Origin: Rhodovulum imhoffii | GTDB lineage: Bacteria; Pseudomonadota; Alphaproteobacteria; Rhodobacterales; Rhodobacteraceae | Assembly (NCBI RefSeq): GCF_003046545.1 | Contig: NZ_QAAA01000003.1 | Span: 1-64,000, forward strand | Direction: 5' to 3' | DNA length: 64,000 bases | The notes under the pieces: generated by a model | The model's input: the letters and a program-made list of their open reading frames with translations, nothing else | Databases searched by the model: none | Told to the model about the DNA's origin: nothing | Translations under genes and position numbers: made by a program | Shown here: positions 1 to 64,000 of the stretch, one piece after another | How the letters are laid out: every line of letters starts with the position of its first letter | Position numbering within the stretch: the stretch's first letter is position 1

Positions 1-120
1 TGGCTGAACCACTACAACACCGAGCGCCCGCATCTCGGCTACAGAAACCAGGGCAGACGGCCCGTCCAAACCGTCATGTCATTCGTAAGCCAAAAGGTTA
101 AGTGGACACAGCCCCGCCGC
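1..120 (+). pseudogene. Transposase C-terminal fragment (integrase core, IS481/IS3-like)
   Basis: Frame 1 is open from the first base and reads WLNHYNTERPHLGYRNQGRR, a typical end of a DDE/integrase-core (rve) transposase. The start lies outside the window. No stop codon follows where the family normally ends: the frame runs on to 387 into unrelated sequence antisense to the IS6 fragment, so the gene end has been lost. The boundary near 120 is estimated from where the resemblance stops. The exact IS family is uncertain. Confidence 0.6.
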
Positions 121-149
121 AGGCATCTACCTTGGCACCAAGACCCGTC

Positions 150-399
150 ATGCACTAAGACTGAAACCGGACCACCCGATAGGGGCAGGCCACAGGTGCT
201 TCTCAGTTCGTTTGGTGATCTCCGGGCTGAACTTCTGAACCCAACGATACACGGTCGACCGATCAATGGTGATCCCGCGTTCTGCGAGCAGATCCACCAT
301 GTCCTGGCAGGACAGCGGGAAGCGCAGATACCACCGCACCGCGCAAAGTATGATGTCACGCGGAAAACGGTGATGCTTGAACGGTGACTGACGCGCCAT
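150..399 (-). pseudogene. IS6-family transposase, N-terminal fragment
   Basis: Read on the minus strand from ATG at 399, it gives MARQSPFKHHRFPRDIIL, then a WYLRFPLSCQDMVDLLAERG segment and VYRWVQKFSPEITKRTEKHL. This is the conserved head of IS6/IS26-type transposases (helix-turn-helix region). Similarity stops after about residue 75, before the DDE catalytic domain, so the copy cannot be active. The left boundary is approximate. It lies back to back with the integrase-core fragment, showing at least two nested insertion or deletion events. Two further copies of the same head occur at 24.2-24.6 kb. Confidence 0.75.
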
Positions 400-424
400 G
401 ATCGACCGCAAAAAGCAGGAAGGT

Positions 425-456
425 CGCCAAATAGCGCGGTTAATGCTACAGTCCCC
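425..456 (-). repeat. IS6-type terminal end, left copy
   Basis: This 32-bp stretch ends in GCTACAGTCCCC, the outer end of the IS6-type element whose transposase head starts at 399. The same sequence with one mismatch and the same orientation is at 3700-3731. Its terminal part also matches the two IS6 ends near 24.15 and 24.60 kb (GGGACTGTTGCAT). Confidence 0.7.
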
Positions 457-488
457 ACAATCATCCGACGCAGAGACCATCGCGAGAA

Positions 489-3251
489 CTACCGGTGCGG
501 TGCCGTGTCGAAGCAGGATAGTCGGCGCGCGAGGTTTAGGGTCGATACCTGCGACTGCAGCGCGACGGCAACGGACGGGTCGATATGCGGAGGCCAGACA
601 TGGCCGTTCAGCAACTGCCGTTTTGGCCAGACCGAGGCTTCGCGAAACGGCGAGGTCGTGATCCGATGGATGACATCAATCGCCTGCAGGCGACCGCGCG
701 GATTTGCCTGCGGGCGCCTGGCACCTGACAGCAAGGCCTCGTATCCGGTACGGCTGTCAAATTGCCGGACCGAGATCGGATATTCCTCACGGGCAAAGCG
801 GCTGCATGCGATGTAGGGACGACCCATCAGCGTCAGTTCAATGACCGAAGTGCCCGACCAGATGATCACCAGATCCGACGAAAGGACAGCATCGTGAAAA
901 TTGGCGTCATATGGGAGCACGGAGATATTGGGATCGTCTGGAAACAGGTCTGCGAATTTCTCGGAGACATAGAAGCCCATCTTCTGATCGATTTCGGCAG
1001 GGTGAGGCTTGATGACCAGTTCCAGATCGTGGCGCAGCGCGATCTCGGCGGTGTGGCGTGCCCAATCGGCGATGTCGTCATGCGCCAGACCGTGATCATG
1101 CGGGATTGACAGGTCTGGCAGAATTGTTCCGATCACCAGGATTCGCCGTCGCCCACCCGGCGGTGTTATACCCCGCGCGCGGGCGACGGCGGCGCGGGTG
1201 TCGACCTTGGTCAGATACTGGTCGAGACAGGCATTCCTGTCCCGATATCTTCGTTCGGACCGGAAGATGGTCTTCTTGCACATGTCCGGCGAGGGACGAA
1301 AACCCAGCGGTGTGTCGGGATGATCGGTCAGGTCTGTCACGCTGTGATACGAGGCGATGGCATTGCCGCCCACCGGATCAACCATGAATGCCGGGTCGAA
1401 GGTTTCAAAGCCGTTGCAGGCATGGACGATGCGGATATTCGAGCGCCTGGAATTGTTGACCAGCGTCCTCAGGGCGCTACCCAGCCCCGCCTGCAAACCG
1501 ATAGCCACGAACACATATATGCGGCTGCCGTCTGCGGCCGACAGGAATTTCTCGAACGCATCATGCACGCCCTGGATCATGGCCAGATTTATTCGCATCT
1601 GTCTGTTCTCGACAGCATTCTCGAAATCTATAGAAAATCTTCGGAAATGAATTCCCAACGAATTGTGAACGCCATGAAAGTAGTTGGTTCCCTTGTAGAT
1701 CAGCTTCTTCTCGTGCGGCCGCACGTCCCATTCCGGTGAGATCGCGCAGGTCGGATTGCGGCGGTTGTAGTAGAAGCCCGGCATGATGACGTCGCGCAGG
1801 GATTCCGCCCCGGATGTCAGTTGATCCGAATGCGGATAGGTGCCGGTCACCATGCTGACGACCTCTGCACCCAGGGATCTTGCCTTTTCGATCGCGGCGA
1901 CCGGAAGCTGAGTCACGAAATTCAGATGATTCGGCGCAAGAATGATCGTTCGACCGTTATCTTCACTGGCATGGGAAGACCGGCAGTTGCGTACGAACCG
2001 GTGCATGTCCTTCAGAAAGGATGCCTCATGCGCCGTCCGTACAAGATTATAGAGAACCAACGGGTCAACTGCGGAAAGGTGGTTTCCGCCGGATCGCTCA
2101 ATCTGATCGGGTGATCCCTGTTCGTGAAACGCCGCATAGACGGAAAGCGGTTTTCCGGCGGCAGCCAGGCTTTTCTCCGGCTCGGCGAAAGCAAGACGGA
2201 AGCGTGCCTCGAGATATCTCGAATAGATCGTGGCTTGGCGGCTGGCGTTTTCAGCCAGCCAGCGCTCGCCACGCTCGCGATCGCCCATGCGGATCGCCAT
2301 CGCCAGATACGTGTGCGTCGATGGAATCCTGGAAATTGCCTTAAATTGTCTTTCGCCCTCTGACGTCAGCGTCGGGTCAAGAGTCGTTTCCAGCAGCCAT
2401 GACAGATAGTTGGTCGCCAGGTTCAGACTTTCGTCATCCTGGTTTTCCTCTGCAGGATCAAATAGGCCCTGCAGGCTTTTGCTCTGGCGCTCTCTATCGC
2501 CGCTGGACAGCACAAACCTGAGCGCGATCGCGCGATCCGCCAATGCTTCGTTGGCCTTGCCGGGCTCATGCTGATCCAGCCACAGCCGAGCGGTGTCCTG
2601 CGCCGTCTGGCGCAATTCGGCCTGCGCGTCGAGATCGAAGAACGTCCTGCTCAGAGACGTACATCTGCGGATCATGTCGGCCAGCAAGACGGCCGGCACC
2701 TGATGGGTGCCGACCTGATGAAGGCACGCGAACCAATCCAGCAGGGCATCCGCGGCTGCCGTTTGATGCTCGCTGTTCAGAAGGGAAACACACAGCGAGG
2801 CCGATTGAAATATTTCACCAAGATGTTGCTGCTGCTCTTCGGAAAGACGTCCGGTATCAGATATCGAACATTCTCGAAATCCGGCGATATCGGCTTTCAG
2901 ACATGCAAGAAAATCTTCCGCAGCGTCGAGTTTCAGATTCTCCCCCTGCCTGAAGCTTTCATAGAGGCAGATGTCGAATGCCCTGCACAGCATATTTCGG
3001 ACATTCATGTCGGATGCTCGGGCGAGCGCCCCGGTCAGAAATTCCATCAGCAGATCGGCTGTCGACCTGGCGCTGCCCGACATGACAAGCGCATTGACAC
3101 AGCCCGCCAGTTGCACCCTGTCGCAATCCTTGAAAGGTCGCGATCGAAGAAAGCGCTCAATCTCGGAAACCTGCTCACCTGTCAGCCGATCATTGCCTTG
3201 ATGGGCTCGCAATGTGCGACCGACCGCGCGCAGCGTGCTGTGCTGTATCAT
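489..3251 (-). CDS. Capsule/TagF-like polysaccharide biosynthesis protein with helical N-terminal domain
   Basis: This encodes 920 residues from ATG at 3251, preceded by AGGTAACGG. The C-terminal third carries the marks of GT-B-fold capsule or CDP-glycerol-glycerophosphotransferase-like enzymes: LVIKPHPAE, then DLVIIWSGTSVIELTLMGRP, the usual nucleotide-binding glycine/serine-glutamate segment. A further block around residues 430-560 (APNHLNF, GVHNSLGIHFRR) looks like part of the same catalytic half. The first roughly 370 residues are alpha-helical and TPR-like, with no recognised signature. No signal peptide or membrane segment is evident, so it probably acts at the cytoplasmic face in making a surface glycan. 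It is a single gene boxed in by IS remnants on both sides, with no other glycan genes nearby, which suggests acquisition by transfer. The substrate is unknown. Confidence 0.6.
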   Translation of the reverse strand: MIQHSTLRAVGRTLRAHQGNDRLTGEQVSEIERFLRSRPFKDCDRVQLAGCVNALVMSGSARSTADLLMEFLTGALARASDMNVRNMLCRAFDICLYESFRQGENLKLDAAEDFLACLKADIAGFRECSISDTGRLSEEQQQHLGEIFQSASLCVSLLNSEHQTAAADALLDWFACLHQVGTHQVPAVLLADMIRRCTSLSRTFFDLDAQAELRQTAQDTARLWLDQHEPGKANEALADRAIALRFVLSSGDRERQSKSLQGLFDPAEENQDDESLNLATNYLSWLLETTLDPTLTSEGERQFKAISRIPSTHTYLAMAIRMGDRERGERWLAENASRQATIYSRYLEARFRLAFAEPEKSLAAAGKPLSVYAAFHEQGSPDQIERSGGNHLSAVDPLVLYNLVRTAHEASFLKDMHRFVRNCRSSHASEDNGRTIILAPNHLNFVTQLPVAAIEKARSLGAEVVSMVTGTYPHSDQLTSGAESLRDVIMPGFYYNRRNPTCAISPEWDVRPHEKKLIYKGTNYFHGVHNSLGIHFRRFSIDFENAVENRQMRINLAMIQGVHDAFEKFLSAADGSRIYVFVAIGLQAGLGSALRTLVNNSRRSNIRIVHACNGFETFDPAFMVDPVGGNAIASYHSVTDLTDHPDTPLGFRPSPDMCKKTIFRSERRYRDRNACLDQYLTKVDTRAAVARARGITPPGGRRRILVIGTILPDLSIPHDHGLAHDDIADWARHTAEIALRHDLELVIKPHPAEIDQKMGFYVSEKFADLFPDDPNISVLPYDANFHDAVLSSDLVIIWSGTSVIELTLMGRPYIACSRFAREEYPISVRQFDSRTGYEALLSGARRPQANPRGRLQAIDVIHRITTSPFREASVWPKRQLLNGHVWPPHIDPSVAVALQSQVSTLNLARRLSCFDTAPHR

Positions 3252-3597
3252 CCGTTACCTGCAGTTGTTTCGTCGGCGCAAGAACCGCACCTGGGCGCAC
3301 TTTAAGAACCGTCTCGTCGACAGCACCTCCTGCGGCCTGCGCGCCGCAGCGATACCCTTGGGCCATTGCCCGCACAAACCGCGAATTGTCTTGACCAGAA
3401 GGGGCCGGCTGGACAGTCGCGTGTCCGTCGTCGGAGTTTTTCGGACATTTTGGGCTGTTTCGTAACGGAGGCTCTGGTTCGGTTTCTGTTTCATTCTAGG
3501 CGGCAACGGCTTCGTGCTGCAACCGACGGTTTCGGATTGTCTGCTTCTTGATCTCCTCTCTCATCTTCAGGATTTTGGCGCCGCGGTCGAGATAGAC
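3252..3597. other. Intergenic stretch, no gene recognised
   Basis: About 350 bp between the polysaccharide gene start and an IS3-type end. Short open frames exist on both strands, but none has a ribosome site or a recognisable protein motif. It should hold the promoter of the minus-strand polysaccharide gene, but no convincing -35/-10 pair was found. Confidence 0.4.
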
Positions 3598-3705
3598 TGA
3601 GGTGCCCCGAGTTTCCTAGACACCTTCCTGGTTCAGTTTGTGCTGTCTGATCTCATAGTCAACGGGCAACAGCATGCCGTTGTTCGTGTGCTTGCGCTTC
3701 GCCAA
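3598..3705 (-). pseudogene. IS3-family OrfB C-terminal tail and element end
   Basis: The minus strand from 3705 reads AKRKHTNNGMLLPVDYEIRQ and stops about 10 residues later. HTNNGMLxPVDYE is the usual tail of IS3-family OrfB. The stop is followed by a probable element end, TGAGGTGCCCCGAGTTTCC at 3598-3616. The upstream part of orfB is missing: it is replaced at about 3700 by an IS6-type end. Confidence 0.6.
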
Positions 3706-3731
3706 ATAGCGCGGTTAATGCAACAGTCCCC
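3700..3731 (-). repeat. IS6-type terminal end, right copy
   Basis: A second copy of the 32-bp IS6-type end, with one mismatch to 425-456 and in the same orientation. No transposase is attached: immediately inside it the sequence switches to the IS3 orfB tail, so this is a solo end left by recombination or deletion. The catabolic island begins 54 bp to its right. Confidence 0.65.
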
Positions 3732-3784
3732 TCCATCCTACTCAGGAGTTGGAGCCACCGGCAAACCCGGCGCGGTTCAATGAT

Positions 3785-5059
3785 CTACGTATGAGGCCTT
3801 ATCAGGATCGCCCGGAAGTCGTTGACATTCGTGCCAGTAGGGCCTGGCACGAAAAGGTCTTCCAGTGCGTTGAATGCACTCCAGGCGTCATGACCGGACA
3901 GTGCGGTCACCGGATCGATGCCGGCGGCCCGCATGCGCTCTGCGCTCTGTCCGTCTGCAAAAGCCCCGGCATTGTCTTCCGATCCATCAATTCCATCCGT
4001 GTCCGCGGCCATTGCAGATATAGCTTCAGTACCGTCGATGGCCGTGGCAAACGCCAACAGGAATTCACTGTTTCGCCCGCCCTTTCCGCTTTTGTCCCGG
4101 ATCGTCACCGTCGTTTCGCCGCCGGAAAGCAAGACTGCGGGCGCAGAAAACGGACGGTTCCGGGTTGCCACCTCACGTGCCAGTGCGGCGTGAACCAAGC
4201 CAACATCACGCGCCTCACCTTCAATTGCATCCGACAGGATCACGGCAGGCACGCCCTTCCGGTTTGCTTCGCGTTGCGCCGCCTCTAGCGACAGCCGTGC
4301 CGAAGCTATCACCCGTGTTTGCGTGCGTGCAAACACGGCATCGTTTGGAGTAGGGGCACGGGCCGCCTCCTGCGCCAAATGAGCCATGATCCTGCCCGGC
4401 AACGAAATCCGATGGTTCTCGATCAGCTTGAGAGTGTCTTCAAGACTTGTTGACGAGGGCACGGTAGGTCCCGATGCGACTTCAGCGGGATCGTCCCCCG
4501 GCACGTCCGACACCACCAGCGATACGACACGCGCTGGAAAAGCCGCAACAGCCAGCCGCCCACCCTTTATCCGGCTGACATGTTTGCGGATTGCATTCAT
4601 CACGCCGATTGGAGCACCGGAGCGCAAGAGCGCGGAATTGAGCACCCGTTCGTCTTCCAGGGTTAGCCCCTCGGGGGGCGCAGGAAGTAAAGAAGACCCT
4701 CCACCACAAACCAGCGCGACGACCAGATCGTCTTCGGTCAGGTTCGAAACCGCCTCAAACAACGCGGCACTGGCTTTCAGACCCGCCCTGTCCGGCACCG
4801 GGTGCGCCGCTTCCAGAACGTGGATTTTCCTGCAGGGCACCGCGTAGCCATATCGTGTGACGACACTTCCGTCGACAGGATCGCCCCAGAGGTTTTCGAA
4901 TGCGGCAGCCAGTTGTGCCGCGCCTTTCCCCGCACCGACCACGATCGTCCGCCCCCTGGGCCGTTCGGGCAGATGCGCGCGCAAAGCCCTGATCGGGTCG
5001 GCCGCAGCTACGGCGGCATCAAAAAGCGAGATAAGAAAAGATTTGTCTTCGGGCGTCAT
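3785..5059 (-). CDS. D-glycerate 2-kinase (GckA/TtuD, MOFRL family)
   Basis: A protein of 424 residues from ATG 5059 (a GTG one codon upstream is equally possible). It has the family marks VVGAGKGAAQLA near the N-terminus, LVCGGGSSLLPAPPEGLTLE, NAIRKHVSRIKGGRLA, and a C-terminal MOFRL-like domain with LLSGGETTVTI and GGRNSEFLLAFA. The family phosphorylates D-glycerate to 2-phosphoglycerate with ATP; some members are annotated as hydroxypyruvate reductase by homology to TtuD. It is the last gene of a four-gene minus-strand operon and starts on the stop codon of the Dabb gene, so it is probably translationally coupled. Its position suggests that the island pathway releases glycerate. Confidence 0.88.
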   Translation of the reverse strand: MTPEDKSFLISLFDAAVAAADPIRALRAHLPERPRGRTIVVGAGKGAAQLAAAFENLWGDPVDGSVVTRYGYAVPCRKIHVLEAAHPVPDRAGLKASAALFEAVSNLTEDDLVVALVCGGGSSLLPAPPEGLTLEDERVLNSALLRSGAPIGVMNAIRKHVSRIKGGRLAVAAFPARVVSLVVSDVPGDDPAEVASGPTVPSSTSLEDTLKLIENHRISLPGRIMAHLAQEAARAPTPNDAVFARTQTRVIASARLSLEAAQREANRKGVPAVILSDAIEGEARDVGLVHAALAREVATRNRPFSAPAVLLSGGETTVTIRDKSGKGGRNSEFLLAFATAIDGTEAISAMAADTDGIDGSEDNAGAFADGQSAERMRAAGIDPVTALSGHDAWSAFNALEDLFVPGPTGTNVNDFRAILIRPHT

Positions 5060-5370
5060 CACAACTCTATATCGCAGACAAAAATGCCGTCAGCGCCACC
5101 TTCGAGGCAGGCGACGATATCGGCACCGATGGTCTGATGTTCCTCATTCGCCAGATAGGCATCGCGCGCGTCGGCGTCGCGGAAATCGAACCAGAACATG
5201 TCAAGGAAATTGCGGACCAAGGGTGTTTCAACGGATATATTGGCATGATGGTGAAAACCTCCGATGCCGTCGATCCGTGGCGTGAGGCCCTCAAGCCGTT
5301 CATAAAGGGCGTTTTTTTGGCTGACATCAATATCCTTGCGGAACCGTAGATGAACGAGGTGCCGGATCAT
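5059..5370 (-). CDS. Dabb (stress-responsive alpha/beta barrel) domain protein
   Basis: A small single-domain protein of 103 residues starting MIRHLVHLRFRKD, with FDFRDADARDAYLANEEHQ and a C-terminal beta strand, the pattern of Dabb ferredoxin-like dimers. The start at 5370 fits the family, which begins with the first beta strand; the frame is open further upstream but that part is inside the enoyl-CoA hydratase gene. It overlaps the hydratase 3' end by 44 bp and its stop overlaps the kinase start. Members of this fold include small enzymes and subunits acting on reactive intermediates. Its role here is unknown, but the tight coupling implies a part in the same pathway. Confidence 0.75.
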   Translation of the reverse strand: MIRHLVHLRFRKDIDVSQKNALYERLEGLTPRIDGIGGFHHHANISVETPLVRNFLDMFWFDFRDADARDAYLANEEHQTIGADIVACLEGGADGIFVCDIEL

Positions 5371-6157
5371 TGATCTTCTCCATTTTCGTGAAATCGGCCG
5401 GGCGCTTTTCTTTGAACGCTGCAACACCTTCGCGCAGATCGGCGCTGGCCGCCGCTATTCGTCCTGCCAGGGATTCCAAAACGCGCTCACGCTCTTCACC
5501 TTCGGCAGCGTTGAGCAGCATTTTGGTGAGCTCCGTGGCAAGGGGGCTACGCCTGAGAACGGCGGCCGCCGTTTCCCTGGCGGCGCCAAGCGCCTCACCT
5601 TGACCCACAACCTTGTCCACCAGGCCTTCGGCAAGGGCGTTTTCGGCGGACAGGACTTCGCCAAACAATGCCATGCGCCGCACGATCTGCTGACCGAAAC
5701 GGCGCACGGCACGCTGCGTTCCGGACCAGCCTGCGATAATACCCAGCCCTGTTTCCGGCTGACCGAATTTCACCTGCCCTTCGGCAATGCGGTAGTCGGC
5801 ACAGGCCGCAAGCTCCAGCCCGCCACCAAGTGCATGGCCATTGATCGCGGCAATTACCGGCTGCCGAAGCCGGGCCAGACGATCAAGGCTGTCATGGCCA
5901 TTGCGCACCCAATGGCGCGCGAAAGCGGTGGGCGCCTGATCGCTCCACGCCGCGATATCACCCCCCGCGCAAAAGGAATTGCCTGTGCCCGTCAGAATCA
6001 GAGCGCCGATGTCATCGCAGCGTTCGATTTCACGGCACAGATCCGCGAGTTGGTCCATCATGTCCGCGTCAAGCGCGTTGCGCTTGCTTTCCCGTTCGAT
6101 CCGCAAAACGCCGATGCGGTCCTGAACAGTCAGGGAAAAATCTCTGCTCCGTGTCAT
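5327..6157 (-). CDS. Enoyl-CoA hydratase/isomerase (crotonase family)
   Basis: A crotonase of 276 residues. The CoA-binding/oxyanion segment is SFCAGGDIAAW. Both catalytic glutamates of true hydratases are in place: Glu115 in GHALGGGLELA and Glu135 in GQPETGLG, so hydratase chemistry is plausible, not only isomerase or hydrolase activity. The start overlaps the stop of the CoA-transferase gene as ATGA, showing coupling. With the CoA-transferase upstream and the acyl-CoA dehydrogenase at 20.1 kb, it probably hydrates an unsaturated acyl-CoA made from the imported substrate. The real acyl chain is unknown. Confidence 0.88.
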   Translation of the reverse strand: MTRSRDFSLTVQDRIGVLRIERESKRNALDADMMDQLADLCREIERCDDIGALILTGTGNSFCAGGDIAAWSDQAPTAFARHWVRNGHDSLDRLARLRQPVIAAINGHALGGGLELAACADYRIAEGQVKFGQPETGLGIIAGWSGTQRAVRRFGQQIVRRMALFGEVLSAENALAEGLVDKVVGQGEALGAARETAAAVLRRSPLATELTKMLLNAAEGEERERVLESLAGRIAAASADLREGVAAFKEKRPADFTKMEKINDPAPRSSTVPQGY

Positions 6158-7734
6158 GGCTTTGCCAGCTTGAGCTGCATGGCTCCTGATGCAAACAAAC
6201 GTGCATCCATGGTCTTCAGACTGTCAGATACTTTCAACCCGGTTGCCGCCTGATCCAGCACATCCTTTTGCAGATCCAGCCCCGGCGCAATCTCTGTCAC
6301 GACGAGTTCTCCGTCCAGCAAGCGGATCACACAGCGTTCGGTCACATAGGTGACATCCTGCCCCAGTTCCCGTGCCCGGATACCCGAGAACGACACCTGA
6401 TCCACATCCTCTACAAACTTCGCAACCTTGCCTTCGGTGTCAATGACAAGACGGCCATCTTCAATCCGCATCTTTGCACCTGCATTGAAGTTGCCGGAGA
6501 AAATGATCTTTCGCGCCCGTGCTGTGATGTCCACGAACCCCCCGGCGCCGGCCGTTCGATGCGGCACACCACGCAGCCGCGAAACGTTGACCGAGCCATC
6601 CCGGCCGACTTCCAGGAAAGACAAAAGCGATGCGTCGAAGCCGCCAGCCTGAAAATACGTGAACTGATGGGGAGACGCGACATAGGCTTCAGCGTTGGCG
6701 GCGCACCCAAACTTGAAATCCAGCAACGGCACACCCCCAACTGCACCCTGTTCGATCATCCAGGTCACCGCGCCGTGCAGACCCTCTTCGACAAGAATGC
6801 GCGGCACGTTAGCAGAGATACCAAACCCGATGTTGACCGCCCAGCCGTCCCGCAATTCCTGCGCCACCCGGCGCGCAATGACCTTACCAACATTGAATTC
6901 GGCATTCCTGAAGCTGTGCAACGGGCGGATCAATTCGCCGGAAATGGCGGGGTCGTATTGCGTAGCGGTTGTCTGGAGTTGCTCGGGCGCCTCCACGACA
7001 AAATCAACGAGAATCCCCGGAACACGAACATCATGCGGGCGGATCGATCCGTTTTGCGCCACGCGTTTGACTTGCGCGATCACGAAACCGCCAGAATTTC
7101 GTGCGGCCAAAGCCATTTCCATAGCACCCAGGTATGCGCCTTCGTGCTCAAAACTCAGGTTGCCGCGTTCATCCGCTGTTGTGGCGCGGATAATGGCGAC
7201 ATCGGGTCGAATTGCGGGAAAGAACAGCCAGTCTTCTCCTTCGAAGTCGCGATGAGACACGAGGGGGTCGTCGCGTGCGGCGTCATTCATGGCGCAGGCT
7301 TCAAGGTCCGGGTCGACGAAGGTCTTCAAGCCGACTTTTGTCAGAACGCCCGGCCGCTTTGCCGCCCCTTCGCGCAGGATATCGAAGACGATTCCCGACG
7401 GAACGTTGTAGGCTTTCACCTGATCTGCAGCAATCATCTGCCAGATTTTCGGAGGCTTGGCCTTTGTCGGACCCGACGGATAGGACCCACCGATGATCTT
7501 CGTCAGCAACCCGGGCTTGGCGATGTGGTCGACACCTGGCGTGCCGAACATGTCGCCCGCAGCAATTGGGTGAATTGATGTCAGGTTTCGCGGGGCCCCT
7601 TCAGAGTCAAAGCGCGCACCCAAGGCCGCCAGGACTGCGTCCGGGCAACACAAGCCACTGGACGAATTAACAGCGATGATGCAATCGTCCTTGATGTGGC
7701 GAACAGCCTCCTCTGCGGTTGCGATCTTGGACAT
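6154..7734 (-). CDS. Family I acyl-CoA:carboxylate CoA-transferase
   Basis: A fused alpha/beta CoA-transferase of 526 residues, the size of propionate- or acetoacetate-type single-chain enzymes. The N-terminal half has the GG-rich CoA-binding region (IIGGSYPSGPT, DERGNLSFEHEGA). The C-terminal half holds the catalytic glutamate, Glu328, in MIEQGAVGG, followed by the glycine-rich GVPHRTAGAGGFVDI. It is the first gene of the operon running to the glycerate kinase and faces away from an aldo-keto reductase across a 123-bp divergent promoter with a palindromic operator (7751-7764). Its likely job is to load CoA on an organic acid formed by the island dehydrogenases. The donor and acceptor are unknown. 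Confidence 0.85.
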   Translation of the reverse strand: MSKIATAEEAVRHIKDDCIIAVNSSSGLCCPDAVLAALGARFDSEGAPRNLTSIHPIAAGDMFGTPGVDHIAKPGLLTKIIGGSYPSGPTKAKPPKIWQMIAADQVKAYNVPSGIVFDILREGAAKRPGVLTKVGLKTFVDPDLEACAMNDAARDDPLVSHRDFEGEDWLFFPAIRPDVAIIRATTADERGNLSFEHEGAYLGAMEMALAARNSGGFVIAQVKRVAQNGSIRPHDVRVPGILVDFVVEAPEQLQTTATQYDPAISGELIRPLHSFRNAEFNVGKVIARRVAQELRDGWAVNIGFGISANVPRILVEEGLHGAVTWMIEQGAVGGVPLLDFKFGCAANAEAYVASPHQFTYFQAGGFDASLLSFLEVGRDGSVNVSRLRGVPHRTAGAGGFVDITARARKIIFSGNFNAGAKMRIEDGRLVIDTEGKVAKFVEDVDQVSFSGIRARELGQDVTYVTERCVIRLLDGELVVTEIAPGLDLQKDVLDQAATGLKVSDSLKTMDARLFASGAMQLKLAKP

Positions 7735-7750
7735 CTTCAGCTGCCTCTTG

Positions 7751-7764
7751 TAACTAACTGGTTA
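7751..7764. promoter_or_regulatory. Putative TetR operator, CoA-transferase/AKR divergent promoter
   Basis: TAACTAACTGGTTA lies 17 bp from the CoA-transferase start and 94 bp from the aldo-keto reductase start. It has the half-sites of the sites at 20020-20033 and 20106-20119 (TAACC-N4-GGTTA form). It is followed by the AT-rich run TTTTTAATAT, which could be part of a promoter. Binding is inferred from recurrence only. Confidence 0.55.
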
Positions 7765-7857
7765 TTTTTAATATGCGGCCGGGTTCCGTGTCAATCAAGA
7801 CCCGTATTTCCGCTAAATGTCCGCGAAGGCTTCGGCATATCACAGGGAGAGCACTCG

Positions 7858-8676
7858 ATGACGATATATTTCGAAAAGACCTACCAGCGCAGTTTCGGAA
7901 CCTTTCCTCTGAAAGGCCAGGAACTACACGACGCCGTCCAGGCCGCCGCCGAGCTTGGCTATCGCGCTTTCGACACCGCTCAGATGTATGAAAACGAAGC
8001 CGAGACGGGCGCAGCCATCAAGGCGACAGGACTGCCCCGAGACGATCTGTGCATAACGACCAAGGTGGATATTGCCAATTTCAGCCCGGACAAATTTCTT
8101 CCCTCCGTGGAAGAGAGCCTTCGCAAGCTTCAGATTGATCGGGTTGATGTGCTTCTGCTGCACTGGCCGACACCAGGCGGCAATATCGGGCCATCCCTGG
8201 AACAATTGCAAAAAGCACATGATCAAGGGCTGACAAGACATATCGGTATTTCCAACTATACGGCGCAAATGATGCGTGATGCCAAGTCCATTGTGGATGT
8301 GCCGATTGTGACGAACCAGGTCGAATTCCATCCTCTGCTCAATCAAGACAAGCTGCTGGCAGTGGCGACGGAAACCGGTATTCCGCTGGCATCCTATTGT
8401 TCCGTCGCACGGGGCGAAGTGTTCAGGCACGCGATTTTTAGCGAAATCGGCGCCGCCTATGGCAAGAGTGCCGCACAGGTTGTCTTACGCTGGATTCTCC
8501 AGAAAGGCGTCAGCATCAACACGATGTCCACCAAGCCTGCAAACATTCGGGCCAATTTCGATGTGATGGATTTCACGCTATCCTCGGTCGATATGGCCCG
8601 AATCGAAGAGATGACAAAGACAGGATATCGCATCGTTGGGAAAGACCTTGTGCCCTACGCACCGGATTTCGACTAA
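7858..8676 (+). CDS. Aldo-keto reductase (2,5-diketogluconate reductase-like)
   Basis: A protein of 272 residues; ATG 7858 follows CAGGGAGAGCACTCG. The catalytic tetrad of aldo-keto reductases is complete: Asp39 and Tyr44 in FDTAQMYENE, Lys69 in ITTKVD, and His102 in LLHWP. The cofactor region near the C-terminus is short and the protein lacks the usual KS-x-R phosphate-binding motif (STKPANIRANF instead), so NADPH preference is not certain. It is a single-gene unit, divergent from the CoA-transferase operon and closed by a strong hairpin. It probably reduces or oxidises a sugar-derived carbonyl in the island pathway. Confidence 0.85.
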   Translation: MTIYFEKTYQRSFGTFPLKGQELHDAVQAAAELGYRAFDTAQMYENEAETGAAIKATGLPRDDLCITTKVDIANFSPDKFLPSVEESLRKLQIDRVDVLLLHWPTPGGNIGPSLEQLQKAHDQGLTRHIGISNYTAQMMRDAKSIVDVPIVTNQVEFHPLLNQDKLLAVATETGIPLASYCSVARGEVFRHAIFSEIGAAYGKSAAQVVLRWILQKGVSINTMSTKPANIRANFDVMDFTLSSVDMARIEEMTKTGYRIVGKDLVPYAPDFD

Positions 8677-8683
8677 CAAAGAA

Positions 8684-8705
8684 GGGGCGGCGTCAACGCC
8701 GCCCC
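8684..8705. terminator. Bidirectional hairpin between convergent genes
   Basis: GGGGCGGCG (8684-8692) pairs perfectly with CGCCGCCCC (8697-8705) around a TCAA loop. It sits 7 bp after the aldo-keto reductase stop and 23 bp from the end of the convergent GMC gene. There is no T-tract, so it may work as a barrier or mRNA end rather than a classic terminator. Confidence 0.65.
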
Positions 8706-8728
8706 AGTGCTGACAGGGAGGAAAAGTA

Positions 8729-10333
8729 TCAACGATTCTCTCGCACCAGGTCAGCGGCCTTTTCGCCGATCATGATGGTGGGGGCGTTGGTGTTCGAACC
8801 TACAAGGCTGGGCATGACCGAACTGTCGCAGATCCGCAGGCCATCGATTCCGCGCACCCGGAGTCGGGAATCCACCACCGCCATAGGGTCGTTGTCTGCG
8901 CCCATTTTGCAGGTGCATGTCGGGTGATAGGATGTGCGCCCGTATTGACGGGCATAGGCCTCGTAATCGGCTTGCGTCTTCACATTTTCATCGGGGAAGC
9001 GGATCTTGTGAACATGCTTCTTCAGCGCCGATTGTTCAAAGATCTCGCGACTTATCCTGACGCCCTCGACCGAGGTTTTCAGGTCATCGGGGTGGCCCAG
9101 GAAATTCGGGTCGACGATTGGCAGCGCCGCGGGGTCAGCGGAACGTAACCTGACCGTCCCCCGAGCTTTCGGGCGGAGAGTATAGCTGTTTAATGTGATC
9201 CCCGAAGACCCCGGCGGTACGCTTGGTACACCAGCCTCCGCCCCGGCTCCCGCAAGAAAGTGAAATTGAAGGTCGGGTATCGGGCGCGCCGGATCGGCAT
9301 ACCAGAACGCCCCCCCTTCGACGACATTTGATGTCACTGGCCCGCTGCCGAAGAGGTAATACTGAGCGCCCGCCCAAACCATCCAATGCAGCTTGTTGTA
9401 TTTGTCGAGGCTTTGTTGGCCGGTCAGTTCCGCGACGATATCGATGCCAAAATGATCGTTCAGGTTCTCACCTACGCCTGGCAAGTCCTGCAAGACATCA
9501 ACCCCATGATTGCGCAGATGCGCTGAAGGCCCCAACCCGGACAGCATCATCAACTTGGGAGTTCCTATCGCACCTGAGGTTATCAGCACTTCTGAACCGG
9601 CACGGGCGGTTTGATGCCCGGATTTGTCCGAATACTCCACACCAATGGCACGGCCCTTTTCAATCGCGACACGATGCACCAGACAGTTTGTCCTGACCGT
9701 CAGATTTGCGCGCGTCATCGCCGGGCGCAGATATCCAACCGCTGCAGAACAGCGTTTCCCGTTTTTCGTGGTGGTTTGGTAAACTCCCGCGCCCTCCTGA
9801 ACGGCACCGTTGAAGTCCGGGTTGTAGGGTATCCCGCGTTGCTGGCAGGCCTGTACGAATGCGCATGTCATGCGCTGCGGTTCCGGCACGTTCGATACAC
9901 CGAGTTCCCCATCGGTTCCGTGCCAGTCGCCGGCCAGAAAGGTGTTGCCCTCGGAGCGCAGGAAATACTTTCGGATTTCAGCGAAAGACCAGCCTTCACA
10001 TCCCTCGTTCCGAGCCCAACGGTCATAGTCGGCCGGGTTGCCACGCGTAAAAACCTCGGCGTTAATCGAAGAACCGCCGCCGATGACCCGGGCTTGAGCA
10101 TAGGGGATTTCTCTGTTGTTCGCGTGTTTCTGCGGCGCAGTCACCAGCCCCCAGGTGTGCGGGCCGGTCGTCATCTTTGCAAAGCCTACGGGCATGTGGA
10201 TCAGGGGATGCCAATCCTTGCCCCCCGCTTCCAACAGAAGCACGCGACAGGTGCTGTCCTCGGTCAGTCGGTTAGCCAGAACACAACCCGAAGATCCACC
10301 TCCGACAATAATGAAATCGTATCCCTCGGCCAT
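8729..10333 (-). CDS. GMC-family FAD-dependent alcohol dehydrogenase (choline dehydrogenase-like)
   Basis: A protein of 534 residues; ATG 10333 follows AAAGGGGGC. The N-terminal ADP-binding motif is IIVGGGSSGCVLANRL. GMC signature 1 appears around ARVIGGGSSINAEVFTRG. The C-terminal active-site histidine is in TSYHPTCTCKMG, with the paired Asn in GSNTNAPTIM. The family oxidises primary alcohols or polyols to aldehydes using FAD. It is the last gene of a seven-gene minus-strand operon that starts with the sugar-binding protein and lies 10 bp after an aldehyde dehydrogenase, which would complete the oxidation to an acid. Choline is an unlikely substrate because no bet regulator or transporter is present. 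Confidence 0.88.
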   Translation of the reverse strand: MAEGYDFIIVGGGSSGCVLANRLTEDSTCRVLLLEAGGKDWHPLIHMPVGFAKMTTGPHTWGLVTAPQKHANNREIPYAQARVIGGGSSINAEVFTRGNPADYDRWARNEGCEGWSFAEIRKYFLRSEGNTFLAGDWHGTDGELGVSNVPEPQRMTCAFVQACQQRGIPYNPDFNGAVQEGAGVYQTTTKNGKRCSAAVGYLRPAMTRANLTVRTNCLVHRVAIEKGRAIGVEYSDKSGHQTARAGSEVLITSGAIGTPKLMMLSGLGPSAHLRNHGVDVLQDLPGVGENLNDHFGIDIVAELTGQQSLDKYNKLHWMVWAGAQYYLFGSGPVTSNVVEGGAFWYADPARPIPDLQFHFLAGAGAEAGVPSVPPGSSGITLNSYTLRPKARGTVRLRSADPAALPIVDPNFLGHPDDLKTSVEGVRISREIFEQSALKKHVHKIRFPDENVKTQADYEAYARQYGRTSYHPTCTCKMGADNDPMAVVDSRLRVRGIDGLRICDSSVMPSLVGSNTNAPTIMIGEKAADLVRENR

Positions 10334-10343
10334 GATGCCCCCT

Positions 10344-11846
10344 TTACGCGATCCAAGGCGTGCGTTTGCCGATCTCGATATGCACGGATTTGATCTGGGT
10401 GTATTCCTCGACGCCATACATGCCCGCCTCGCGGCCCCAGCCGGATTGTCTGAACCCGCCAAGCGGCAATTCCGGTCCGCCCGAGAGCGTGGTGTTGATC
10501 CAGAACCGCCCGGCCTGCACACGCCGCGTCACCATTAGCGCCTTGTCGATGTTCTTGGTCCAGACACTGGCAGCCAGGCCATATTCGGTGTCATTGGCGA
10601 TCATGATAGCCTCTTCGACAGAGTCAAAGGGCATTATTGCCAGGACTGGGCCAAAGATCTCTTCCCGGGCGATCGCCATTTCGGAGGTGACATCGCCAAA
10701 CAAGGTTGGCGAGATATACTGGCCACGACCGAAGTCCATCTGTTCACCGCCACAGATCAACTTGGCGCCTTCAGCTTTCCCCTTTTCGATGTAGGACATG
10801 ATCGTGCGGTTTTGCGCATCGGTGGTGATGGCCCCGATCTGTGTGGCCTCGTTCAGCGGATCGCCTACGACGACCCTGGCGAACTTGTCCTGTATCTTCT
10901 GTGCGAACGCATCCGCCACCGACCGTTCCACGACCAGCCGCGATCCGGACACGCAACATTGCCCGGTGTTGAATCCGATCCCGAAGGCCACGCCATCCGC
11001 GGCATCCTCCAGATCGGCATCGGCGAACACGATCTGCGGGTTCTTGCCGCCCAGTTCAAGCCCCAGCTTCTTGAAGTTGGTGCGCCCGGCCGCCTCGACG
11101 ACCCGGCGGCCCACGGCGGTGGAGCCGGTGAACGAAAGCATGTCTACATGCGGATGTTCGATGAGCGCCTGCCCGATGGTTGATCCAGAACCGGTTACCA
11201 CGTTCATGCAGCCATCGGGAAGACCGGCTTCGGTCAGGATTTGCGCCAGGATCAGGGTCGTGGCGCTGGTGACCTCGGATGGCTTGGCGACGATCGTGCA
11301 GCCAGAGGCGAGGATGTACGGCACCCGTTCGCACAGGATCAGGAAAGGAAAATTCCATGGCGTGATGATCCCCACCACGCCCACCGGTTCGCGCGTGACA
11401 AGCCCGAACATCCCATCACCCAGATTGTTGAAGCTATCCCCGTGCAGGGATCGCGCAAGGCCGGAAGCGTATTCGAACATGTCGGCACAACCTGCAACTT
11501 CGGCGCGGGCCTGGCTGATCGGCTTGCCGTTTTCCAGCGTCTCGAAATAGGCGATTTCTTCGGAACGTTCGCGGATCAGCGCCCCGGTGCGCAACAGCAC
11601 GGCCGCCCGCGCCTGACCGTTGAGACCGGACCAGCGCCGGTCGTCAAAGGCCGCGCGGGCCGCATCCACCGCCATGTCCAGATCATCCGTTGTGCATTTC
11701 GGGATGCGCGTCACAGGGACATCGTGACCCGGAGAGTTCCGGCTGAATACCTCGCGCGAACCGATGGGAATACAGGCGCCGTTTACATAGAATCCGAATT
11801 CGCGGGGGCTTGCTGGAAGTGAAAGCCGATTGCTGCTTTTGTCCAT
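10344..11846 (-). CDS. NAD(P)-dependent aldehyde dehydrogenase
   Basis: A full-length enzyme of 500 residues. Visible are TPWNFPF for the cofactor fold, SFTGSTAVGRR, the general-base glutamate in LELGGKNPQ, the nucleophilic cysteine in GFNTGQCCVSGSR, and EEIFGPVLAIMPF near the C-terminus. The start at 11846 has an AAGGAG about 10 bases upstream. It lies between the Zn-type alcohol dehydrogenase and the GMC gene. It would turn an aldehyde from either enzyme into the acid that the CoA-transferase could activate. The substrate is unknown. Confidence 0.92.
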   Translation of the reverse strand: MDKSSNRLSLPASPREFGFYVNGACIPIGSREVFSRNSPGHDVPVTRIPKCTTDDLDMAVDAARAAFDDRRWSGLNGQARAAVLLRTGALIRERSEEIAYFETLENGKPISQARAEVAGCADMFEYASGLARSLHGDSFNNLGDGMFGLVTREPVGVVGIITPWNFPFLILCERVPYILASGCTIVAKPSEVTSATTLILAQILTEAGLPDGCMNVVTGSGSTIGQALIEHPHVDMLSFTGSTAVGRRVVEAAGRTNFKKLGLELGGKNPQIVFADADLEDAADGVAFGIGFNTGQCCVSGSRLVVERSVADAFAQKIQDKFARVVVGDPLNEATQIGAITTDAQNRTIMSYIEKGKAEGAKLICGGEQMDFGRGQYISPTLFGDVTSEMAIAREEIFGPVLAIMPFDSVEEAIMIANDTEYGLAASVWTKNIDKALMVTRRVQAGRFWINTTLSGGPELPLGGFRQSGWGREAGMYGVEEYTQIKSVHIEIGKRTPWIA

Positions 11847-11915
11847 TTTGGTTTCTCCTTTTGGTCTCTCCTTTGGCCGACCGGTCCTGCGCGGTATTGG
11901 CTCTCAATTCATGCT

Positions 11916-12944
11916 TCAGGCCGCCAACACGATTTGTGTCTTAAGGTCTTTCGGGCGATCCGCGATCGTCTCGAAGGCAGGTTGGATTTCGGCCAGCGGG
12001 TAACTCGCCCGCGTGAATGGCGCGATCCGGATACGGCCATGCACAAGCAGCGTCAGCGCGTCATGCATGTCTTGCCCCATCCCCGCGACTGACCTCTTGA
12101 CGGAATTCTCCTGCAAGATCGTGTCGAGGATCGGAAGTGCCAGCGTCTCGCCGGGTCCGGTCAGGCCAAAGGCGGCCAGATGTCCACCTTTGCGCATTAA
12201 CCGCAACGCCTCCCTGTACAGCGTGGGGTTGCCAACGCTTTCGATCACGACATCAGCCCCGCGCCCCCCTGTTGCGTCCACGACGGCTTGCTGCAACTGG
12301 GCAGGATCAGTCACACCAATATCGGTGCCGCAGTCGAGAGCGATCGCGATACGGTCATCTGACAGGTCCGTGACGATGATCGGCGCGGCCCCGCTGGCGC
12401 GCAGCAACTGCACATGCAGGTTTCCAACAGGACCGGCTCCGATAACGACGACCGATTGGCCAAAGGTGATGTCCGACTTGCGCGCGGCCCGCACGACGCA
12501 AGCCAGAGGCTCGGTCAGTGAAAAGACCCCGAACGGGATATCGTCAGGTGCCGGGATCACAAGTCGTGCAGGAACAGCAATGTATTCGGCAAAGGCGCCG
12601 TCCATCGTAATTCCCATCTGCCGCATATCCGGGCAATTCAGGATTTCGTTGCGGCGGCACCAGAAACATCGGCCACACCCGATATTCATGTCGACGACGG
12701 CTTTGCCACCTGACGGCAAACCTGTGACGCCGGGGCCCACTGCCGCAATTGTCCCGGTGAATTCGTAACCGGGGATCATCGGGAGACTATCCGCCGCATA
12801 ATGGCCATTAAATATATGCAGATCGGCCCCGCAAACTCCTGCTTGCGCAACCTTGATTAATACCTCGTCCCGTCCGGGCTTCGGGATGGGGCGCGCCTGT
12901 ATCTCGAACCGTCCAGGTTCGACAAGGACGGCGGCGCGCATCAT
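11916..12944 (-). CDS. Zinc-type medium-chain alcohol/polyol dehydrogenase
   Basis: A protein of 342 residues of the sorbitol/threonine dehydrogenase type. The catalytic-zinc cysteine is Cys38 in AGVCGADLHIF, the four structural-zinc cysteines are in CGRCFWCRRNEILNC, the Glu is in TEPLACVVRA, and the Rossmann motif is VVIGAGPVGN. Odd point: the usual second zinc ligand, His in PGHE, is Tyr60 here (IPGYEFTG), so zinc chemistry may be altered. Two ATG codons overlap the stop of the upstream permease, giving translational coupling with the importer. It may oxidise a secondary alcohol of the imported compound. Confidence 0.85.
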   Translation of the reverse strand: MMRAAVLVEPGRFEIQARPIPKPGRDEVLIKVAQAGVCGADLHIFNGHYAADSLPMIPGYEFTGTIAAVGPGVTGLPSGGKAVVDMNIGCGRCFWCRRNEILNCPDMRQMGITMDGAFAEYIAVPARLVIPAPDDIPFGVFSLTEPLACVVRAARKSDITFGQSVVVIGAGPVGNLHVQLLRASGAAPIIVTDLSDDRIAIALDCGTDIGVTDPAQLQQAVVDATGGRGADVVIESVGNPTLYREALRLMRKGGHLAAFGLTGPGETLALPILDTILQENSVKRSVAGMGQDMHDALTLLVHGRIRIAPFTRASYPLAEIQPAFETIADRPKDLKTQIVLAA

Positions 12945-13882
12945 TTCACAATCCGCATCTTGGAGCGGTCAATCGTCATTGCAATGGCGACGATCAGAAT
13001 AATGCCAAAGATCATCTGCTGCTTTGTCGCATCGACATCGAGATAAACCATGGCCGACCGGATAACGACAACGATCAGTGTGCCAACAAGCGTGTTGATA
13101 ACCCCTCCGACACCGCCTGTCAGAGGCGTGCCGCCAACAAGAACGGCGACGATTGCAAGGATCAGGAAGCCATTGGCCAGATTCGCATCGCCGCCCGACA
13201 GTTTGACCGAGAACATAAGCCCGGCAATAGCGGCAAAGGTGCCTGAGAGCGCAAAGGCCAGGATCTTGATCCGGTCCACTTTGAGGCCCGAGGCCACCGC
13301 AGCCAATTCACCCGCTCCGACCGCCTTAAGTGCGCGGCCGAATGTGGTGCGGGTTTGCAGGAACCAGGCAACAGCCAGCAAAAGCCCCGCAATGGCCAAT
13401 TCATGGGGGACACCTGCGGTGTTTCCGAACATCCAGCCAAAACTGGCATCGCGGGCCTCGGCGTTCATTGAAAGTGCCCGCTCCCCCGACAGGAACCGGG
13501 CGCCGGACAACGCGATAAAGCCCATGGCGAGAGTTGCGACGAAAGACGGTACGAACTGGCGTGTCGTGATCCACCCCGAGATGGCTCCGATCGCGAACCC
13601 GGCGCCGATGCACAGCACCGCCACGAAGATCCCGTATTGCACCAGGTAAACCGTTGCAACGACGGTTACGAGATTGGCGACCTGCTGCATCGACAGATCG
13701 ATGCCGCCAATATAAATCGCAAAAGTCATTCCCAAGGCCATGATGAAGAGCGGCACGATATCCGCGACCAGTTGAACCAGGCTTGCCGGGTTCAGAAAGG
13801 AAGGGTTGAACGCCCCGACGAGAAGTACAAGCATCGTCAAGGTGATCCAGGGAAAATACGGTTTCAGTTTTTCGACCGACAT
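12941..13882 (-). CDS. ABC sugar importer permease (RbsC-like)
   Basis: A very hydrophobic protein of 313 residues with eight to ten predicted membrane segments. It has family marks such as IYIGGIDLSMQQVANLV near residue 60 and the permease loop ending GLKVDRIKILAFALSG. It resembles the monosaccharide permeases of the RbsC/BPD_transp_2 type. It is one of two different permease genes flanking the ATPase, so the importer is probably a heterodimeric channel rather than an RbsC homodimer. It follows the ATPase by 10 bp and overlaps the alcohol dehydrogenase start. Confidence 0.9.
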   Translation of the reverse strand: MSVEKLKPYFPWITLTMLVLLVGAFNPSFLNPASLVQLVADIVPLFIMALGMTFAIYIGGIDLSMQQVANLVTVVATVYLVQYGIFVAVLCIGAGFAIGAISGWITTRQFVPSFVATLAMGFIALSGARFLSGERALSMNAEARDASFGWMFGNTAGVPHELAIAGLLLAVAWFLQTRTTFGRALKAVGAGELAAVASGLKVDRIKILAFALSGTFAAIAGLMFSVKLSGGDANLANGFLILAIVAVLVGGTPLTGGVGGVINTLVGTLIVVVIRSAMVYLDVDATKQQMIFGIILIVAIAMTIDRSKMRIVK

Positions 13883-13892
13883 ATCGAATACC

Positions 13893-15398
13893 TCAGATCA
13901 TGTGATGAACAAGGTCATAGAGCGAAGGCTTGTCGCCTGGTGGACCGGCAAATCGTTTCTGGAATTTCCCATCCTTCAGAACGAGGATCGTATGGCTGAG
14001 GCCGATGGCTTCTTCCAGCGTGTCGGCAACCAGCACGATACCCGCGCCGTCGTCGCACATTTCCCGGATCATGTCGTAGACATCTTCCTTGGCGCCAATA
14101 TCAAGGCCGCGCGTCGGATGATCGAGCAGGAAGATGTCAGACCCGCCGGACCGCCACTTGGCCAGAACCACCTTCTGCTGGTTGCCACCGGACAGGCCGC
14201 CGCAATCCTTGTAGACATCCGGCGTCTTGATCGAGAGGCGCTTGATCCACTCTTCGGCCAGAGCCTTTTCTTCGCCGATCCGCAAAACCCCTTTTGATGC
14301 ATAGTTCCCCATCTGGCTCAGCGTCATGTTCTCATAGACATTCATGCCGTTGACGATGCCTTCGACTTTGCGTTCGCGCGGCACATACCCGACACCACGA
14401 GCGACCGCCTCCTGGGCGTTGGTCCGCTCAAAGGGGCGGCCCTTGATCTCGACCGTACCCGTGCCCGGCTTTTCCAACCCAAAAATCGTGCGCAGGATCG
14501 CTTCGCGCCCGGACCCTTCTGTGCCCACAAGGCACAATACCTCTCCGGGATGCAGATCGAACGAGATGTCGTTGAATTTTCCGGCAACGCCCACGCGATC
14601 GAACCGGACAAGCGCCTTGCTGCCATCATAGGGGCGTTGCTTCTGCTCGCGATAGTATTGTTTGTCGACTTCGCGCCCCACCATCTTGTGCTGGATCGCA
14701 TCGATGTTTGCCGCGTCATGAGCCACGACATCGACGACTTCACCGTCCTTCATCACATAAATCCGGTCGGAAAGCTCCATCACCTCGTCCATGCGATGTG
14801 AAACGAATATGAAAGACGCCCTGCTGGTCAATTCGCGCACGAGCGAGAAGAGTAGCTCGACCTCCTCCTTGGCCAGAACCGAGGTCGGCTCATCAAGCAG
14901 GATCACCAGGTCGCCGTCGATACGTTCTTCCAGGGTCAGTACCTTGGCCAGTTCCACAAGCTGGCGCTGCGCAAAGGACAATTTCGACGTCACCGTGGAA
15001 GGGTCGATATCCAATTTCACTTTCCGCAGTTGGTGCCGGGCCGCCTCGGCCATGGCCGTCCAGTTGATCACGCCAAAACGGACGAATTGCCGTTCGAAAC
15101 CGAGAAAAATGTTCTCCATCACGGTCAGGTTTGTGATCAGGGACTGCTCCTGGAAAACCATCCCGATACCGTGATCCATTGCCTGGCGCGGATTCTGGAA
15201 ACGTACGGTCTTGCCGTCGACTGTCACGGTGCCGCCATCGGGCTGGTAAGCACCGTATATCACTTTCATCAGGGTGGATTTTCCTGCGCCGTTTTCTCCG
15301 ATGAGCCCGACAATCTCGCCGCGTCCGATCTTGAAATCCACAGCTTTGAGCGCATGAACGCCTGGGAATTTCTTGTCGACCTTATTCAGCTGGTACAT
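13893..15398 (-). CDS. ABC sugar importer ATPase, two nucleotide-binding domains (RbsA-like)
   Basis: A duplicated ATPase of 501 residues. Domain 1 has a standard Walker A, GENGAGKSTLMKV, a signature-like LSFAQRQLVE and Walker B LVILLDEPTSVL. Domain 2 has a degenerate Walker A (GTEGSGREAIL), a good signature LSGGNQQKVVLAKW and a Walker B ending DHPTRGLD, with His in place of the catalytic Glu. This asymmetry is usual in RbsA/MglA-type proteins. It energises the importer formed by the flanking permeases and the Tat-exported binding protein. Spacing to both neighbours is about 10 bp. Confidence 0.92.
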   Translation of the reverse strand: MYQLNKVDKKFPGVHALKAVDFKIGRGEIVGLIGENGAGKSTLMKVIYGAYQPDGGTVTVDGKTVRFQNPRQAMDHGIGMVFQEQSLITNLTVMENIFLGFERQFVRFGVINWTAMAEAARHQLRKVKLDIDPSTVTSKLSFAQRQLVELAKVLTLEERIDGDLVILLDEPTSVLAKEEVELLFSLVRELTSRASFIFVSHRMDEVMELSDRIYVMKDGEVVDVVAHDAANIDAIQHKMVGREVDKQYYREQKQRPYDGSKALVRFDRVGVAGKFNDISFDLHPGEVLCLVGTEGSGREAILRTIFGLEKPGTGTVEIKGRPFERTNAQEAVARGVGYVPRERKVEGIVNGMNVYENMTLSQMGNYASKGVLRIGEEKALAEEWIKRLSIKTPDVYKDCGGLSGGNQQKVVLAKWRSGGSDIFLLDHPTRGLDIGAKEDVYDMIREMCDDGAGIVLVADTLEEAIGLSHTILVLKDGKFQKRFAGPPGDKPSLYDLVHHMI

Positions 15399-15408
15399 CG
15401 ATCCGCCC

Positions 15409-16407
15409 CTATTTCACAAAGCTGATGGATTTGCGGTCGGTCGACAGGATGACGGCGAGGATCACCAGAATGCCCAGCACCCCATCCTGCACGTATCCGG
15501 GCAGTCCGATCACCACCATTCCGTTGCCAATGACAAAGACGATCAGCACGCCCACCAAGGTGTTCCAGACCCCGCCGACCCCCCCCCACAAGGCCGTCCC
15601 GCCAACAACCACCGCGGTGATGGACAGGAACATAAAGTTGTTGCCGGTTGCGGTCTCCGCGATCCCGATGCGCCCCACGGCAAGCAATGCGCCCACGGCG
15701 AAGAAAACGCCGGCAACCGTAAAGCCCAGGACGCGGACACGGTTCACGTTCAGACCCGACGCGATGGCCAGGTCCTCGCCGCCTCCGACCGCATAGAAAT
15801 TGCGGCCCAGCGTGGTGCGCGTCTGAATGAACCAGGCAACCAACAGGAAAACCCCAGCGACATAGACCATCAAAGGGAATCCGAGAATTCGTTCGGTGAG
15901 AAGGGATCGGAACAACGCGTCTTCGATGCGAATTCGATCACCGCCTGTCATCACCATGGCCAGACCCGTGCCGACAAAGCCCATCGCCAGCGAGGCCATG
16001 AAAGACGGAATCCTGAGCTTGACGTGGATCAGCCCGTTGACGAAGCCAAGTACCGCTCCGACCAGCATTGCAAACGGCAAAGCAAGCCATGCCCAGCTGG
16101 CCAAGGTGCCACCCAGCCAAAGAAAACAGAACGCGAAGGCGACGGCGCAGACAGACACAGTGCCTTCCATAGACAGGTCGATCGACCCCATTATGATGAC
16201 GAAGGTTACGCCGATGGCCACCATGAGTGCGGGCGAGGCGGCGATAAGGATGCGTGCAAAATTCCGTGTCGACAGAAACCGTGGCTCCATCACGGCGAAA
16301 AAGGCGCAGAGCACGATTAGAACCAGAAGCGGGGCCCATTTCACCAGCGTTTCGCGCCTGATGCTGAACCCGGTGCCTGCTTTGTCGGCTGTCAGTGTCT
16401 TGGCCAA
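15409..16407 (-). CDS. ABC sugar importer permease (RbsC-like), second
   Basis: A protein of 332 residues of the same family as the 12.9-kb permease but clearly different. It has VIIMGSIDLSMEGTVSV, the loop GLNVNRVRVLGFTVAG and a LWGGVGGVWNTLVG segment. I place the start at TTG 16407 because it is preceded by GGGAGGAAGCACC, an excellent ribosome site; ATG starts further upstream would run into the binding-protein gene and add a non-membrane, frame-shadow sequence. It lies 91 bp after the binding protein, separated by a strong hairpin. Confidence 0.88.
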   Translation of the reverse strand: MAKTLTADKAGTGFSIRRETLVKWAPLLVLIVLCAFFAVMEPRFLSTRNFARILIAASPALMVAIGVTFVIIMGSIDLSMEGTVSVCAVAFAFCFLWLGGTLASWAWLALPFAMLVGAVLGFVNGLIHVKLRIPSFMASLAMGFVGTGLAMVMTGGDRIRIEDALFRSLLTERILGFPLMVYVAGVFLLVAWFIQTRTTLGRNFYAVGGGEDLAIASGLNVNRVRVLGFTVAGVFFAVGALLAVGRIGIAETATGNNFMFLSITAVVVGGTALWGGVGGVWNTLVGVLIVFVIGNGMVVIGLPGYVQDGVLGILVILAVILSTDRKSISFVK

Positions 16408-16468
16408 GGTGCTTCCTCCCAAAAGCGCTTCAGCGCCACCTTCTCGGCGATGACTTGCGGAGTGGGCC

Positions 16469-16489
16469 GGCCGGACGCGGGGTCCGGCC
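16469..16489. promoter_or_regulatory. Intercistronic hairpin after the binding-protein gene
   Basis: GGCCGGAC (16469-16476) and GTCCGGCC (16482-16489) form a perfect 8-bp stem around a five-base loop, 10 bp past the stop of the binding-protein gene and 62 bp before the permease. Such hairpins commonly stabilise the upstream mRNA or attenuate read-through, giving more binding protein than membrane parts. That role is inferred. Confidence 0.55.
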
Positions 16490-16498
16490 GACCAGCCC

Positions 16499-17611
16499 TT
16501 ACTTGTAGACGATGGGTCCGTTCGACGGCCCCCAGAAATCCGTCCAGTCGTAGGTCGGCACGCTATCGAGGTAGTTTGCCTTGAATTCCAGCGCGTCGTC
16601 CGGCTGCACCATGATCGTCGGACCGTAGAACTCGCGGTGCTCGTTCGGCTCTTCGGAGGGTTTGAAGGTGCCGATGGCCGCATGATACGCAAGCGCCGCG
16701 GTGATGCCGCCACCCCAATGGGGATTGGTGAACACCGTGGCGAGGATCTTGCGCTCGGCGACCAGTTGAACCGCCTGCGGGTTGCCGTCGTAGGATACGA
16801 TGGGCATGCCCTCGATGCCTTCGGCGCGCAGGGCTTCGAGTACGCCATAGGCGATGGTGTCATTGGCGCAATGCACACCGGCAATTTCGTCGCCGTAACG
16901 GGTAAGGAAGGCGCTCATCACCTGATTGGCTTTCTGGGTGTCCCAGTCTGCCGGTTCAGCCGCCAGAAGTTCGACATCGGGATAGTCTTTGAGCGCATTC
17001 TTCAGGCCGTTCAGGCGCTCGATGGCCGGGTTGTTCGAGGCGATGCCACCCAAATGAACCACGCCGCCCTTGCCGCCCATGGCCTCCAGAAGGACACGCG
17101 CCGTCTGTTCCGCAGGGCCTTCATCCGACCAGCTCATGTGGCTGACATAGTTGTCCCCGAAATCCCAGGGATGAAGATCGTCGGTCTTGTTCCACAAGGT
17201 CGACACATAGGCCCCGGCTTCCGCCACGGCCCCAACGACGGGACGCGCGTTTGGTGCGTCATTCGTGTCGATGGCCAGCGCCAGGTTGCCGCCGGTCTTG
17301 GCCAGGATCGCTTTGACATCGGCCAGCGATTTCTCTGACGAGCCTTCGTTGATCAGGTGGGTTAGCGCGTCTTTGGGCATGCCCAGGCTTTCGACAAACG
17401 CCTCGCCGCCGGAAACGATCTCGTTCCAGTACGGGTTGGTGCGGTTGCGATAGGACCATGCGATGGTCGGATCGGTCAGCGCCGCACGTGCCATGCCGGG
17501 GCCCAGAACTCCCATGGCTGCGGCGCCACCAAGCCCGCAGGCAGAGGTAAACAGAAAGTTCCGTCGGTTGATTTTCTCTTTTTCGATGAAGTCCTTGATG
17601 AACGTAGACAT
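16499..17611 (-). CDS. Periplasmic sugar-binding protein of the ABC importer, Tat-exported
   Basis: A protein of 370 residues. The N-terminus has twin arginines, Arg16-Arg17 in INRRNFLF, then a hydrophobic stretch and a likely cleavage after ARA at residue 43, so it should leave through Tat. The mature part is of the ribose/galactose-type periplasmic-binding family (NRTNPYWNEIVSGGEAF, VHCANDTIAYGVLEAL, VSYDGNPQAVQLV). It is the first gene of the importer/dehydrogenase operon; ATG 17611 follows GGGAGGAAACC. Its ligand would identify the island substrate; from sequence only a sugar, polyol or cyclitol-like molecule can be proposed. Confidence 0.9.
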   Translation of the reverse strand: MSTFIKDFIEKEKINRRNFLFTSACGLGGAAAMGVLGPGMARAALTDPTIAWSYRNRTNPYWNEIVSGGEAFVESLGMPKDALTHLINEGSSEKSLADVKAILAKTGGNLALAIDTNDAPNARPVVGAVAEAGAYVSTLWNKTDDLHPWDFGDNYVSHMSWSDEGPAEQTARVLLEAMGGKGGVVHLGGIASNNPAIERLNGLKNALKDYPDVELLAAEPADWDTQKANQVMSAFLTRYGDEIAGVHCANDTIAYGVLEALRAEGIEGMPIVSYDGNPQAVQLVAERKILATVFTNPHWGGGITAALAYHAAIGTFKPSEEPNEHREFYGPTIMVQPDDALEFKANYLDSVPTYDWTDFWGPSNGPIVYK

Positions 17612-17720
17612 TGGTTTCCTCCCTTATCGGCTTCAAGCTGGAACAGGACAATCAGGCCGCTACATTCGACGCCTTGGTCTCTGCGACCCGTGTCGCCAGG
17701 TCAAAAGGCACACAACGCAC

Positions 17721-17730
17721 TAACTAGTTA
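17721..17730. promoter_or_regulatory. Putative TetR operator, binding-protein/tetR divergent region
   Basis: TAACTAGTTA is a perfect 10-bp palindrome between the binding-protein gene (start 17611) and tetR (start 17866). It uses the same half-site as the 14-bp operators elsewhere in the island but with a spacing 4 bp shorter, so it may be a weaker or differently bound site. Its position fits autoregulation of the repressor and control of the importer. Confidence 0.45.
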
Positions 17731-17865
17731 CTTTCTTGCGGGTCCCTCCGTCAAGCCCTATGATAAAGTTGCGTCGCGCATAAAATGCTGCTTCGGAATT
17801 GGATTTTGGTTGTCCGGGCGGAAATGGGCATCACGCATAAGAAAGTGACAAGGCTCGGTGGAGGC

Positions 17866-18507
17866 ATGGCAGTGAAAACAACAAGGAAAATTCGCGATGC
17901 GGATGCGACGCAGGCGCGGATTCTGGCCGCAGCCAAGAAAGAATTCGCCAAAAATGGCCTGGGCGGAGCACGCGTGGATGAAATCGCTGACCGTGCGAAA
18001 GCCAACAAGCGGATGATCTACCACTACTTCGGCAACAAGGAAGATTTGTTTCGAATCGTTCTGGAAGAGGCCTATACTGATATTCGAACCGCCGAACAGG
18101 CACTGGAACTGGAGCATCTGCCTGCCCGCGATGCGCTTGAAAAGTTGATCCGGTTTACTTGGGAATATTACCTGAAGAACCCTGAATTCATCACATTGGT
18201 GAACAGCGAGAATCTCCACAAGGCGCGGCATTTGAAGAAGTCGGGCAAGATCGAGATACTGTTCAAGCGGTTCGTTGGTATGGTCGGCGCTCTTCTGGAC
18301 CGGGGTGTGGAGGAGGGCGTGTTCCGCCCTGGAATAGATCCCGTACAGCTGAATATCACGATCGCGGCCATCGGGTATTATTACCTCACCAACCGCTTCA
18401 CAGGATCGCTCGTATTCCAACGTGACTTGATGGCCCCCGAGGCTTTGGAGGAAAGGTTGGCCTTCAACATCGAAACCATCATGCGCATGGTCTGCGTAAA
18501 CCCCTGA
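17866..18507 (+). CDS. TetR-family transcriptional regulator
   Basis: A protein of 213 residues if started at ATG 17866; upstream ATGs at 17785 and 17824 are in frame and cannot be excluded. The N-terminal helix-turn-helix is typical: TQARILAAAKKEFAKNG, VDEIADRAKANKRMIYHYF, then GNKEDLF. The C-terminal part is a helical ligand domain of the TetR_C type. It is the only regulator in the island and sits divergent to the importer operon. It is probably a repressor of the island, released by the substrate or an acyl-CoA intermediate, acting on the TAACC/GGTTA palindromes. Confidence 0.88.
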   Translation: MAVKTTRKIRDADATQARILAAAKKEFAKNGLGGARVDEIADRAKANKRMIYHYFGNKEDLFRIVLEEAYTDIRTAEQALELEHLPARDALEKLIRFTWEYYLKNPEFITLVNSENLHKARHLKKSGKIEILFKRFVGMVGALLDRGVEEGVFRPGIDPVQLNITIAAIGYYYLTNRFTGSLVFQRDLMAPEALEERLAFNIETIMRMVCVNP

Positions 18508-18624
18508 ACGCCAGGCCCAGGACCCACTGATTTCAGGCGCGACCGCGTTCCTCACGCGCAAAAAAGCTGTGAACCGCGACCCCGGCGGAAAATCAATAGG
18601 CTCAGACCTTAAAGCCTCGCGCCT

Positions 18625-18760
18625 TTAACCTGAGGCATATCCGGCCGCCTTGAAGTAGTTCCAGCATTCGTGAGACGAGTAGAGATCGCAGACAACCGCT
18701 TGAGCTATCTGAGGGCTCCGCGCCCGCGCCCATTGCTCACGCCGCCGAATGATGGCACTC
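18625..18760 (-). pseudogene. IS630-type transposase C-terminal remnant
   Basis: The minus strand reads DLYSSHECWNYFKAAGYASG and then a stop at 18627-18625. ECxNYFxxAGY is a common tail of IS630-family transposases. Only about 45 residues can be followed and the catalytic part is gone. It lies inside the catabolic island, between tetR and the second aldo-keto reductase, with nothing else recognisable in 18508-18762. Confidence 0.5.
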
Positions 18761-18762
18761 AA

Positions 18763-19068
18763 ATGAAGAGCAAACTCGATTTACGAGTGGCCCTGAAAAA
18801 AGGGGCAGGTCACTATGAGGCCGTCGAGTTGCGGACGGACACTTTCAAGGACAAAGACGTCGAGTTTGGCCGGATTTATGCGATCCCAAAAGCGTTCGCG
18901 GCCCGTGCTGGCATCCTGCCCGAACAAAGCAATCGCTTCTACTTTGATGTGGCCAAGCCGTGGCGGCCTGGCCCCAGTGTGCGGGCGATCACGGTGTCGG
19001 AGCGTCTTCGCGCAGCAACCCTTTGGTTTTCAGGTCTGCCCAGAACTGATCAGGTATCGGGTGGCTGA
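18763..19068 (+). CDS. Small protein of unknown function, possibly truncated
   Basis: An open frame of 101 residues beginning MKSKLDLRVALKKGAGHYEA. I do not recognise it. The central part (TFKDKDVEFGRIYAIPKAFA, then NRFYFDVAKPWRPG) has protein-like composition. The last 27 residues, however, run antisense through the 3' end of the aldo-keto reductase gene, as if the original gene had been cut and the frame continued by chance. There is no clear ribosome site before ATG 18763. It may be a remnant brought in with the adjoining IS630 fragment. Confidence 0.3.
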   Translation: MKSKLDLRVALKKGAGHYEAVELRTDTFKDKDVEFGRIYAIPKAFAARAGILPEQSNRFYFDVAKPWRPGPSVRAITVSERLRAATLWFSGLPRTDQVSGG

Positions 19069-20002
19069 ACCACGCGATGTTTTGCTGCAACTGCTCAACC
19101 GTCCTTGTGCCGGCCATGAATGTCGGGACAGCCGGATGCGCCACCACGAATTGCAGCGCGGCGGCGGGCAGGGGAACGCCGTATTCCTTGCAGACCTCCT
19201 CGATTCTTTGGACTTTGGCCATGACGTCATCCGGGGCAGGGGCATAATTGTATTTTGCGCCCTCTTTCGCCCCCGTGGCGAGAATCCCCGAATTGAACCC
19301 GCCGCCCACGACCACGGCGGCGCCGCGGTCTTCACAAAGCGGCAGGAACTCATTCAGGGCGTCCTGTTCCAAAAGAGTGTAGCGCCCCGCAAGGAGGAAA
19401 CAGTCGAAATCGCGCTGCTGCAAGGCCGCGTGACATACTTCCCATTCATTCACCCCGACGCCGATGGCCCTGACCACTCCCTGGTCGCGCAGGTCAGAAA
19501 GAGCTTTCCATGACCCGTCCATGGCCTGTTTGAAAACCTCAGGCTGCTCATCGCCGCGTGTGAAAACGTCAATATCGTGGATGAAGCAGATATCCATCCG
19601 CTCAAGGTTCAGCCGCTGGAGACTGTCCTCGACGCTGCGCATCGTGCCGTCATAGCTGTAATCGAAATGCATTGTGAAGCGACCGGCATTGGTCCAGGGG
19701 GCATAATCGATATCTTTCTTGCGCGCAGACTTGAGAATGCGGCCCACCTTTGATGAAAGTACGAAATCGTCACGGTTTTTCCAACGCAGGGAATGGCCGG
19801 TGCGCAATTCGGACAGGCCATGTCCGTACATGGGCGCCGTATCGAAGTAGCGGACACCCTGTGCCCAGGCCTCCTGAAACATCGCGTCGGACGTTTCCTC
19901 GTCGATCTCGCGAAAAATGTTGCCGATGGGGGCCGTGCCGAAGCCGAAGGGGGTCACCTTCAGATCCGCGCGCCCGAATTTCACCTTGCTGTCCGGCTGC
20001 AT
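18989..20002 (-). CDS. Aldo-keto reductase (aldose/pyridoxal dehydrogenase-like)
   Basis: A protein of 337 residues; ATG 20002 follows GGGAGGAATGGC. The catalytic tetrad is present: Asp54 and Tyr59 in FDTAPMYGHG, Lys85 in LSSKVGR, and His142 in CFIHDID. The length, FGFGTAPIGN and VVVGGGFNSGIL place it with the D-threo-aldose/L-fucose/L-galactose dehydrogenases and pyridoxal 4-dehydrogenase, which oxidise aldoses to lactones with NAD. It is a single gene divergent from the acyl-CoA dehydrogenase operon, with two palindromic operators between them. It probably makes a lactone or acid from the imported sugar; the exact substrate is not known. Confidence 0.88.
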   Translation of the reverse strand: MQPDSKVKFGRADLKVTPFGFGTAPIGNIFREIDEETSDAMFQEAWAQGVRYFDTAPMYGHGLSELRTGHSLRWKNRDDFVLSSKVGRILKSARKKDIDYAPWTNAGRFTMHFDYSYDGTMRSVEDSLQRLNLERMDICFIHDIDVFTRGDEQPEVFKQAMDGSWKALSDLRDQGVVRAIGVGVNEWEVCHAALQQRDFDCFLLAGRYTLLEQDALNEFLPLCEDRGAAVVVGGGFNSGILATGAKEGAKYNYAPAPDDVMAKVQRIEEVCKEYGVPLPAAALQFVVAHPAVPTFMAGTRTVEQLQQNIAWFSHPIPDQFWADLKTKGLLREDAPTP

Positions 20003-20019
20003 GCCATTCCTCCCATAAG

Positions 20020-20033
20020 TAACCATATGGTTA
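20020..20033. promoter_or_regulatory. Putative TetR operator, perfect palindrome
   Basis: TAACCATATGGTTA is a perfect 14-bp palindrome 18 bp upstream of the aldo-keto reductase start. It is the best example of the motif repeated across the island. Confidence 0.6.
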
Positions 20034-20105
20034 AATGGCACATATTCCGCTTAATAAATCAACCCTTATGAAAGTCTTGACCGGGGCAACATCCGAGCCT
20101 AAAAG

Positions 20106-20119
20106 TAACCACTCAGTTA
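20106..20119. promoter_or_regulatory. Putative TetR operator before the acyl-CoA dehydrogenase
   Basis: TAACCACTCAGTTA is preceded by AAG, as is the site at 20020-20033. It ends 14 bp before the acyl-CoA dehydrogenase ATG, overlapping the likely transcription or translation initiation region, a typical repressor position. Confidence 0.6.
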
Positions 20120-20133
20120 CTGCGGGAGGCCAT

Positions 20134-21279
20134 ATGTTTCTGACTGAAACCCATCGCCAGGTGCGAGAAATGACACGGCAGTTCGCCGAAGATGTCATCC
20201 GCCCTGTTGCAGAAGAACTTGATCGCGAAGAACGGTTCCCGCGCGAGATATATGACCAGATGGGTGAACTGGGCCTGTTTGGTATCGGCGTCCCTGAAGA
20301 GATGGGGGGGGCAGGCTTCGACACGGTCGCTTATGTACTTGTCATGGAAGAGCTGTCACGCGGCTATGCCAGTGTCGCAGACCAGTGTGGCCTGGTTGAG
20401 CTGCTTTCGACCCTGTTGGTGAGGCATGGTACTGGCGCACAGCGTGACCAATGGCTTATGGCCCTTATGACGGCCAGGCTCCGGGGCGCCTACTGCATTA
20501 CCGAACCGGAGGCCGGCACGGACGTTTCCGGTATTAGAACCGTGGCCAAAAGGGATGGCGACGGTTGGGTGCTCAATGGCGATAAAATCTGGATTCACAA
20601 CGCACCTGTGGCAGATGTCGGGTTCGTTCTTGCCCGCACGGATCCAGAAGCAGGGCATCGCGGCATGTCGATATTTGTCGTTGACCTGCACGCAGATGGC
20701 GTGTCGCGCGGCCCCAAGGAACACAAGATGGGTCAGCGCGCCAGCCAAGTCGGCGCGCTCAATTTTGACGATGTGCGTCTGCCCGCAAAAGCTCTGTTGG
20801 GGCAGGAAGGGCGCGGCTTTCACATGATGATGAGTGTCCTCGACAAGGGACGTGTAGGCATCGGCGCGCTGGCGGTGGGGATCGGGCAAGCCGGACTGGA
20901 AGCCGCTGTAGACTATGCCCGGCAGCGGAAGCAGTTCAAGAAACCGATCTCGGAATTTCAAGGCGTTCAATGGCTGTTGGCCGATATTGCCAAAGACGTA
21001 GCGGCTGCACGTCTTCTTGTTTTGAACGCGGCGCAGAAAATCGACACCGGCGCCGACGCCACGAAATACTGCTCCATGGCAAAATGTTTTGCAGGGGATA
21101 TGGCCGTCGCACGTACCGCGGACGCTGTGCAGGTTTTTGGCGGATCCGGTTATATCCGGGGGTTCGAAGTCGAACGACTTTATCGCGATGCGAAAATTAC
21201 CCAGATCTATGAGGGCACAAACCAGATTCAGCGCATGATCATCGCACGTGAATTGCTGGCGAAAGGCGCAACAGCATGA
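20134..21279 (+). CDS. Acyl-CoA dehydrogenase
   Basis: A protein of 381 residues; ATG 20134 follows GGGAGGCCAT, and the longer upstream frame would cross the operator. Family marks are YCITEPEAGTDVSGIRT (FAD/substrate region), HKMGQRASQ, LLGQEGRGFHMMM, and the catalytic-base segment QIYEGTNQIQRM near the C-terminus with Glu in its usual place. It introduces a double bond alpha-beta to the CoA thioester and passes electrons to ETF, for which no gene is present in the window. It is the first gene of a four-gene plus-strand operon and the partner of the enoyl-CoA hydratase 14 kb away in the same regulon. Confidence 0.92.
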   Translation: MFLTETHRQVREMTRQFAEDVIRPVAEELDREERFPREIYDQMGELGLFGIGVPEEMGGAGFDTVAYVLVMEELSRGYASVADQCGLVELLSTLLVRHGTGAQRDQWLMALMTARLRGAYCITEPEAGTDVSGIRTVAKRDGDGWVLNGDKIWIHNAPVADVGFVLARTDPEAGHRGMSIFVVDLHADGVSRGPKEHKMGQRASQVGALNFDDVRLPAKALLGQEGRGFHMMMSVLDKGRVGIGALAVGIGQAGLEAAVDYARQRKQFKKPISEFQGVQWLLADIAKDVAAARLLVLNAAQKIDTGADATKYCSMAKCFAGDMAVARTADAVQVFGGSGYIRGFEVERLYRDAKITQIYEGTNQIQRMIIARELLAKGATA

Positions 21280-22046
21280 GCGGGCAGGTGGCGCTGATCA
21301 CTGGATCGAGCCGGGGTATTGGGTTGGCCGCCGCAGTGGCTTTGGCGCGCGAAGGCTTCGCCATCGCCGTCAATGGGCCTGCGGACGATGCCGAATTGAA
21401 AGCGGCGGTGGGAACTGTACAGCGTGCAGGTGTCCGCGCGGTTGCAGCACCTTTTGACGTAACGGACCTTTCTGCTCATGATCATAAGCTTGGAGAGATA
21501 GAAGACGCCTTGGGGCCCTTGACGACACTGGTCAATAACGCGGGTGTCGGCGTGATGCAGAGAGGGGACCCCCTAAAAGTTTCCGAAGACAGTTATGATC
21601 GCTGTCTCGCGGTGAATACAAAGGCAATGTTCTTTCTGACCCAGGCCTTTGCCCGCAGGCTTTTGGCGCGCGATCGCGATGTGTCGCTGTTTCATAGCAT
21701 TGTCAACGTAACATCATCCAACGCGGTTGCCGTGGCCGAACCACGTTCCGAATACTGTGTGTCAAAGGCCGCCGCTGCCATGGTTTCCAAAGCCTGGGCC
21801 GTGCGGCTGGGCCGCGAAAATATTGCCGTTTATGATGTGCAGCCGGGTCTGATTGCCACCGGAATGACGGCACCCGTGATTGCGCAGTACGAGGAGCGTG
21901 CCAAAGCGGGACTCACCTTGATGCCACGTGTCGGGCAACCCGAAGATATGGGCGGTATCATTGCCTCCCTTGCCTCCGGAAAACTCCCATACACAACCGG
22001 ACAGGCGATTTCGGCGGATGCCGGGATGCTTGTCCCGCGCTTCTGA
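21276..22046 (+). CDS. Short-chain dehydrogenase/reductase
   Basis: A classical SDR of 256 residues. The cofactor motif is TGSSRGIG (residues 9-16), NNAG is at LVNNAGVGV, the catalytic Ser is in NVTSSNAV, and Tyr/Lys are in EYCVSKAAA. There is no basic residue after the first strand that clearly marks NADPH use. It overlaps the acyl-CoA dehydrogenase stop as ATGA. It may oxidise the hydroxyl formed by the enoyl-CoA hydratase, or a sugar hydroxyl earlier in the path; a choice between these cannot be made from sequence. Confidence 0.88.
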   Translation: MSGQVALITGSSRGIGLAAAVALAREGFAIAVNGPADDAELKAAVGTVQRAGVRAVAAPFDVTDLSAHDHKLGEIEDALGPLTTLVNNAGVGVMQRGDPLKVSEDSYDRCLAVNTKAMFFLTQAFARRLLARDRDVSLFHSIVNVTSSNAVAVAEPRSEYCVSKAAAAMVSKAWAVRLGRENIAVYDVQPGLIATGMTAPVIAQYEERAKAGLTLMPRVGQPEDMGGIIASLASGKLPYTTGQAISADAGMLVPRF

Positions 22047-22058
22047 AGGACGTTTGCC

Positions 22059-23210
22059 ATGAAAATTTCTTTGCCCGATGACACCGGCAAACTGACCGAC
22101 TACACGCTTGTCGGGCAGCCACTGCCCGAGGCGCGGCTGCCAGCAAACCCCGCCCGTATCGTATATTCTGCCGCGCATGTGGTGGCCGATCCATTCACTG
22201 CCAACGATCCGTCCGGCCCAGCAACCGTGGATTGGGACGCGACGATGCGTTTTCGCCATCACCTTCACGGATTGGGCCTTGGGATTGCCGAAGCCATGGA
22301 CACTGCTCAACGTGGCATGGGTCTGGATTGGGGTGGCGCGCTGGAGCTCATCCGTCGGACGCGGTCCGAACTGCCCGATGCCCTGGTCGCCAATGGGTGT
22401 GGGACCGATCATCTGGATACGCCGAAGGCGCGCAGCCTTGATGATGTCAAACGCGCCTACATGGAACAGCTTGAGGTCATTCAGGCGCTGGATGCGCGGG
22501 TCATCCTGATGGCCAGTCGGGCCATGGCCCATGTCGCGTCGCGGCCTGATGACTACATCGCACTTTACGGTGAGTTGCTGACCGCCTGCGACCATCCCGC
22601 GATCCTTCATTGGCTGGGCGACATGTTCGATCCGGCCTTGGCGGGGTATTGGGGCGGCAATAACTTCGAAAGCGCGTTGGAAACAGTCGTCGCGATCATC
22701 GACGCCAATGCCGACAAGGTCGATGGCATCAAGATCTCCCTGCTCGACAAGGACAAGGAAGTCATTTTGCGCCGCCGCCTGCCTGACGGCGTGCGCATGT
22801 ATACCGGAGATGATTTCAATTACCCTGAACTGATTGAGGGGGACGATCAGGGTTTTTCCCACGCGCTTCTGGGGATTTTCGATCCACTGGCGCCAGCCGC
22901 CGCGCATGCTGTGACCCAGCTTGGGCAGGGGGATGCCGTTGGGTTCCGCGCCACGCTCGATCCGACGGTGCCCCTGGCGCGGCTGATTTTCCGGGCTCCG
23001 ACACAATATTACAAGACAGGTGTGGTCTTTCTGGCGTGGCTGAACGGTTTCCAGGACCACTTCGTCATGTTGAACGGGGCGCAGGCGATGCGCCCGCTGC
23101 CGTATTTCACCGAAGTGTTCCGCCTCGCCGATGGGTGTGGACTGCTGCGCGATCCTGAACTTGCAATCACGCGGATGAAACGGTTGCTGGCCATGTATTG
23201 CGCCACCTGA
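22059..23210 (+). CDS. DUF993 TIM-barrel protein, putative DHDPS-like lyase/aldolase
   Basis: A protein of 383 residues which I recognise as DUF993. It reads like a TIM barrel of the DHDPS/N-acetylneuraminate lyase group. A lysine, Lys225 in VDGIKISLLD, sits in the same local pattern as the Schiff-base lysine of DHDPS (GIK-E-type), and a glycine-rich region precedes it. It has no membrane segment or signal. It follows the SDR by 12 bp with AAGGA before the start, and its stop overlaps the next start. By analogy it may cleave a keto acid or condense pyruvate-like units; no activity is known to me for this family, so this is a guess based on fold. Confidence 0.75.
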   Translation: MKISLPDDTGKLTDYTLVGQPLPEARLPANPARIVYSAAHVVADPFTANDPSGPATVDWDATMRFRHHLHGLGLGIAEAMDTAQRGMGLDWGGALELIRRTRSELPDALVANGCGTDHLDTPKARSLDDVKRAYMEQLEVIQALDARVILMASRAMAHVASRPDDYIALYGELLTACDHPAILHWLGDMFDPALAGYWGGNNFESALETVVAIIDANADKVDGIKISLLDKDKEVILRRRLPDGVRMYTGDDFNYPELIEGDDQGFSHALLGIFDPLAPAAAHAVTQLGQGDAVGFRATLDPTVPLARLIFRAPTQYYKTGVVFLAWLNGFQDHFVMLNGAQAMRPLPYFTEVFRLADGCGLLRDPELAITRMKRLLAMYCAT

Positions 23211-24052
23211 TGCGAGATTTTTCACAGGATCATTCGCCACTTGCTTTGAACACAGCGACGTTGGGACACAACATCGATGGGTATGGGGCAGGCTGGTCGC
23301 CGGAACAGGTGATCGACGCCTGTGCCGCGCGTGGCTATGGCGGTATTGTGTTTTGGTGTCGGGAGATCGGGACGCGCGCTTTCGAAATTGGCGAGCGGGT
23401 GCGTGCCGCCGGCCTGCATGTTGCGGGCCTTTGCCGTACGCCATACCTTATCGGCCGTGAGGCCGGCAGCGACGATGAGATCAAGGCCTCCATCGATATG
23501 GCTTCCGCGCTCGGCGCACCGGTTCTGACGATCGTGACCGGTGGGACAGAGCCGGGCACTTTGGGTTTGGAGGAAAGCCGAAAGCGGTTGACGGACCGTG
23601 TCGCACGCCATGCGGAACATGCAGCACAAAACAAGGTGAAACTGGCCCTGGAGCCGCTCAACCCGATGTTCGGCGGAAACCGGACATGCCTGTTCACGGT
23701 GCGGGACGCATTGGGGATATGCTCCGAAGTAAACGTGCCGAATCTCGGAATAGCTGTCGATGTCTACCACGTCTGGTGGGACCGGACCTTGCCCGAAACT
23801 CTGAAGGATGCGACAGGCCGTTTATTCGGCTATCACCTCTGTGATTGGCTGGAAAACACGTCTCATATGTTGCTCGACCGTGGAATGATGGGCGATGGCG
23901 TGGCCGACTTGAAAGCAATCCGTCGCGCCGTTGAAGGTGCCGGATATGACGGCTTATGCGAGGTCGAAATCTTTTCGGCAGACACCTGGTGGAAGCGTTC
24001 TCCCGATCAGGTCCTCGACATAATCGTGGAGCGTTTTCAGACAGTTTGCTGA
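23210..24052 (+). CDS. Xylose isomerase-like TIM-barrel (sugar phosphate isomerase/epimerase family)
   Basis: A protein of 280 residues from ATG 23210, which overlaps the DUF993 stop as TGATG; a TTG 12 bases earlier is possible. It has the AP endonuclease 2/xylose isomerase pattern: metal-ligand glutamates in LALEPLNP and GLCEVEIFS, and histidines in VDVYHVWWD and FGYHLCDW. Family members isomerise or epimerise keto sugars and dehydrate inosose. It is the last gene of the plus-strand operon, ending about 40 bp before insertion-sequence debris. A role as 3-keto or 2-keto sugar isomerase in the island pathway is likely. Confidence 0.82.
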   Translation: MRDFSQDHSPLALNTATLGHNIDGYGAGWSPEQVIDACAARGYGGIVFWCREIGTRAFEIGERVRAAGLHVAGLCRTPYLIGREAGSDDEIKASIDMASALGAPVLTIVTGGTEPGTLGLEESRKRLTDRVARHAEHAAQNKVKLALEPLNPMFGGNRTCLFTVRDALGICSEVNVPNLGIAVDVYHVWWDRTLPETLKDATGRLFGYHLCDWLENTSHMLLDRGMMGDGVADLKAIRRAVEGAGYDGLCEVEIFSADTWWKRSPDQVLDIIVERFQTVC

Positions 24053-24094
24053 ACGAAACCGCAAATATAATGAAGAAGCATCGCTGTGAAGGCG

Positions 24095-24147
24095 CTCGTT
24101 CCGGTCAAAGACGTCGAGGACGAACGCTACATAAACCATCCCTTGCC
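24095..24147 (-). pseudogene. IS3-family OrfB fragment (integrase core)
   Basis: The minus strand leading away from 24147 reads GMVYVAFVLDVFDR, matching the first catalytic region (WVYVAFVxDVFxRR) of IS3-family OrfB proteins. Only about 18 residues can be aligned. It is cut by the IS6-type end at 24148. Confidence 0.5.
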
Positions 24148-24335
24148 GGGACTGTTGCATTAATCACGGGTTTTTGGGAATTTACAGTTTTCGAGGTTGA
24201 GCATGCCACGTAAATCGCCATTCAAGCATCATCGATTTCCGCGCAAATCATTCTCTGCGCCGTGCGATGGTATCTGCGTTACCCGCTATCGTACCAAGAC
24301 GTAGTAGACCTCCTGGAAGAGCGCGGCGTCATGAT
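24148..24335 (+). pseudogene. IS6-family element, head fragment A
   Basis: It starts with the terminal sequence GGGACTGTTGCAT (24148-24160). A transposase ATG at 24203 gives MPRKSPFKHHRFPRK, then a frameshift, then LCAVRWYLRYPLSYQDVVDL. Similarity ends about 24335, where the sequence turns into the reverse complement of the same gene (fragment B). It has lost the catalytic domain and is inactive. Confidence 0.75.
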
Positions 24336-24606
24336 CGACACTCGCCCGGCGCAAGTGTTTCTCGGTTCGCTTCGTCAATTCGGGGCTGAACTTCTGAACC
24401 CAGCGATAGATGGTCGACCGGTCAACGATGACATCGCGCTCTGCCAGAAGATCGACCGCATCCTGATAGGATAGTGGGTAACGCAGGTACCACCGCACGG
24501 GATGATCTCGCGCGGAAATCGATGATGCTTGAATGGTGAAGGGCGCGGCATGTAGAATCTCAAAGAGCCAAACCTGGCCGCGCATGCCGAATAATGCAAC
24601 AGTCCC
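24336..24606 (-). pseudogene. IS6-family element, head fragment B (inverted)
   Basis: On the minus strand from the terminal sequence ATGCAACAGTCCC (24594-24606, read outward), the transposase head appears as MPRPSPFKHHRFPREII. After a frameshift it continues through WYLRYPLSYQDAVDLLAERD and TIYRWVQKFSPELTKRTEKH to about residue 80. It joins fragment A tail to tail. Sequence differences show A and B are not a recent exact duplication. Confidence 0.75.
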
Positions 24607-24690
24607 GTTTCAATCGTGTTGCGCCATTGCTGGCGGTGCTTCGGGTTCTTGAATCCCTCGCCCGATTTGCGCAACAAGGCCCCTCCTGAC
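24607..24690 (-). pseudogene. Tyrosine recombinase (integrase) fragment
   Basis: The minus strand reads RKSGEGFKNPKHRQQWRNTI directly up to the IS6-type end. KNPKHxxQWxxTL is the start of the core-binding (SAM-like) domain of phage/island integrases. The rest is missing. This points to an integrase gene once present here and destroyed by IS insertion. Confidence 0.55.
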
Positions 24691-24750
24691 CCTAAATCAA
24701 TAAATCCCTGAACCAAATGAATCCCGGTATGTACACGTAGAACTTAATAA

Positions 24751-24779
24751 TTGACACAACGTCTCTTTCGCCCGATAAA
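24751..24779 (+). promoter_or_regulatory. Candidate sigma-70 promoter of the autotransporter gene
   Basis: TTGACA (24751-24756), a 17-bp spacer and GATAAA (24774-24779) lie in an AT-rich stretch unlike its surroundings, about 180 bp before the autotransporter start. The -35 box is perfect and the -10 box fair. Confidence 0.45.
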
Positions 24780-24824
24780 TCTCAAATGTGCATAAGTTTA
24801 TCGCAAAGAATTTTTCGCCGGAGG

Positions 24825-24852
24825 GCCGCATCGGGATTGCGGCAAGGCTTTT
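24825..24852 (+). promoter_or_regulatory. Leader hairpin with T-run in the autotransporter 5' region
   Basis: GCCGCA (24825-24830) pairs with TGCGGC (24838-24843) and is followed by AAGGCTTTTTT. It would lie in the transcript leader if the promoter at 24751 is used, so it could attenuate transcription. Alternatively it terminates an upstream transcript. Confidence 0.35.
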
Positions 24853-24958
24853 TTCCGGGGTTTTCTTTGGGCGATAGCGTCAGGCCGCAAACCCCCCCGG
24901 TTTCCGCGGGTTTCAGGAATTCATCTATCCGGTTTACCAAGTTGCGAGGGTCTTAAAG

Positions 24959-27900
24959 ATGCCGAACGGTTCTGTTTCCCATTCCTCACAGGGCATTGTT
25001 GTTTTGCGGGGCGGGCGCATGACGAAATGGAAAGGGCAGGTGGCCAGCCTGTCGCCTTGTCTGGCGCAATTGGCCGCGACGGTTTCGGTTTCGGCGCTGA
25101 TCGGGGCAATCCCTCCGGGGGCGCTTGCCGGCAGTTGTGCGGAAACAGGCGCGGGGACCGGGGTCTGGACGTGCAGCGGCGCGGTCGCGGGGACCGACAC
25201 GACTCAATCCCCCTCCAATTCTCCCACCACGGGCGTGCTGGATGTCAGTACGGTGGCCGGGTTTGGAATTACCACCACAACAGGTCACGCAATAGCCCTG
25301 GTGAATACCCATGCCAGCGGATCCATCGCTTTTGTGGACAATTATTCATCGGACATCACCGGCGCGACCGACGGCATATATGCACGTAACTACGGCACCG
25401 GCGCGGTCAGCGTCACCGCGACCGGCACCGTGACCGGCGACTCGCATGGGATTTATGCCCTCAACTCCTCCTCCGGCACGGACCTGACGGTCACGGCGGC
25501 GGACGCGACCGGCACTACAAGAGACGGCATCGTTGCACGCAACAACGGCACCGGCGCGACCGGCGTCACCGCGACCGGCACCGTGACCGGCGAGCGGTTT
25601 GGGATTTTTGCCAGAAACTCTGGCACGGACCTGACGGTCACGGCGGCGGACGTGACCGGCACCACAATCGAGGGCATATATGCACGCAACTCCGGCTCTG
25701 GCGCGGTCAGCGTCACCGCGACCGGCACCGTGTCCGGCGGGCGGGATGGGTTTCGGGTCATCAACACTTCCTCCGGCACGGATCTGACGGTCACGGCGGC
25801 GGACGTGACCGGCACCACAGGCACCGGCATCTTTGCACGCAACTACGGCACCGGCGCGACCGGCGTCACCGCGACCGGCGCCGTGACCGGCGAAGTGAAT
25901 GGGATTGTGGCCACAAACTCCTCCTCCGGCACGGATCTGACGGTCACGGCGGTCGATGTAACCGGCACCACAAGCAGCGGCATCCGTGCATATAACCGCG
26001 GCACCGGCGCGCTCAGCGTCACCGCGACCGGCACCGTGACCGGCGAAGTGAATGGGATTTATGCCAGAAGCTCTTCCTATGGCACGGACCTGACGGTCAC
26101 GGCGGCCGATGCGACCGGCACCACAAGCAGCGGCATCTTCGCGCGTAACGATGGCTCCGGCGCGACCGGCGTCACCGCGACCGGCACCGTGACCGGCTGG
26201 TGGTTTGGGATTTCTGCCGGAAACTTTGGCACGGACCTGACGGTCACGGCGGCGGACGTGACCGGCACCAGATTGAGCGGTATCTCCGCACTTAACTACG
26301 GCACCGGCGCGCTCAGCGTCACCGCGACCGGCACCGTGACCGGCGGCACGGATGGGATTTTTGCCGCCAACTATCTCTTTGGCACGGATCTGACGGTCAC
26401 GGCGGCCGATGTGACCGGCACCGCAAGAGACGGCATCTATGCGCGTAACGATGGCACCGGCGCGCTCAGCGTTACCGCGACCGGGACCGCGACAGGCGAA
26501 GTGAATGGGATTTATGTCAAAAACTCTTCCTCTGGCACGGACCTGACGGTCACGGCGGCGGATGCGATTGGCACCACATATGACGGCATCGCCGCAGGGA
26601 ACTACGGCACCGGCGCGCTCAGCGTTACCGCGACCGGCACCGTGTCCGGCGGGCGGAGTGGGATTTTGGCCAGAAACTCCTCCTCCGGCACGGATCTGAC
26701 GGTCACGGCGGTGGATGCGACCGGCACCACAAGCAACGGCATTAGTGTAAACAACTCCGGCACCGGCGCGGTCAGCGTCACCGCGACCGGGACCGCGACC
26801 GGCAAAACCAATGGGATTGTGGCCATAAACTCTTCCTATGGCACGGATCTGACGGTCACGGCGGCGGATGCGACCGGCACCACATATGACGGCATCGCCG
26901 CAGGGAACTACGGCACCGGCGCGCTCAGCGTTACCGCGACCGGCGCCGTGTCCGGCGGGCGGAATGGGATTTTGGCCACAAACTCCTCCTCCGGCACGGA
27001 CCTGACGGTCACGGCGGTGGATGCGACCGGCACCACAGGCGACGGCATCAATGCATATCTCTACGGCACCGGCGCGCTCAGCGTCACCGCGACCGGCACC
27101 GTGACCGGCGAAAGAAATGGGATTTGGGCCAGAAACTCCTCCTCTGGCACGGACCTGACGGTCACGGCGGCGGATGCGACCGGCACCACATATGACGGCA
27201 TCGCCGCAGGGAACGACGGCACCGGCGCGCTCAGCGTTACCGCGACCGGCACCGTGTCCGGCGGGCGGAGTGGGATTTTGGCCAGAAACTCCTCCTCCGG
27301 CACGGATCTGACGGTCACGGCGGTGGATGCGACCGGCACCACAAGCGACGGCATCGCCGCAGGGAACGACGGCTCTGGCGCGCTCAGCGTTACCGCGACC
27401 GGCGCCGTGTCCGGCGGGCGGAATGGGATTTTGGCCAGAAACTCCTCCTCCGGCACGGATCTGACGGTCACGGCGGTGGATGCGACCGGTACCACAAGCA
27501 ACGGCATCAGTGCATATAACGACGGCACCGGCGCGCTCAGCGTCACCGCGACCGGCACCGTGACCGGCGAAGTGAATGGGATTGTGGCCACAAACTCTTC
27601 CTATGGCACGGATCTGACGGTCACGGCGGCGGATGCGACCGGCACCACATATGACGGCATCGCCGCAGGGAACGACGGCTCTGGCGCGCTCAGCGTTACC
27701 GCGACCGGCGCCGTGTCCGGCGGGCGGAATGGGATTTTGGCCAGAAACTCCTCCTCCGGCACGGATCTGACGGTCACGGCGGTGGATGCGACCGGTACCA
27801 CAATAAGCGGCATCAGTGCATATAACGACGGCACCGGCGCGCTCAGCGTCACCGCGACCGGCACCGTGACCGGCGAAGTGAATGGGATTGTGGCCACAAA

Positions 27901-30469
27901 CTCTTCCTATGGCACGGATTTGACGGTCACGGCGGCGGATGCGACCGGCACCACATATGACGGCATCGCCGCAGGGAACTCCGGCACCGGCGCGCTCAGC
28001 GTTACCGCGACCGGCACCGTGTCCGGCGGGCGGTATGGGATTTTGGCCAATAACTACTCCTCCGGCACGGATCTGACGGTCACGGCGGTGGATGCGACCG
28101 GCACCACAGGAGACGGCATCGCCGCAGGGAACGACGGCTCTGGCGCGCTCAGCGTTACCGCGACCGGCGCCGTGTCCGGCGGGCGGAATGGGATTTTGGC
28201 CACAAACTCCTCCTCCGGCACGGATCTGACGGTCACGGCGGCGGATGCGACCGGCACCACATATGACGGCATCGCCGCACGGAACGACGGCACCGGCGCG
28301 CTCAGCGTCACCGCGACCGGCGCCGTGACCGGCGGCGGGCGGTATGGGATTGTGGCCCTCAACGCCTCCTCCGGCACGGATTTGACGGTCACGGCGGCGG
28401 ATGTCAGTGGCGTCAGCCGCGGGATTTATGCCTCCAACGCCGGTGCGGGGTCGACGGCAATCACGGTGAGCGGGGTCGTCACCGCGACAACCGGCGATGG
28501 TATTGCAATCGACGCCCAGGCCGGGTCAACGGTCGATGTGACGCTGAACGGCGGCGCGGATGTAAGCGGCGGCAACGGCGTTGCCATCGTCGAAGGGGCT
28601 GCCGATACCACGCTCACCATGAATGCGGGTTCGGCAGTGACCGGAGAGGTGTTGCTGGGCGATGGCAGCGACCGGTTCGTCTTCAGGGGCGGGGACCTTT
28701 CGGGCCTGACCCTGCTCGACGGGGGGGACGATACATCCTCCGCCGATGGCTTCATCGACGTGATCACCATTAACGCCCCGGTCGATCTGTCGGCCGGCGC
28801 GTTCGATCTTTCCGTCTTCACCAACTGGGAACTGCTGGAGGTCGACGGCGTCGACCTCACGGTGGGGAGCGACGATTACACCGTGGGGGACGGAACGCCG
28901 GGCACCGGTTTTTCGCTTCTCAACGGGGCCAACGTCACGGCCGGCGCCGCCTCTTCGTTTACCGGGTTCTTCAACGTCGGGACCGGCAGTACCTTCAACG
29001 CCTCCGCGGGCGGGATTTCCCTGAATGGCGCGGTGACCAATGCCGGAACCATCACCTTGCAGGACGGGGCCCCGGGCGATGTGCTGACGATAAACGGCAA
29101 TTTCACCGGCTCGGGCGGCACGCTGAGTTTCGATACCGTCCTGGGAGACGATACCAGCGCCAGCGACATGATCGTGGTCAACGGCGATTTCAGCGGGACT
29201 TCGAACATCGCGGTCGCCAATATCGGCGGCGGCGGCGATGTGACGTCTCTGGGGATCAAGCTGGTGGATGTCGGCGGGACGCTGGGCGGCACGCAGACGC
29301 TGCTGGGCGATTACACCACCACGGATGGGCGTCCTGCGGTCATTGCCGGAGCCTACGCCTATACTCTGGCGGAATCCGGCGGCAATCTGGTTCTGCTTTC
29401 AGAAGAGATCCCGGTTCCGCCGCCGCCGCCGCCCCCGCCGCCGGAGCCGCCCGTTGTGCCGCCGGAGCCGCCCGTTGTGCCGCCGGAGCCGCCCAGCAAG
29501 CCGCTCTATCAGCCGGCCGCCCCGGTCTATGAGCTCTATCTGAACAATCTTTACGCGCTTGCGCGTCTGCCGAGTTATCGCACACGGCTGGGCGCCATAC
29601 GCAGCAGCCAGAACTATTCCAGCCTGATGAACCAGAACAGCAATGTGCCCGGTCCGGTGGAAGAGAGCCCGTTCTGGCTGCGCCTCAGCGGGAGCCATAT
29701 CGACCACGCGCTCGATGACAGTACCACAGGGGCCAAAGGCGATATCGACCGGTTCATGATCGAAGCCGGGTTTGATACGCAACTGTCGGAGATGGAAACG
29801 GGCAAGCTTTATGGCGGTGTCATCCTGTCCTATGGTCAGGCTTCCACGGATGTCCGGTCGCGCTTTGGCAATGGCGATATCGACACGGATGCCGTGGGCA
29901 TCGGTCTGACCGCGACCTATGCGGGCTACGACGGCTTTTATGCCGACGCGCAGTTGCGCTACAGCTGGTTCAGCACGGATCTGAAGTCCAGCAGGTTGGG
30001 GAAGCTTAAAAACAGCCGCGATGGCAACGGGATTTCCGCCTCGCTTGAACTGGGTCAAAGAATCGGCCTGGAAGATGGCCTGATCCTGACCCCACAGGCA
30101 CAGCTGATGTATACCGATGTGGATTTCGACACATTCACCGGTCCGGGCGGTGCCCGGGTTTCCGCGGGGGACGGCGACAAGATGGAGCTGCGGGTGGGTC
30201 TGACCGCCGAACAGCAGATCGGCGACACCCCGGGCGACGTTGTCTACGGGCTCATGAACGTCTACTACAATTTCGACGACAGCACGGAGGTCAGGGTGTC
30301 GGGCGTTTCACTGTCCAACTCGACCGAAGATCTGAGTTTCGAGGTCGGCTTTGGCGTGGACGCAAAGGTCGGCACCAATGCGCATGTCTTCGGCGAGGTT
30401 GCAGGCAGCACAAGCTTTGACAGCGACACCAGCGTGCGCGGGAATATCGGCGTCCGGTGGAGCTTCTGA
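24959..30469 (+). CDS. Large repeat-containing autotransporter (type V secretion)
   Basis: A protein of 1836 residues. ATG 24959 has GAGGG upstream; a second ATG at 25019 is in frame. The N-terminus looks like an extended autotransporter signal sequence (hydrophobic core LAQLAATVSVSALIG, cleavage after GALAG or nearby). Residues about 140-1158 are some twenty 51-residue repeats rich in Gly, Thr, Asp and Asn, expected to form a beta-helix stalk. Residues 1160-1480 are a less regular passenger end. A proline-rich linker with nine prolines in a row and repeated EPPVVPP follows at about 1484-1514. The last 270 residues are an outer-membrane beta-barrel ending in Trp-Ser-Phe. It is probably a surface adhesin or biofilm protein; the ligand is unknown. 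IS debris lies just upstream. Confidence 0.9.
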   Translation: MPNGSVSHSSQGIVVLRGGRMTKWKGQVASLSPCLAQLAATVSVSALIGAIPPGALAGSCAETGAGTGVWTCSGAVAGTDTTQSPSNSPTTGVLDVSTVAGFGITTTTGHAIALVNTHASGSIAFVDNYSSDITGATDGIYARNYGTGAVSVTATGTVTGDSHGIYALNSSSGTDLTVTAADATGTTRDGIVARNNGTGATGVTATGTVTGERFGIFARNSGTDLTVTAADVTGTTIEGIYARNSGSGAVSVTATGTVSGGRDGFRVINTSSGTDLTVTAADVTGTTGTGIFARNYGTGATGVTATGAVTGEVNGIVATNSSSGTDLTVTAVDVTGTTSSGIRAYNRGTGALSVTATGTVTGEVNGIYARSSSYGTDLTVTAADATGTTSSGIFARNDGSGATGVTATGTVTGWWFGISAGNFGTDLTVTAADVTGTRLSGISALNYGTGALSVTATGTVTGGTDGIFAANYLFGTDLTVTAADVTGTARDGIYARNDGTGALSVTATGTATGEVNGIYVKNSSSGTDLTVTAADAIGTTYDGIAAGNYGTGALSVTATGTVSGGRSGILARNSSSGTDLTVTAVDATGTTSNGISVNNSGTGAVSVTATGTATGKTNGIVAINSSYGTDLTVTAADATGTTYDGIAAGNYGTGALSVTATGAVSGGRNGILATNSSSGTDLTVTAVDATGTTGDGINAYLYGTGALSVTATGTVTGERNGIWARNSSSGTDLTVTAADATGTTYDGIAAGNDGTGALSVTATGTVSGGRSGILARNSSSGTDLTVTAVDATGTTSDGIAAGNDGSGALSVTATGAVSGGRNGILARNSSSGTDLTVTAVDATGTTSNGISAYNDGTGALSVTATGTVTGEVNGIVATNSSYGTDLTVTAADATGTTYDGIAAGNDGSGALSVTATGAVSGGRNGILARNSSSGTDLTVTAVDATGTTISGISAYNDGTGALSVTATGTVTGEVNGIVATNSSYGTDLTVTAADATGTTYDGIAAGNSGTGALSVTATGTVSGGRYGILANNYSSGTDLTVTAVDATGTTGDGIAAGNDGSGALSVTATGAVSGGRNGILATNSSSGTDLTVTAADATGTTYDGIAARNDGTGALSVTATGAVTGGGRYGIVALNASSGTDLTVTAADVSGVSRGIYASNAGAGSTAITVSGVVTATTGDGIAIDAQAGSTVDVTLNGGADVSGGNGVAIVEGAADTTLTMNAGSAVTGEVLLGDGSDRFVFRGGDLSGLTLLDGGDDTSSADGFIDVITINAPVDLSAGAFDLSVFTNWELLEVDGVDLTVGSDDYTVGDGTPGTGFSLLNGANVTAGAASSFTGFFNVGTGSTFNASAGGISLNGAVTNAGTITLQDGAPGDVLTINGNFTGSGGTLSFDTVLGDDTSASDMIVVNGDFSGTSNIAVANIGGGGDVTSLGIKLVDVGGTLGGTQTLLGDYTTTDGRPAVIAGAYAYTLAESGGNLVLLSEEIPVPPPPPPPPPEPPVVPPEPPVVPPEPPSKPLYQPAAPVYELYLNNLYALARLPSYRTRLGAIRSSQNYSSLMNQNSNVPGPVEESPFWLRLSGSHIDHALDDSTTGAKGDIDRFMIEAGFDTQLSEMETGKLYGGVILSYGQASTDVRSRFGNGDIDTDAVGIGLTATYAGYDGFYADAQLRYSWFSTDLKSSRLGKLKNSRDGNGISASLELGQRIGLEDGLILTPQAQLMYTDVDFDTFTGPGGARVSAGDGDKMELRVGLTAEQQIGDTPGDVVYGLMNVYYNFDDSTEVRVSGVSLSNSTEDLSFEVGFGVDAKVGTNAHVFGEVAGSTSFDSDTSVRGNIGVRWSF
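25378..28434 (+). repeat. Tandem 153-bp repeats in the autotransporter gene
   Basis: The motif GTDLTVTAAD or GTDLTVTAVD occurs 20 times at a spacing of about 51 codons. Each unit has two related halves of about 25 residues, one ending GIxAxN and one with SVTATGTVxGxxxGI. The later units (about 26.5-28.3 kb) are nearly identical in DNA sequence, for example the recurring ACATATGACGGCATCGCCGC block. The early units are more diverged, as expected of expansion and homogenisation by recombination in the 3' part. Confidence 0.92.
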
Positions 30470-30487
30470 ACCGGTGTGAGAAAGCAG

Positions 30488-30510
30488 CCCGGGGCGAAAG
30501 CCCCGGGTTT
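30488..30510 (+). terminator. Rho-independent-type terminator after the autotransporter
   Basis: CCCGGGGC (30488-30495), GAAA loop, GCCCCGGG (30500-30507), then TTTG. A perfect 8-bp stem 19 bp past the stop. It separates the autotransporter from the next gene and rules against long upstream starts for that gene. Confidence 0.75.
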
Positions 30511-30583
30511 GCTGCAGGACATGACATATGCCTGTTTCCGTGACCTGTTATCCGCGGGTCGTCTTGTGAGTTGGAAGCTGCCC

Positions 30584-31153
30584 ATGACCAAGGATTTCAT
30601 CCGCACTCTGTTGCATGGGACGATACTGGCGTGGGGCGTGGCGATTGTGCCCGCGGCCGTCCAGGTGGCACGGGCAGAAACGCCGAACGCCACTCCGGAA
30701 GCCAGCGCCCGTGTCTTCGGCACCTGGACGGTCAGGTGCCGCGCCCAGACGGCCGGTGCGGCCCCGGATGGCAGCGGGGAAGCCCCCGGCCAGGTCTGTG
30801 AAATGGGACAGACGCTCAGCGACGAAAAAACAGGCCGGCGGATTCTGGCATTGTCCGTGCAGGAACAGGATGAAGGGCTTGTTCTGGTGATCCTGGGGCC
30901 TTTTGGTCTGGATCTGAACCAACAGGCGCAGATGCTTACGGAAAACGGGGTGTTCCTGAATGCAAAATTCCGGACCTGTGTGCCTGCCGGATGTATCCTG
31001 CGCGCGGATCTGACCCCAGAGGCGCAGAAGATCATGTCGCAAAACGAGACGCTTACAATCGGCCTCCCGCGCCTGGACGAGGCAGAGCCGTTGCGGGTCA
31101 CCTTTGCCAACGCGGGGTTCGCCGCGGCCCTGTCGGACCTGACATCAGAATAA
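30584..31153 (+). CDS. Invasion-associated locus B (IalB) family protein
   Basis: A protein of 189 residues from ATG 30584, the first start after the terminator, with GGAAG 8-12 bases upstream. A signal peptide is clear (charged MTKDFIR, hydrophobic core, cleavage about residue 31 after ARA). The mature part has the IalB pattern: FGTWTVRC, CEMGQTLS, VLVILGPFGLDLNQQ, TCVPAGCILRADL and a pair of cysteine-containing loops. IalB-type proteins are periplasmic or surface proteins linked in Bartonella to erythrocyte entry; in marine alphaproteobacteria the role is unknown. It lies between an autotransporter and a TIGR03032-like gene. Confidence 0.85.
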   Translation: MTKDFIRTLLHGTILAWGVAIVPAAVQVARAETPNATPEASARVFGTWTVRCRAQTAGAAPDGSGEAPGQVCEMGQTLSDEKTGRRILALSVQEQDEGLVLVILGPFGLDLNQQAQMLTENGVFLNAKFRTCVPAGCILRADLTPEAQKIMSQNETLTIGLPRLDEAEPLRVTFANAGFAAALSDLTSE

Positions 31154-31160
31154 ATACGAA

Positions 31161-32333
31161 ATGAAAACAGGCAAAAACATGGCGCTTGAGGACGAGATCG
31201 GGAAACCCGCTTCCGCAGCAAAGAAACCGGAAAAGACAACGGAAAAGACAACGGAAAAGACAACGGAAAAGACAACGGAAAAGACAACGGAAAAGACAAC
31301 GGACTACGCCTTCTCTGCCGGCCTGCCTGCATGGATTGCAAAGCAACAGGCCAGTATCGTGTTCAGTTCCTACCAGTCAGGGATCCTTTACAGTCTGGGG
31401 CTGAACCCGAATGGCGGCGTGCATCTGCATCAGGCCAGCATCCCGCGCCCGATGGGGATCAGCTACCATGGTCGGGGCAAGATGACAGTCATTTCCCAGT
31501 CATCCATCCTGCGCTTTGAAAACGTCTTGCGCTCCGATCAGCGCGTGAACGGCACGTTTGACGCCTGTTTCGTGGCGCGCAGGGTGTTGGTGACCGGCGC
31601 CCTGGATGCGCATGATGTCGGAGTTGACAAGGACGATGAGGTTGTCTTCGTCAACACGCGCTTCAACTGCCTGGCCACACCTTCGGTCAGGCACAGCTTT
31701 CGTCCGGTCTGGCGCCCCGGTTTCATCAGCGGATTGGTTGACGAGGACCGTTGCCATCTCAACGGTTTGGCCATGCGCAATGGGGCGCCGGCTTATGCGA
31801 CGGCGCTGTCGCGGTCGGATACGATCGACGGCTGGCGCGAACGACGCCGCGACGGCGGGGTCGTGATCGATGTGGCCAGCGGCGCGGTTGTCTGCGAGGG
31901 GTTGTCGATGCCCCATTCGCCGCGCTGGCATGACGGTGAGTTGTGGCTGCTGAATTCCGGCACGGGCGAGGTCGGCGTGGTGGCCGATCTGGAGAGCGGC
32001 AAGGGCCGGTTCGAGCCACGCTTTTTCTGCCCCGGATTTCTGCGCGGCCTTGTCCTTCACAATGGTTATGCCATCGTGGGCTTGTCCAAGCCCCGCTATA
32101 AACGGTTCGAGGGCCTGGAACTGGATGACCGGCTGAAAAAGACCGACAGCGATCCGTGGTGCGGCATACAGATCCTTGATCTGAAAAAGAAGAATTGCTC
32201 GAATTGGTTCAATATCGATGGCGAGGTCGCCGAGCTTTACGATACCGAACTGGTGCCCGGCTTTGTTACCCCCATGGTCATCCCCCTGGGCGCACCGGAA
32301 CTCGAAAACTTTCTGACAATAGAGCAGGATTGA
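31161..32333 (+). CDS. TIGR03032-like protein with KTTE repeat tract
   Basis: A protein of 390 residues, 7 bp after the IalB-like gene. After about 22 residues comes a lysine/threonine/glutamate tract, KTTE repeated six times, from a perfect 12-bp DNA repeat. The rest matches what I know of TIGR03032 (DUF4915): VFSSYQSGILYSLGLNP, MGISYHGRGKMTVIS, HLNGLAMRNGAPAYATAL, MPHSPRWHDGELWLLNSGTG and a NHL/propeller-like rhythm. No signal peptide is evident. The function of the family is unknown. An internal ATG at 31179 is an alternative start. Confidence 0.75.
   Translation: MKTGKNMALEDEIGKPASAAKKPEKTTEKTTEKTTEKTTEKTTEKTTDYAFSAGLPAWIAKQQASIVFSSYQSGILYSLGLNPNGGVHLHQASIPRPMGISYHGRGKMTVISQSSILRFENVLRSDQRVNGTFDACFVARRVLVTGALDAHDVGVDKDDEVVFVNTRFNCLATPSVRHSFRPVWRPGFISGLVDEDRCHLNGLAMRNGAPAYATALSRSDTIDGWRERRRDGGVVIDVASGAVVCEGLSMPHSPRWHDGELWLLNSGTGEVGVVADLESGKGRFEPRFFCPGFLRGLVLHNGYAIVGLSKPRYKRFEGLELDDRLKKTDSDPWCGIQILDLKKKNCSNWFNIDGEVAELYDTELVPGFVTPMVIPLGAPELENFLTIEQD
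31229..31302 (+). repeat. Six perfect 12-bp tandem repeats
   Basis: GGAAAAGACAAC is repeated six times without change (31229-31300), plus GG of a further unit. Because the unit is a multiple of three, changes in copy number would lengthen or shorten the protein linker without breaking the frame. Confidence 0.95.
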
Positions 32334-32487
32334 AAATTCCGCCGCCTTCCCCACCCAGGACATCCGCCCAAGCCAGGCGAAATTCCCAAAAACAATGACA
32401 GGCCAGGCACGCCGCACGCGCCGGAAGCGCGGCAGACCCGCGCACGCTCTCACGACTGGCCCATGATCCGGAGAACATCGTCATCTG

Positions 32488-32617
32488 TGACGCCCCCTGG
32501 AACCGGCCATTGTTTGAACCAGGAAAGGAAGGCGGACGGGAGATGGCCCGGAAACGGTATTCGGGCAAGGACGCCCTGAAGCTTCTGCGTGAGATCGAGA
32601 TGACACTTTCGAAGGAC
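32488..32617 (+). pseudogene. IS3-family OrfA head fragment, plus strand
   Basis: From ATG 32543 it reads MARKRYSGKDALKLLREIEM, the start of IS3-type OrfA (helix-turn-helix). The upstream TGACGCCCCCTGGAACC at 32488 may be the element end. The similarity stops at about 32617, where an oppositely directed OrfA head begins. Confidence 0.5.
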
Positions 32618-32739
32618 CGGCAAGTACTTCACCTGCCGCAGCTTCGTGACAATCCCGTCCGGCTTGTGCGGCTTGGCAGCCATTCCGGGTCCCCGTTTTC
32701 CTGACCATGACGACGGGCCACTTCACTGGGGGAGGCTCA
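32615..32739 (-). pseudogene. IS3-family OrfA head fragment, minus strand
   Basis: From ATG 32683 the minus strand reads MAAKPHKPDGIVTKLRQVKY, again an OrfA head, but of a different IS3-type element than its neighbour. TGAGCCTCCCCCAGTGAAG, read inward from 32739, looks like its terminal repeat. It is truncated after about 23 residues. The 220 bp from here to the next gene hold nothing recognisable. Confidence 0.5.
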
Positions 32740-32961
32740 GTTGACCGGGATCGCCGCGGCCTGTGTTTCATCGTGGCGGCAGGACTGGGACAGTAATCGG
32801 CAGGTGCGGCCCCATCCCCTTTTCGCTTTTGGTTCCCGCTTTCCAGAACGGATGCGGCCGGGCAGGGGGGCGTCAGGTTGGTATTTTCAACGGGGATACC
32901 AGAAGCATCGTAGACCCCCATCCCATGACAGTCGGGGTTTGGCGGGTCTCTGCCGCCCCGG

Positions 32962-33609
32962 TCAGGAGGCGGCAGGAAATCCGGGGGGCCTGGACCGTCC
33001 GGCTTCCTTTTCCAGAAGACCTTCCAGCAGAGCCAGACGTTCCTCGGTGAAATTGCCGGCGCGCAGGCCGAGATCCCTGATGGCGCGCACGAAGAACTGT
33101 CGGAAATCCTTGCGCTCCTCGCACCTGGCAAGCAGCTTCACCCCTTGCGGCGGATGCACCAGTGCCAGCGGAAGGACTGTGCGCGTGGTTTTGTTTCCGG
33201 ACAGGTCGGTATAGCCGAACGCCACCGGCTGGCAGGCCCGGATGGCCGCGTGCAGTGTGGCCAGGTCCGCCGCCGCGGCCTCGGGAACGTATTCCGGCTG
33301 GTATTGTGCCGGGCGCACGTCCAGCATCTGGTAGATGCGGGCGAGGAGCGCGCCCTCGGGGTCGGACTCAGACAGCCGTTCGATCGCGGCATTCGCGGCG
33401 GCTGCGGTGACCGGATCGCCACGATAGCCCGCAAGAGCCAGGCCGCGCAGGGCCGCATCGCGCAGATCGGGGTTCAGGACCGGTACCGGGTCTTGCATGG
33501 CGCTGGCCGCAGTGCCGTTCCCGAAGCCGATCGCGGCAGCAGCACCGGCAAACCGGGTGCCGAGAGCGCGGCGTGTCAGGGTCAGGGGTCGGGAACGACC
33601 GGGGCGCAT
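32962..33609 (-). CDS. WYL-domain protein with an apparent N-terminal signal sequence
   Basis: A protein of 215 residues; ATG 33609 is preceded by AAGGAGGAATC, one of the best ribosome sites in the window. The C-terminal half resembles a WYL domain: IRACQPVAFGYTDLSGNKTT, VLPLALVHPPQGVKLLARC and RQFFVRAIRDL. WYL domains are ligand-sensing parts of transcription factors and usually follow a helix-turn-helix. Here the first 37 residues are instead arginine-rich then small and hydrophobic (TRRALGTRFAGAAAAIGFG), like a Tat or Sec signal, with ASA as a possible cleavage site. No DNA-binding motif is visible. Either it is an exported WYL variant or a regulator that has lost its DNA-binding part. Confidence 0.65.
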   Translation of the reverse strand: MRPGRSRPLTLTRRALGTRFAGAAAAIGFGNGTAASAMQDPVPVLNPDLRDAALRGLALAGYRGDPVTAAAANAAIERLSESDPEGALLARIYQMLDVRPAQYQPEYVPEAAAADLATLHAAIRACQPVAFGYTDLSGNKTTRTVLPLALVHPPQGVKLLARCEERKDFRQFFVRAIRDLGLRAGNFTEERLALLEGLLEKEAGRSRPPGFPAAS

Positions 33610-34035
33610 GATGATTCCTCCTTGGGGCGAAAGGGACGTTAAATCGCATGTCGTGAGTATTCCGGTCAAGTTTTTTGCAGGCAAGCGTGCCATCGAACGG
33701 TGGCCTGTTTCATTTTTGCCATGGGCAGCCACGCCGCTCACAAAACCCCAGGATCAGGCCAAGGCCCGCGCGCCGACCCCACTGGTATATCCGTTTTCCG
33801 CCCCATCCGGATCGTGGATTCGCAGGTCCAGAGCGCTTTGCAAAGCCGCCGAAAGCAATTTCAACGGGGCAGACATGGCTCCACGGTCGAAGCCGAGGCC
33901 GGCATACGCCCCTATCGAGGGCCAAAAGACAGCCAGACCATGCCGGCAGGCGAAGCCGGTGATGAAATCCCCGCGGCGGTCAAACGGTTCTGTCCGCGAA
34001 CCCAGAACTCAACTTCCGAACTTTGGCTTCTGGCC
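33610..34035. other. Intergenic stretch, no gene recognised
   Basis: About 425 bp between the WYL gene start and the comM end. The open frames here have no ribosome site or recognisable motif, and the longest one on the plus strand is mostly antisense to comM. The promoter of the WYL gene should be in the left part. Confidence 0.4.
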
Positions 34036-35544
34036 CTAGACGCATGTAAAGCTGATCCGAAAGCTGACCGCCTCCGCCACGTGGGGGCGCCGGACAGAGG
34101 TGGCCTCGTCAAGGTCCGCGATCGTGCGTGCCACACGCAGCACCCGGTGATAGCCGCGTGCCGACAGGCCGAAACGCTCCGCCACCTGTGCCAGCAAGGT
34201 CCGCCCTTCGGCATCGGGGGTGGCGATCTCTTCCAGCAGGCGGCCCTCCGCCCCGGCATTCACGCGGGGTTCGGCCCCGGCAAACCGGGTGGCTTGCACC
34301 GCCCGCGCCGCCGCGACCCTTTCGGCCACGGTAGCAGAGCATTCCCCGTCCGCCGGCAGGTCGAGATCGGCATAATCGACCGGGGGAACCTCGACCCGCA
34401 GGTCGAAGCGATCCATCAGGGGGCCGGAAATGCGGCCGAGATAGTCCTGCCCGCAGCCCGGTGCGCGGGAACAGGCGCGTGCCGGATCCGCAAGGTGACC
34501 GCAGCGGCAGGGATTGGCCGCCGCCAGCAGCAGAACCCGGCTTGGGTAACGTATATGAGCGTTTGCACGGGCAACACAGACCTCCCCCGTCTCCAGCGGC
34601 TGGCGCAGGGTTTCCAGAACCGCGCGCGGGAATTCGGGCAGTTCGTCCATGAACAGAACGCCGTTATGTGCCAGCGAAATCTCCCCCGGCTTTGCCCCGC
34701 GTCCGCCACCGGCCATCGCGGCAACCGAGGCCGTGTGATGCGGGGCACGAAACGGGCGGTTGCGGGAGATGCCGCCTTCATCCAGCAGTCCCGCGACGGA
34801 GTGGATTATCGAGGTTTCCAGCGCCTCCGCCGCTGAAAGCGGGGGCAACACCCCCGGCATCCGTGCGGCAAGCATGGATTTTCCCGCCCCCGGAGCGCCG
34901 ACCATCAGCATATGGTGCCCCCCCGCCGCGGCGATTTCCAGCGCGCGCCTGGCCCGGTCCTGTCCTTTTACATCGGACAGGTCCTTGGGCGCGGGCGGGG
35001 GGGAAACCTCCCCCGGTTCGGCCACGGGCAGGGGGGCATGGCCGGTGAAGTGCCGCACGACCTCGGCCAGCCCCGGTGCCGCCAATACCTGTGTGGCCCC
35101 GACCCACGCAGCCTCGGCCCCGCAGGCGCGGGGGCAGATCAGGGCGCGCCCGGCTTCTGCGGCAGCCAGCGCGGCGGGCAGTGCACCGACCACTGCCACC
35201 AGTGATCCGTCCAGCGACAATTCCCCCAGCGAGACGGTTGCCGCGATGTCTTCGGGCGAGACGACATTCAGCGCCCCCAAAAGCGCCAGCGCGATCGGCA
35301 GGTCGAAATGCGACCCTTCCTTGGGCAGGTCGGCAGGCGACAGGTTCACCGTGATTCGCCTGGATGGCAGCGCCATATCCATCGCCGCCAAGGCGGCACG
35401 CAGCCGTTCACGGGCCTCGCTGACAGCCTTGTCGGGCAGGCCGACAATGGTGAAGGCAGGCAGGCCGGGGGAAATGGCGCATTGCACCTCTACCAGCCTT
35501 GCCTCGGCCCCTTCAAAGGCCACCGTGTAGGCGCGCGCAACCAT
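34036..35544 (-). CDS. comM: ComM/YifB-type Mg-chelatase-like AAA+ ATPase
   Basis: A full-length protein of 502 residues. The N-terminal Lon-protease-like domain starts ARAYTVAFEGAEARLVEVQ and includes GLPDKAVSEARERLRAA. The AAA+ domain has Walker A GAPGAGKSMLAARMPG and Walker B with GVLFMDELPEF. The C-terminal domain has the family ending YHRVLRVARTIADLDE. ComM forms a hexameric helicase for branch migration during integration of transforming DNA; the family is widely conserved. It is transcribed away from rpoH. Confidence 0.93.
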   Translation of the reverse strand: MVARAYTVAFEGAEARLVEVQCAISPGLPAFTIVGLPDKAVSEARERLRAALAAMDMALPSRRITVNLSPADLPKEGSHFDLPIALALLGALNVVSPEDIAATVSLGELSLDGSLVAVVGALPAALAAAEAGRALICPRACGAEAAWVGATQVLAAPGLAEVVRHFTGHAPLPVAEPGEVSPPPAPKDLSDVKGQDRARRALEIAAAGGHHMLMVGAPGAGKSMLAARMPGVLPPLSAAEALETSIIHSVAGLLDEGGISRNRPFRAPHHTASVAAMAGGGRGAKPGEISLAHNGVLFMDELPEFPRAVLETLRQPLETGEVCVARANAHIRYPSRVLLLAAANPCRCGHLADPARACSRAPGCGQDYLGRISGPLMDRFDLRVEVPPVDYADLDLPADGECSATVAERVAAARAVQATRFAGAEPRVNAGAEGRLLEEIATPDAEGRTLLAQVAERFGLSARGYHRVLRVARTIADLDEATSVRRPHVAEAVSFRISFTCV

Positions 35545-35669
35545 TCCGACCCCTCGACTTTCAGGGGATTGTGGCCGGCCTTTATTTACAAAAAGTAAAT
35601 TCCTTCAAAGCTGTGCAAATTTGAACAGCACAAGTTCGAAATGCTATGCTTACCAATGTGACACACATG

Positions 35670-35699
35670 TGATCCGATCCTTGTAGTGCGACGTAATAC
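35670..35699 (+). promoter_or_regulatory. RpoE-type promoter of rpoH
   Basis: TGATCC (35670-35675), an 18-bp spacer, then TAATAC (35694-35699), about 50 bp before the rpoH start. The RpoE (ChrR-controlled) promoters of Rhodobacter have TGATCC about 18 bp before TAAGA-like boxes, and rpoHII is a known RpoE target there. The match is direct; use in this organism is inferred. Confidence 0.65.
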
Positions 35700-35748
35700 C
35701 CTGCGACGAACCGTAACAGTTAATGGATCGAATCAGCCGGAGGGCGTA

Positions 35749-36627
35749 ATGGCGACCACAGGTTTCGACTCTGCCAATCTTTCCCGTCATGCCATGCAGG
35801 CCGAACTGCTGGATGCGGAAACCGAATTCAGGCTTGCCTGCGCCTGGCGCGATGAGCGCGACGAGGCCGCGCTGCACCGCCTGATCACAGCCTACATGCG
35901 GCTGGCCATTTCGATGGCGGCAAAGTTCAAACGCTATGGCGCGCCGATGAACGATCTCATCCAGGAGGCAAGCCTGGGTCTGATGAAGGCCGCTGACAAG
36001 TTCGACCCGGACCGTGGGGTGCGCTTTTCGACCTATGCGGTGTGGTGGATCAAGGCCAGCATCCAGGATTACGTGATGCGGAACTGGTCTGTGGTGCGTA
36101 CCGGGTCCACCTCCAGCCAGAAGTCTCTGTTTTTCAACATGCGCCGGGTGCAGGCCCGGCTGGAGCGTGAAGCCTCCGCCCGTGGCGAGATACTCGACCG
36201 TCACCAGCTGCGCGAGATGATCGCGCAGGAAGTCGGTGTTCCGCTTCAGGATGTGGAGATGATGGAGGGCCGCCTGGCGGGCAGCGACTTTTCGCTCAAC
36301 GCAACCCAGTCCGCCGAGGATGAGGGGCGCGAGTGGATCGACACCATCCAGGACGAGTCCCGACAGGCCGCGGCGCTGGTCGAGGATCGCCACGACCGTA
36401 CCAGGCTGCGCGGTTGGCTGGTTCAGGCGATGGCGGATCTCAATGAGCGCGAACGCTTCATCGTGCGCGAGCGTAAATTGCGTGACACACCGCGCACGCT
36501 GGAAAGTCTCGGGGGGGAGCTTGGCCTGTCGAAGGAGCGGGTCCGCCAGCTTGAGGCGGCCGCTTTCGGCAAGATGCGCAAGACCCTTGAAACCGAATCG
36601 GCGGAGGTGCATCACTTCCTCGCATGA
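35749..36627 (+). CDS. rpoH: RNA polymerase sigma-32-type factor, RpoH2 class
   Basis: A protein of 292 residues from ATG 35749, after CCGGAGGGCGTA. Sigma region 2 reads DLIQEASLGLMKAADKFDPD and FSTYAVWWIKASIQDYVMRN. The RpoH box is present as SQKSLFFNMRR at 123-133. Region 4.2 is LGLSKERVRQLEAAAFGKM. The N-terminus and the insertion pattern fit RpoHII of Rhodobacterales, which controls singlet-oxygen and general stress genes, rather than the heat-shock RpoHI. An RpoE-like promoter precedes it. The stop overlaps or adjoins the next gene, so at least the ChaN-like gene is cotranscribed. Confidence 0.92.
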   Translation: MATTGFDSANLSRHAMQAELLDAETEFRLACAWRDERDEAALHRLITAYMRLAISMAAKFKRYGAPMNDLIQEASLGLMKAADKFDPDRGVRFSTYAVWWIKASIQDYVMRNWSVVRTGSTSSQKSLFFNMRRVQARLEREASARGEILDRHQLREMIAQEVGVPLQDVEMMEGRLAGSDFSLNATQSAEDEGREWIDTIQDESRQAAALVEDRHDRTRLRGWLVQAMADLNERERFIVRERKLRDTPRTLESLGGELGLSKERVRQLEAAAFGKMRKTLETESAEVHHFLA

Positions 36628-36635
36628 GGAAACTG

Positions 36636-37436
36636 ATGAAAACCGCCGCCTGTGCGGTGCTGGCCGCATTCCCCGCCGGGGCGGAACAAATCGCGCCGGG
36701 GGCCATCGCCAGCCTGCCCCGGGCCGATGTCGTCGTTCTGGGGGAGGTGCACGACAACCCCCATCACCATGTAAATCAGGCCCGTGCGGTGGCGGCGTTG
36801 CGCCCCGTCGCCCTTGTCTTCGAGATGCTGACACCCGATCAGGCCGCCCGTGTCACCGACGATCTGCGCGGCGATGCGGTCGCGCTTGGCAAAGCTTTGG
36901 GCTGGGCCGGGTCCGGATGGCCCGATTTCGACATGTATCACCCCATCTTTGCCGCGGCACCGCAGGCGGCCGTTTATGGTGCCGCCCTTCCCCGAGACAC
37001 CGTCCGCCGCGCGGTGACCGAGGGCGCGGCCACCGTTTTCGGTCCGGAGGCGGAGGCCTGGGGTCTTGCCGCTCCCCTGCCCGCCGCGCAAAAGGCCGCC
37101 CGCGAGGCCAACCAGATGGAGGCGCATTGCAACGCCTTGCCCGAAACCCTTTTGTCCGGTTTGGTTGAGGCCCAGCGCCTGCGCGATGCCGTGCTGGCTC
37201 GCACCACGGCACAGGCGGTGGCGGAAACGGGCGGGCCGGTGGCGGTCATTACCGGCAATGGCCACGCCCGGCTGGATTGGGGCGTTCCGGCGGCGCTGGC
37301 GCTTGGGGCACCGGCGGTTACCGTGCTGTCCGTCGCCCAGTTCGAGGCGGTGCCCGAAGGTGCGCAACCTTTCGACCTGTGGCTGGTCACCGCCCCTGCC
37401 GAGCGGGAAGACCCCTGTGCCGCCTTCGCCAAGTAA
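36636..37436 (+). CDS. ChaN-family putative haem-binding/iron-regulated protein
   Basis: A protein of 266 residues. I chose ATG 36636 because GAGGAA precedes it; ATG 36624, overlapping the rpoH stop, is also possible. The N-terminus is a short signal sequence (MKTAACAVLAAFPAGA). ChaN marks are VVLGEVHDNPHHH, LVFEMLTPDQA and the late VITGNGHARLDWG. Family members bind haem as dimers at the outer membrane. A lipobox is not convincing. It is coupled to rpoH and precedes coaBC by 57 bp. Confidence 0.8.
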   Translation: MKTAACAVLAAFPAGAEQIAPGAIASLPRADVVVLGEVHDNPHHHVNQARAVAALRPVALVFEMLTPDQAARVTDDLRGDAVALGKALGWAGSGWPDFDMYHPIFAAAPQAAVYGAALPRDTVRRAVTEGAATVFGPEAEAWGLAAPLPAAQKAAREANQMEAHCNALPETLLSGLVEAQRLRDAVLARTTAQAVAETGGPVAVITGNGHARLDWGVPAALALGAPAVTVLSVAQFEAVPEGAQPFDLWLVTAPAEREDPCAAFAK

Positions 37437-37493
37437 GCTTGTGCCATGCCTGTCCGCCGCCTAGACAGAAAGGAAGGTTTCAAAGGGGATTCC

Positions 37494-38687
37494 ATGCTGG
37501 CAGGCAAACGTATTCTTCTGATCGTCGCAGGAGGCATCGCCGCGTACAAGTCGCTGGATCTCATCCGCCGCCTGCGTGAGGCAGGCGCACGGGTGAGCCC
37601 GGTTCTGACCCGTGCCGGGGCGCAGTTCGTCACGCCGCTGTCCGTTTCGGCCCTGGCGGGGGAGAAGGTTTATACCGACCTTTTCGATCTCACCTCCGAG
37701 GCAGAGATGGGTCACATCCAGCTTTCGCGCGTGGCGGACCTGATCGTGGCCGCTCCTGCCACGGCCGATCTGATGGCAAAGATGGCCTCCGGGCAGGCGG
37801 ACGACCTGGCTTCCACCGTGCTTCTGGCGACGGATACGCCGGTGCTTCTGGCCCCGGCGATGAACGTGCGGATGTGGCAGCATCCGGCGACCCGGCGCAA
37901 CCTTGCGACCCTTCAGGCCGACGGGGTGCGCCTTGTTGGCCCCAATACCGGCGACATGGCCTGTGGGGAGCATGGACCCGGCCGCATGGCCGAAGTGCCG
38001 CAGCTTCTGGATGCCATTCGCGACGCGCTGGCCGATGGCCCGCTGGCAGGCAGGCGCATTATCGTCACCTCCGGCCCGACCCATGAATCCATTGACCCGG
38101 TGCGTTACATCGCCAACCGGTCTTCCGGCGCGCAGGGGGCGGCGCTGGCTGGGGCATTGGCGGGGCTGGGGGCGGAGGTGGTGTTCGTCACCGGACCGGC
38201 GCAGGTGCCGCCGCCGCCCGGCGTGAAGGTGGTGCCCGTGGAAACCGCGTCGGAAATGCTAAGGGCTGTTCAGGCCGCGTTGCCTGCCGATGCGGCGGTC
38301 TTTGCTGCCGCTGTGGCGGACTGGCGTGTTTCCAATGCCTCCGGACAGAAGATGAAAAAAAATGCCGGGGGTCTGCCGGTTCTGGAATTCGCCGAGAACC
38401 CGGACATCCTTGCCACCATTTCCCGGATGGCGTCCGGGCGTCCGTCCCTGGTTGTCGGGTTCGCGGCCGAAACCCATGACGTGGAACGCCATGCGACCGA
38501 GAAGCTTGCCCGCAAGGGGTGCGACTGGATCGTGGCGAATGATGTCTCGCCGGGGACCGGCATCATGGGCGGGGCGGAAAATCAGGTGACTCTGATCACC
38601 GCCGAAGGGGGGGAGGCCTGGCCGCGCATGACCAAGGAGCAAACCGCCAGGCAATTGGCCGCGCGCATCGCCGGAGCACTGGCATGA
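37494..38687 (+). CDS. coaBC: Bifunctional phosphopantothenoylcysteine decarboxylase/phosphopantothenate-cysteine ligase
   Basis: A protein of 397 residues. The N-terminal flavoprotein (CoaC) has [17 protein letters not shown], the active-site histidine in [24 protein letters not shown], and the redox cysteine in [13 protein letters not shown]. The CoaB half has [27 protein letters not shown] and KMKK. It catalyses two consecutive steps of coenzyme A synthesis. ATG 37494 is used because the family starts at the first beta strand; AAAGGGG lies upstream. It overlaps dut as ATGA. Confidence 0.96.
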
Positions 38688-39151
38688 CCCCGGTTCTGCA
38701 CGTTGTGTGGGAAGAGTGGGCGGATCGTTCCCTGCCCTTGCCGGCCTATGAAACCGAAGGTGCGGCCGGGGCGGATATTCGCGCCAACCTGCCAGCCGAA
38801 CTTCGTGCCGTGGGGCTGGTCCTTGCTTCGATGGAACGCCGGATCGTGCCCACCGGATTGCGGCTGGAAATCCCGCCGGGGTTTGAGGTGCAGATCCGGC
38901 CCCGCTCGGGCCTGGCGCTGAAACACGGGCTGAGCCTGCCCAACACCCCAGGGACCATCGACAGCGATTACCGTGGCCCGCTGGGCGTACTTCTGATCAA
39001 CTTCGGGGCAGAGAGCTACACCGTTCGGCATGGAGACCGCATCGCCCAGATGATCGTTGCGCCGGTGGTCCAGGCACATTTCGAGGTGGCCCAGGGGCTC
39101 AGCCGATCCGCCCGCGGCGCGGGCGGGTTCGGCTCCACGGGGCGTGACTGA
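38684..39151 (+). CDS. dut: dUTP diphosphatase
   Basis: A protein of 155 residues with all five trimeric dUTPase motifs: [49 protein letters not shown], and the C-terminal [10 protein letters not shown]. It hydrolyses dUTP to dUMP, protecting DNA from uracil. The start overlaps the coaBC stop and the stop overlaps the next start. coaBC-dut is a very common pair in proteobacteria. Confidence 0.97.
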
Positions 39152-40212
39152 TGGCGGTTCTGGCGCTTGCGCTGGGTCTGTGGGTTTTGGGCGCGGTTCT
39201 GAAAGTTGCGCCGCGCACCCGGTGGGTGGCAATTGTCGCAGTATATGTGGGGGTGCTGGTGATACAGGTGTCGATGCCGGTCGCCCACCCGTTGCGCGTG
39301 GCCATCGGCGGAACACCGCGGGGATGGGCGGCCCTGGGCGTGATCGTGGGGTTTTTGGCCCTTTACCGTGCGGGGGTGCGCGTATTGCACCGCCGGGCTG
39401 AGGCCCGGAACCCCGCTCCTGTCCCCGAGGGGCCGTTTACTGCGGATGAACTCGACCGTTACGCCCGTCATATCGTCCTGCGCGAGATTGGAGGTCCGGG
39501 GCAAAAACGGCTGAAGGCTGCCCGTGTTCTGGTTGTCGGGGCTGGGGGGCTTGGATCGCCTGTCCTGCTTTATCTTGGTGCGGCCGGTGTGGGAACCCTG
39601 GGAGTGGTGGATGATGACGTGGTGTCGGGGTCCAACCTCCAGCGGCAGGTGGTTCACACCGACGCGCGGCGGGACGAGGCCAAGGTGATTTCGGCGCAGG
39701 CAGCGGTAACGGCGCTGAATCCCCATGTGACGGTTCAGCCCCACAATTGCCGCCTGACCCGGCGGAATGTCCGTGACCTGCTTGCCGGTTATGACCTGAT
39801 CCTTGATGGCAGCGACAATGCGCAGACCCGCTACCTGATCAATGAGGTCGCGGTGGCGTTGGGGACGCCGCTGATTTCGGGTGCCGTCAGCCAGTGGGAG
39901 GGGCAAATCAGCCTGTTCGACCCGGTACGCGGGGGGGCGTGCTATGCCTGCGTTTTTCCCGAAGCCGTGGCACCGGGGCTGGCGCCATCCTGTGCGGAGG
40001 GCGGCGTGGTGGGGCCATTGCCCGGCGTGATTGGTACGATGATGGCGCTGGAAGCCGTCAAGTTCCTGACAGGTGCGGGGGAAGATTTGCGCGGCAGGAT
40101 GCTGATCTACGATGGTTCAGGTGCGATTTGGCGTGAAATCCGGACCCGCCCGACACCAAACTGCCTGGTTTGCGGAGGTCTCAGCGGCAGAGAAACTCCG
40201 CCTGCTGGGTGA
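39151..40212 (+). CDS. MoeB/ThiF/HesA-family adenylyltransferase with N-terminal membrane anchor
   Basis: A protein of 353 residues. The first 90 residues contain about three hydrophobic segments (ALALGLWVLGAVL, WVAIVAVYVGVLVIQV, GVIVGFLALYRAGV). Then an E1-like domain starts at DELDRYARHIVLREIG, with nucleotide-binding VLVVGAGGLGSPV, SNLQRQVV, the DGSDN motif and two zinc cysteine pairs (CYAC, CLVC). Such enzymes adenylate the C-terminus of ThiS/MoaD-like sulphur carriers. The membrane anchor is not part of standard MoeB. It is coupled to dut, and its end overlaps a small convergent gene by 32 bp. Confidence 0.88.
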   Translation: MAVLALALGLWVLGAVLKVAPRTRWVAIVAVYVGVLVIQVSMPVAHPLRVAIGGTPRGWAALGVIVGFLALYRAGVRVLHRRAEARNPAPVPEGPFTADELDRYARHIVLREIGGPGQKRLKAARVLVVGAGGLGSPVLLYLGAAGVGTLGVVDDDVVSGSNLQRQVVHTDARRDEAKVISAQAAVTALNPHVTVQPHNCRLTRRNVRDLLAGYDLILDGSDNAQTRYLINEVAVALGTPLISGAVSQWEGQISLFDPVRGGACYACVFPEAVAPGLAPSCAEGGVVGPLPGVIGTMMALEAVKFLTGAGEDLRGRMLIYDGSGAIWREIRTRPTPNCLVCGGLSGRETPPAG

Positions 40213-40432
40213 TGCTCCGCCCCTTGCCGCCCTGCGCGCCGACCGCGTCGCGCCACTGAGATCCGTCATTCCAGATGCGGAACTTTTTGCCGTTCGTGCA
40301 AATGACCTGATAGGCCGTACTGCCGCCCGACTTTCCGTCCTCCGATATGCTGCTGACACCGCCTGCGTGGACCGGGGCACCGATTGTGAGAAGCAAAAGG
40401 AAAACCGCAATTGAACCCGCAAATATACGCAT
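40181..40432 (-). CDS. Small exported protein of unknown function
   Basis: A protein of 83 residues with a clear signal peptide (MRIFAGSIAVFLLLLTIGAP, cleavage near VHA-GG). The mature part has two cysteines, in YQVICTNGK and near the end AEFLCR, which could form a disulphide in the periplasm, and a KKFRIWNDGSQW stretch. I do not recognise a named family. It is convergent with the MoeB-like gene and overlaps its last 32 bp. The signal peptide and non-random composition speak for a real gene. Confidence 0.6.
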   Translation of the reverse strand: MRIFAGSIAVFLLLLTIGAPVHAGGVSSISEDGKSGGSTAYQVICTNGKKFRIWNDGSQWRDAVGAQGGKGRSITQQAEFLCR

Positions 40433-40467
40433 CTATCGACTCTGAAATTCTGGCCTTGGTAATTGGC

Positions 40468-40541
40468 GTGTTGCAGCGGTGACGCGAGAATAGATCCTGA
40501 AAAGCGCCAATGCTCAAATACGGCGTAACGCGCTGCAACAC
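40468..40541. repeat. Inverted repeat in the intergenic region
   Basis: GTGTTGCAGCG (40468-40478) and CGCTGCAACAC (40531-40541) are perfect inverted copies 52 bp apart. A second pair, ATTGGCG (40462-40468) and CGCCAAT (40505-40511), is nested with it. No T-run follows. This lies between the small exported protein's start and the hybrid regulator's end. Confidence 0.6.
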
Positions 40542-40640
40542 AAGGTGTCTATGCCGGGAACTCGGCGAACGATCAATCCTGGGGTTGGATCGATCTGCAA
40601 ACTTGGCGCGAGCCGCACAAAAAGAACCCGCAATGCAAAG

Positions 40641-43600
40641 TCAAGTTTTGTCGCCAGATGCAAAGTTTCGAGGGGAAACTCCGTGGAAGCTTTTGAATTT
40701 TCTTGAGAAACTCGAAAGATTCCCGTAGCCGCATTTTTTTCCGGCTTCGGTGACACTGACCCCGGAGGAAATCAGGTGGGCGGCATGCTCCATCCTTTTT
40801 TCTGACAGGAGGGCGGAAAATCCTTTGCCGTAAATCTGGTCCGTCTTGCGTTGAAAGGCGCGCCGACTCATTGCACAGGCTGCCGCAGCCTGGTCGATTC
40901 CAAAATCCGGATCGGACAGGCCCGCCTGCAGCGCCAGGGCCAGCGTCTCGGCAAAGCTCAGATCACGGGGTGCGGTCGTCACCCCCTTTGCGGTCGGAGT
41001 GTCGTTGCCAAGGGTGTTGATCTGGCGGTTGACATGGTTGCGCAACGTTGTTCCGGCGCGCAGGCGGATCTGAACCCGGTCGCGCAGGTCGTCAACCTCG
41101 AATGGCTTGGTAATGTAGTCGTCCGCCCAGGCCAGCCGCCCGCTGCGCCGGGCGTCAGCATTGCCCAGCGCGGTCAGGAAGACGATCTGGATATGGGCCG
41201 TTTCGGCATGTTCCTTGACCTCGTGGGCAAAGTCGAACCCTGACCCGTCCGGCAGCATCACGTCACACAGGATCAGGTCGAAGGCGCGGGTGGCCACAGC
41301 ACGGCGCGCGGCGGCGAGGGAAGCCACTGCATGCGGCGCTGCGATATCGTTCAGCAGCGTGGCAAGGTAATTGCGCATTTCGCCGTCATCCTCGACAATC
41401 AGGACCGGGGGCAGGCCGGTTTCTGGGGGGGGCGTATCCGTTGGGCCGGGCAAGGCCTGTCCATGCACCGGAAAGCGGGCGATGATCTCGTTTCTTTCCC
41501 GGTCGATCGACAAGGATCCGCCGGATTTCGCCAGCACCGCACCGATGATCTCTGCCCCCTTGCTGGCAGGGCGGGTGTTGGCGCTTTGCGCGAACAGGCC
41601 CATCTGGGCCGCCACGTCTTCGGGAATTTCCAGCCCGTCGTTCTGGACCCGGATTTCAAGCTTTGCATCGCGCAGGGCGCAGTTCAGCCTGATGTGGCCG
41701 CCCGCGGGCGTGTTTTGTACCGCGTTCGACAACAGGTTATGCAAAAGCGTTTCGCAGGCGGCGCTGTCGATGGTGATTGCGCCGATATTTTCCAGGACAC
41801 AGGCCAGATGCACGCCTTTTTCATGGGCGACGTCCTGGTAAAGTTGCAGCACCGGGTCGATGAAGGCTTCGAAATCGACACTGGCATGGCCGCTTCTCAG
41901 CCCGCCCTTTTCCTGCGCGACATTGGCCATTTCCTCAGTCAGTTGTACCAGCCGCGCCGTGGCCCGGCCGACGAGATCTATCAACCTGTGTTCCTCGGGC
42001 GGAAGGTTGGGGCTGCGCAATACCGTTTCCAGCGGGGCGCGCATCAGCGACAGGGGGGTCCGGATTTCATGCGCTGTGCGGGCATAGAACTGGGCGCGTT
42101 CCTGCGCGGAACGGGTAAGTTCCGCGTTGATTTCAACCAGATCGCGGGTTTTCTGCTCTACCTTGCGGCGCAGTTCGGCATTGCGCGTGCGCATTCGTAT
42201 CATCCGCAGGGACGACAGTGCAAACAGGGCCATTGCGGCGATGAAGGCGTAATAGATGTAGGCGTACCAGCGCCGGAAAACATTCGGAGCCACGGTGAAG
42301 CTGTAGGATTGCACCGGGGTGCGGGCTCCGGCGGCGCTTTCGCCTTGATACTTGATCTCATACCGGCCCGGGCCCAGCCGTGGGCGATGGAGTACGTGGT
42401 GCACGCCGGTCGCACGCGACCAGGTGGAATCGAGCGGTTCCAGTTTCCACAGCAGAGCGTTTCTCTGGGGGCGTTCGAAATGATGAACGCCAAAGGTGAA
42501 TTCCACATCTGCGGGGGCACTCGCAAGGGCCGTGCCCTCACCGCTTTCGGTTCCGTCTGCGGGGCGTGCCCTGAAGGAAACGATGGGCGGCCGGATGTTG
42601 GTGCCGACCGTAGCCGGATCGAAGACGGAAAGCCCCTTTACCCCGCCCACGGCGAGACGCCCGTCGTGCAGAACCGCATGGGCGTTGAAGTTGAATTCGC
42701 TGCTCTGCAAGCCATCGCTTGCATGATACACGTTCAGGCTGTCATCCGTGAGGTCCAGCCGCACCAGTCCGCCGTTGGTGGTGATCCAGACCACGGTATC
42801 GGTTTCGGGCAACAGCCCGTAAAGCGTTTCGTTCGGCAGGCCGTGTTCGCGCAGCAGGAAGCGGGCGGTCCTGGAGACCGGGTCGAGGATCGACAGGCCG
42901 CCGCCCGTTGCCACCAGCACCTGACCGTCGGGCAGGCGGAGGACGTCGCGCACATCGGGGTCGGGCAGAAGATGGGGTGCGGTATAGCTTTCCAGTTCCC
43001 CTGTCTGGGGGTCGCGCCGGCTCAGGCCGCCGCTTGTTCCGATCCACAATGCGCCGTCCGGGGCCTCGTAGAGGCCGCGGATGCGATCATGGGGCAGAGA
43101 GCCCGGCCCGGCCCGCGTGCCGAGGTTTTCGAGGACGTTCAGGTTTTCATCGAGATGCAGCAACCCCGACTCTGTTCCGGCCCAGAGGGTACCGTCATGG
43201 TCGGCCTCCAGCAGCCGGATCACGCGGCTTTCGAACAGGTTTCGCCCGCCGGGGCCGCGCGGCTCATCGATGGTCCCGGTCGCGGGGTCGTAGCTCAGCA
43301 GCCCATGCCCGCGCAAGGAGATCAGCAACCGTCCATTCCAGGGCAGCAAGGCGCGCACATCTCTGGCCTTTGAGCCGAGCGGGACCGCCTCAAAGCGATG
43401 TTCGTCGGGCAAGAAGCGGGAAAGACCACCCTTCGTTCCGATCCAGACCACCCCATCGCCGGTCTGCGCGACCGCCCAGACAGCCCCTGAAAGCGGCCCC
43501 GCCGCCGGATCGGCCGGATCTTCGAAATAGCTCAGGAATGCGTCGGGCAGGAGCGAGACGTTTGCCGCGCCCTGATCGTAGGTTCCGATCCACATCCGCC

Positions 43601-44564
43601 CGGTGCGTGCGGCATAAAGCGCGATGACGCTGTCGCTGGGCAAGCGATACGGCTGGGCAATCGAGGCCCGATGGTTTTCCAGCCGGCGTGACACCGGATC
43701 GTAGGTGAACAGCCCGTGCGCCCATGTGCCGAACCACAACCGCCCGTCATCGCCCTCGGCAATCGCGCCGACATCCGTGTCGGGCAGAACAACGGGACGG
43801 CTGATGGCGCGTGTGACCGGATCCATGAAGTTCAACCCGGCATCTTCGGTGCCGATCCAGATGCCGCCGTTGCTGTCCTCGAACAGGGTGTTGACCTTTC
43901 GGCCAGGTAACCCTCCCTGTTCGGGGGTGAACCACTCCGCCCTGCCCGCATCGATGGCCAGCCGCAGCAGCCCCTGCCGGGCCGTGCCCAGAAGAACCGC
44001 GCCGCGCCGGTCGATCAGTACGGCCCGGACGGACAGCGCGCCACCGCCGGAGTCCGGCAGGGTGGCGCTGCTTACGGTGAAGGAACTGCCCTCGGGCAAG
44101 AACATTGCGACCCCGCGCTCGGTGCCCGCCCATATGCGGCCGGCGCTGTCTTCGGCAAAGTCATAGACGTCATCGCTGGGCAGGGCACTGTTGGCCGTTT
44201 GGAACCCGGCAAGAACCTGCCCGGCAGTGTCGAATACCGTTACGCCACCGCCCATCGTGCCAACCCACATCCGGTTGCGGCTGTCCCTGAAGACGCTGCT
44301 GAGATAGTTGCTTTGCAGCCCGTTGTCGTTTCCGAACTGCCGGTGGATATAGGTGAATCCCGCCCCGTCATAAATGCTCAGCCCGTCGCCGGTCGCGAAC
44401 CAGATGCGTCCGTCGCGGGCCTGTGCGATGCCCGATACAGTGCTTTGCGACAGGCCGTCTTCAATCGAAATCCTGTGCACGGTCTTGGGAACATCCGCCA
44501 TCGCGGGCGAAAAGGTCACCAGCAGTCCGAAAAGAAAACCCACACAGGCAAGGGACTTCGGCAT
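40641..44564 (-). CDS. Hybrid two-component system regulator (HTCS-like: propeller sensor, kinase, receiver, AraC output)
   Basis: A protein of 1307 residues, all components in one chain. There is a signal peptide. About 14 propeller blades of the two-component-propeller type (DGRIWFATGDGLSIYD, RNRMWVGTMGGGVTV and similar) fill residues 30-660. A Y_Y_Y-like domain is at about 670-760 and a membrane segment at about 766-786. HisKA follows with His832 in TAHEIRTPLSL, an ATPase domain with N-box NLLSNAVQNTP, a receiver with Asp1101 in ILCDVMLPDG and Lys1153, and an AraC helix-turn-helix (1203-1300). The ATP lid is degenerate (NDGLEIPE; GAEIIG in place of GLGL). It faces an efflux operon 149 bp away and may control it. 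Confidence 0.92.
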   Translation of the reverse strand: MPKSLACVGFLFGLLVTFSPAMADVPKTVHRISIEDGLSQSTVSGIAQARDGRIWFATGDGLSIYDGAGFTYIHRQFGNDNGLQSNYLSSVFRDSRNRMWVGTMGGGVTVFDTAGQVLAGFQTANSALPSDDVYDFAEDSAGRIWAGTERGVAMFLPEGSSFTVSSATLPDSGGGALSVRAVLIDRRGAVLLGTARQGLLRLAIDAGRAEWFTPEQGGLPGRKVNTLFEDSNGGIWIGTEDAGLNFMDPVTRAISRPVVLPDTDVGAIAEGDDGRLWFGTWAHGLFTYDPVSRRLENHRASIAQPYRLPSDSVIALYAARTGRMWIGTYDQGAANVSLLPDAFLSYFEDPADPAAGPLSGAVWAVAQTGDGVVWIGTKGGLSRFLPDEHRFEAVPLGSKARDVRALLPWNGRLLISLRGHGLLSYDPATGTIDEPRGPGGRNLFESRVIRLLEADHDGTLWAGTESGLLHLDENLNVLENLGTRAGPGSLPHDRIRGLYEAPDGALWIGTSGGLSRRDPQTGELESYTAPHLLPDPDVRDVLRLPDGQVLVATGGGLSILDPVSRTARFLLREHGLPNETLYGLLPETDTVVWITTNGGLVRLDLTDDSLNVYHASDGLQSSEFNFNAHAVLHDGRLAVGGVKGLSVFDPATVGTNIRPPIVSFRARPADGTESGEGTALASAPADVEFTFGVHHFERPQRNALLWKLEPLDSTWSRATGVHHVLHRPRLGPGRYEIKYQGESAAGARTPVQSYSFTVAPNVFRRWYAYIYYAFIAAMALFALSSLRMIRMRTRNAELRRKVEQKTRDLVEINAELTRSAQERAQFYARTAHEIRTPLSLMRAPLETVLRSPNLPPEEHRLIDLVGRATARLVQLTEEMANVAQEKGGLRSGHASVDFEAFIDPVLQLYQDVAHEKGVHLACVLENIGAITIDSAACETLLHNLLSNAVQNTPAGGHIRLNCALRDAKLEIRVQNDGLEIPEDVAAQMGLFAQSANTRPASKGAEIIGAVLAKSGGSLSIDRERNEIIARFPVHGQALPGPTDTPPPETGLPPVLIVEDDGEMRNYLATLLNDIAAPHAVASLAAARRAVATRAFDLILCDVMLPDGSGFDFAHEVKEHAETAHIQIVFLTALGNADARRSGRLAWADDYITKPFEVDDLRDRVQIRLRAGTTLRNHVNRQINTLGNDTPTAKGVTTAPRDLSFAETLALALQAGLSDPDFGIDQAAAACAMSRRAFQRKTDQIYGKGFSALLSEKRMEHAAHLISSGVSVTEAGKKCGYGNLSSFSRKFKSFHGVSPRNFASGDKT

Positions 44565-44713
44565 ACCGGTCCTTTCCGTAAAGTCAGGTTGCGGTCAGGC
44601 ACATTCTGCACAGTTTCCCTGTCCAACCAATACGCAAATGCCGACGGGCCTTGGTGTTTCCGAAGCCGGAACATACATGCAAAAGAGCGGGGCGGATCTG
44701 AAAGGAAGACATC

Positions 44714-45697
44714 ATGAAATCTCGGGCCTTTGCCATTCTGGGCCTTGTCGCGGTTGCGCTCGTCGCGGGCTGGATCTGGGTCCAGAGCACGAGTGGGCGG
44801 TTGCCGCCGGGATTTGCCCAGTCCAATGGCCGGATCGAGGCTGAACGGATCGACATTTCCACCCGTTTCGGCGGGCGGCTGGCGGAAATCACCGTGGCCG
44901 AAGGGGACCGAGTCGCCGCCGGACAGGTGGTGGCACGGCTCGACTCCACCCAGTTGCAGGCCCAGTTGCGCGAGGCCGGGGCCGGTGTGCGTGCCGCCGA
45001 ACAGGGGCTGGCGGAGGCCCGCGCGGTCCTGGCCGAGCGTGAAAGCGGCCTGACCTTTGCCCGGCAGGAGCTTTTTCGCGCCGAATCCTTGCAGAAGCGT
45101 GGGCATACCCCCGCAGAAACCGTGGATCTGCGCCGCACGCAACTGACTGCGGCAGAGGCGGCAGTGGCTTCGGCAAAGGCCGGTGTGGCGACCGCCAGGG
45201 CGCGGATCGAGGCGGCGCAGGCCACCGTGGACCGCCTGGACGCGGATCTGGACGAATATGCCCTGACCGCGCCGCGGGCGGGGCGGGTGCAGTACCGGCT
45301 GGCCGAGCCGGGTGAGGTTCTGTCCCCCGGTGCGCGGGTGGTCACGTTACTGGACCTGACCGATGTTTCGATGACCATCTACCTGCCCACCGCTGCCGCC
45401 GGGCGTCTGGCCTACGGGGCACAGGCGCGCATCGTCTTCGATGCCGCGCCGCATTTCGTGGTGCCCGCAACCGTCAGCTTCGTGGCGGGGGAGGCCCAGT
45501 TCACTCCGAAATACGTGGAAACCGCAGAAGAGCGGGAAAACCTGATGTTCCGCGTCAAGCTGACCCTGCCGCCGGAGGTGTTGCGCGCCCATCAGGATAT
45601 CGTGAAAACCGGTGTGCCGGGGGTGGCCACCGTGCAGGTGGACCCTGCAGCGCAGTGGCCCGGGGATCTGGCCGTCAGGCTGCCCGATGCCAGATGA
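44714..45697 (+). CDS. HlyD-family membrane fusion protein (YhiI/YbhG-like)
   Basis: A protein of 327 residues; ATG 44714 follows AAAGGAAGACATC. One N-terminal membrane segment (FAILGLVAVALVAGWIWV) is followed by a lipoyl-like half (NGRIEAERIDISTRFGGRLA, VAEGDRVAAGQVVARLD), an alanine/glutamate-rich coiled coil from about 75 to 185, the second lipoyl half (YALTAPRAGRVQYRLAEPGE) and a beta-barrel. It bridges inner-membrane ABC parts to an outer-membrane channel. It is the first gene of a three-gene export operon; no outer-membrane TolC is nearby. Confidence 0.9.
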   Translation: MKSRAFAILGLVAVALVAGWIWVQSTSGRLPPGFAQSNGRIEAERIDISTRFGGRLAEITVAEGDRVAAGQVVARLDSTQLQAQLREAGAGVRAAEQGLAEARAVLAERESGLTFARQELFRAESLQKRGHTPAETVDLRRTQLTAAEAAVASAKAGVATARARIEAAQATVDRLDADLDEYALTAPRAGRVQYRLAEPGEVLSPGARVVTLLDLTDVSMTIYLPTAAAGRLAYGAQARIVFDAAPHFVVPATVSFVAGEAQFTPKYVETAEERENLMFRVKLTLPPEVLRAHQDIVKTGVPGVATVQVDPAAQWPGDLAVRLPDAR

Positions 45698-48401
45698 GGC
45701 CGGTCTTCGCCTGCGGAGGGTCAGCCACCGCTACGGCCCCATTCAGGCGCTGGAGGATGTCTCGCTGACCCTGCCCGCAGGGCAGATGGTGGGTTTGATC
45801 GGGCCCGATGGCGTAGGCAAGTCCACGCTTCTGGGGCTGATTGCCGGGGTGCGCAAAATTCAGCATGGGTATGTCGCGGTGCTCGGGGGGGATATGGCAG
45901 ACCCGGCCCACCGTGCCACCGCCTATCCGCGTATCGCCTATATGCCGCAGGGTTTGGGGCGGAACCTCTACCCGACGCTTTCAGTGCGGGAGAATGTCGA
46001 TTTTTTTGGTCGACTGTTCGGGCAGGGCGCCCGCGAACGGGCCGGACGTATCGCCGAACTTCTGGACAGCACCGGGCTTGGTCCCTTCGCGGAGCGCCCT
46101 GCGGGGAAGCTTTCGGGGGGAATGAAGCAGAAACTTTCGTTGTGCTGTGCGCTGATCCATGATCCGGATCTGCTGATCCTCGACGAACCGACCACCGGAG
46201 TGGACCCGCTTTCGCGCCGGCAATTCTGGGAACTGATCGCCCGCATCCGCACCCGCCGTCCCGGCATGACGGTGATCACCGCGACCGCCTACATGTCCGA
46301 GGCGGAGGGGTTCGATCATCTTGTCGCCATGGATGCGGGGCGGGTCCTGGCCACCGGCACCCCGGGAGAGCTGAAATCCCGTACCGGTTGCGCGACGCTG
46401 GAAGACGCCTTCGTTGCTCTGCTGCCCCGGGAAAAGCGTGCCGGACACCGCAAGGTGGTGCTGCCGCCGCGGGATCGCACCGACCGCGCGATCGCCATCG
46501 AGGCGGATGGCCTGACCATGCGTTTTGGCGATTTTACCGCGGTCGATCATGTCAGCTTCCGTATCGAGAGAGGGGAGATTTTCGGGTTTCTCGGGTCCAA
46601 TGGCTGCGGCAAGACCACAACGATGAAAATGCTGACCGGCCTGTTGACCCCCAGCGAAGGCCACGCGCACCTGTTCGGGCAGGAGGTGGACACCGCTGAC
46701 CTGACCATTCGCGGGCGGGTGGGGTACATGTCGCAGTCGTTTTCGCTCTATTCCGAACTGTCTGTCCGGCAAAACCTGTCCCTGCATGCGCAATTGTTCC
46801 AGCTGTCGCCCGCTCGCCAGAGGGCGCGGGTCGCGGAACTGCTGGAGCGGTTCGACCTGGCGGACGTGGCGTCGGCCCGCCCCGAGAGCCTGCCCCTGGG
46901 CCTGCGCCAGCGGTTGCAACTGGCCGTCGCGGTGCTGCATGAGCCAGAGATGCTGATCCTGGACGAACCTACCAGCGGCGTTGACCCGGTAGCGCGCGAT
47001 GCGTTCTGGGAATTGCTGATCGCCTTGTCGCGACAGGACGGTGTGACGATTTTCATCTCCACTCATTTCATGAATGAGGCCGCGCGGTGCGACCGTATCT
47101 CGTTCATGCATGCAGGCAGGGTTCTGGCGGTCGGGACACCACAAGAGTTGTGTGACATGCGTGGCGCCGGGACGCTGGAAGATGCCTTTATCGCCTATCT
47201 CGAAGACGCGGGCGGACAGGAGGACACCGGTACCCCCTCCCCCCCGCAAGGGGTGGTTCCCGGTGCGTCCGGCTGGCTGTCGCCCAGGCGGATCTGGGCC
47301 TTCGCCCGCCGGGAGGCGGTGGAACTTTTGCGTGATCGCATCCGCCTGGCCTTCGCGCTGCTGGGCCCGATGGTGCTGATGCTGGCGGTCGGGTTCGGCA
47401 TTTCCTTCGATGTGAAGAACCTGACCTATGCCGCGCTGGATCAGGACCAAAGCGCCGAAAGCCGCGCTTTTCTGCGCCAGTTGTCCAGTTCCACCTATTT
47501 CGCGGAGAAGCCGCCCATGGAAAACCTTGCCGCGATCGACCGCCGCCTGCGCGCGGGCGACATTACCCTGGCGGTGGTGATTGCGCCGGGCTTCGGGCAT
47601 GACCTGTTGAGCGGAGAGCGCCCCGAGGTGGCCGCGTGGCTGGACGGGTCCAACACCGTGCGGGCGGAGACCGCACGCGGCTACGTGGAAGCGGCGTTTC
47701 TGTCCTACCTTGCGGAGCTTTCGCGGGGGGAGAGCGGTACCACGCCGGTTCTGTCTTCTGCCCGGGTCGTGCCGCGGTTTCGCTACAACCAGTCTTTCGA
47801 ATCGGCCTATGCGATCCCTCCCGGTGTTCTGATGATGATGCTTATCATGATCCCGACCATGCTGACGGCGCTTGGCATCGTCCGGGAAAAAGAGATGGGA
47901 TCGATCACCAACCTTTACGCCGCACCGGTGCGAAAGCTGGAGTTCCTTCTGGGCAAGCAGGCCCCTTACATCCTGCTGGCCATGGTCAGCTTTGTGTTGC
48001 TTCTGGCGATGCTTTTGGAAGTATTCGGTCTTCGGATTCAGGGCAGTCTTGGGGCGCTGGTGGGGGGGGCGGTGCTTTACGTCACCGCAGCGACCGGTTT
48101 CGGGCTTGTGATTTCCAGCTTCGTTCGGTCCCAGATTGCGGCTATTTTCGCCAGTTCGATCATCGTCATGATCCCGACGGTGAATTTTTCCGGGATGCTT
48201 TATCCCGTTTCCACGCTGGACCGGGGCACGCGCCTGATCGGGGAGGCCTTCCCGCCACTTTACTTTCAGCGCATCAGCACCGGCGTCTTCAACAAGGGTC
48301 TGCCGTTCGAGGCGCTGTATCCCAATCACCTGGCCCTGGCAGGGTTTTGCGTGCTGTTCTGGGTGCTGGCGGTGGTTTTGTTGAAAAAGCAGGAGGCATA
48401 G
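45687..48401 (+). CDS. ABC exporter with two ATPase domains fused to ABC-2 permease (RbbA/YhiH-like)
   Basis: A protein of 904 residues from ATG 45687, overlapping the HlyD gene by 11 bp. ATPase domain 1 has GPDGVGKSTLLGL, signature LSGGMKQKLSL and Walker B LLILDEPTTGVD. ATPase domain 2 has GSNGCGKTTTMKM, a degenerate signature (LPLGLRQRLQL) and LILDEPTSGVD. The last 380 residues are an ABC-2 type permease with a large periplasmic loop and five or six membrane segments. The fusion is the layout of RbbA, described in E. coli as ribosome-associated, and of YhiH exporters. With HlyD and a second permease, export of a drug or lipid is likely. Confidence 0.9.
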   Translation: MPDEAGLRLRRVSHRYGPIQALEDVSLTLPAGQMVGLIGPDGVGKSTLLGLIAGVRKIQHGYVAVLGGDMADPAHRATAYPRIAYMPQGLGRNLYPTLSVRENVDFFGRLFGQGARERAGRIAELLDSTGLGPFAERPAGKLSGGMKQKLSLCCALIHDPDLLILDEPTTGVDPLSRRQFWELIARIRTRRPGMTVITATAYMSEAEGFDHLVAMDAGRVLATGTPGELKSRTGCATLEDAFVALLPREKRAGHRKVVLPPRDRTDRAIAIEADGLTMRFGDFTAVDHVSFRIERGEIFGFLGSNGCGKTTTMKMLTGLLTPSEGHAHLFGQEVDTADLTIRGRVGYMSQSFSLYSELSVRQNLSLHAQLFQLSPARQRARVAELLERFDLADVASARPESLPLGLRQRLQLAVAVLHEPEMLILDEPTSGVDPVARDAFWELLIALSRQDGVTIFISTHFMNEAARCDRISFMHAGRVLAVGTPQELCDMRGAGTLEDAFIAYLEDAGGQEDTGTPSPPQGVVPGASGWLSPRRIWAFARREAVELLRDRIRLAFALLGPMVLMLAVGFGISFDVKNLTYAALDQDQSAESRAFLRQLSSSTYFAEKPPMENLAAIDRRLRAGDITLAVVIAPGFGHDLLSGERPEVAAWLDGSNTVRAETARGYVEAAFLSYLAELSRGESGTTPVLSSARVVPRFRYNQSFESAYAIPPGVLMMMLIMIPTMLTALGIVREKEMGSITNLYAAPVRKLEFLLGKQAPYILLAMVSFVLLLAMLLEVFGLRIQGSLGALVGGAVLYVTAATGFGLVISSFVRSQIAAIFASSIIVMIPTVNFSGMLYPVSTLDRGTRLIGEAFPPLYFQRISTGVFNKGLPFEALYPNHLALAGFCVLFWVLAVVLLKKQEA

Positions 48402-48402
48402 G

Positions 48403-49524
48403 ATGCGGGCCCTGGGCAATATTTTCCGCCTTGGGGTAAAGGAATTGTACAGCCTCGCGCGTGACCCTGTCTTGATGGGGCTGATCCTGTACACATTCAC
48501 CTTTGCCGTTTTTACCGTTGCGAATGGCGTGCGGACCGAGGTGCGCAACGCCGCCGTCGCCATTGTGGATGAGGATCGCTCCGGGATCTCGTCGCGGATC
48601 ATCGGAGCGTTGTTACCGCCCTATTTCAAGCCGCCCCGCGTGATCTCTTCGCAAGAGATGAACCCGGCCATGGACCGGGGGGATTACAGTTTCGTCCTGA
48701 CCATCCCCAGCGGCTTTCAGCGTGATCTGCTGGCCGGCAAACAGCCCGAGATCCAGTTGAATGTCGACGCCACGGCGATGACGCTGGCGGGAAATGGGAC
48801 GCGCTATATCCAGCGTATCGTCCAGACGGAACTGGAGCGCTTCGTGGCTGAGGACGGCCGGCAGAGCGTTTTGCCCGCGGAGATCGTCAGCCGGGCGCGG
48901 TTCAACCCGAATCTCGAGTCGAAGTGGTTCCTGGCCGTGATGCAGGTGACGGGGAACATCACGATCCTGTCGGTGATCCTGTCCGGCGCAGCGGTGATCC
49001 GGGAGCGTGAGCACGGTACCATCGAACACCTGCTGGTCATGCCCTTGCGCCCGATCGAGATCATGCTGGCCAAGATCTGGGCCAACGGTCTGGTGATCGT
49101 GTCGGCGGCGGTTCTGTCCCTGGTTCTGGTTGTGCGGGGGGTGTTGGGAATCCCGGTGCCGGGATCGGTTGCGGTCTTCGCCATGGGGGCGGGGGTGTAT
49201 CTGTTCGCGGTAACCTCGCTGGGAATCATGCTGGCCACCTTCGCGCGCACGATGCCCCAGTTCGGGTTGCTGGCGATCCCGGTTTTCGTTGTTCTCTACA
49301 TGCTGTCGGGGGGGATGACCCCGCTTGAGGCAATGCCCGAACCCTTGCATACCGGGATGCAGTTTTCCCCCGCAACCCACTTTACCAGTTTTGCGCAGGC
49401 TGTTCTGTACCGGGGCGCGGGGCTGGATCTGGTCTGGCGGGATCTTCTGGCCGTGGCCGCCATCGGGGCGGTGTTTTGTGCCCTGGCGCTGTACCGGTTC
49501 CGGCGCACCATGTCGGTGGGCTAG
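48403..49524 (+). CDS. ABC-2 type export permease (YhhJ-like)
   Basis: A protein of 373 residues. One membrane segment near residue 30 is followed by a large extracytoplasmic loop to about 170, then five hydrophobic segments ending LLAVAAIGAVFCALALYRF. AVIREREHGTIEHLLVMPL is the conserved ABC-2 coupling segment. AGGAGG lies just before the start and inside the end of the upstream gene, so the two are cotranslated. It would pair with the permease half of the fusion protein. Its stop codon shares CTAG with that of the convergent dnaE. Confidence 0.9.
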   Translation: MRALGNIFRLGVKELYSLARDPVLMGLILYTFTFAVFTVANGVRTEVRNAAVAIVDEDRSGISSRIIGALLPPYFKPPRVISSQEMNPAMDRGDYSFVLTIPSGFQRDLLAGKQPEIQLNVDATAMTLAGNGTRYIQRIVQTELERFVAEDGRQSVLPAEIVSRARFNPNLESKWFLAVMQVTGNITILSVILSGAAVIREREHGTIEHLLVMPLRPIEIMLAKIWANGLVIVSAAVLSLVLVVRGVLGIPVPGSVAVFAMGAGVYLFAVTSLGIMLATFARTMPQFGLLAIPVFVVLYMLSGGMTPLEAMPEPLHTGMQFSPATHFTSFAQAVLYRGAGLDLVWRDLLAVAAIGAVFCALALYRFRRTMSVG

Positions 49525-52500
49525 AATTCCTCTACGGCCACGACACCGGGCAGGGACTTGATCGCGCCGCGGATCTGTGGGGTTACCGGGAACTGGCCGG
49601 GCAGGGCCATCTCCACCTCACCGGGCAGGTCCGGGGCAAGCAGGCAAAAATACACCGGGCCGCGCCCGCGCAGACCGCTTTCGCCTTTGGTGCGGATCAG
49701 AAGCTTGGCGACCTCGGCCACTGCCGGTTCGTTCTCGACGAACACGCGCAGTCCCGCGCCCCCCGCATCGGCGACTTCCTGGTCGATCGGTTGCACCCCG
49801 CGCGCCAGCAGCTTGATCTGCTCGCTTTCGTAAGTGGCCTCGACAACCAGAACGACGTTCGTGCCTGCCTCCAGCAAGTCACGGGAAGCCTCGAGAACAT
49901 CGGAAAAGATCGTGACCTCGTACAGCCCCGTCGGGTCTGAAAGCTGGGCAAAGGCAAAACGGTTGCCTCTGGCGGATTTGCGTTCCTGCCGGCCGGAGAC
50001 GGCCCCGGCGATCTTCGTCACGCGGGGGCCGGATTTCACCGCCTCTGCCACTTCCGCAAGGGTGGAAACCTTCTTTCGCCGGAGCGCGGGCATGTAGTCG
50101 TCCAGCGGGTGGCCGGAAAGGTAGAAGCCAACGGCCTTGTGTTCTTCGGCAAGGCGCTCATTGGGCAGCCAGTCGGTGACCGGGGGCAGGCGCGGTTCGG
50201 GCAGGTCGGCGCCGGCTTCGCCGAAAAGCGACACCTGGTTCGAGGCGCGCTGGTCATGCACCGCGGCCGAGTAGGCCGACAGGACGTCGAGGCTGTCGAA
50301 AACGCGGCGGCGGTTGCGATCCAGTTCATCGAACGCTCCGGCGCGGGCCAGCATTTCCAGAGGACGCTTTCCGACGCGCTTCATGTCCACCCTGCGGGCG
50401 AAATCGTAAAGCGTTGCAAAAGGTTTGTCCGCCCGCGCCGCGACGATCGTCTTCATCGCGTCGACACCGACATTCTTGAGCGCCCCCAGCGCATAGACCA
50501 ACCGCCCCGCCTCCACCCCGAACGTTGCGGCGGAGCGGTTCACGCAGGGCGGCACGATCCCGGTTTTCAGGCCCCGGCGGACCTCCTCGGCATAGACGGC
50601 CAGCTTGTCTGTCAGGTGAATGTCGCAATTCATCACCCCGGCCATGAACTCCACCGGGTGGTTCGCCTTCAGCCATGCGGTCTGATAGCTGACCACCGCA
50701 TAGGCGGCGGCATGAGACTTGTTGAAACCGTAATTGGCGAATTTCTCCAACAGGTTCCACACTTCCAGCGCCTTGGCGTCGTCAACGCCGTTCTTTCTGG
50801 CCCCGTCGATGAACTTGGGACGCTCGGCGTCCATGGCTTCCTTGATCTTCTTGCCCATTGCGCGGCGCAGCAGATCGGCGCCGCCCAGGGAATAGCCCGC
50901 CATTTTCTGGGCGATCTGCATCACCTGTTCCTGGTAGACGATGATACCCTGCGTTTCATCGAGAATGTCGTCGATCAGTGGGTGCAGGCGGTCGCGTTCC
51001 GACAGGCCGTTCTTGACTTCGCAGTATTTGGGGATGTTTTCCATCGGTCCCGGACGATAAAGCGCCACCAGCGCCACGATGTCCTCGATGCAGGTGGGTT
51101 TCATGCGCCGCAGCGCATCCATCATGCCGGAGCTTTCCACCTGGAACACGGCGACGGTTTTCGCACTGGCGTAAAGATCGTAGGTCTTCTCGTCGTCCAG
51201 CGGGATATGGCCAATATCGTTTTCCGCCCCCTCGGCAGGATCGTAAAGGCGGGTGCCGTCGGCACCCTCATGCAGGTTCCGGCCCGCGGCATGGATCTGC
51301 TCAATGGCATTGCGGATCACCGTCAGGGTCTTGAGGCCGAGGAAGTCGAATTTCACCAGCCCGGCCTGCTCGACCCATTTCATGTTGAACTGGGTTGCCG
51401 GCATGTCCGAGCGGGGATCCCGGTAGAGCGGCACCAGTTCATCGAGGGGGCGATCCCCGATCACCACCCCAGCGGCGTGGGTGGAGGCATTGCGCAACAG
51501 CCCCTCGACCTGCTGGCCGTAGGTGAGCAACCGTTCCACGACTTCCTCGGCGCGGGCGGCTTCGCGCAGGCGGGGTTCCTCCTCCAGTGCCTTGGCGATG
51601 GACACGGGCTTGACCCCTTCCACCGGGATCAGCTTCGACAGCTTGTCCACCTGCCCGTAGGGCATCTGCAATACCCGTCCCACGTCGCGGACCGCCGCCT
51701 TCGACAACAGCGCACCGAAAGTGATGATCTGGGCAACCTTTTCACGGCCGTATTTGCGCTGAACATAGCCGATGACCTCCTCGCGCCGGTCCATGCAGAA
51801 GTCGATGTCGAAGTCAGGCATGGAAACCCGCTCGGGGTTGAGAAACCGCTCGAACAGCAGGCTGTAGCGCAGGGGGTCGAGGTCGGTGATCGTCAGGGCG
51901 TACGCCACAAGGCTGCCCGCCCCGGAGCCACGTCCGGGGCCGACGGGGATGTCGTGATCCTTCGCCCACTTGATGAAATCGGCCACGATCAGGAAATATC
52001 CGGGGAAGCCCATGCCTTCGATGATGTCCAGCTCGAATCTCAGCCGTTTCTCGTATTCCTCCACCGGGGCGGCATGGGGAATCACCGCCAGCCGGGCGGC
52101 CAGCCCCTCATGGGCCTGACGGCGCAGTTCCTCCACTTCGTCGGCGGCGAAGCGCGGCAGGATCGGCTTGCGCTTCTCTGCCTTGAAGGCACAGCGGCGG
52201 GCGATCTCCACGGTGTTTTCCAGCGCCTCGGGCAGATCGGCAAACAGGGCGGCCATTTCCTCGGGCGTCTTGAAATAATGCTGGGGCGTCAGACGGCGGC
52301 GCGGCGTGGCCTGATCGACATAAGCGCCGTCCCTGATGCACAGCAGCGCGTCATGGGCCACGTACATGTCCGTTTTGGGGAAGTAGACGTCGTTCGTGGC
52401 CACCAGCGGCAGGCCCATGGCGTAGGCCATCTCGATATGAGGGCGCTCGGTCGTGGTTTCGGCTTCGGGGCAGGTCCCGCCTTCACCGGGATGACGTTGA

Positions 52501-53021
52501 AGTTCCACGTAAAGCCGACCGGGACAGGCGGCGGCAAGGCGCTTCATCAGGGCCTTGGCGCGGGCGGGGTGGCCAGCGCGCAGCAGACGCCCGACAGGCC
52601 CGTCCGGCCCGCCGGTAAGGCAGATCAGGCCCGCCGAATGGGTCTCCAGTTCCTCCAGCGTAACCTGCGGAAGCTGGCCGTTCTTGTCCACATAAAGGTG
52701 GGAATTCAGTTTCATCAGGTTCAGGTAGCCGGCTTCGTTTTGGGCCAGAAGAACCACGGGCGCGGGTGGGCGCGGACGTTCGCCCAGGGCCGGAGGGTCG
52801 TAGGCGACATCGACCTGACAGCCGATGATCGGCTGTATCCCCGAATTGCTGGCCAGAACCGAAAATTCCAGCGCGGCGAACAGGTTGTTGGTGTCGGTGA
52901 CCGCCACCGCGGGCATCGCCGCGGCTTCGCACAGGGCGGGCAGTTTTTTCAGCCGCACAGCCCCTTCCAGAAGGGAGTATTCGGTATGCAGGCGCAGGTG
53001 GATGAATCGGGGCTGTGTCAT
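49521..53021 (-). CDS. dnaE: DNA polymerase III alpha subunit
   Basis: A full-length replicative polymerase of 1166 residues. The N-terminal PHP domain starts FIHLRLHTEYSLLEGAV. The polymerase core has GPGRGSGAGSLVAYAL and the catalytic aspartates in MPDFDIDFCMDRR (401-413). HHH/OB domains follow, and the C-terminal OB-fold has GAVSGRQERKSARGNRFAFA. It is DnaE1 rather than the error-prone DnaE2, judged by length, the PHP domain and the C-terminal tail. It is convergent with the export operon. Confidence 0.97.
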   Translation of the reverse strand: MTQPRFIHLRLHTEYSLLEGAVRLKKLPALCEAAAMPAVAVTDTNNLFAALEFSVLASNSGIQPIIGCQVDVAYDPPALGERPRPPAPVVLLAQNEAGYLNLMKLNSHLYVDKNGQLPQVTLEELETHSAGLICLTGGPDGPVGRLLRAGHPARAKALMKRLAAACPGRLYVELQRHPGEGGTCPEAETTTERPHIEMAYAMGLPLVATNDVYFPKTDMYVAHDALLCIRDGAYVDQATPRRRLTPQHYFKTPEEMAALFADLPEALENTVEIARRCAFKAEKRKPILPRFAADEVEELRRQAHEGLAARLAVIPHAAPVEEYEKRLRFELDIIEGMGFPGYFLIVADFIKWAKDHDIPVGPGRGSGAGSLVAYALTITDLDPLRYSLLFERFLNPERVSMPDFDIDFCMDRREEVIGYVQRKYGREKVAQIITFGALLSKAAVRDVGRVLQMPYGQVDKLSKLIPVEGVKPVSIAKALEEEPRLREAARAEEVVERLLTYGQQVEGLLRNASTHAAGVVIGDRPLDELVPLYRDPRSDMPATQFNMKWVEQAGLVKFDFLGLKTLTVIRNAIEQIHAAGRNLHEGADGTRLYDPAEGAENDIGHIPLDDEKTYDLYASAKTVAVFQVESSGMMDALRRMKPTCIEDIVALVALYRPGPMENIPKYCEVKNGLSERDRLHPLIDDILDETQGIIVYQEQVMQIAQKMAGYSLGGADLLRRAMGKKIKEAMDAERPKFIDGARKNGVDDAKALEVWNLLEKFANYGFNKSHAAAYAVVSYQTAWLKANHPVEFMAGVMNCDIHLTDKLAVYAEEVRRGLKTGIVPPCVNRSAATFGVEAGRLVYALGALKNVGVDAMKTIVAARADKPFATLYDFARRVDMKRVGKRPLEMLARAGAFDELDRNRRRVFDSLDVLSAYSAAVHDQRASNQVSLFGEAGADLPEPRLPPVTDWLPNERLAEEHKAVGFYLSGHPLDDYMPALRRKKVSTLAEVAEAVKSGPRVTKIAGAVSGRQERKSARGNRFAFAQLSDPTGLYEVTIFSDVLEASRDLLEAGTNVVLVVEATYESEQIKLLARGVQPIDQEVADAGGAGLRVFVENEPAVAEVAKLLIRTKGESGLRGRGPVYFCLLAPDLPGEVEMALPGQFPVTPQIRGAIKSLPGVVAVEEF

Positions 53022-53061
53022 CGGTTCAGGCTAGCCCAGCACGTCGGCGCAAGCCAGTGCG

Positions 53062-53400
53062 TTACCCTTCCGGGATGATCTCGATCCGGTTGCCGAACGG
53101 ATCGTTCAGGAAGAAGCGGTCTTCCGCCCAGTCCACCGCCACGCCGGCGCGGCCAAGACGCTCTGCCAGGGGGGGGAGCCGGCGCACCAGGAAGGCCGGG
53201 TGCGCGCTACGGGCAGGACGGAAATTTTCCGATACGTCCAGATGAAGGTACAGTTCGCCACGTGAAAACCACAGCCCGGTGCGGCCTTCGGGGGGTGGCG
53301 CTTCCTCCAATCCCAGCAGGTCGCTGTAAAAGGCGCGTGCCGTGGTTTCGCCCCCCGGCGGGATGGAAAGCTGAACATGATGCAGCGCATGGGGGTACAT
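53062..53400 (-). CDS. VOC-family (glyoxalase/bleomycin resistance) protein
   Basis: A protein of 112 residues, two beta-alpha-beta-beta-beta modules: LHHVQLSIPPGGETTARAFY, LGLEEAPPPEG, LYLHLDVSENFRPA, and the final DPFGNRIEIIPEG. The metal-ligand positions of the superfamily (His in HHVQL, Glu in IEIIPE) are present. ATG 53400 follows GAGAGG. The substrate is unknown. It is upstream of dnaE and probably cotranscribed with it. Confidence 0.85.
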   Translation of the reverse strand: MYPHALHHVQLSIPPGGETTARAFYSDLLGLEEAPPPEGRTGLWFSRGELYLHLDVSENFRPARSAHPAFLVRRLPPLAERLGRAGVAVDWAEDRFFLNDPFGNRIEIIPEG

Positions 53401-53587
53401 GGTGGGCCTCTCTTCTCCAACAGCTTAACCCGCCTGTAGTTGTGTACAACCCGCCCGATTTGTCTGCAATTGCGTCTAAATGGCCATTTCGTGGTGCGGA
53501 ACGGTTATCACGACTCGCAAACCATTGCGCATTGCCCCGGCCCCGCGCTACTAACCCGCGCAACTGGGGATTCTGGAGCATCGCCGG

Positions 53588-55108
53588 GTGACCGCTCTTC
53601 TCAAAGTCGAAGGCCTGGCCAAGGCCTATCCGGGCGTCGTGGCAAATGACGATGTCAGCTTCGATATCGCCGAGGGCGAGATCCACGCCCTGCTGGGCGA
53701 AAACGGCGCGGGCAAATCGACACTGGTCAAGATGATCTACGGACTGGTCAGGCCCGATTCCGGGCGGATGGTCCTGCGAGGTCAGCCCTACACACCGGCA
53801 GAACCCCGCGCCGCCCGTGCGGCGGGTGTGGCGATGGTCTTTCAGCACTTCTCGCTGTTCGACGCGCTGAACGTTGCGGAAAACGTCGCGCTTGGCATGG
53901 AAAACCCGCCACCCATGGGCCATCTGGCAGAGCGCATCCGCGCTGTGAGCGAAGCCTATGGTCTGCCCCTGTCACCGGAGCGGCTGGTGGGCGATCTTTC
54001 CGCAGGAGAACGCCAGCGGGTCGAGATCGTGCGCTGCCTGCTCCAAGATCCCAGGCTTCTGATCATGGACGAGCCGACCAGCGTCCTGACCCCCCAGGAG
54101 GTGGAGATTCTCTTCGCAACCCTGCGCACCCTGGCTGCCGAGGGTACGGCGATTCTGTATATTTCCCATAAGCTGGAAGAAATCCGCAGGTTGTGTGACC
54201 GTGCCACGATTTTGCGGCGTGGCAGGGTGGTGGACAGTTGCAATCCGCGTGAAAAATCCGCCGCCCAACTGGCCGAGATGATGGTGGGGGCCAAGCTTTC
54301 GGTGCCGAGGCGTGCCGCCAGTGCGCCGGGAGAGGTCATGCTTGAGGTCGCAAAACTCAGCCTGCCCTCGGTCAATCCGTTTGGCACCAGTTTGCGCGGC
54401 ATTTCCTTTATTGTCCACCGGGGTGAGATTCTGGGCATCGGCGGCGTTGCGGGCAACGGGCAGGATGAGCTGCTTTCCGCTTTGTCCGGAGAGGCGATTG
54501 CCAGCGCGGGCACGATCCGCCTGTTCGGACAGCCGATCGGCGCGCTGGGACCGGGGGCGCGGCGTCGCATTGCCGTGCTCTCCGCCCCAGAAGAACGGCT
54601 GGGCCATGCCGCAGCCCCGGACATGAGTCTGACGGAAAACGCCCTGCTGACCGCTGCGATCCGGCAGGGGTTGGCTGAACGCGGGTTCCTGAAATGGCCC
54701 GCCGCCCGCGCCTTCGCGCAAAAGGTGATCGAAACCTTCGATGTACGCACCCCCGGTCCCGGAAACGTGGCGCGTTCGCTTTCGGGGGGAAATTTGCAGA
54801 AATTCGTGATCGGGCGGGAGGTCTTGCAAAAACCCGAAGTCCTGGTGGTCAACCAGCCGACATGGGGCGTGGATGCTGCTGCCGCCGCGTCGATCCGCCA
54901 GGCGTTGTTGGATTTGGCCGAAAGCGGTGCCGCAGTGGTGGTCATCAGCCAGGATCTTGATGAGTTGATGGAAATCTCCGACCGGTTCGCCGCCCTGAAC
55001 GAAGGTCGCCTGACCCCCGCACGCCCGTCCAGAGGACTGACTTTGGAGGAGATCGGCCTGATGATGGGTGGAGCCCATGATATGGAGGTGCCCCATGCCG
55101 TGGGCTGA
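53588..55108 (+). CDS. BMP-type ABC importer ATPase, two nucleotide-binding domains (YufO/NupO-like)
   Basis: A protein of 506 residues from GTG 53588. Domain 1 has GENGAGKSTLVKM, signature LSAGERQRVEI and LLIMDEPTSVL. Domain 2 has a degenerate Walker A (GVAGNGQDELL), signature LSGGNLQKFVIGRE and a Walker B ending NQPTWGVD. These are the usual features of ATPases paired with Bmp-family nucleoside receptors. It is the first gene of a four-gene importer operon; a long inverted repeat separates it from the first permease gene. Confidence 0.9.
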   Translation: MTALLKVEGLAKAYPGVVANDDVSFDIAEGEIHALLGENGAGKSTLVKMIYGLVRPDSGRMVLRGQPYTPAEPRAARAAGVAMVFQHFSLFDALNVAENVALGMENPPPMGHLAERIRAVSEAYGLPLSPERLVGDLSAGERQRVEIVRCLLQDPRLLIMDEPTSVLTPQEVEILFATLRTLAAEGTAILYISHKLEEIRRLCDRATILRRGRVVDSCNPREKSAAQLAEMMVGAKLSVPRRAASAPGEVMLEVAKLSLPSVNPFGTSLRGISFIVHRGEILGIGGVAGNGQDELLSALSGEAIASAGTIRLFGQPIGALGPGARRRIAVLSAPEERLGHAAAPDMSLTENALLTAAIRQGLAERGFLKWPAARAFAQKVIETFDVRTPGPGNVARSLSGGNLQKFVIGREVLQKPEVLVVNQPTWGVDAAAAASIRQALLDLAESGAAVVVISQDLDELMEISDRFAALNEGRLTPARPSRGLTLEEIGLMMGGAHDMEVPHAVG

Positions 55109-55124
55109 GCGAACAAACTTTTCT

Positions 55125-55212
55125 GCCTCCGGCGGGGATATTTTCTTCCAAAGCAAGACGGGGGGGGGCACAGCAAGGGACTTGCTTTGGCCAAAATATC
55201 CCCGCCGGAGGC
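55125..55212. repeat. Perfect 20-bp inverted repeat with inner 10-bp inverted repeat
   Basis: GCCTCCGGCGGGGATATTTT (55125-55144) and its exact complement (55193-55212) surround a second exact pair, CCAAAGCAAG (55148-55157) and CTTGCTTTGG (55181-55190). The whole would fold into a hairpin of about 88 bases between the ATPase stop and the ribosome site of the permease gene. Confidence 0.95.
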
Positions 55213-55243
55213 CAGATGTCTCTGGTGCGACGGAGGTCATCTG

Positions 55244-56329
55244 ATGATCTGGTTGGAAAAACGGGCCGCGCCATCGCGGTTCTGGACGGTTGTGACGCCC
55301 TTGTTGGCCGTGGCGCTGACCATGCTTGCGGGGGGGGTGTTGTTTGCCGCACTGGGCAAGGACCCGGTCGCCGCCATTCGCACGATCTTCTGGGACCCGC
55401 TTTTCAATGCGCAGTTCGCCAGCTACTCGCGCCCACAGCTCTTGGTAAAGGCGGGCCCGCTGATCCTGATCGCCACCGGGCTGGCCCTGGGGTTTCGGGC
55501 TGGAGTATGGAACATCGGGGCCGAGGGGCAATATATCGTCGGGGCCTTGTGTGGCGCGGGTGTGGGCCTGGCGTTTTATCCGCTGGAGGCGTGGTATGTC
55601 TTTCCGTTGATGGTATTGGCCGGGGGGTTGGGTGGTTGGGCCTGGGCGATGATACCCGCGCTTTTGAAGACGCGGTTCCGCACCAACGAGATTCTCGTTT
55701 CTCTTTTGCTGGTTTACGTGGCGGAGCAGTTTCTGGCGTCGATGTCGCTTGGGCTTATGCGTAATCCGGAGGGTGGGGGGTTTCCCGGCAGCCGCAACCT
55801 GCAGCAATACCCCTCGGCGGCCAACCCGGAGCTGATCTCCGGCACTGGCCTCCACTGGGGCGTGGTGGTGGCGTTTGTCGCACTCATCATGGCGTATATC
55901 CTGTTACACCGCCATATCCTGGGCTTTCAGATCCGGCTTGCGGGGCAGTCGCCGCGCGCGGCGCGGTTTGCTGGGGTGAATGCGAACCGGCTGGTGGTTT
56001 TCTGTCTTGGGGTGTCGGGCGCTCTGGCCGGGCTGGCGGGGTTGTTCGAAGTCTCGGGGCCGGCGGGGCAGGTGAATATCGACTTCAACCAGGGCTACGG
56101 GTTTACAGCGATTATTGTCGCCTTTCTGGGGCGCCTGCACCCGGTCGGTATCCTTTTCGCCGGGTTGCTGATGGCGCTGACCTATATCGGGGGCGAGCTT
56201 GCGCAGTTCATGTTGCAGATCCCGGCGGCGGCGATTCAGGCATTCCAGGGGATGTTGCTGTTCTTTCTGCTGGGGGTTGATGTGCTGACGAATTACCGCG
56301 TGCGTATTGGTATCAGGGAGACCGCGTGA
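55244..56329 (+). CDS. BMP-type ABC importer permease 1 (YufP/NupP-like)
   Basis: A protein of 361 residues; ATG 55244 has CGGAGG seven bases upstream. The upstream frame crosses the inverted repeat and is not used. It has eight to ten hydrophobic segments, GFRAGVWNIGAEGQYIVG (the conserved permease motif), LKTRFRTNEILVSLLLVYVA and FAGVNANRLVVFCLGVSG. It is the first of two permeases for the predicted nucleoside-type importer and overlaps the next gene at TGATG. Confidence 0.92.
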   Translation: MIWLEKRAAPSRFWTVVTPLLAVALTMLAGGVLFAALGKDPVAAIRTIFWDPLFNAQFASYSRPQLLVKAGPLILIATGLALGFRAGVWNIGAEGQYIVGALCGAGVGLAFYPLEAWYVFPLMVLAGGLGGWAWAMIPALLKTRFRTNEILVSLLLVYVAEQFLASMSLGLMRNPEGGGFPGSRNLQQYPSAANPELISGTGLHWGVVVAFVALIMAYILLHRHILGFQIRLAGQSPRAARFAGVNANRLVVFCLGVSGALAGLAGLFEVSGPAGQVNIDFNQGYGFTAIIVAFLGRLHPVGILFAGLLMALTYIGGELAQFMLQIPAAAIQAFQGMLLFFLLGVDVLTNYRVRIGIRETA

Positions 56330-57261
56330 TGGATCTGTCTGCCATCAACCCGGTGATCCTGACCGCCTCCCTGATGGTGGCGGCAACGCCGATTCTGCTG
56401 GCTGCGATCGGGGAGCTGGTGGTGGAGAAGTCCGGTGTTCTGAACCTCGGGGTCGAGGGAATGATGATTGCCGGGGCCATCTGCGGCTTTGCCGTAGCGG
56501 TGGAAACCGGAAGTCCGGCACTGGGGTTTCTGGCCGCGGCGCTGGGGGGCGCGGGGCTGGCGCTGATATTCGGTTTTCTGACGCAGGTGTTGATGTCGAA
56601 CCAGGTGGCCACGGGTCTGGCATTGGCGCTTTTCGGGTTGGGGTTGTCGGCGCTGATCGGTCAGAGGTATCAGGGTGTCAAGCCTCCCGCAACTGCGCGG
56701 CTGGATCTTGGGCCGCTATCGGATATTCCGGTTCTCGGGCGGGTTCTCTTTTCCCATGATCCGATGGTGTATGTCAGCCTTGGGCTTGTCGCAGCGGTTT
56801 GGGCATTTCTCCGGGTCACCCGCGCAGGGCTGATCCTGCGGGCGGTGGGGGAAGGGCATGATGCCGCCCATGCGCTGGGTTACAAGGTGGTGCGTATCCG
56901 GCTGATGGCGATCGCCTTCGGTGGCGCCTGCGCAGGGTTGGGGGGTGCCTATCTCAGCCTGATCCGTGTGCCGCAATGGACCGAGGGGATGACCGCCGGT
57001 GCGGGCTGGATCGCCTTGGCGATCGTGGTATTCGCAAGCTGGCGTGCGGGGCGTGTTCTTCTGGGCGCCTACCTTTTCGGCGGGGTTGCGGTGTTGCAGC
57101 TGAACCTGCAGGCGGCGGGGGTGCCGGTGCCGGTGGAATACTTGTCGATGTCACCTTACCTGATAACAATTATCGTGCTTGTGATCATGTCGTCCCGGCG
57201 CGGCCGGGCGGCGGTGGCCGCGCCCGCGTCGCTGGGCCGGGTTTTCCATGCCTCGAGCTAG
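56329..57261 (+). CDS. BMP-type ABC importer permease 2 (YufQ/NupQ-like)
   Basis: A protein of 310 residues, highly hydrophobic, with LNLGVEGMMIAGAICGFA as the family motif, HALGYKVVRIRLMAIAFGGA, and SLIRVPQWTEGMTAGAGWIA near the end. It is the partner of permease 1. It starts on the stop codon of permease 1, implying equal expression. Confidence 0.92.
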   Translation: MDLSAINPVILTASLMVAATPILLAAIGELVVEKSGVLNLGVEGMMIAGAICGFAVAVETGSPALGFLAAALGGAGLALIFGFLTQVLMSNQVATGLALALFGLGLSALIGQRYQGVKPPATARLDLGPLSDIPVLGRVLFSHDPMVYVSLGLVAAVWAFLRVTRAGLILRAVGEGHDAAHALGYKVVRIRLMAIAFGGACAGLGGAYLSLIRVPQWTEGMTAGAGWIALAIVVFASWRAGRVLLGAYLFGGVAVLQLNLQAAGVPVPVEYLSMSPYLITIIVLVIMSSRRGRAAVAAPASLGRVFHASS

Positions 57262-57308
57262 GGGCGATCTGATGCCGGGCGTGGGCCCGGATGAATTTGG
57301 GGGATCAA

Positions 57309-58382
57309 ATGAAACTGAAACCTGTTCTGGCCGGTCTGGCGCTGGCTCTTGGGTTGGCGGGGGTTGCCGCCGCCGCGGACAAGACGAAGGTGGGCTTCAT
57401 CTTTGTTGGGCCGATCGGCGATGGCGGCTGGACGCATGAGCACAATGTTGCGCGTTTGGCGGTAGAGGAAAAGTTCGGCGATGCCGTGGAGACCATCTAC
57501 CAGGAGAGTGTCCCCGAAGGGGCCGATGCCGAACGGGTTCTGACCCAGATGGCGTTGTCGGGTGCGGACCTGATCTTTTCCACTTCGTTCGGGTTCATGG
57601 ATCCGACGATGAACGTTGCCGCGAAGTTCCCGGACGTGAAGTTCGAACATGCCACCGGCTACAAGCGCGCCGACAATGTGGGCACTTACTCGGCCCGGTT
57701 TTACGAAGGCCGCGCGATTCAGGGGCTGATCGCCGGGCGGATGACGCAAACGAACGTGGTGGGATACATCGCATCCTTCCCCATCCCGGAGGTTATCCGG
57801 GGCATCAACTCTGCCTTTATCCACGCCAGGAAGGCCAACCCGGACGTACAATTCAAGGTGATCTGGGCCTACACCTGGTTCGACCCGGCCAAGGAGGCCG
57901 ACGCCGCCGCCGCGCTGATCGAGCAGGGTGCGGATGTCATTCTCCAGCACACCGACTCCACCGCACCGCAGGCTGCCGCCGAAAAGGCAGGCAATGTCAT
58001 CACCTTCGGGCAGGCCTCCGACATGATCGAATACGCGCCCAGGCCGCGGGTCAGTTCGATCATCGACAACTGGACACCCTATTACATCGACCGTGTGCAG
58101 GCGGTGATGGACGGCACCTGGACCAGCGACGACACCTGGCACGGGATCAGAGAGGGCATGGTGAAAATCGGGGAGATCACCGATGCGGTTCCTGCCGATG
58201 TCAAGCAGGCGGCGCTGGCCCTCAAGGACTCCATCGCCAGCGGCGACTATCACCCGTTCACGGGGCCGCTGAACAAGCAGGACGGTACGCCGTGGTTGAC
58301 GGAGGGGGAAACCGCCGATGACGGGACGTTGCTGGGCATGAATTTTTTCGTCGAGGGGCTTGCGGCGGAAATCCCGCAGTAA
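57309..58382 (+). CDS. BMP-family periplasmic binding protein (basic membrane lipoprotein/nucleoside receptor type)
   Basis: A protein of 357 residues with a signal peptide (MKLKPVLAGLALALGLAGVA, cleavage after AAA) and no lipobox cysteine, unlike many Bmp lipoproteins. BMP marks are GFIFVGPIGDGGWTHEHN, IYQESVPEGADAERVL and IIDNWTPYYIDRVQAV. The GPIGDGGWT motif is of the type that binds purine nucleosides in PnrA-like receptors. ATG 57309 follows GGGGGA. It closes the operon before a strong terminator. Confidence 0.93.
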   Translation: MKLKPVLAGLALALGLAGVAAAADKTKVGFIFVGPIGDGGWTHEHNVARLAVEEKFGDAVETIYQESVPEGADAERVLTQMALSGADLIFSTSFGFMDPTMNVAAKFPDVKFEHATGYKRADNVGTYSARFYEGRAIQGLIAGRMTQTNVVGYIASFPIPEVIRGINSAFIHARKANPDVQFKVIWAYTWFDPAKEADAAAALIEQGADVILQHTDSTAPQAAAEKAGNVITFGQASDMIEYAPRPRVSSIIDNWTPYYIDRVQAVMDGTWTSDDTWHGIREGMVKIGEITDAVPADVKQAALALKDSIASGDYHPFTGPLNKQDGTPWLTEGETADDGTLLGMNFFVEGLAAEIPQ

Positions 58383-58405
58383 TCCGGGCAGCGCCTTCGG
58401 AAGGA

Positions 58406-58436
58406 AGCCCCGGTTCGCCGGGGCTTTCGCGTTTTC
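58406..58436 (+). terminator. Rho-independent terminator after the BMP importer
   Basis: AGCCCCGG (58406-58413), TTCG tetraloop, CCGGGGCT (58418-58425), followed by TTCGCGTTTTC. It ends at the 3' end of the convergent endonuclease-like gene and may serve both. Confidence 0.85.
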
Positions 58437-59547
58437 AGATACGGAATTCCACCACCACCGGGCAGTGGTCGCTGGCCTTGGGGCGGTCCCATCCCATGCG
58501 GGGATAGCGGGGGGTTTCCAGGTTGGGGACCCGCAGGGGCATCCCCGCGCGGATGATCCGTGGGGTGCCCCGTATGCGCGCCGCCAAGGCCGGTGAGGCA
58601 ATGATATAGTCGAGTTGGGTCTTGTGGCGCGCGCCGGCGTAATAGTGGCTCCAGCGGTTTTCCGGGGCGAGGTCTTCGAGAGTGTTGATCCCGAACCCGT
58701 CCCTCAGTAGCGGGTCCACACCGGATTCGCTTTCTTCCTTCAGGCGTTCGGAATAGGACCCGTCGTCCTGTCGGGCCTTTGAGATGACGTGTGCCATCCG
58801 ATAGTCGTTGAGATCGCCCATTATCGCCCACAAGGCCCGTGCCGGATCGGAGAATTTTCGGCTGACGATCTCGCGCACGGCGATGGCTTCCAACTGGCGC
58901 ATGCCCAGTGTGGCTTCCCGCCCGCCGCTCATGGATTTGAAGTGGCAGTTGAACAGGGAAACCGGGACCCCTCCGACATCCACCTGGATCTCGACGCAAT
59001 CCCGGCGGAAGATGCGCGCGTTCGCCCCCCGAAGCCGGGCGGCACGGGCCTTGGCCAGAGGGTACTCCTCCAGCAGGCGGGTGCCCCGGTCTGTCTGGCG
59101 CACCCAGCCGGGCGTCACGGGGGCGTGGCTGCGCGTCATCACCGGGCGAATATCGCGGGCCACGGTTGCCACGTCGATGCCGCGCGGATCGTTGCCCTCA
59201 TGCAGGATCATCTGGGGGTAGGGGTCCACCCCGATCTTGCGCACGTAAGCTGCCATGAAGCGATCCAGTGCGCTGAAGCTGTCTACTTCCTGAAGGCAAT
59301 AGACATCGGCATCGGCCTCGGCAAAGGCCAGCGCGGTATGCTGACGCTTGTCGTCGTCCTGGGCGATGGCGGCACTTTGGACCATCTGCTTGAACTCTTC
59401 GAACCCGGTCAGGTCGCCGCCGTCGAATGTGCCGTAGAATTGCACGATCTCGGGTAGATAGCGGGCTGCGCGTGTATCCGTGAAGGCGCTGAAATCGAAG
59501 CGGGTAAAGAGGTTCTCGATATTGAAGGTGCAAAGCCGCAGACGCAT
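58435..59547 (-). CDS. Endonuclease/exonuclease/phosphatase (EEP) family protein
   Basis: A protein of 370 residues from ATG 59547, where the family fold begins (LRLCTFNIENLFTRFDFS). Catalytic marks are the metal-binding Asn/Glu in FNIENLF, CLQEVDSFSALDRFM, SLFNCHFKSMSG, AIMGDLNDYRM and the C-terminal KASDHCPVVVEF. No signal peptide is visible. The ATG has AGGA upstream; an extension to 59832 would cover the next gene's promoter. The substrate may be DNA, phosphoinositide-like lipid or another phosphodiester. Confidence 0.85.
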   Translation of the reverse strand: MRLRLCTFNIENLFTRFDFSAFTDTRAARYLPEIVQFYGTFDGGDLTGFEEFKQMVQSAAIAQDDDKRQHTALAFAEADADVYCLQEVDSFSALDRFMAAYVRKIGVDPYPQMILHEGNDPRGIDVATVARDIRPVMTRSHAPVTPGWVRQTDRGTRLLEEYPLAKARAARLRGANARIFRRDCVEIQVDVGGVPVSLFNCHFKSMSGGREATLGMRQLEAIAVREIVSRKFSDPARALWAIMGDLNDYRMAHVISKARQDDGSYSERLKEESESGVDPLLRDGFGINTLEDLAPENRWSHYYAGARHKTQLDYIIASPALAARIRGTPRIIRAGMPLRVPNLETPRYPRMGWDRPKASDHCPVVVEFRI

Positions 59548-59676
59548 AAAAGAATCCTGTGAGAGAATATATTTTCCGTATTCTACCGCAACGTGATGCG
59601 TTTGCCGACCACGAACCAAGGCGGCGTGCATGGGAATCGCTTTCACTCCCCGCCGGGGTTTGATTATCTCGGGGTC

Positions 59677-60753
59677 ATGAAACAGGATTTTATCGTGATC
59701 GGGGGCGGCATTGCCGGAACCTCTGTTGGGGCGCGGCTGTCGCATCTGGGCCGCGTCACCGTGCTGGAGGCCGAACCGGCGCTGGGCTACCACAGTTCGG
59801 GCCGGTCGGCGGCGATGTTCATCGAGACCCATGGGTCGAAGCCTGTCGTGGCGCTCAACCGGGCCAGCCGGGCGTGGCTGGCGGAAACCGGCGTGATGGT
59901 GTCACGTGGGATGCTGGTTGTGGCCCGTGCCGAGGATCGCACCCTGTTCGAGGACGAGACCGACGCGCTGGAGCTGCGCGTTCTGGATTTTGAGGAAGCC
60001 CGCGCCCTTGTGCCGGTGCTCAACCCGGACACCACCGCCTATGCCGGCTTTCAGGAGGCGGCGTTCGATCTGGATACCGATCTGATGATCCAGACCTTCG
60101 CACGGGAGATCCGCGCCAACAGCGGGCAGGTCCTGACCGGCCACCGGGTAACGCGCATTGCCCGCACCGATGCGGGCTGGTGCGTGGAAACCGGGCTGGC
60201 GGCCTTCGAAGGGGCGGTGGTCGTGAACGCCGCCGGGGCATGGGTGGACCAGGTCGCCCGGATGGCCGGTGTGGAGCCGCTGGGTTTTGCCCCCATGCGC
60301 CGGTCGATGGCCCGGCTGCCGGCGCCGGGGGGGCAGGACATCTCCGGCTGGCCAATGGTCGAAGGGGCGGGGGAACGCTGGTATTGCAAGCCCGACGCGG
60401 GCAAGCTGATCGTTTCTCCGGCGGAGGAAGACCCGATGGACCCGCACGACGCTTTTGCCGATGACATGGTTCTGGCCGAGGGGCTGACCCGCTATGAGGA
60501 AATGGTGACCACGCCCGTCACCCGTGTCGAGAGCAACTGGGCCGGGTTGCGCACCTTTTCGCCCGACCGTTTGCTGGTGATCGGGTTCGATCCCCGCGCG
60601 GAGGGGTTTTTCTGGCATGCCGGGCAGGGTGGTTTCGGGTTTGAGACGGCCCCCGCGGCCAGTGTCCTGGCCGCTGACATCGTCGCCGGGCGCCCGCCAG
60701 AGATGGGGACCGGGATGGCCGGGACGTTGTCGCCCGTGCGGTTCGGGCGATGA
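59677..60753 (+). CDS. FAD-dependent amino acid oxidase/dehydrogenase (DadA-like, DAO family)
   Basis: A protein of 358 residues; ATG 59677. The FAD-binding motif FIVIGGGIAGTSVGARLS begins at residue 5. Typical DAO features follow: VVVNAAGAWVDQVARMAG, ERWYCKPDAGKLIVSPAEED, RVESNWAGLRTFSPDR and the FAD-ribityl motif GFFWHAGQGGFGFETAPAA. The substrate is probably an amino acid or N-methyl amino acid. It is coupled to the DUF938 gene by an ATGA overlap. Confidence 0.87.
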   Translation: MKQDFIVIGGGIAGTSVGARLSHLGRVTVLEAEPALGYHSSGRSAAMFIETHGSKPVVALNRASRAWLAETGVMVSRGMLVVARAEDRTLFEDETDALELRVLDFEEARALVPVLNPDTTAYAGFQEAAFDLDTDLMIQTFAREIRANSGQVLTGHRVTRIARTDAGWCVETGLAAFEGAVVVNAAGAWVDQVARMAGVEPLGFAPMRRSMARLPAPGGQDISGWPMVEGAGERWYCKPDAGKLIVSPAEEDPMDPHDAFADDMVLAEGLTRYEEMVTTPVTRVESNWAGLRTFSPDRLLVIGFDPRAEGFFWHAGQGGFGFETAPAASVLAADIVAGRPPEMGTGMAGTLSPVRFGR

Positions 60754-61424
60754 CCCGGCGTTTGCCGCTCAGTTACAGCGAGGCGCTGGACGGGACGGGG
60801 CGCCGCACGTCGGACTCCACCCGCCGCAATCGAGAGGCCATTGCCGAAACCGTAGCCGCCCATGCGCCCGCGCGGGGGCGGGCGCTGGAACTGGCCAGCG
60901 GTACGGGCGAACACGCGGTCCACCTGGCTGCGCGCCTGGGGCTGATATGGCAGCCGACGGATGCCGACCCCCGCGCACTGACCAGCATCGACGCCTGGGC
61001 GCGGCAGACCGGTGTGCCGCTGCGTCCTGCCGTGGCGCTGGATGCCACAGCACCGGGCTGGGCGGAAACCGTTCCACCGCAGGATCTGATCTTTGCCAGC
61101 AACATTTTGCATCTTGTCAGCGCGGCAGAGGCCGAAACGCTGATAACCGAGGCCGCGCGGGCGCTGGCCCCCGGCGGAGTTCTGATGATCTACGGCCCCT
61201 TCTTGCGAGAGAGCGGTTACGTGAGCGAAAATGATTCCGCCTTCGATGCGAAATTGCGCATGCTGGACGTTGAAATCGGCTATAAATCCGTCGTGCAGGT
61301 GATGGCGTGGTGCGCATGTGCGGGGCTGGTGGCGCAGGACCCCGTCCCGATGCCCGCGGCCAACTTGACGCAGATTGCCCGAAAGCCCGGTCAAAACGGC
61401 GGCGGCGGCTTGTCGGCGATATAA
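60750..61424 (+). CDS. DUF938 family putative SAM-dependent methyltransferase
   Basis: A protein of 224 residues. The SAM-binding motif LELASGTGEHAVHLAARL and the following acidic position in PTDADPRAL are clear; FASNILHLVSAAEAETLI is the typical motif IV to VI region. DUF938 proteins are widespread with no defined substrate. It follows the DadA-like gene with overlapping start and stop. Confidence 0.82.
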   Translation: MTRRLPLSYSEALDGTGRRTSDSTRRNREAIAETVAAHAPARGRALELASGTGEHAVHLAARLGLIWQPTDADPRALTSIDAWARQTGVPLRPAVALDATAPGWAETVPPQDLIFASNILHLVSAAEAETLITEAARALAPGGVLMIYGPFLRESGYVSENDSAFDAKLRMLDVEIGYKSVVQVMAWCACAGLVAQDPVPMPAANLTQIARKPGQNGGGGLSAI

Positions 61425-61467
61425 AAATTCATATTTTGCGTCTGAACCTCAATTACAGGAGCTTCCG

Positions 61468-61827
61468 ATGAACTGGACCGAAAAGCGTGACGGGGTCAAA
61501 GACCAGTTGCGCCTTCTCAACAAGACCATACCCGATGCCACCCGTGCCTTTGGTGCCCTTGGCAAGGCTGTGAAGGAAGGCGGTACACTGGATTTCAAAC
61601 AAAAGGAATTCATTGCGCTTGGCATCGCCGTGGCGACCCGGTGCGAAGCCTGTATCGTGCTGCATATGGAGGCCCTCGTACGGGTTGGTGCCACCCGCGA
61701 AGAGGTCGGCGATGTGCTGGCCATGTGCATCCAGATGGGTGGCGGCCCGGCGATGATGTACGCCGCCGCCGCGATGGACTGCTATGACCAGCTCATGGAA
61801 GAAAAGGCCGTCAAGGCCGCGGAATGA
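61468..61827 (+). CDS. Carboxymuconolactone decarboxylase/AhpD-like protein
   Basis: A protein of 119 residues; ATG 61468 follows AGGAGC. It has the AhpD redox motif RCEACIVLHMEA (Cys-x-x-Cys with a following His) inside a helical CMD domain and a C-terminal MYAAAAMDCYDQLMEE. The likely role is peroxide or thiol redox chemistry. It precedes a hairpin shared with the next convergent gene. Confidence 0.87.
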   Translation: MNWTEKRDGVKDQLRLLNKTIPDATRAFGALGKAVKEGGTLDFKQKEFIALGIAVATRCEACIVLHMEALVRVGATREEVGDVLAMCIQMGGGPAMMYAAAAMDCYDQLMEEKAVKAAE

Positions 61828-61833
61828 ATGATG

Positions 61834-61854
61834 GCCCCGACCTTTGGCCGGGGC
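61834..61854. terminator. Hairpin between convergent genes
   Basis: GCCCCG (61834-61839) and CGGGGC (61849-61854) flank a 9-base loop, directly after the AhpD-like gene stop and at the end of the convergent dehydrogenase gene. Followed by TTATCC; only a weak T-run. Confidence 0.55.
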
Positions 61855-64000
61855 TTATCCATCCTGCCGGATTCGGATGTTGCGGCTGTCATAGGGGCAG
61901 TCTTCGGTGACCGTGGCGGGCCAGAGCCGGTCGAACATCCTGACCTCCAGCCGCGTTCCGGGGGTGGCCAGGTCGGGCCGGACATACCCCATACCGATGG
62001 ACTGTCCGAAAGCGACGGAGTAGCCGCCCGAGGTCAGTCGCCCGATTCGACTGCCATCGTGATAAAGCGCCTCGCGCCCCCACGGGTCGGCATTTTCCGG
62101 GCCGTCGATCAGAAGGGTCGCGCATTGGCTGCGGAGGCCGGTGGCCTGCATCGCTTCTTTACCCAGGAAGTCTTTCGACAGGTCCACGAAGCGATCCAGG
62201 CCGGCCTCCAGCGGCGTGGCATCGCGGCCCAGTTCGGTCCCGAAGGCGCGGTAGCTTTTTTCCTGCCGCAGCCAGTTCTGCGCCCGTGCGCCCACCAGCC
62301 TCAGGCCGAGCGGTTCCCCCACCGCCATCAGCCGGTCGAACAGGTAGTTCTGCATCTCGATCGGGTGGTGCAACTCCCAGCCCAACTCGCCGGTATAAGC
62401 CACGCGCAGCGCGGTCAGCGGGCACATCTCCAGCTCGATCCGGCGGGCGGAAAGCCAGGGGAAGCGTTTGTTCGACAGGGCGGTTTCGGGATCCGGGTCG
62501 CGGATCAGTGCGGTCAGAATGGCCCGCGACTGCGGCCCGGCCAGCGCGAACACGCCGTATTGGCTGGTGACATCGCTCAGGCACATGGGGCCGAACTCGG
62601 GCGTTTTGTCCGCGATGACCTTGGCGAGATAATCGTGATCATAGGCCTGCCAGGCCCCGGCGGAGACGAGGTAATAGTCGTCCTCGGCCCGGCGATGGAT
62701 GGTGTATTCGCTCCGCACGGTGCCCGCACTGGTCAGGGCATAGGTCAGGTTGATGCGGCCAACCTTCGGCAGGCGGTTGCAGGTGAACCAGTCCAGAAAT
62801 GCTGTCGCACCGGGACCTTTGAGGATGTGTTTGGCAAAGGCCGTGGCGTCGATCAGACCGGCGGTGGAGCGGATGGCCTCGGCTTCGGTCACGGCGTAGG
62901 GCCACCAGCCGCCGCGGCGAAAACTGCGTGCGCCATGGTCGGAGAACCCCTCGGGAGCGAAATAGTTGGGGCGCTCCCACCCGTTCACCTGCCCGAACTG
63001 CGCTCCGCGCGCGGCCATGCGGTCATGGCATGGTGCGGTTTTCAGCGGGCGGCAGGCGGGACGTTCCTCATCCGGGTGATGCAGGATGTAGACGTGTTCA
63101 TAGGCTTCCTCGTTCTTGCGGCAGGCGTATTCGGTTGTCATCCAGTCGCCGTAGCGCCTCGGGTCAAGGCTGGCCATGTCGATCGCGGCTTCGCCTTCGG
63201 TCATCAACTGGGCCAGGTAGCAGCCTGCCCCGCCCGCGGCGGTGATGCCAAAGGAAAAGCCCTCCGCCAGCCACAGGTTCCGCAGGCCCTGCGCCGGGCC
63301 AAGCAGGGGGTTGCCGTCCGGAGTGTAACAGATCGGGCCGTTGTAATCGTCCTTGAGGCCCACGGTCTCCGATGATGGGATCCGGTGGATCATGGACAGG
63401 TATTCTGCCTCGATCCGCTCCAGGTCCAGGGGGAACAGGTCGGCGCGGAAGCTGTCGGGGCAGCCCCATGCGAACCGGGCAGGGGCGCCACGCTCATAAG
63501 GGCCGAGAATCCACCCGCCGCGCTCCTCGCGCACGTACCATTTTGCGTCCGCATCGCGCAGGACAGGGTGTTCCGGGTTGGAACCGCGCCACGCCACCAG
63601 GGCCGGGTCCGGTTCGGTCACGATATACTGATGTTCCACCGGGATCGCAGGGATCTTCAGCCCAAGAAGCCGCGCGGTGCGCTGGGCGTGGTTCCCCGTG
63701 GCGGTCACGACATGTTCGGCGGCGATTATCACTGTCTCGTCGGTGGGGATGAGGTTGCCGCCCCTGTCCGCCATCTTCGTGCAGGTCACGCGCCATTCGG
63801 AGCCGGTCCACTCATAGGCGTCCACCTGCCATTTGCGCTCCACCGCCACGCCGAACTGGCGCGCGCCCCTGGCCATGGCCTGGGTCACGTCGGCGGGGTT
63901 GATGTAACCATCCGTCGGGTGGTAGATCGCGCCTTCCAGATCCTCGGTGCGAAGCAGCGGCCAGCGCTCCCTGACCTGGGCCGGGGTCAACCATTCGTAG
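61855..64000 (-). CDS. Dimethylglycine/sarcosine dehydrogenase-like FAD plus GCV_T protein (N-terminus outside window)
   Basis: It is open to the window edge; about 715 residues are visible. The FAD-binding N-terminus is missing. Seen first is the rest of a DAO domain (YINPADVTQAMARGARQFGV, EHVVTATGNHAQRTARLLG, GFSFGITAAGGAGCYLAQL). A linker domain follows (HDRMAARGAQFGQVNGWERP), then a GCV_T tetrahydrofolate-binding domain (HILKGPGATAFLDWFTCNR, TYALTSAGTVRSEYTIH, AYTGELGWELHHPIE) and its C-terminal barrel. Such proteins oxidise N-methyl groups and pass one-carbon units to folate. The substrate is probably dimethylglycine, sarcosine or a related methylamine. Confidence 0.9.
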   Translation of the reverse strand, partial: YEWLTPAQVRERWPLLRTEDLEGAIYHPTDGYINPADVTQAMARGARQFGVAVERKWQVDAYEWTGSEWRVTCTKMADRGGNLIPTDETVIIAAEHVVTATGNHAQRTARLLGLKIPAIPVEHQYIVTEPDPALVAWRGSNPEHPVLRDADAKWYVREERGGWILGPYERGAPARFAWGCPDSFRADLFPLDLERIEAEYLSMIHRIPSSETVGLKDDYNGPICYTPDGNPLLGPAQGLRNLWLAEGFSFGITAAGGAGCYLAQLMTEGEAAIDMASLDPRRYGDWMTTEYACRKNEEAYEHVYILHHPDEERPACRPLKTAPCHDRMAARGAQFGQVNGWERPNYFAPEGFSDHGARSFRRGGWWPYAVTEAEAIRSTAGLIDATAFAKHILKGPGATAFLDWFTCNRLPKVGRINLTYALTSAGTVRSEYTIHRRAEDDYYLVSAGAWQAYDHDYLAKVIADKTPEFGPMCLSDVTSQYGVFALAGPQSRAILTALIRDPDPETALSNKRFPWLSARRIELEMCPLTALRVAYTGELGWELHHPIEMQNYLFDRLMAVGEPLGLRLVGARAQNWLRQEKSYRAFGTELGRDATPLEAGLDRFVDLSKDFLGKEAMQATGLRSQCATLLIDGPENADPWGREALYHDGSRIGRLTSGGYSVAFGQSIGMGYVRPDLATPGTRLEVRMFDRLWPATVTEDCPYDSRNIRIRQDG

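What the first reader, a model, noticed from the sequence alone, without database searches (positions are those of the whole stretch)
3785..24052. A 20-kb self-contained catabolic island with no pathway I can name
Import, oxidation, CoA activation, beta-oxidation-like chemistry, a DHDPS-like DUF993 protein, a sugar-isomerase-like barrel and glycerate 2-kinase occur together under one TetR regulator. Sugar importers rarely sit with a CoA-transferase, acyl-CoA dehydrogenase and enoyl-CoA hydratase. A plausible route is uptake by the ABC importer; oxidation by AKR, Zn-ADH, GMC and ALDH to an acid; CoA loading; desaturation and hydration; SDR oxidation; DUF993 cleavage; and glycerate kinase recovery. 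The substrate could be a methyl-branched or methylated sugar or polyol that ordinary sugar pathways cannot cut. The enzyme families are established; the order of steps is inference.
Basis: partly seen in the sequence, partly recalled or inferred. Interest (0 to 1): 0.9.

Follow-up and report, generated by a model that had tools for sequence, protein, structure and literature searches.

The report
Conserved sugar-to-CoA catabolic regulon, substrate unknown
Bacteria from very different groups carry much the same set of about eighteen genes that seem to import a sugar-like compound, oxidise it, handle it or its pieces on coenzyme A and split it with an enzyme nobody has characterised, so the set looks like an undescribed route for eating a natural compound whose identity is still unknown.

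Summary
The gene set is real and not a chance neighbourhood. It recurs in two conserved blocks in Sagittula, Paracoccus and S. meliloti pSymA; in the window one block is inverted relative to these. Most of the set recurs in another order in Janthinobacterium. In one genome from each of 198 genera, all 22 with a close CoA-transferase copy also carry DUF993. A palindrome, GTAAC-N6-GTTAC, lies in two of the window's three divergent promoters and in most relatives. The genome holds one other exact copy, before an operon on another contig whose relatives lie in or beside the cluster elsewhere. So this looks like one regulon, wider than the 20-kb island. DUF993 has the DHDPS fold and an invariant lysine that alignments put opposite the DHDPS Schiff-base lysine (weak scores), so it is probably the carbon-carbon lyase. 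No substrate was found in papers. Closest precedent: deoxyribonate oxidation (PMC6365646). New variant of a known kind.

The parts
3785..5062 (-). glycerate 2-kinase (DUF4147 + MOFRL)
   Evidence: Pfam PF13660/PF05161
5062..5370 (-).
   Evidence: tblastn, 75% identity to the Sagittula Dabb protein of the same cluster
5327..6157 (-). enoyl-CoA hydratase/isomerase family (ECH)
   Evidence: PF00378; both crotonase glutamates conserved in 58 of 58 aligned cluster homologs
6154..7734 (-). YdiF-type CoA-transferase (CoAT)
   Evidence: PF01144; nearest solved structure YdiF 2ahu
7750..7765 (.). operator-like palindrome GTAAC-N6-GTTAC (1 mismatch) between AKR1 and CoAT
7858..8676 (+). aldo/keto reductase 1 (DkgB-like)
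   Evidence: PF00248; NF008377 below its cut-off; start set by comparison with relatives
8729..10333 (-). GMC oxidoreductase (choline-dehydrogenase-like)
   Evidence: PF00732/PF05199
10344..11846 (-). aldehyde dehydrogenase (betaine-aldehyde-dehydrogenase-like)
   Evidence: PF00171
11916..12944 (-). Zn-dependent medium-chain alcohol dehydrogenase
   Evidence: PF08240/PF00107
12941..13882 (-). CUT2 sugar ABC permease 2
   Evidence: PF02653
13893..15398 (-). CUT2 sugar ABC ATPase (double)
   Evidence: PF00005, two stretches
15409..16422 (-). CUT2 sugar ABC permease 1 (start approximate)
   Evidence: PF02653
16499..17611 (-). CUT2 substrate-binding protein
   Evidence: PF13407; nearest solved structure 2rjo, E 9e-81
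17716..17731 (.). degenerate operator-like site in the SBP/TetR intergenic region
   Evidence: by eye; not recovered by the 2-mismatch scan of the window
17866..18507 (+). TetR-family regulator (TetR_C_29)
   Evidence: PF00440/PF17938; start set by comparison with relatives
18989..20002 (-). aldo/keto reductase 2 (L-galactose-dehydrogenase-like)
   Evidence: PF00248; five of six solved relatives are named L-galactose dehydrogenase; start set by comparison
20019..20034 (.). operator-like palindrome (1 mismatch) between AKR2 and ACAD
20105..20120 (.). operator-like palindrome, exact, GTAACCACTCAGTTAC
   Evidence: one of two exact copies in the 2.9-Mb genome
20134..21279 (+). acyl-CoA dehydrogenase (ACAD)
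   Evidence: PF00441/PF02770/PF02771; catalytic YEGT motif in 52 of 53 homologs at 45% identity or more; start set by comparison
21276..22046 (+). SDR dehydrogenase (PRK12745 family)
   Evidence: NF009386, 341 bits against a cut-off of 250
22059..23210 (+). DUF993 protein, DHDPS-fold putative Schiff-base lyase, lysine 225
23210..24052 (+). xylose-isomerase-like TIM barrel (AP_endonuc_2)
   Evidence: PF01261; nearest solved structures 3ju2 and 3qc0

Best explanation
A horizontally mobile catabolic regulon for a sugar- or polyol-type substrate. One operator sequence, probably bound by the TetR protein, controls the island and an operon on another contig. Steps: (1) a CUT2 importer, and a CUT1 importer in the second operon, bring the compound in. 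(2) GMC, ALDH, Zn-ADH and AKR2 oxidise alcohol and aldehyde groups to a polyhydroxy acid. (3) A dehydrogenase (SDR here, Gfo/Idh or perhaps an AroE-like protein in other clusters) makes a ketone. (4) DUF993 forms a Schiff base through K225 and cleaves a carbon-carbon bond. (5) The xylose-isomerase-like barrel and a reductase turn a three-carbon piece into glycerate, which glycerate 2-kinase sends to 2-phosphoglycerate. (6) CoA-transferase, ACAD with ETF, and ECH process an acid by beta-oxidation-type chemistry; I think it slightly more likely that they act on the other fragment after cleavage than on the intact acid before it. Shown: the gene set, its conservation, the shared operator sequence and the fold. 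Inferred: that TetR binds the operator, every reaction, their order, and the substrate class.
For: Two conserved gene blocks in six plasmids and most of the set reordered in Janthinobacterium. Co-occurrence over 198 genera. Operator in 33 of 34 AKR1/CoAT and 22 of 27 AKR2/ACAD intergenic regions, shuffles 0-20%; in eight relatives 12 of 16 exact sites with pyrimidine/purine flanks lie in the cluster. The only other exact operator in the window's genome precedes a GMC-VOC-CUT1-ADH operon whose relatives lie in or beside the cluster of R. anhuiense, Rhizobium NLR16a, RCAM05350 and Labrys. DUF993 fold and lysine. Catalytic residues of ECH and ACAD intact. ETF genes inside many clusters. GMC and/or ALDH in 43 of 46 loci with a sugar-type and no carboxylate-type importer, and at those cut-offs in 0 of 16 with carboxylate-type importers only. 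Glycerate kinase in two CoA-less clusters.
Against: No reaction, inducer or ligand is known. The operator was first seen in the window and then counted in relatives, some of which are the same contig reached twice. It is missing at two mismatches from 7 of 10 SBP/TetR regions, and at one mismatch the reversed-pattern control has more hits in the genome than the pattern, 43 against 10. TetR binding is not shown. The importer/GMC trend has exceptions: P. yeei L029 is scored TRAP without GMC, but its annotation shows CUT2, GMC and ALDH nearby; G179 has TRAP-like genes (by eye) with GMC and ALDH. SDR-type clusters keep CoAT in 39 of 48 slices, which also fits CoA loading before cleavage. The lysine match rests on strand order and sequence alignments with weak scores (hhalign E 0.05; the segment was chosen so that the lysines could align), not on superposed coordinates.
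Confidence: 0.55

Rival explanations
1. CoA first. The acid is activated by CoAT (perhaps with glyceryl-CoA as donor), desaturated by ACAD, hydrated by ECH and oxidised by SDR to a 3-keto acyl-CoA, which DUF993 cleaves in place of a thiolase or beta-keto-acid cleavage enzyme. Glycerate is then freed by the CoA-transferase.
For: Same logic as the proposed K. michiganensis deoxyribonate pathway, with CoA intermediates, a FabG-like dehydrogenase, a CoA-transferase assigned to glyceryl-CoA, and glycerate kinase (PMC6365646, passages). No thiolase or BKACE hit among the window genes scanned. CoAT, ACAD and ECH are all found in 24 of 48 SDR-type slices.
Against: DUF993 with the same invariant residues also serves clusters without CoAT, two of which still have glycerate kinase. 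In 10 SDR-type slices CoAT and ACAD occur without an ECH at the cut-off (slices are cut at about 10 kb). Lyases of the DHDPS fold are not known to me to act on thioesters (recalled).
Confidence: 0.3
2. Two neighbouring pathways under one regulator: a sugar branch (importer, DUF993, barrel, kinase) and a separate short-chain fatty-acid-type branch (CoAT, ACAD, ECH) for a second compound that occurs with the first, for example its aglycone or ester group.
For: The CoA genes are separable from the core across clusters.
Against: In the 198-genome sample close CoAT and ACAD homologs are found only in genomes with DUF993: 22 of 22 and 16 of 16. SDR, DUF993 and barrel lie in one tight run with ACAD.
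Confidence: 0.12
3. An ordinary collection of paralogous sugar and fatty-acid genes assembled by chance on a mobile element.
For: Every family but DUF993 is common (recalled), and the cluster often lies on plasmids.
Against: Synteny, co-occurrence and shared operator.
Confidence: 0.03

Closest known systems
Oxidative deoxyribonate catabolism (Price et al. 2019, PMC6365646; abstract and passages read)
   Same: Sugar acid oxidised by an SDR, cleavage product recovered through glycerate kinase; CoA-transferase and acyl-CoA intermediates in the Klebsiella version.
   Different: [quoted passage not shown] here no such gene but DUF993. P. simiae glycerate kinase is GarK-like, here MOFRL type. No ACAD, ECH, GMC, barrel or CUT2 importer in the passages read.
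Non-phosphorylative Entner-Doudoroff pathway (recalled)
   Same: DHDPS-fold aldolase, aldehyde dehydrogenase and MOFRL glycerate 2-kinase.
   Different: No enolase- or IlvD-family dehydratase hit in the window cluster; DUF993 does not match PF00701; extra CoA genes.
S. meliloti SMc04130 and SMc04132 (structures 3ju2 and 4dnh)
   Different: The titles give no function. SMc04132, SMc04133 and SMc04135 were found only in one regulon table (PMC12542648, one passage read). That they form a CoA-less cluster is inferred from the tags.
3-keto-glycoside beta-elimination operons (AtOGE, PMC10628242; abstract and passages read)
   Same: Oxidoreductases beside sugar-phosphate-isomerase-like barrels for glycoside breakdown.
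   Different: The passages read describe no DUF993, CoA-transferase, ACAD or glycerate kinase.

Membership tests
Oxidative deoxyribonate pathway | beta-keto-acid cleavage enzyme or thiolase in the cluster | tested here: not met
   No such Pfam or NCBIfam hit among the window genes scanned
Oxidative deoxyribonate pathway | SDR dehydrogenase, CoA-transferase and glycerate kinase together | tested here: met
   the kinase is of the MOFRL family, not GarK type
Oxidative deoxyribonate pathway | growth on deoxyribonate depends on the cluster | not testable with these tools
   needs mutants
DHDPS/NAL lyase superfamily (for DUF993) | DHDPS-like TIM barrel | tested here: met
   [not shown]
DHDPS/NAL lyase superfamily (for DUF993) | Schiff-base lysine on strand 6 | tested here: inconclusive
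   K225 invariant, on strand 221-227; an unanchored profile alignment with 30 DHDPS-family rows puts it opposite the DHDPS lysine, but at E 0.05; an anchored segment scored 19 against at most 12 in 1000 shuffles; no superposition
DHDPS/NAL lyase superfamily (for DUF993) | Pfam PF00701 match | tested here: not met
   only PF06187 matched
Fatty-acid beta-oxidation | active-site residues of ACAD and ECH | tested here: met
   the motifs themselves are recalled
Fatty-acid beta-oxidation | thiolase in the cluster | tested here: not met
Non-phosphorylative Entner-Doudoroff | sugar-acid dehydratase (enolase or IlvD family) in the cluster | tested here: not met
   no such Pfam hit in the window cluster
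TetR-controlled regulon | shared operator in the divergent promoters | tested here: met
   33 of 34 and 22 of 27 regions of two promoters; SBP/TetR only 3 of 10
TetR-controlled regulon | TetR binds the operator | not testable with these tools
   needs EMSA or DAP-seq

The most novel reading that the evidence does not exclude
An undescribed catabolic route, found in Alpha-, Beta- and Gammaproteobacteria and with a probable actinobacterial version (Rhodococcus), in which DUF993 is a new class of Schiff-base carbon-carbon lyase acting on a keto-sugar acid (or its CoA ester) made by interchangeable dehydrogenase families. It would join carbohydrate uptake to acyl-CoA chemistry and open a plant or microbial compound with no assigned bacterial pathway to many soil, marine, rhizosphere and fruit bacteria.
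Probability: 0.4. Interest if true: 0.8.

Novelty: new variant of a known kind. Interest (0 to 1): 0.62.

Why it matters
A domain of unknown function (DUF993; in 43 of 198 genera of the window's family and 35 of 385 genomes drawn from its class; no paper found by name) gets a testable role as a carbon-carbon lyase. S. meliloti 1021, a laboratory strain for which a pSymA-cured line exists (PMC4207669), carries matches to all 17 query genes in one run on pSymA (L027), so substrate and order of steps can be tested directly.

Tried and rejected
Literature (9 of 10 searches used). DUF993: 0 papers. SMa1400: 0. Six further SMa14xx tags, guessed from position and memory: 0. SMc0413x tags: one paper, a PhaR regulon table. 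Glycoside-elimination terms: one paper. Cluster keywords: 0 papers with 5 of 6 terms. 2RJO/5IAI/4DNH/3JU2: two sugar-alcohol papers for 5IAI (one read in passages; one listing only) and two false hits. The S. meliloti plasmid-curing paper gives 73 carbon sources for the wild type and 69 without pSymA, but the table as held does not mark which are lost (PMC4207669, passages and section 8). The S. meliloti transportome FRET paper showed no match in the passages read (PMC3454389). PMC6180224 and PMC8844928: term search only, no hits. Other papers: listings only.

Substrate guesses. 2-C-methylerythritol: does not fit ACAD. Quinate or shikimate: AroE-like proteins occur in Caballeronia L166 and Burkholderia L177 and by tblastn in L148 and L210, but GMC and sugar importers elsewhere do not fit. 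Deoxyribose: no cleavage enzyme of the known kind. Ribitol-like polyol for the CUT1 importer: nearest solved binding protein is 5iai, which holds ribitol; weak. The ligand of 2rjo is, as I recall, galactose; not checked.

Methods that failed. A first motif script missed ECH glutamates because of a bad regular expression, replaced by an alignment. A free-end-gap alignment of DUF993 with DHDPS was meaningless; the fixed segment was chosen so that the lysines could align; unanchored hhalign was weak with 3 and with 30 DHDPS rows. Four exact operator sites in relatives lie outside the cluster: two in G029 with no cluster genes nearby and two adjacent ones in G002, of which the one short slice tested shows none.
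Full report
OBSERVATION. Pfam and NCBIfam confirm each family. I add a missed Dabb-family gene at 5062-5370 and corrected starts (see parts). The island lies between a glycosyltransferase-like gene (489-3251; weak NCBIfam hits only) and nested inverted repeats at 24147-24607 that look like an insertion-sequence relic.

IS IT A UNIT? Six plasmid loci (Sagittula MA-2 and P11, 'Roseateles' XES5, Paracoccus ferrooxidans, P. kondratievae, S. meliloti RCAM1115) and pSymA of S. meliloti 1021 share one arrangement, by annotation and tblastn: [TetR,] importer, ADH, ALDH, GMC, AKR1 (opposite strand), CoAT, ECH, kinase, AKR2 (opposite strand), ACAD, SDR, DUF993, barrel. Protein identities to the window are 76-94% for Sagittula. 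Both Sagittula clusters lack the kinase there and have Dabb and MaoC genes instead; in four of the plasmid loci ETF genes follow. Some slices are cut before TetR, and the RCAM1115 copy is interrupted by a transposase gene. The window has the same two blocks, but its TetR-to-kinase block (3785-18507) is inverted relative to the AKR2-to-barrel block (18989-24052). Other loci place or turn the blocks differently again (L136, L141, L149, L152). Janthinobacterium carries most of the set in another order, with no kinase or TetR in the slice read. Rearrangement with the set retained argues for selection of the set.

CO-OCCURRENCE. One genome from each of 198 genera of the window's family was searched. 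DUF993 is in 43. CoAT at 69% identity or more is in 22, and all 22 have DUF993 (hypergeometric 1.2e-17). In 17 of the 22 both lie on one contig within 16 kb; in the other 5 on different contigs. ACAD at 69% or more is in 16 (one frame-broken, one partial), all 16 with DUF993. CoAT at 57-62% is in 27, of which 15 have DUF993; CoAT at 39-44% shows no association (6 of 25). The identity bands were set at gaps in the distribution after seeing it.

REGULON. A palindrome GTAAC-N6-GTTAC stands in two of the window's three divergent promoters: 7750, 20019 and, exact, 20105. With up to two mismatches it is in 33 of 34 AKR1/CoAT, 22 of 27 AKR2/ACAD and 3 of 10 SBP/TetR intergenic regions, against 0-20% of base shuffles per region. 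The motif was found in the window first, and some loci are the same contig reached twice, so the counts are not independent. In eight relatives (35 Mb in all) 12 of 16 exact sites of GTAACYNNNNRGTTAC lie within 20 kb of DUF993; the reversed control pattern had 5 sites. At one mismatch, three of seven Acetobacter/Gluconobacter loci have one site before CoAT and one before ACAD, a fourth has two other sites and three have none; two Pseudomonas loci and a Variovorax locus each have two sites, in front of ACAD and of the binding-protein gene; L124, L125 and L199 have none. The window's genome has two exact copies: the one at ACAD and one on contig C24, 7 bases before an operon GMC2, VOC, CUT1 binding protein and permeases, ATPase-like segment, Zn-ADH. 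Relatives of this module lie in or beside the cluster in R. anhuiense, Rhizobium NLR16a, RCAM05350 and Labrys; VOC plus ADH relatives border the cluster in S. meliloti 1021 and sit inside it in Rhizobium BK399. At one mismatch, however, the genome has 10 sites against 43 for the reversed control, so single sites mean little. That TetR is the binder is an inference from its divergent position.

MODULES. With 21 plasmid loci this gives 101 loci, most cut at about 10 kb from DUF993. By dehydrogenase: Gfo/Idh class I, 26 loci, none with CoAT, 24 with the barrel (Bradyrhizobium, Microvirga, Streptomyces and others). SDR class II, the window's type, 48 loci, 39 with CoAT: 24 with CoAT, ACAD and ECH, 10 with CoAT and ACAD but no ECH, 4 with CoAT and ECH but no ACAD, 1 with CoAT alone; 9 slices without CoAT, at least some of them cut before it. 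Gfo/Idh class III, 18 loci, all with CoAT, 17 with ECH, none with the barrel (mostly Mesorhizobium and Rhizobium). AroE-like proteins are in L166 and L177 (HMM) and by tblastn in L148 and L210; 7 loci have none of these dehydrogenases at the cut-offs. A quick DUF993 tree of 90 sequences (11 near-duplicate or partial loci left out by hand, one by coverage) puts the classes in largely separate groups, with 10 minimal changes of the CoA label, some due to cut slices. It also mixes Rhodobacterales, Rhizobiaceae and acetic acid bacteria, as horizontal transfer would.

IMPORTERS. With my cut-offs, GMC and/or ALDH accompany 43 of 46 loci with a sugar-type importer and no carboxylate-type one, and 0 of 16 with carboxylate-type importers only; of three mixed loci one has both enzymes and two have neither. 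Seven of the 16 are Bradyrhizobium; P. yeei L029 is misread by the cut-offs, and G179 is an exception outside the table. I read the trend as: clusters that import the acid do not need the enzymes that make it.

ACTIVE SITES. Both hydratase glutamates of ECH are present in 58 of 58 aligned homologs, and the acyl-CoA dehydrogenase YEGT motif in 52 of 53. So the CoA enzymes look functional. The genome has four ETF-domain matches, in two pairs, elsewhere.

MECHANISM. Two orders fit. CoA first matches the proposed Klebsiella deoxyribonate pathway (PMC6365646), which shows that sugar-acid chemistry on CoA with glycerate kinase is not unprecedented. Cleavage first fits better with class I clusters, which lack CoAT yet keep the same DUF993, and with glycerate kinase in two CoA-less clusters, P. 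yeei and G094. I favour cleavage first by a small margin.

SUBSTRATE. Unknown. Hints: CUT2 binding protein nearest 2rjo, CUT1 binding protein nearest ribitol-bound 5iai, AKR2 nearest L-galactose dehydrogenases. A polyol or aldose is the best class-level guess.

NOVELTY. My searches found no paper naming the cluster, DUF993 or a substrate. The library holds only open-licence papers, so this is weak evidence of absence. I file it as a new variant of a known kind: an oxidative sugar-acid catabolic pathway with an uncharacterised cleavage enzyme.

Noticed in passing
window 24147-24607: Three nested inverted-repeat pairs (19, 55 and 80 nt arms, 78-95% complementary) directly after the island, probably remains of an insertion sequence.
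   Followed up: partly
window 24959-30469: A 1836-residue ORF with many near-identical repeats and an autotransporter-like C-terminus (by eye).
   Followed up: no
window 489-3251: 920-residue protein with only weak hits to surface polysaccharide biosynthesis models.
   Followed up: no
L022 22043-31448: Next to the cluster on the Sagittula P11 plasmid lies a degradative HMG-CoA reductase with TRAP transporter, SDRs and a 3-keto-5-aminohexanoate cleavage protein, perhaps mevalonate catabolism.
   Followed up: no
L026 5889-8161: In S. meliloti RCAM1115 the cluster is interrupted by an ISRm17-family transposase and a ParDE-type toxin-antitoxin pair between GMC and AKR1.
   Followed up: no
L133 (JAFKDC010000017.1): Contig labelled Enemella evansiae (an actinobacterium, as I recall) has the same length and matches as G002:C17 of the window's own family; the public label looks wrong.
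   Followed up: partly
L166 and L177: Caballeronia and Burkholderia DUF993 clusters contain shikimate-dehydrogenase-like proteins; L166 also has a TRAP-type binding protein and two CoA-transferase matches.
   Followed up: partly
L192, L190 and other class I loci: Class I clusters often carry a taurine-type ABC importer and a protein related to one annotated as enolase-superfamily but without a Pfam hit at 1e-5.
   Followed up: partly
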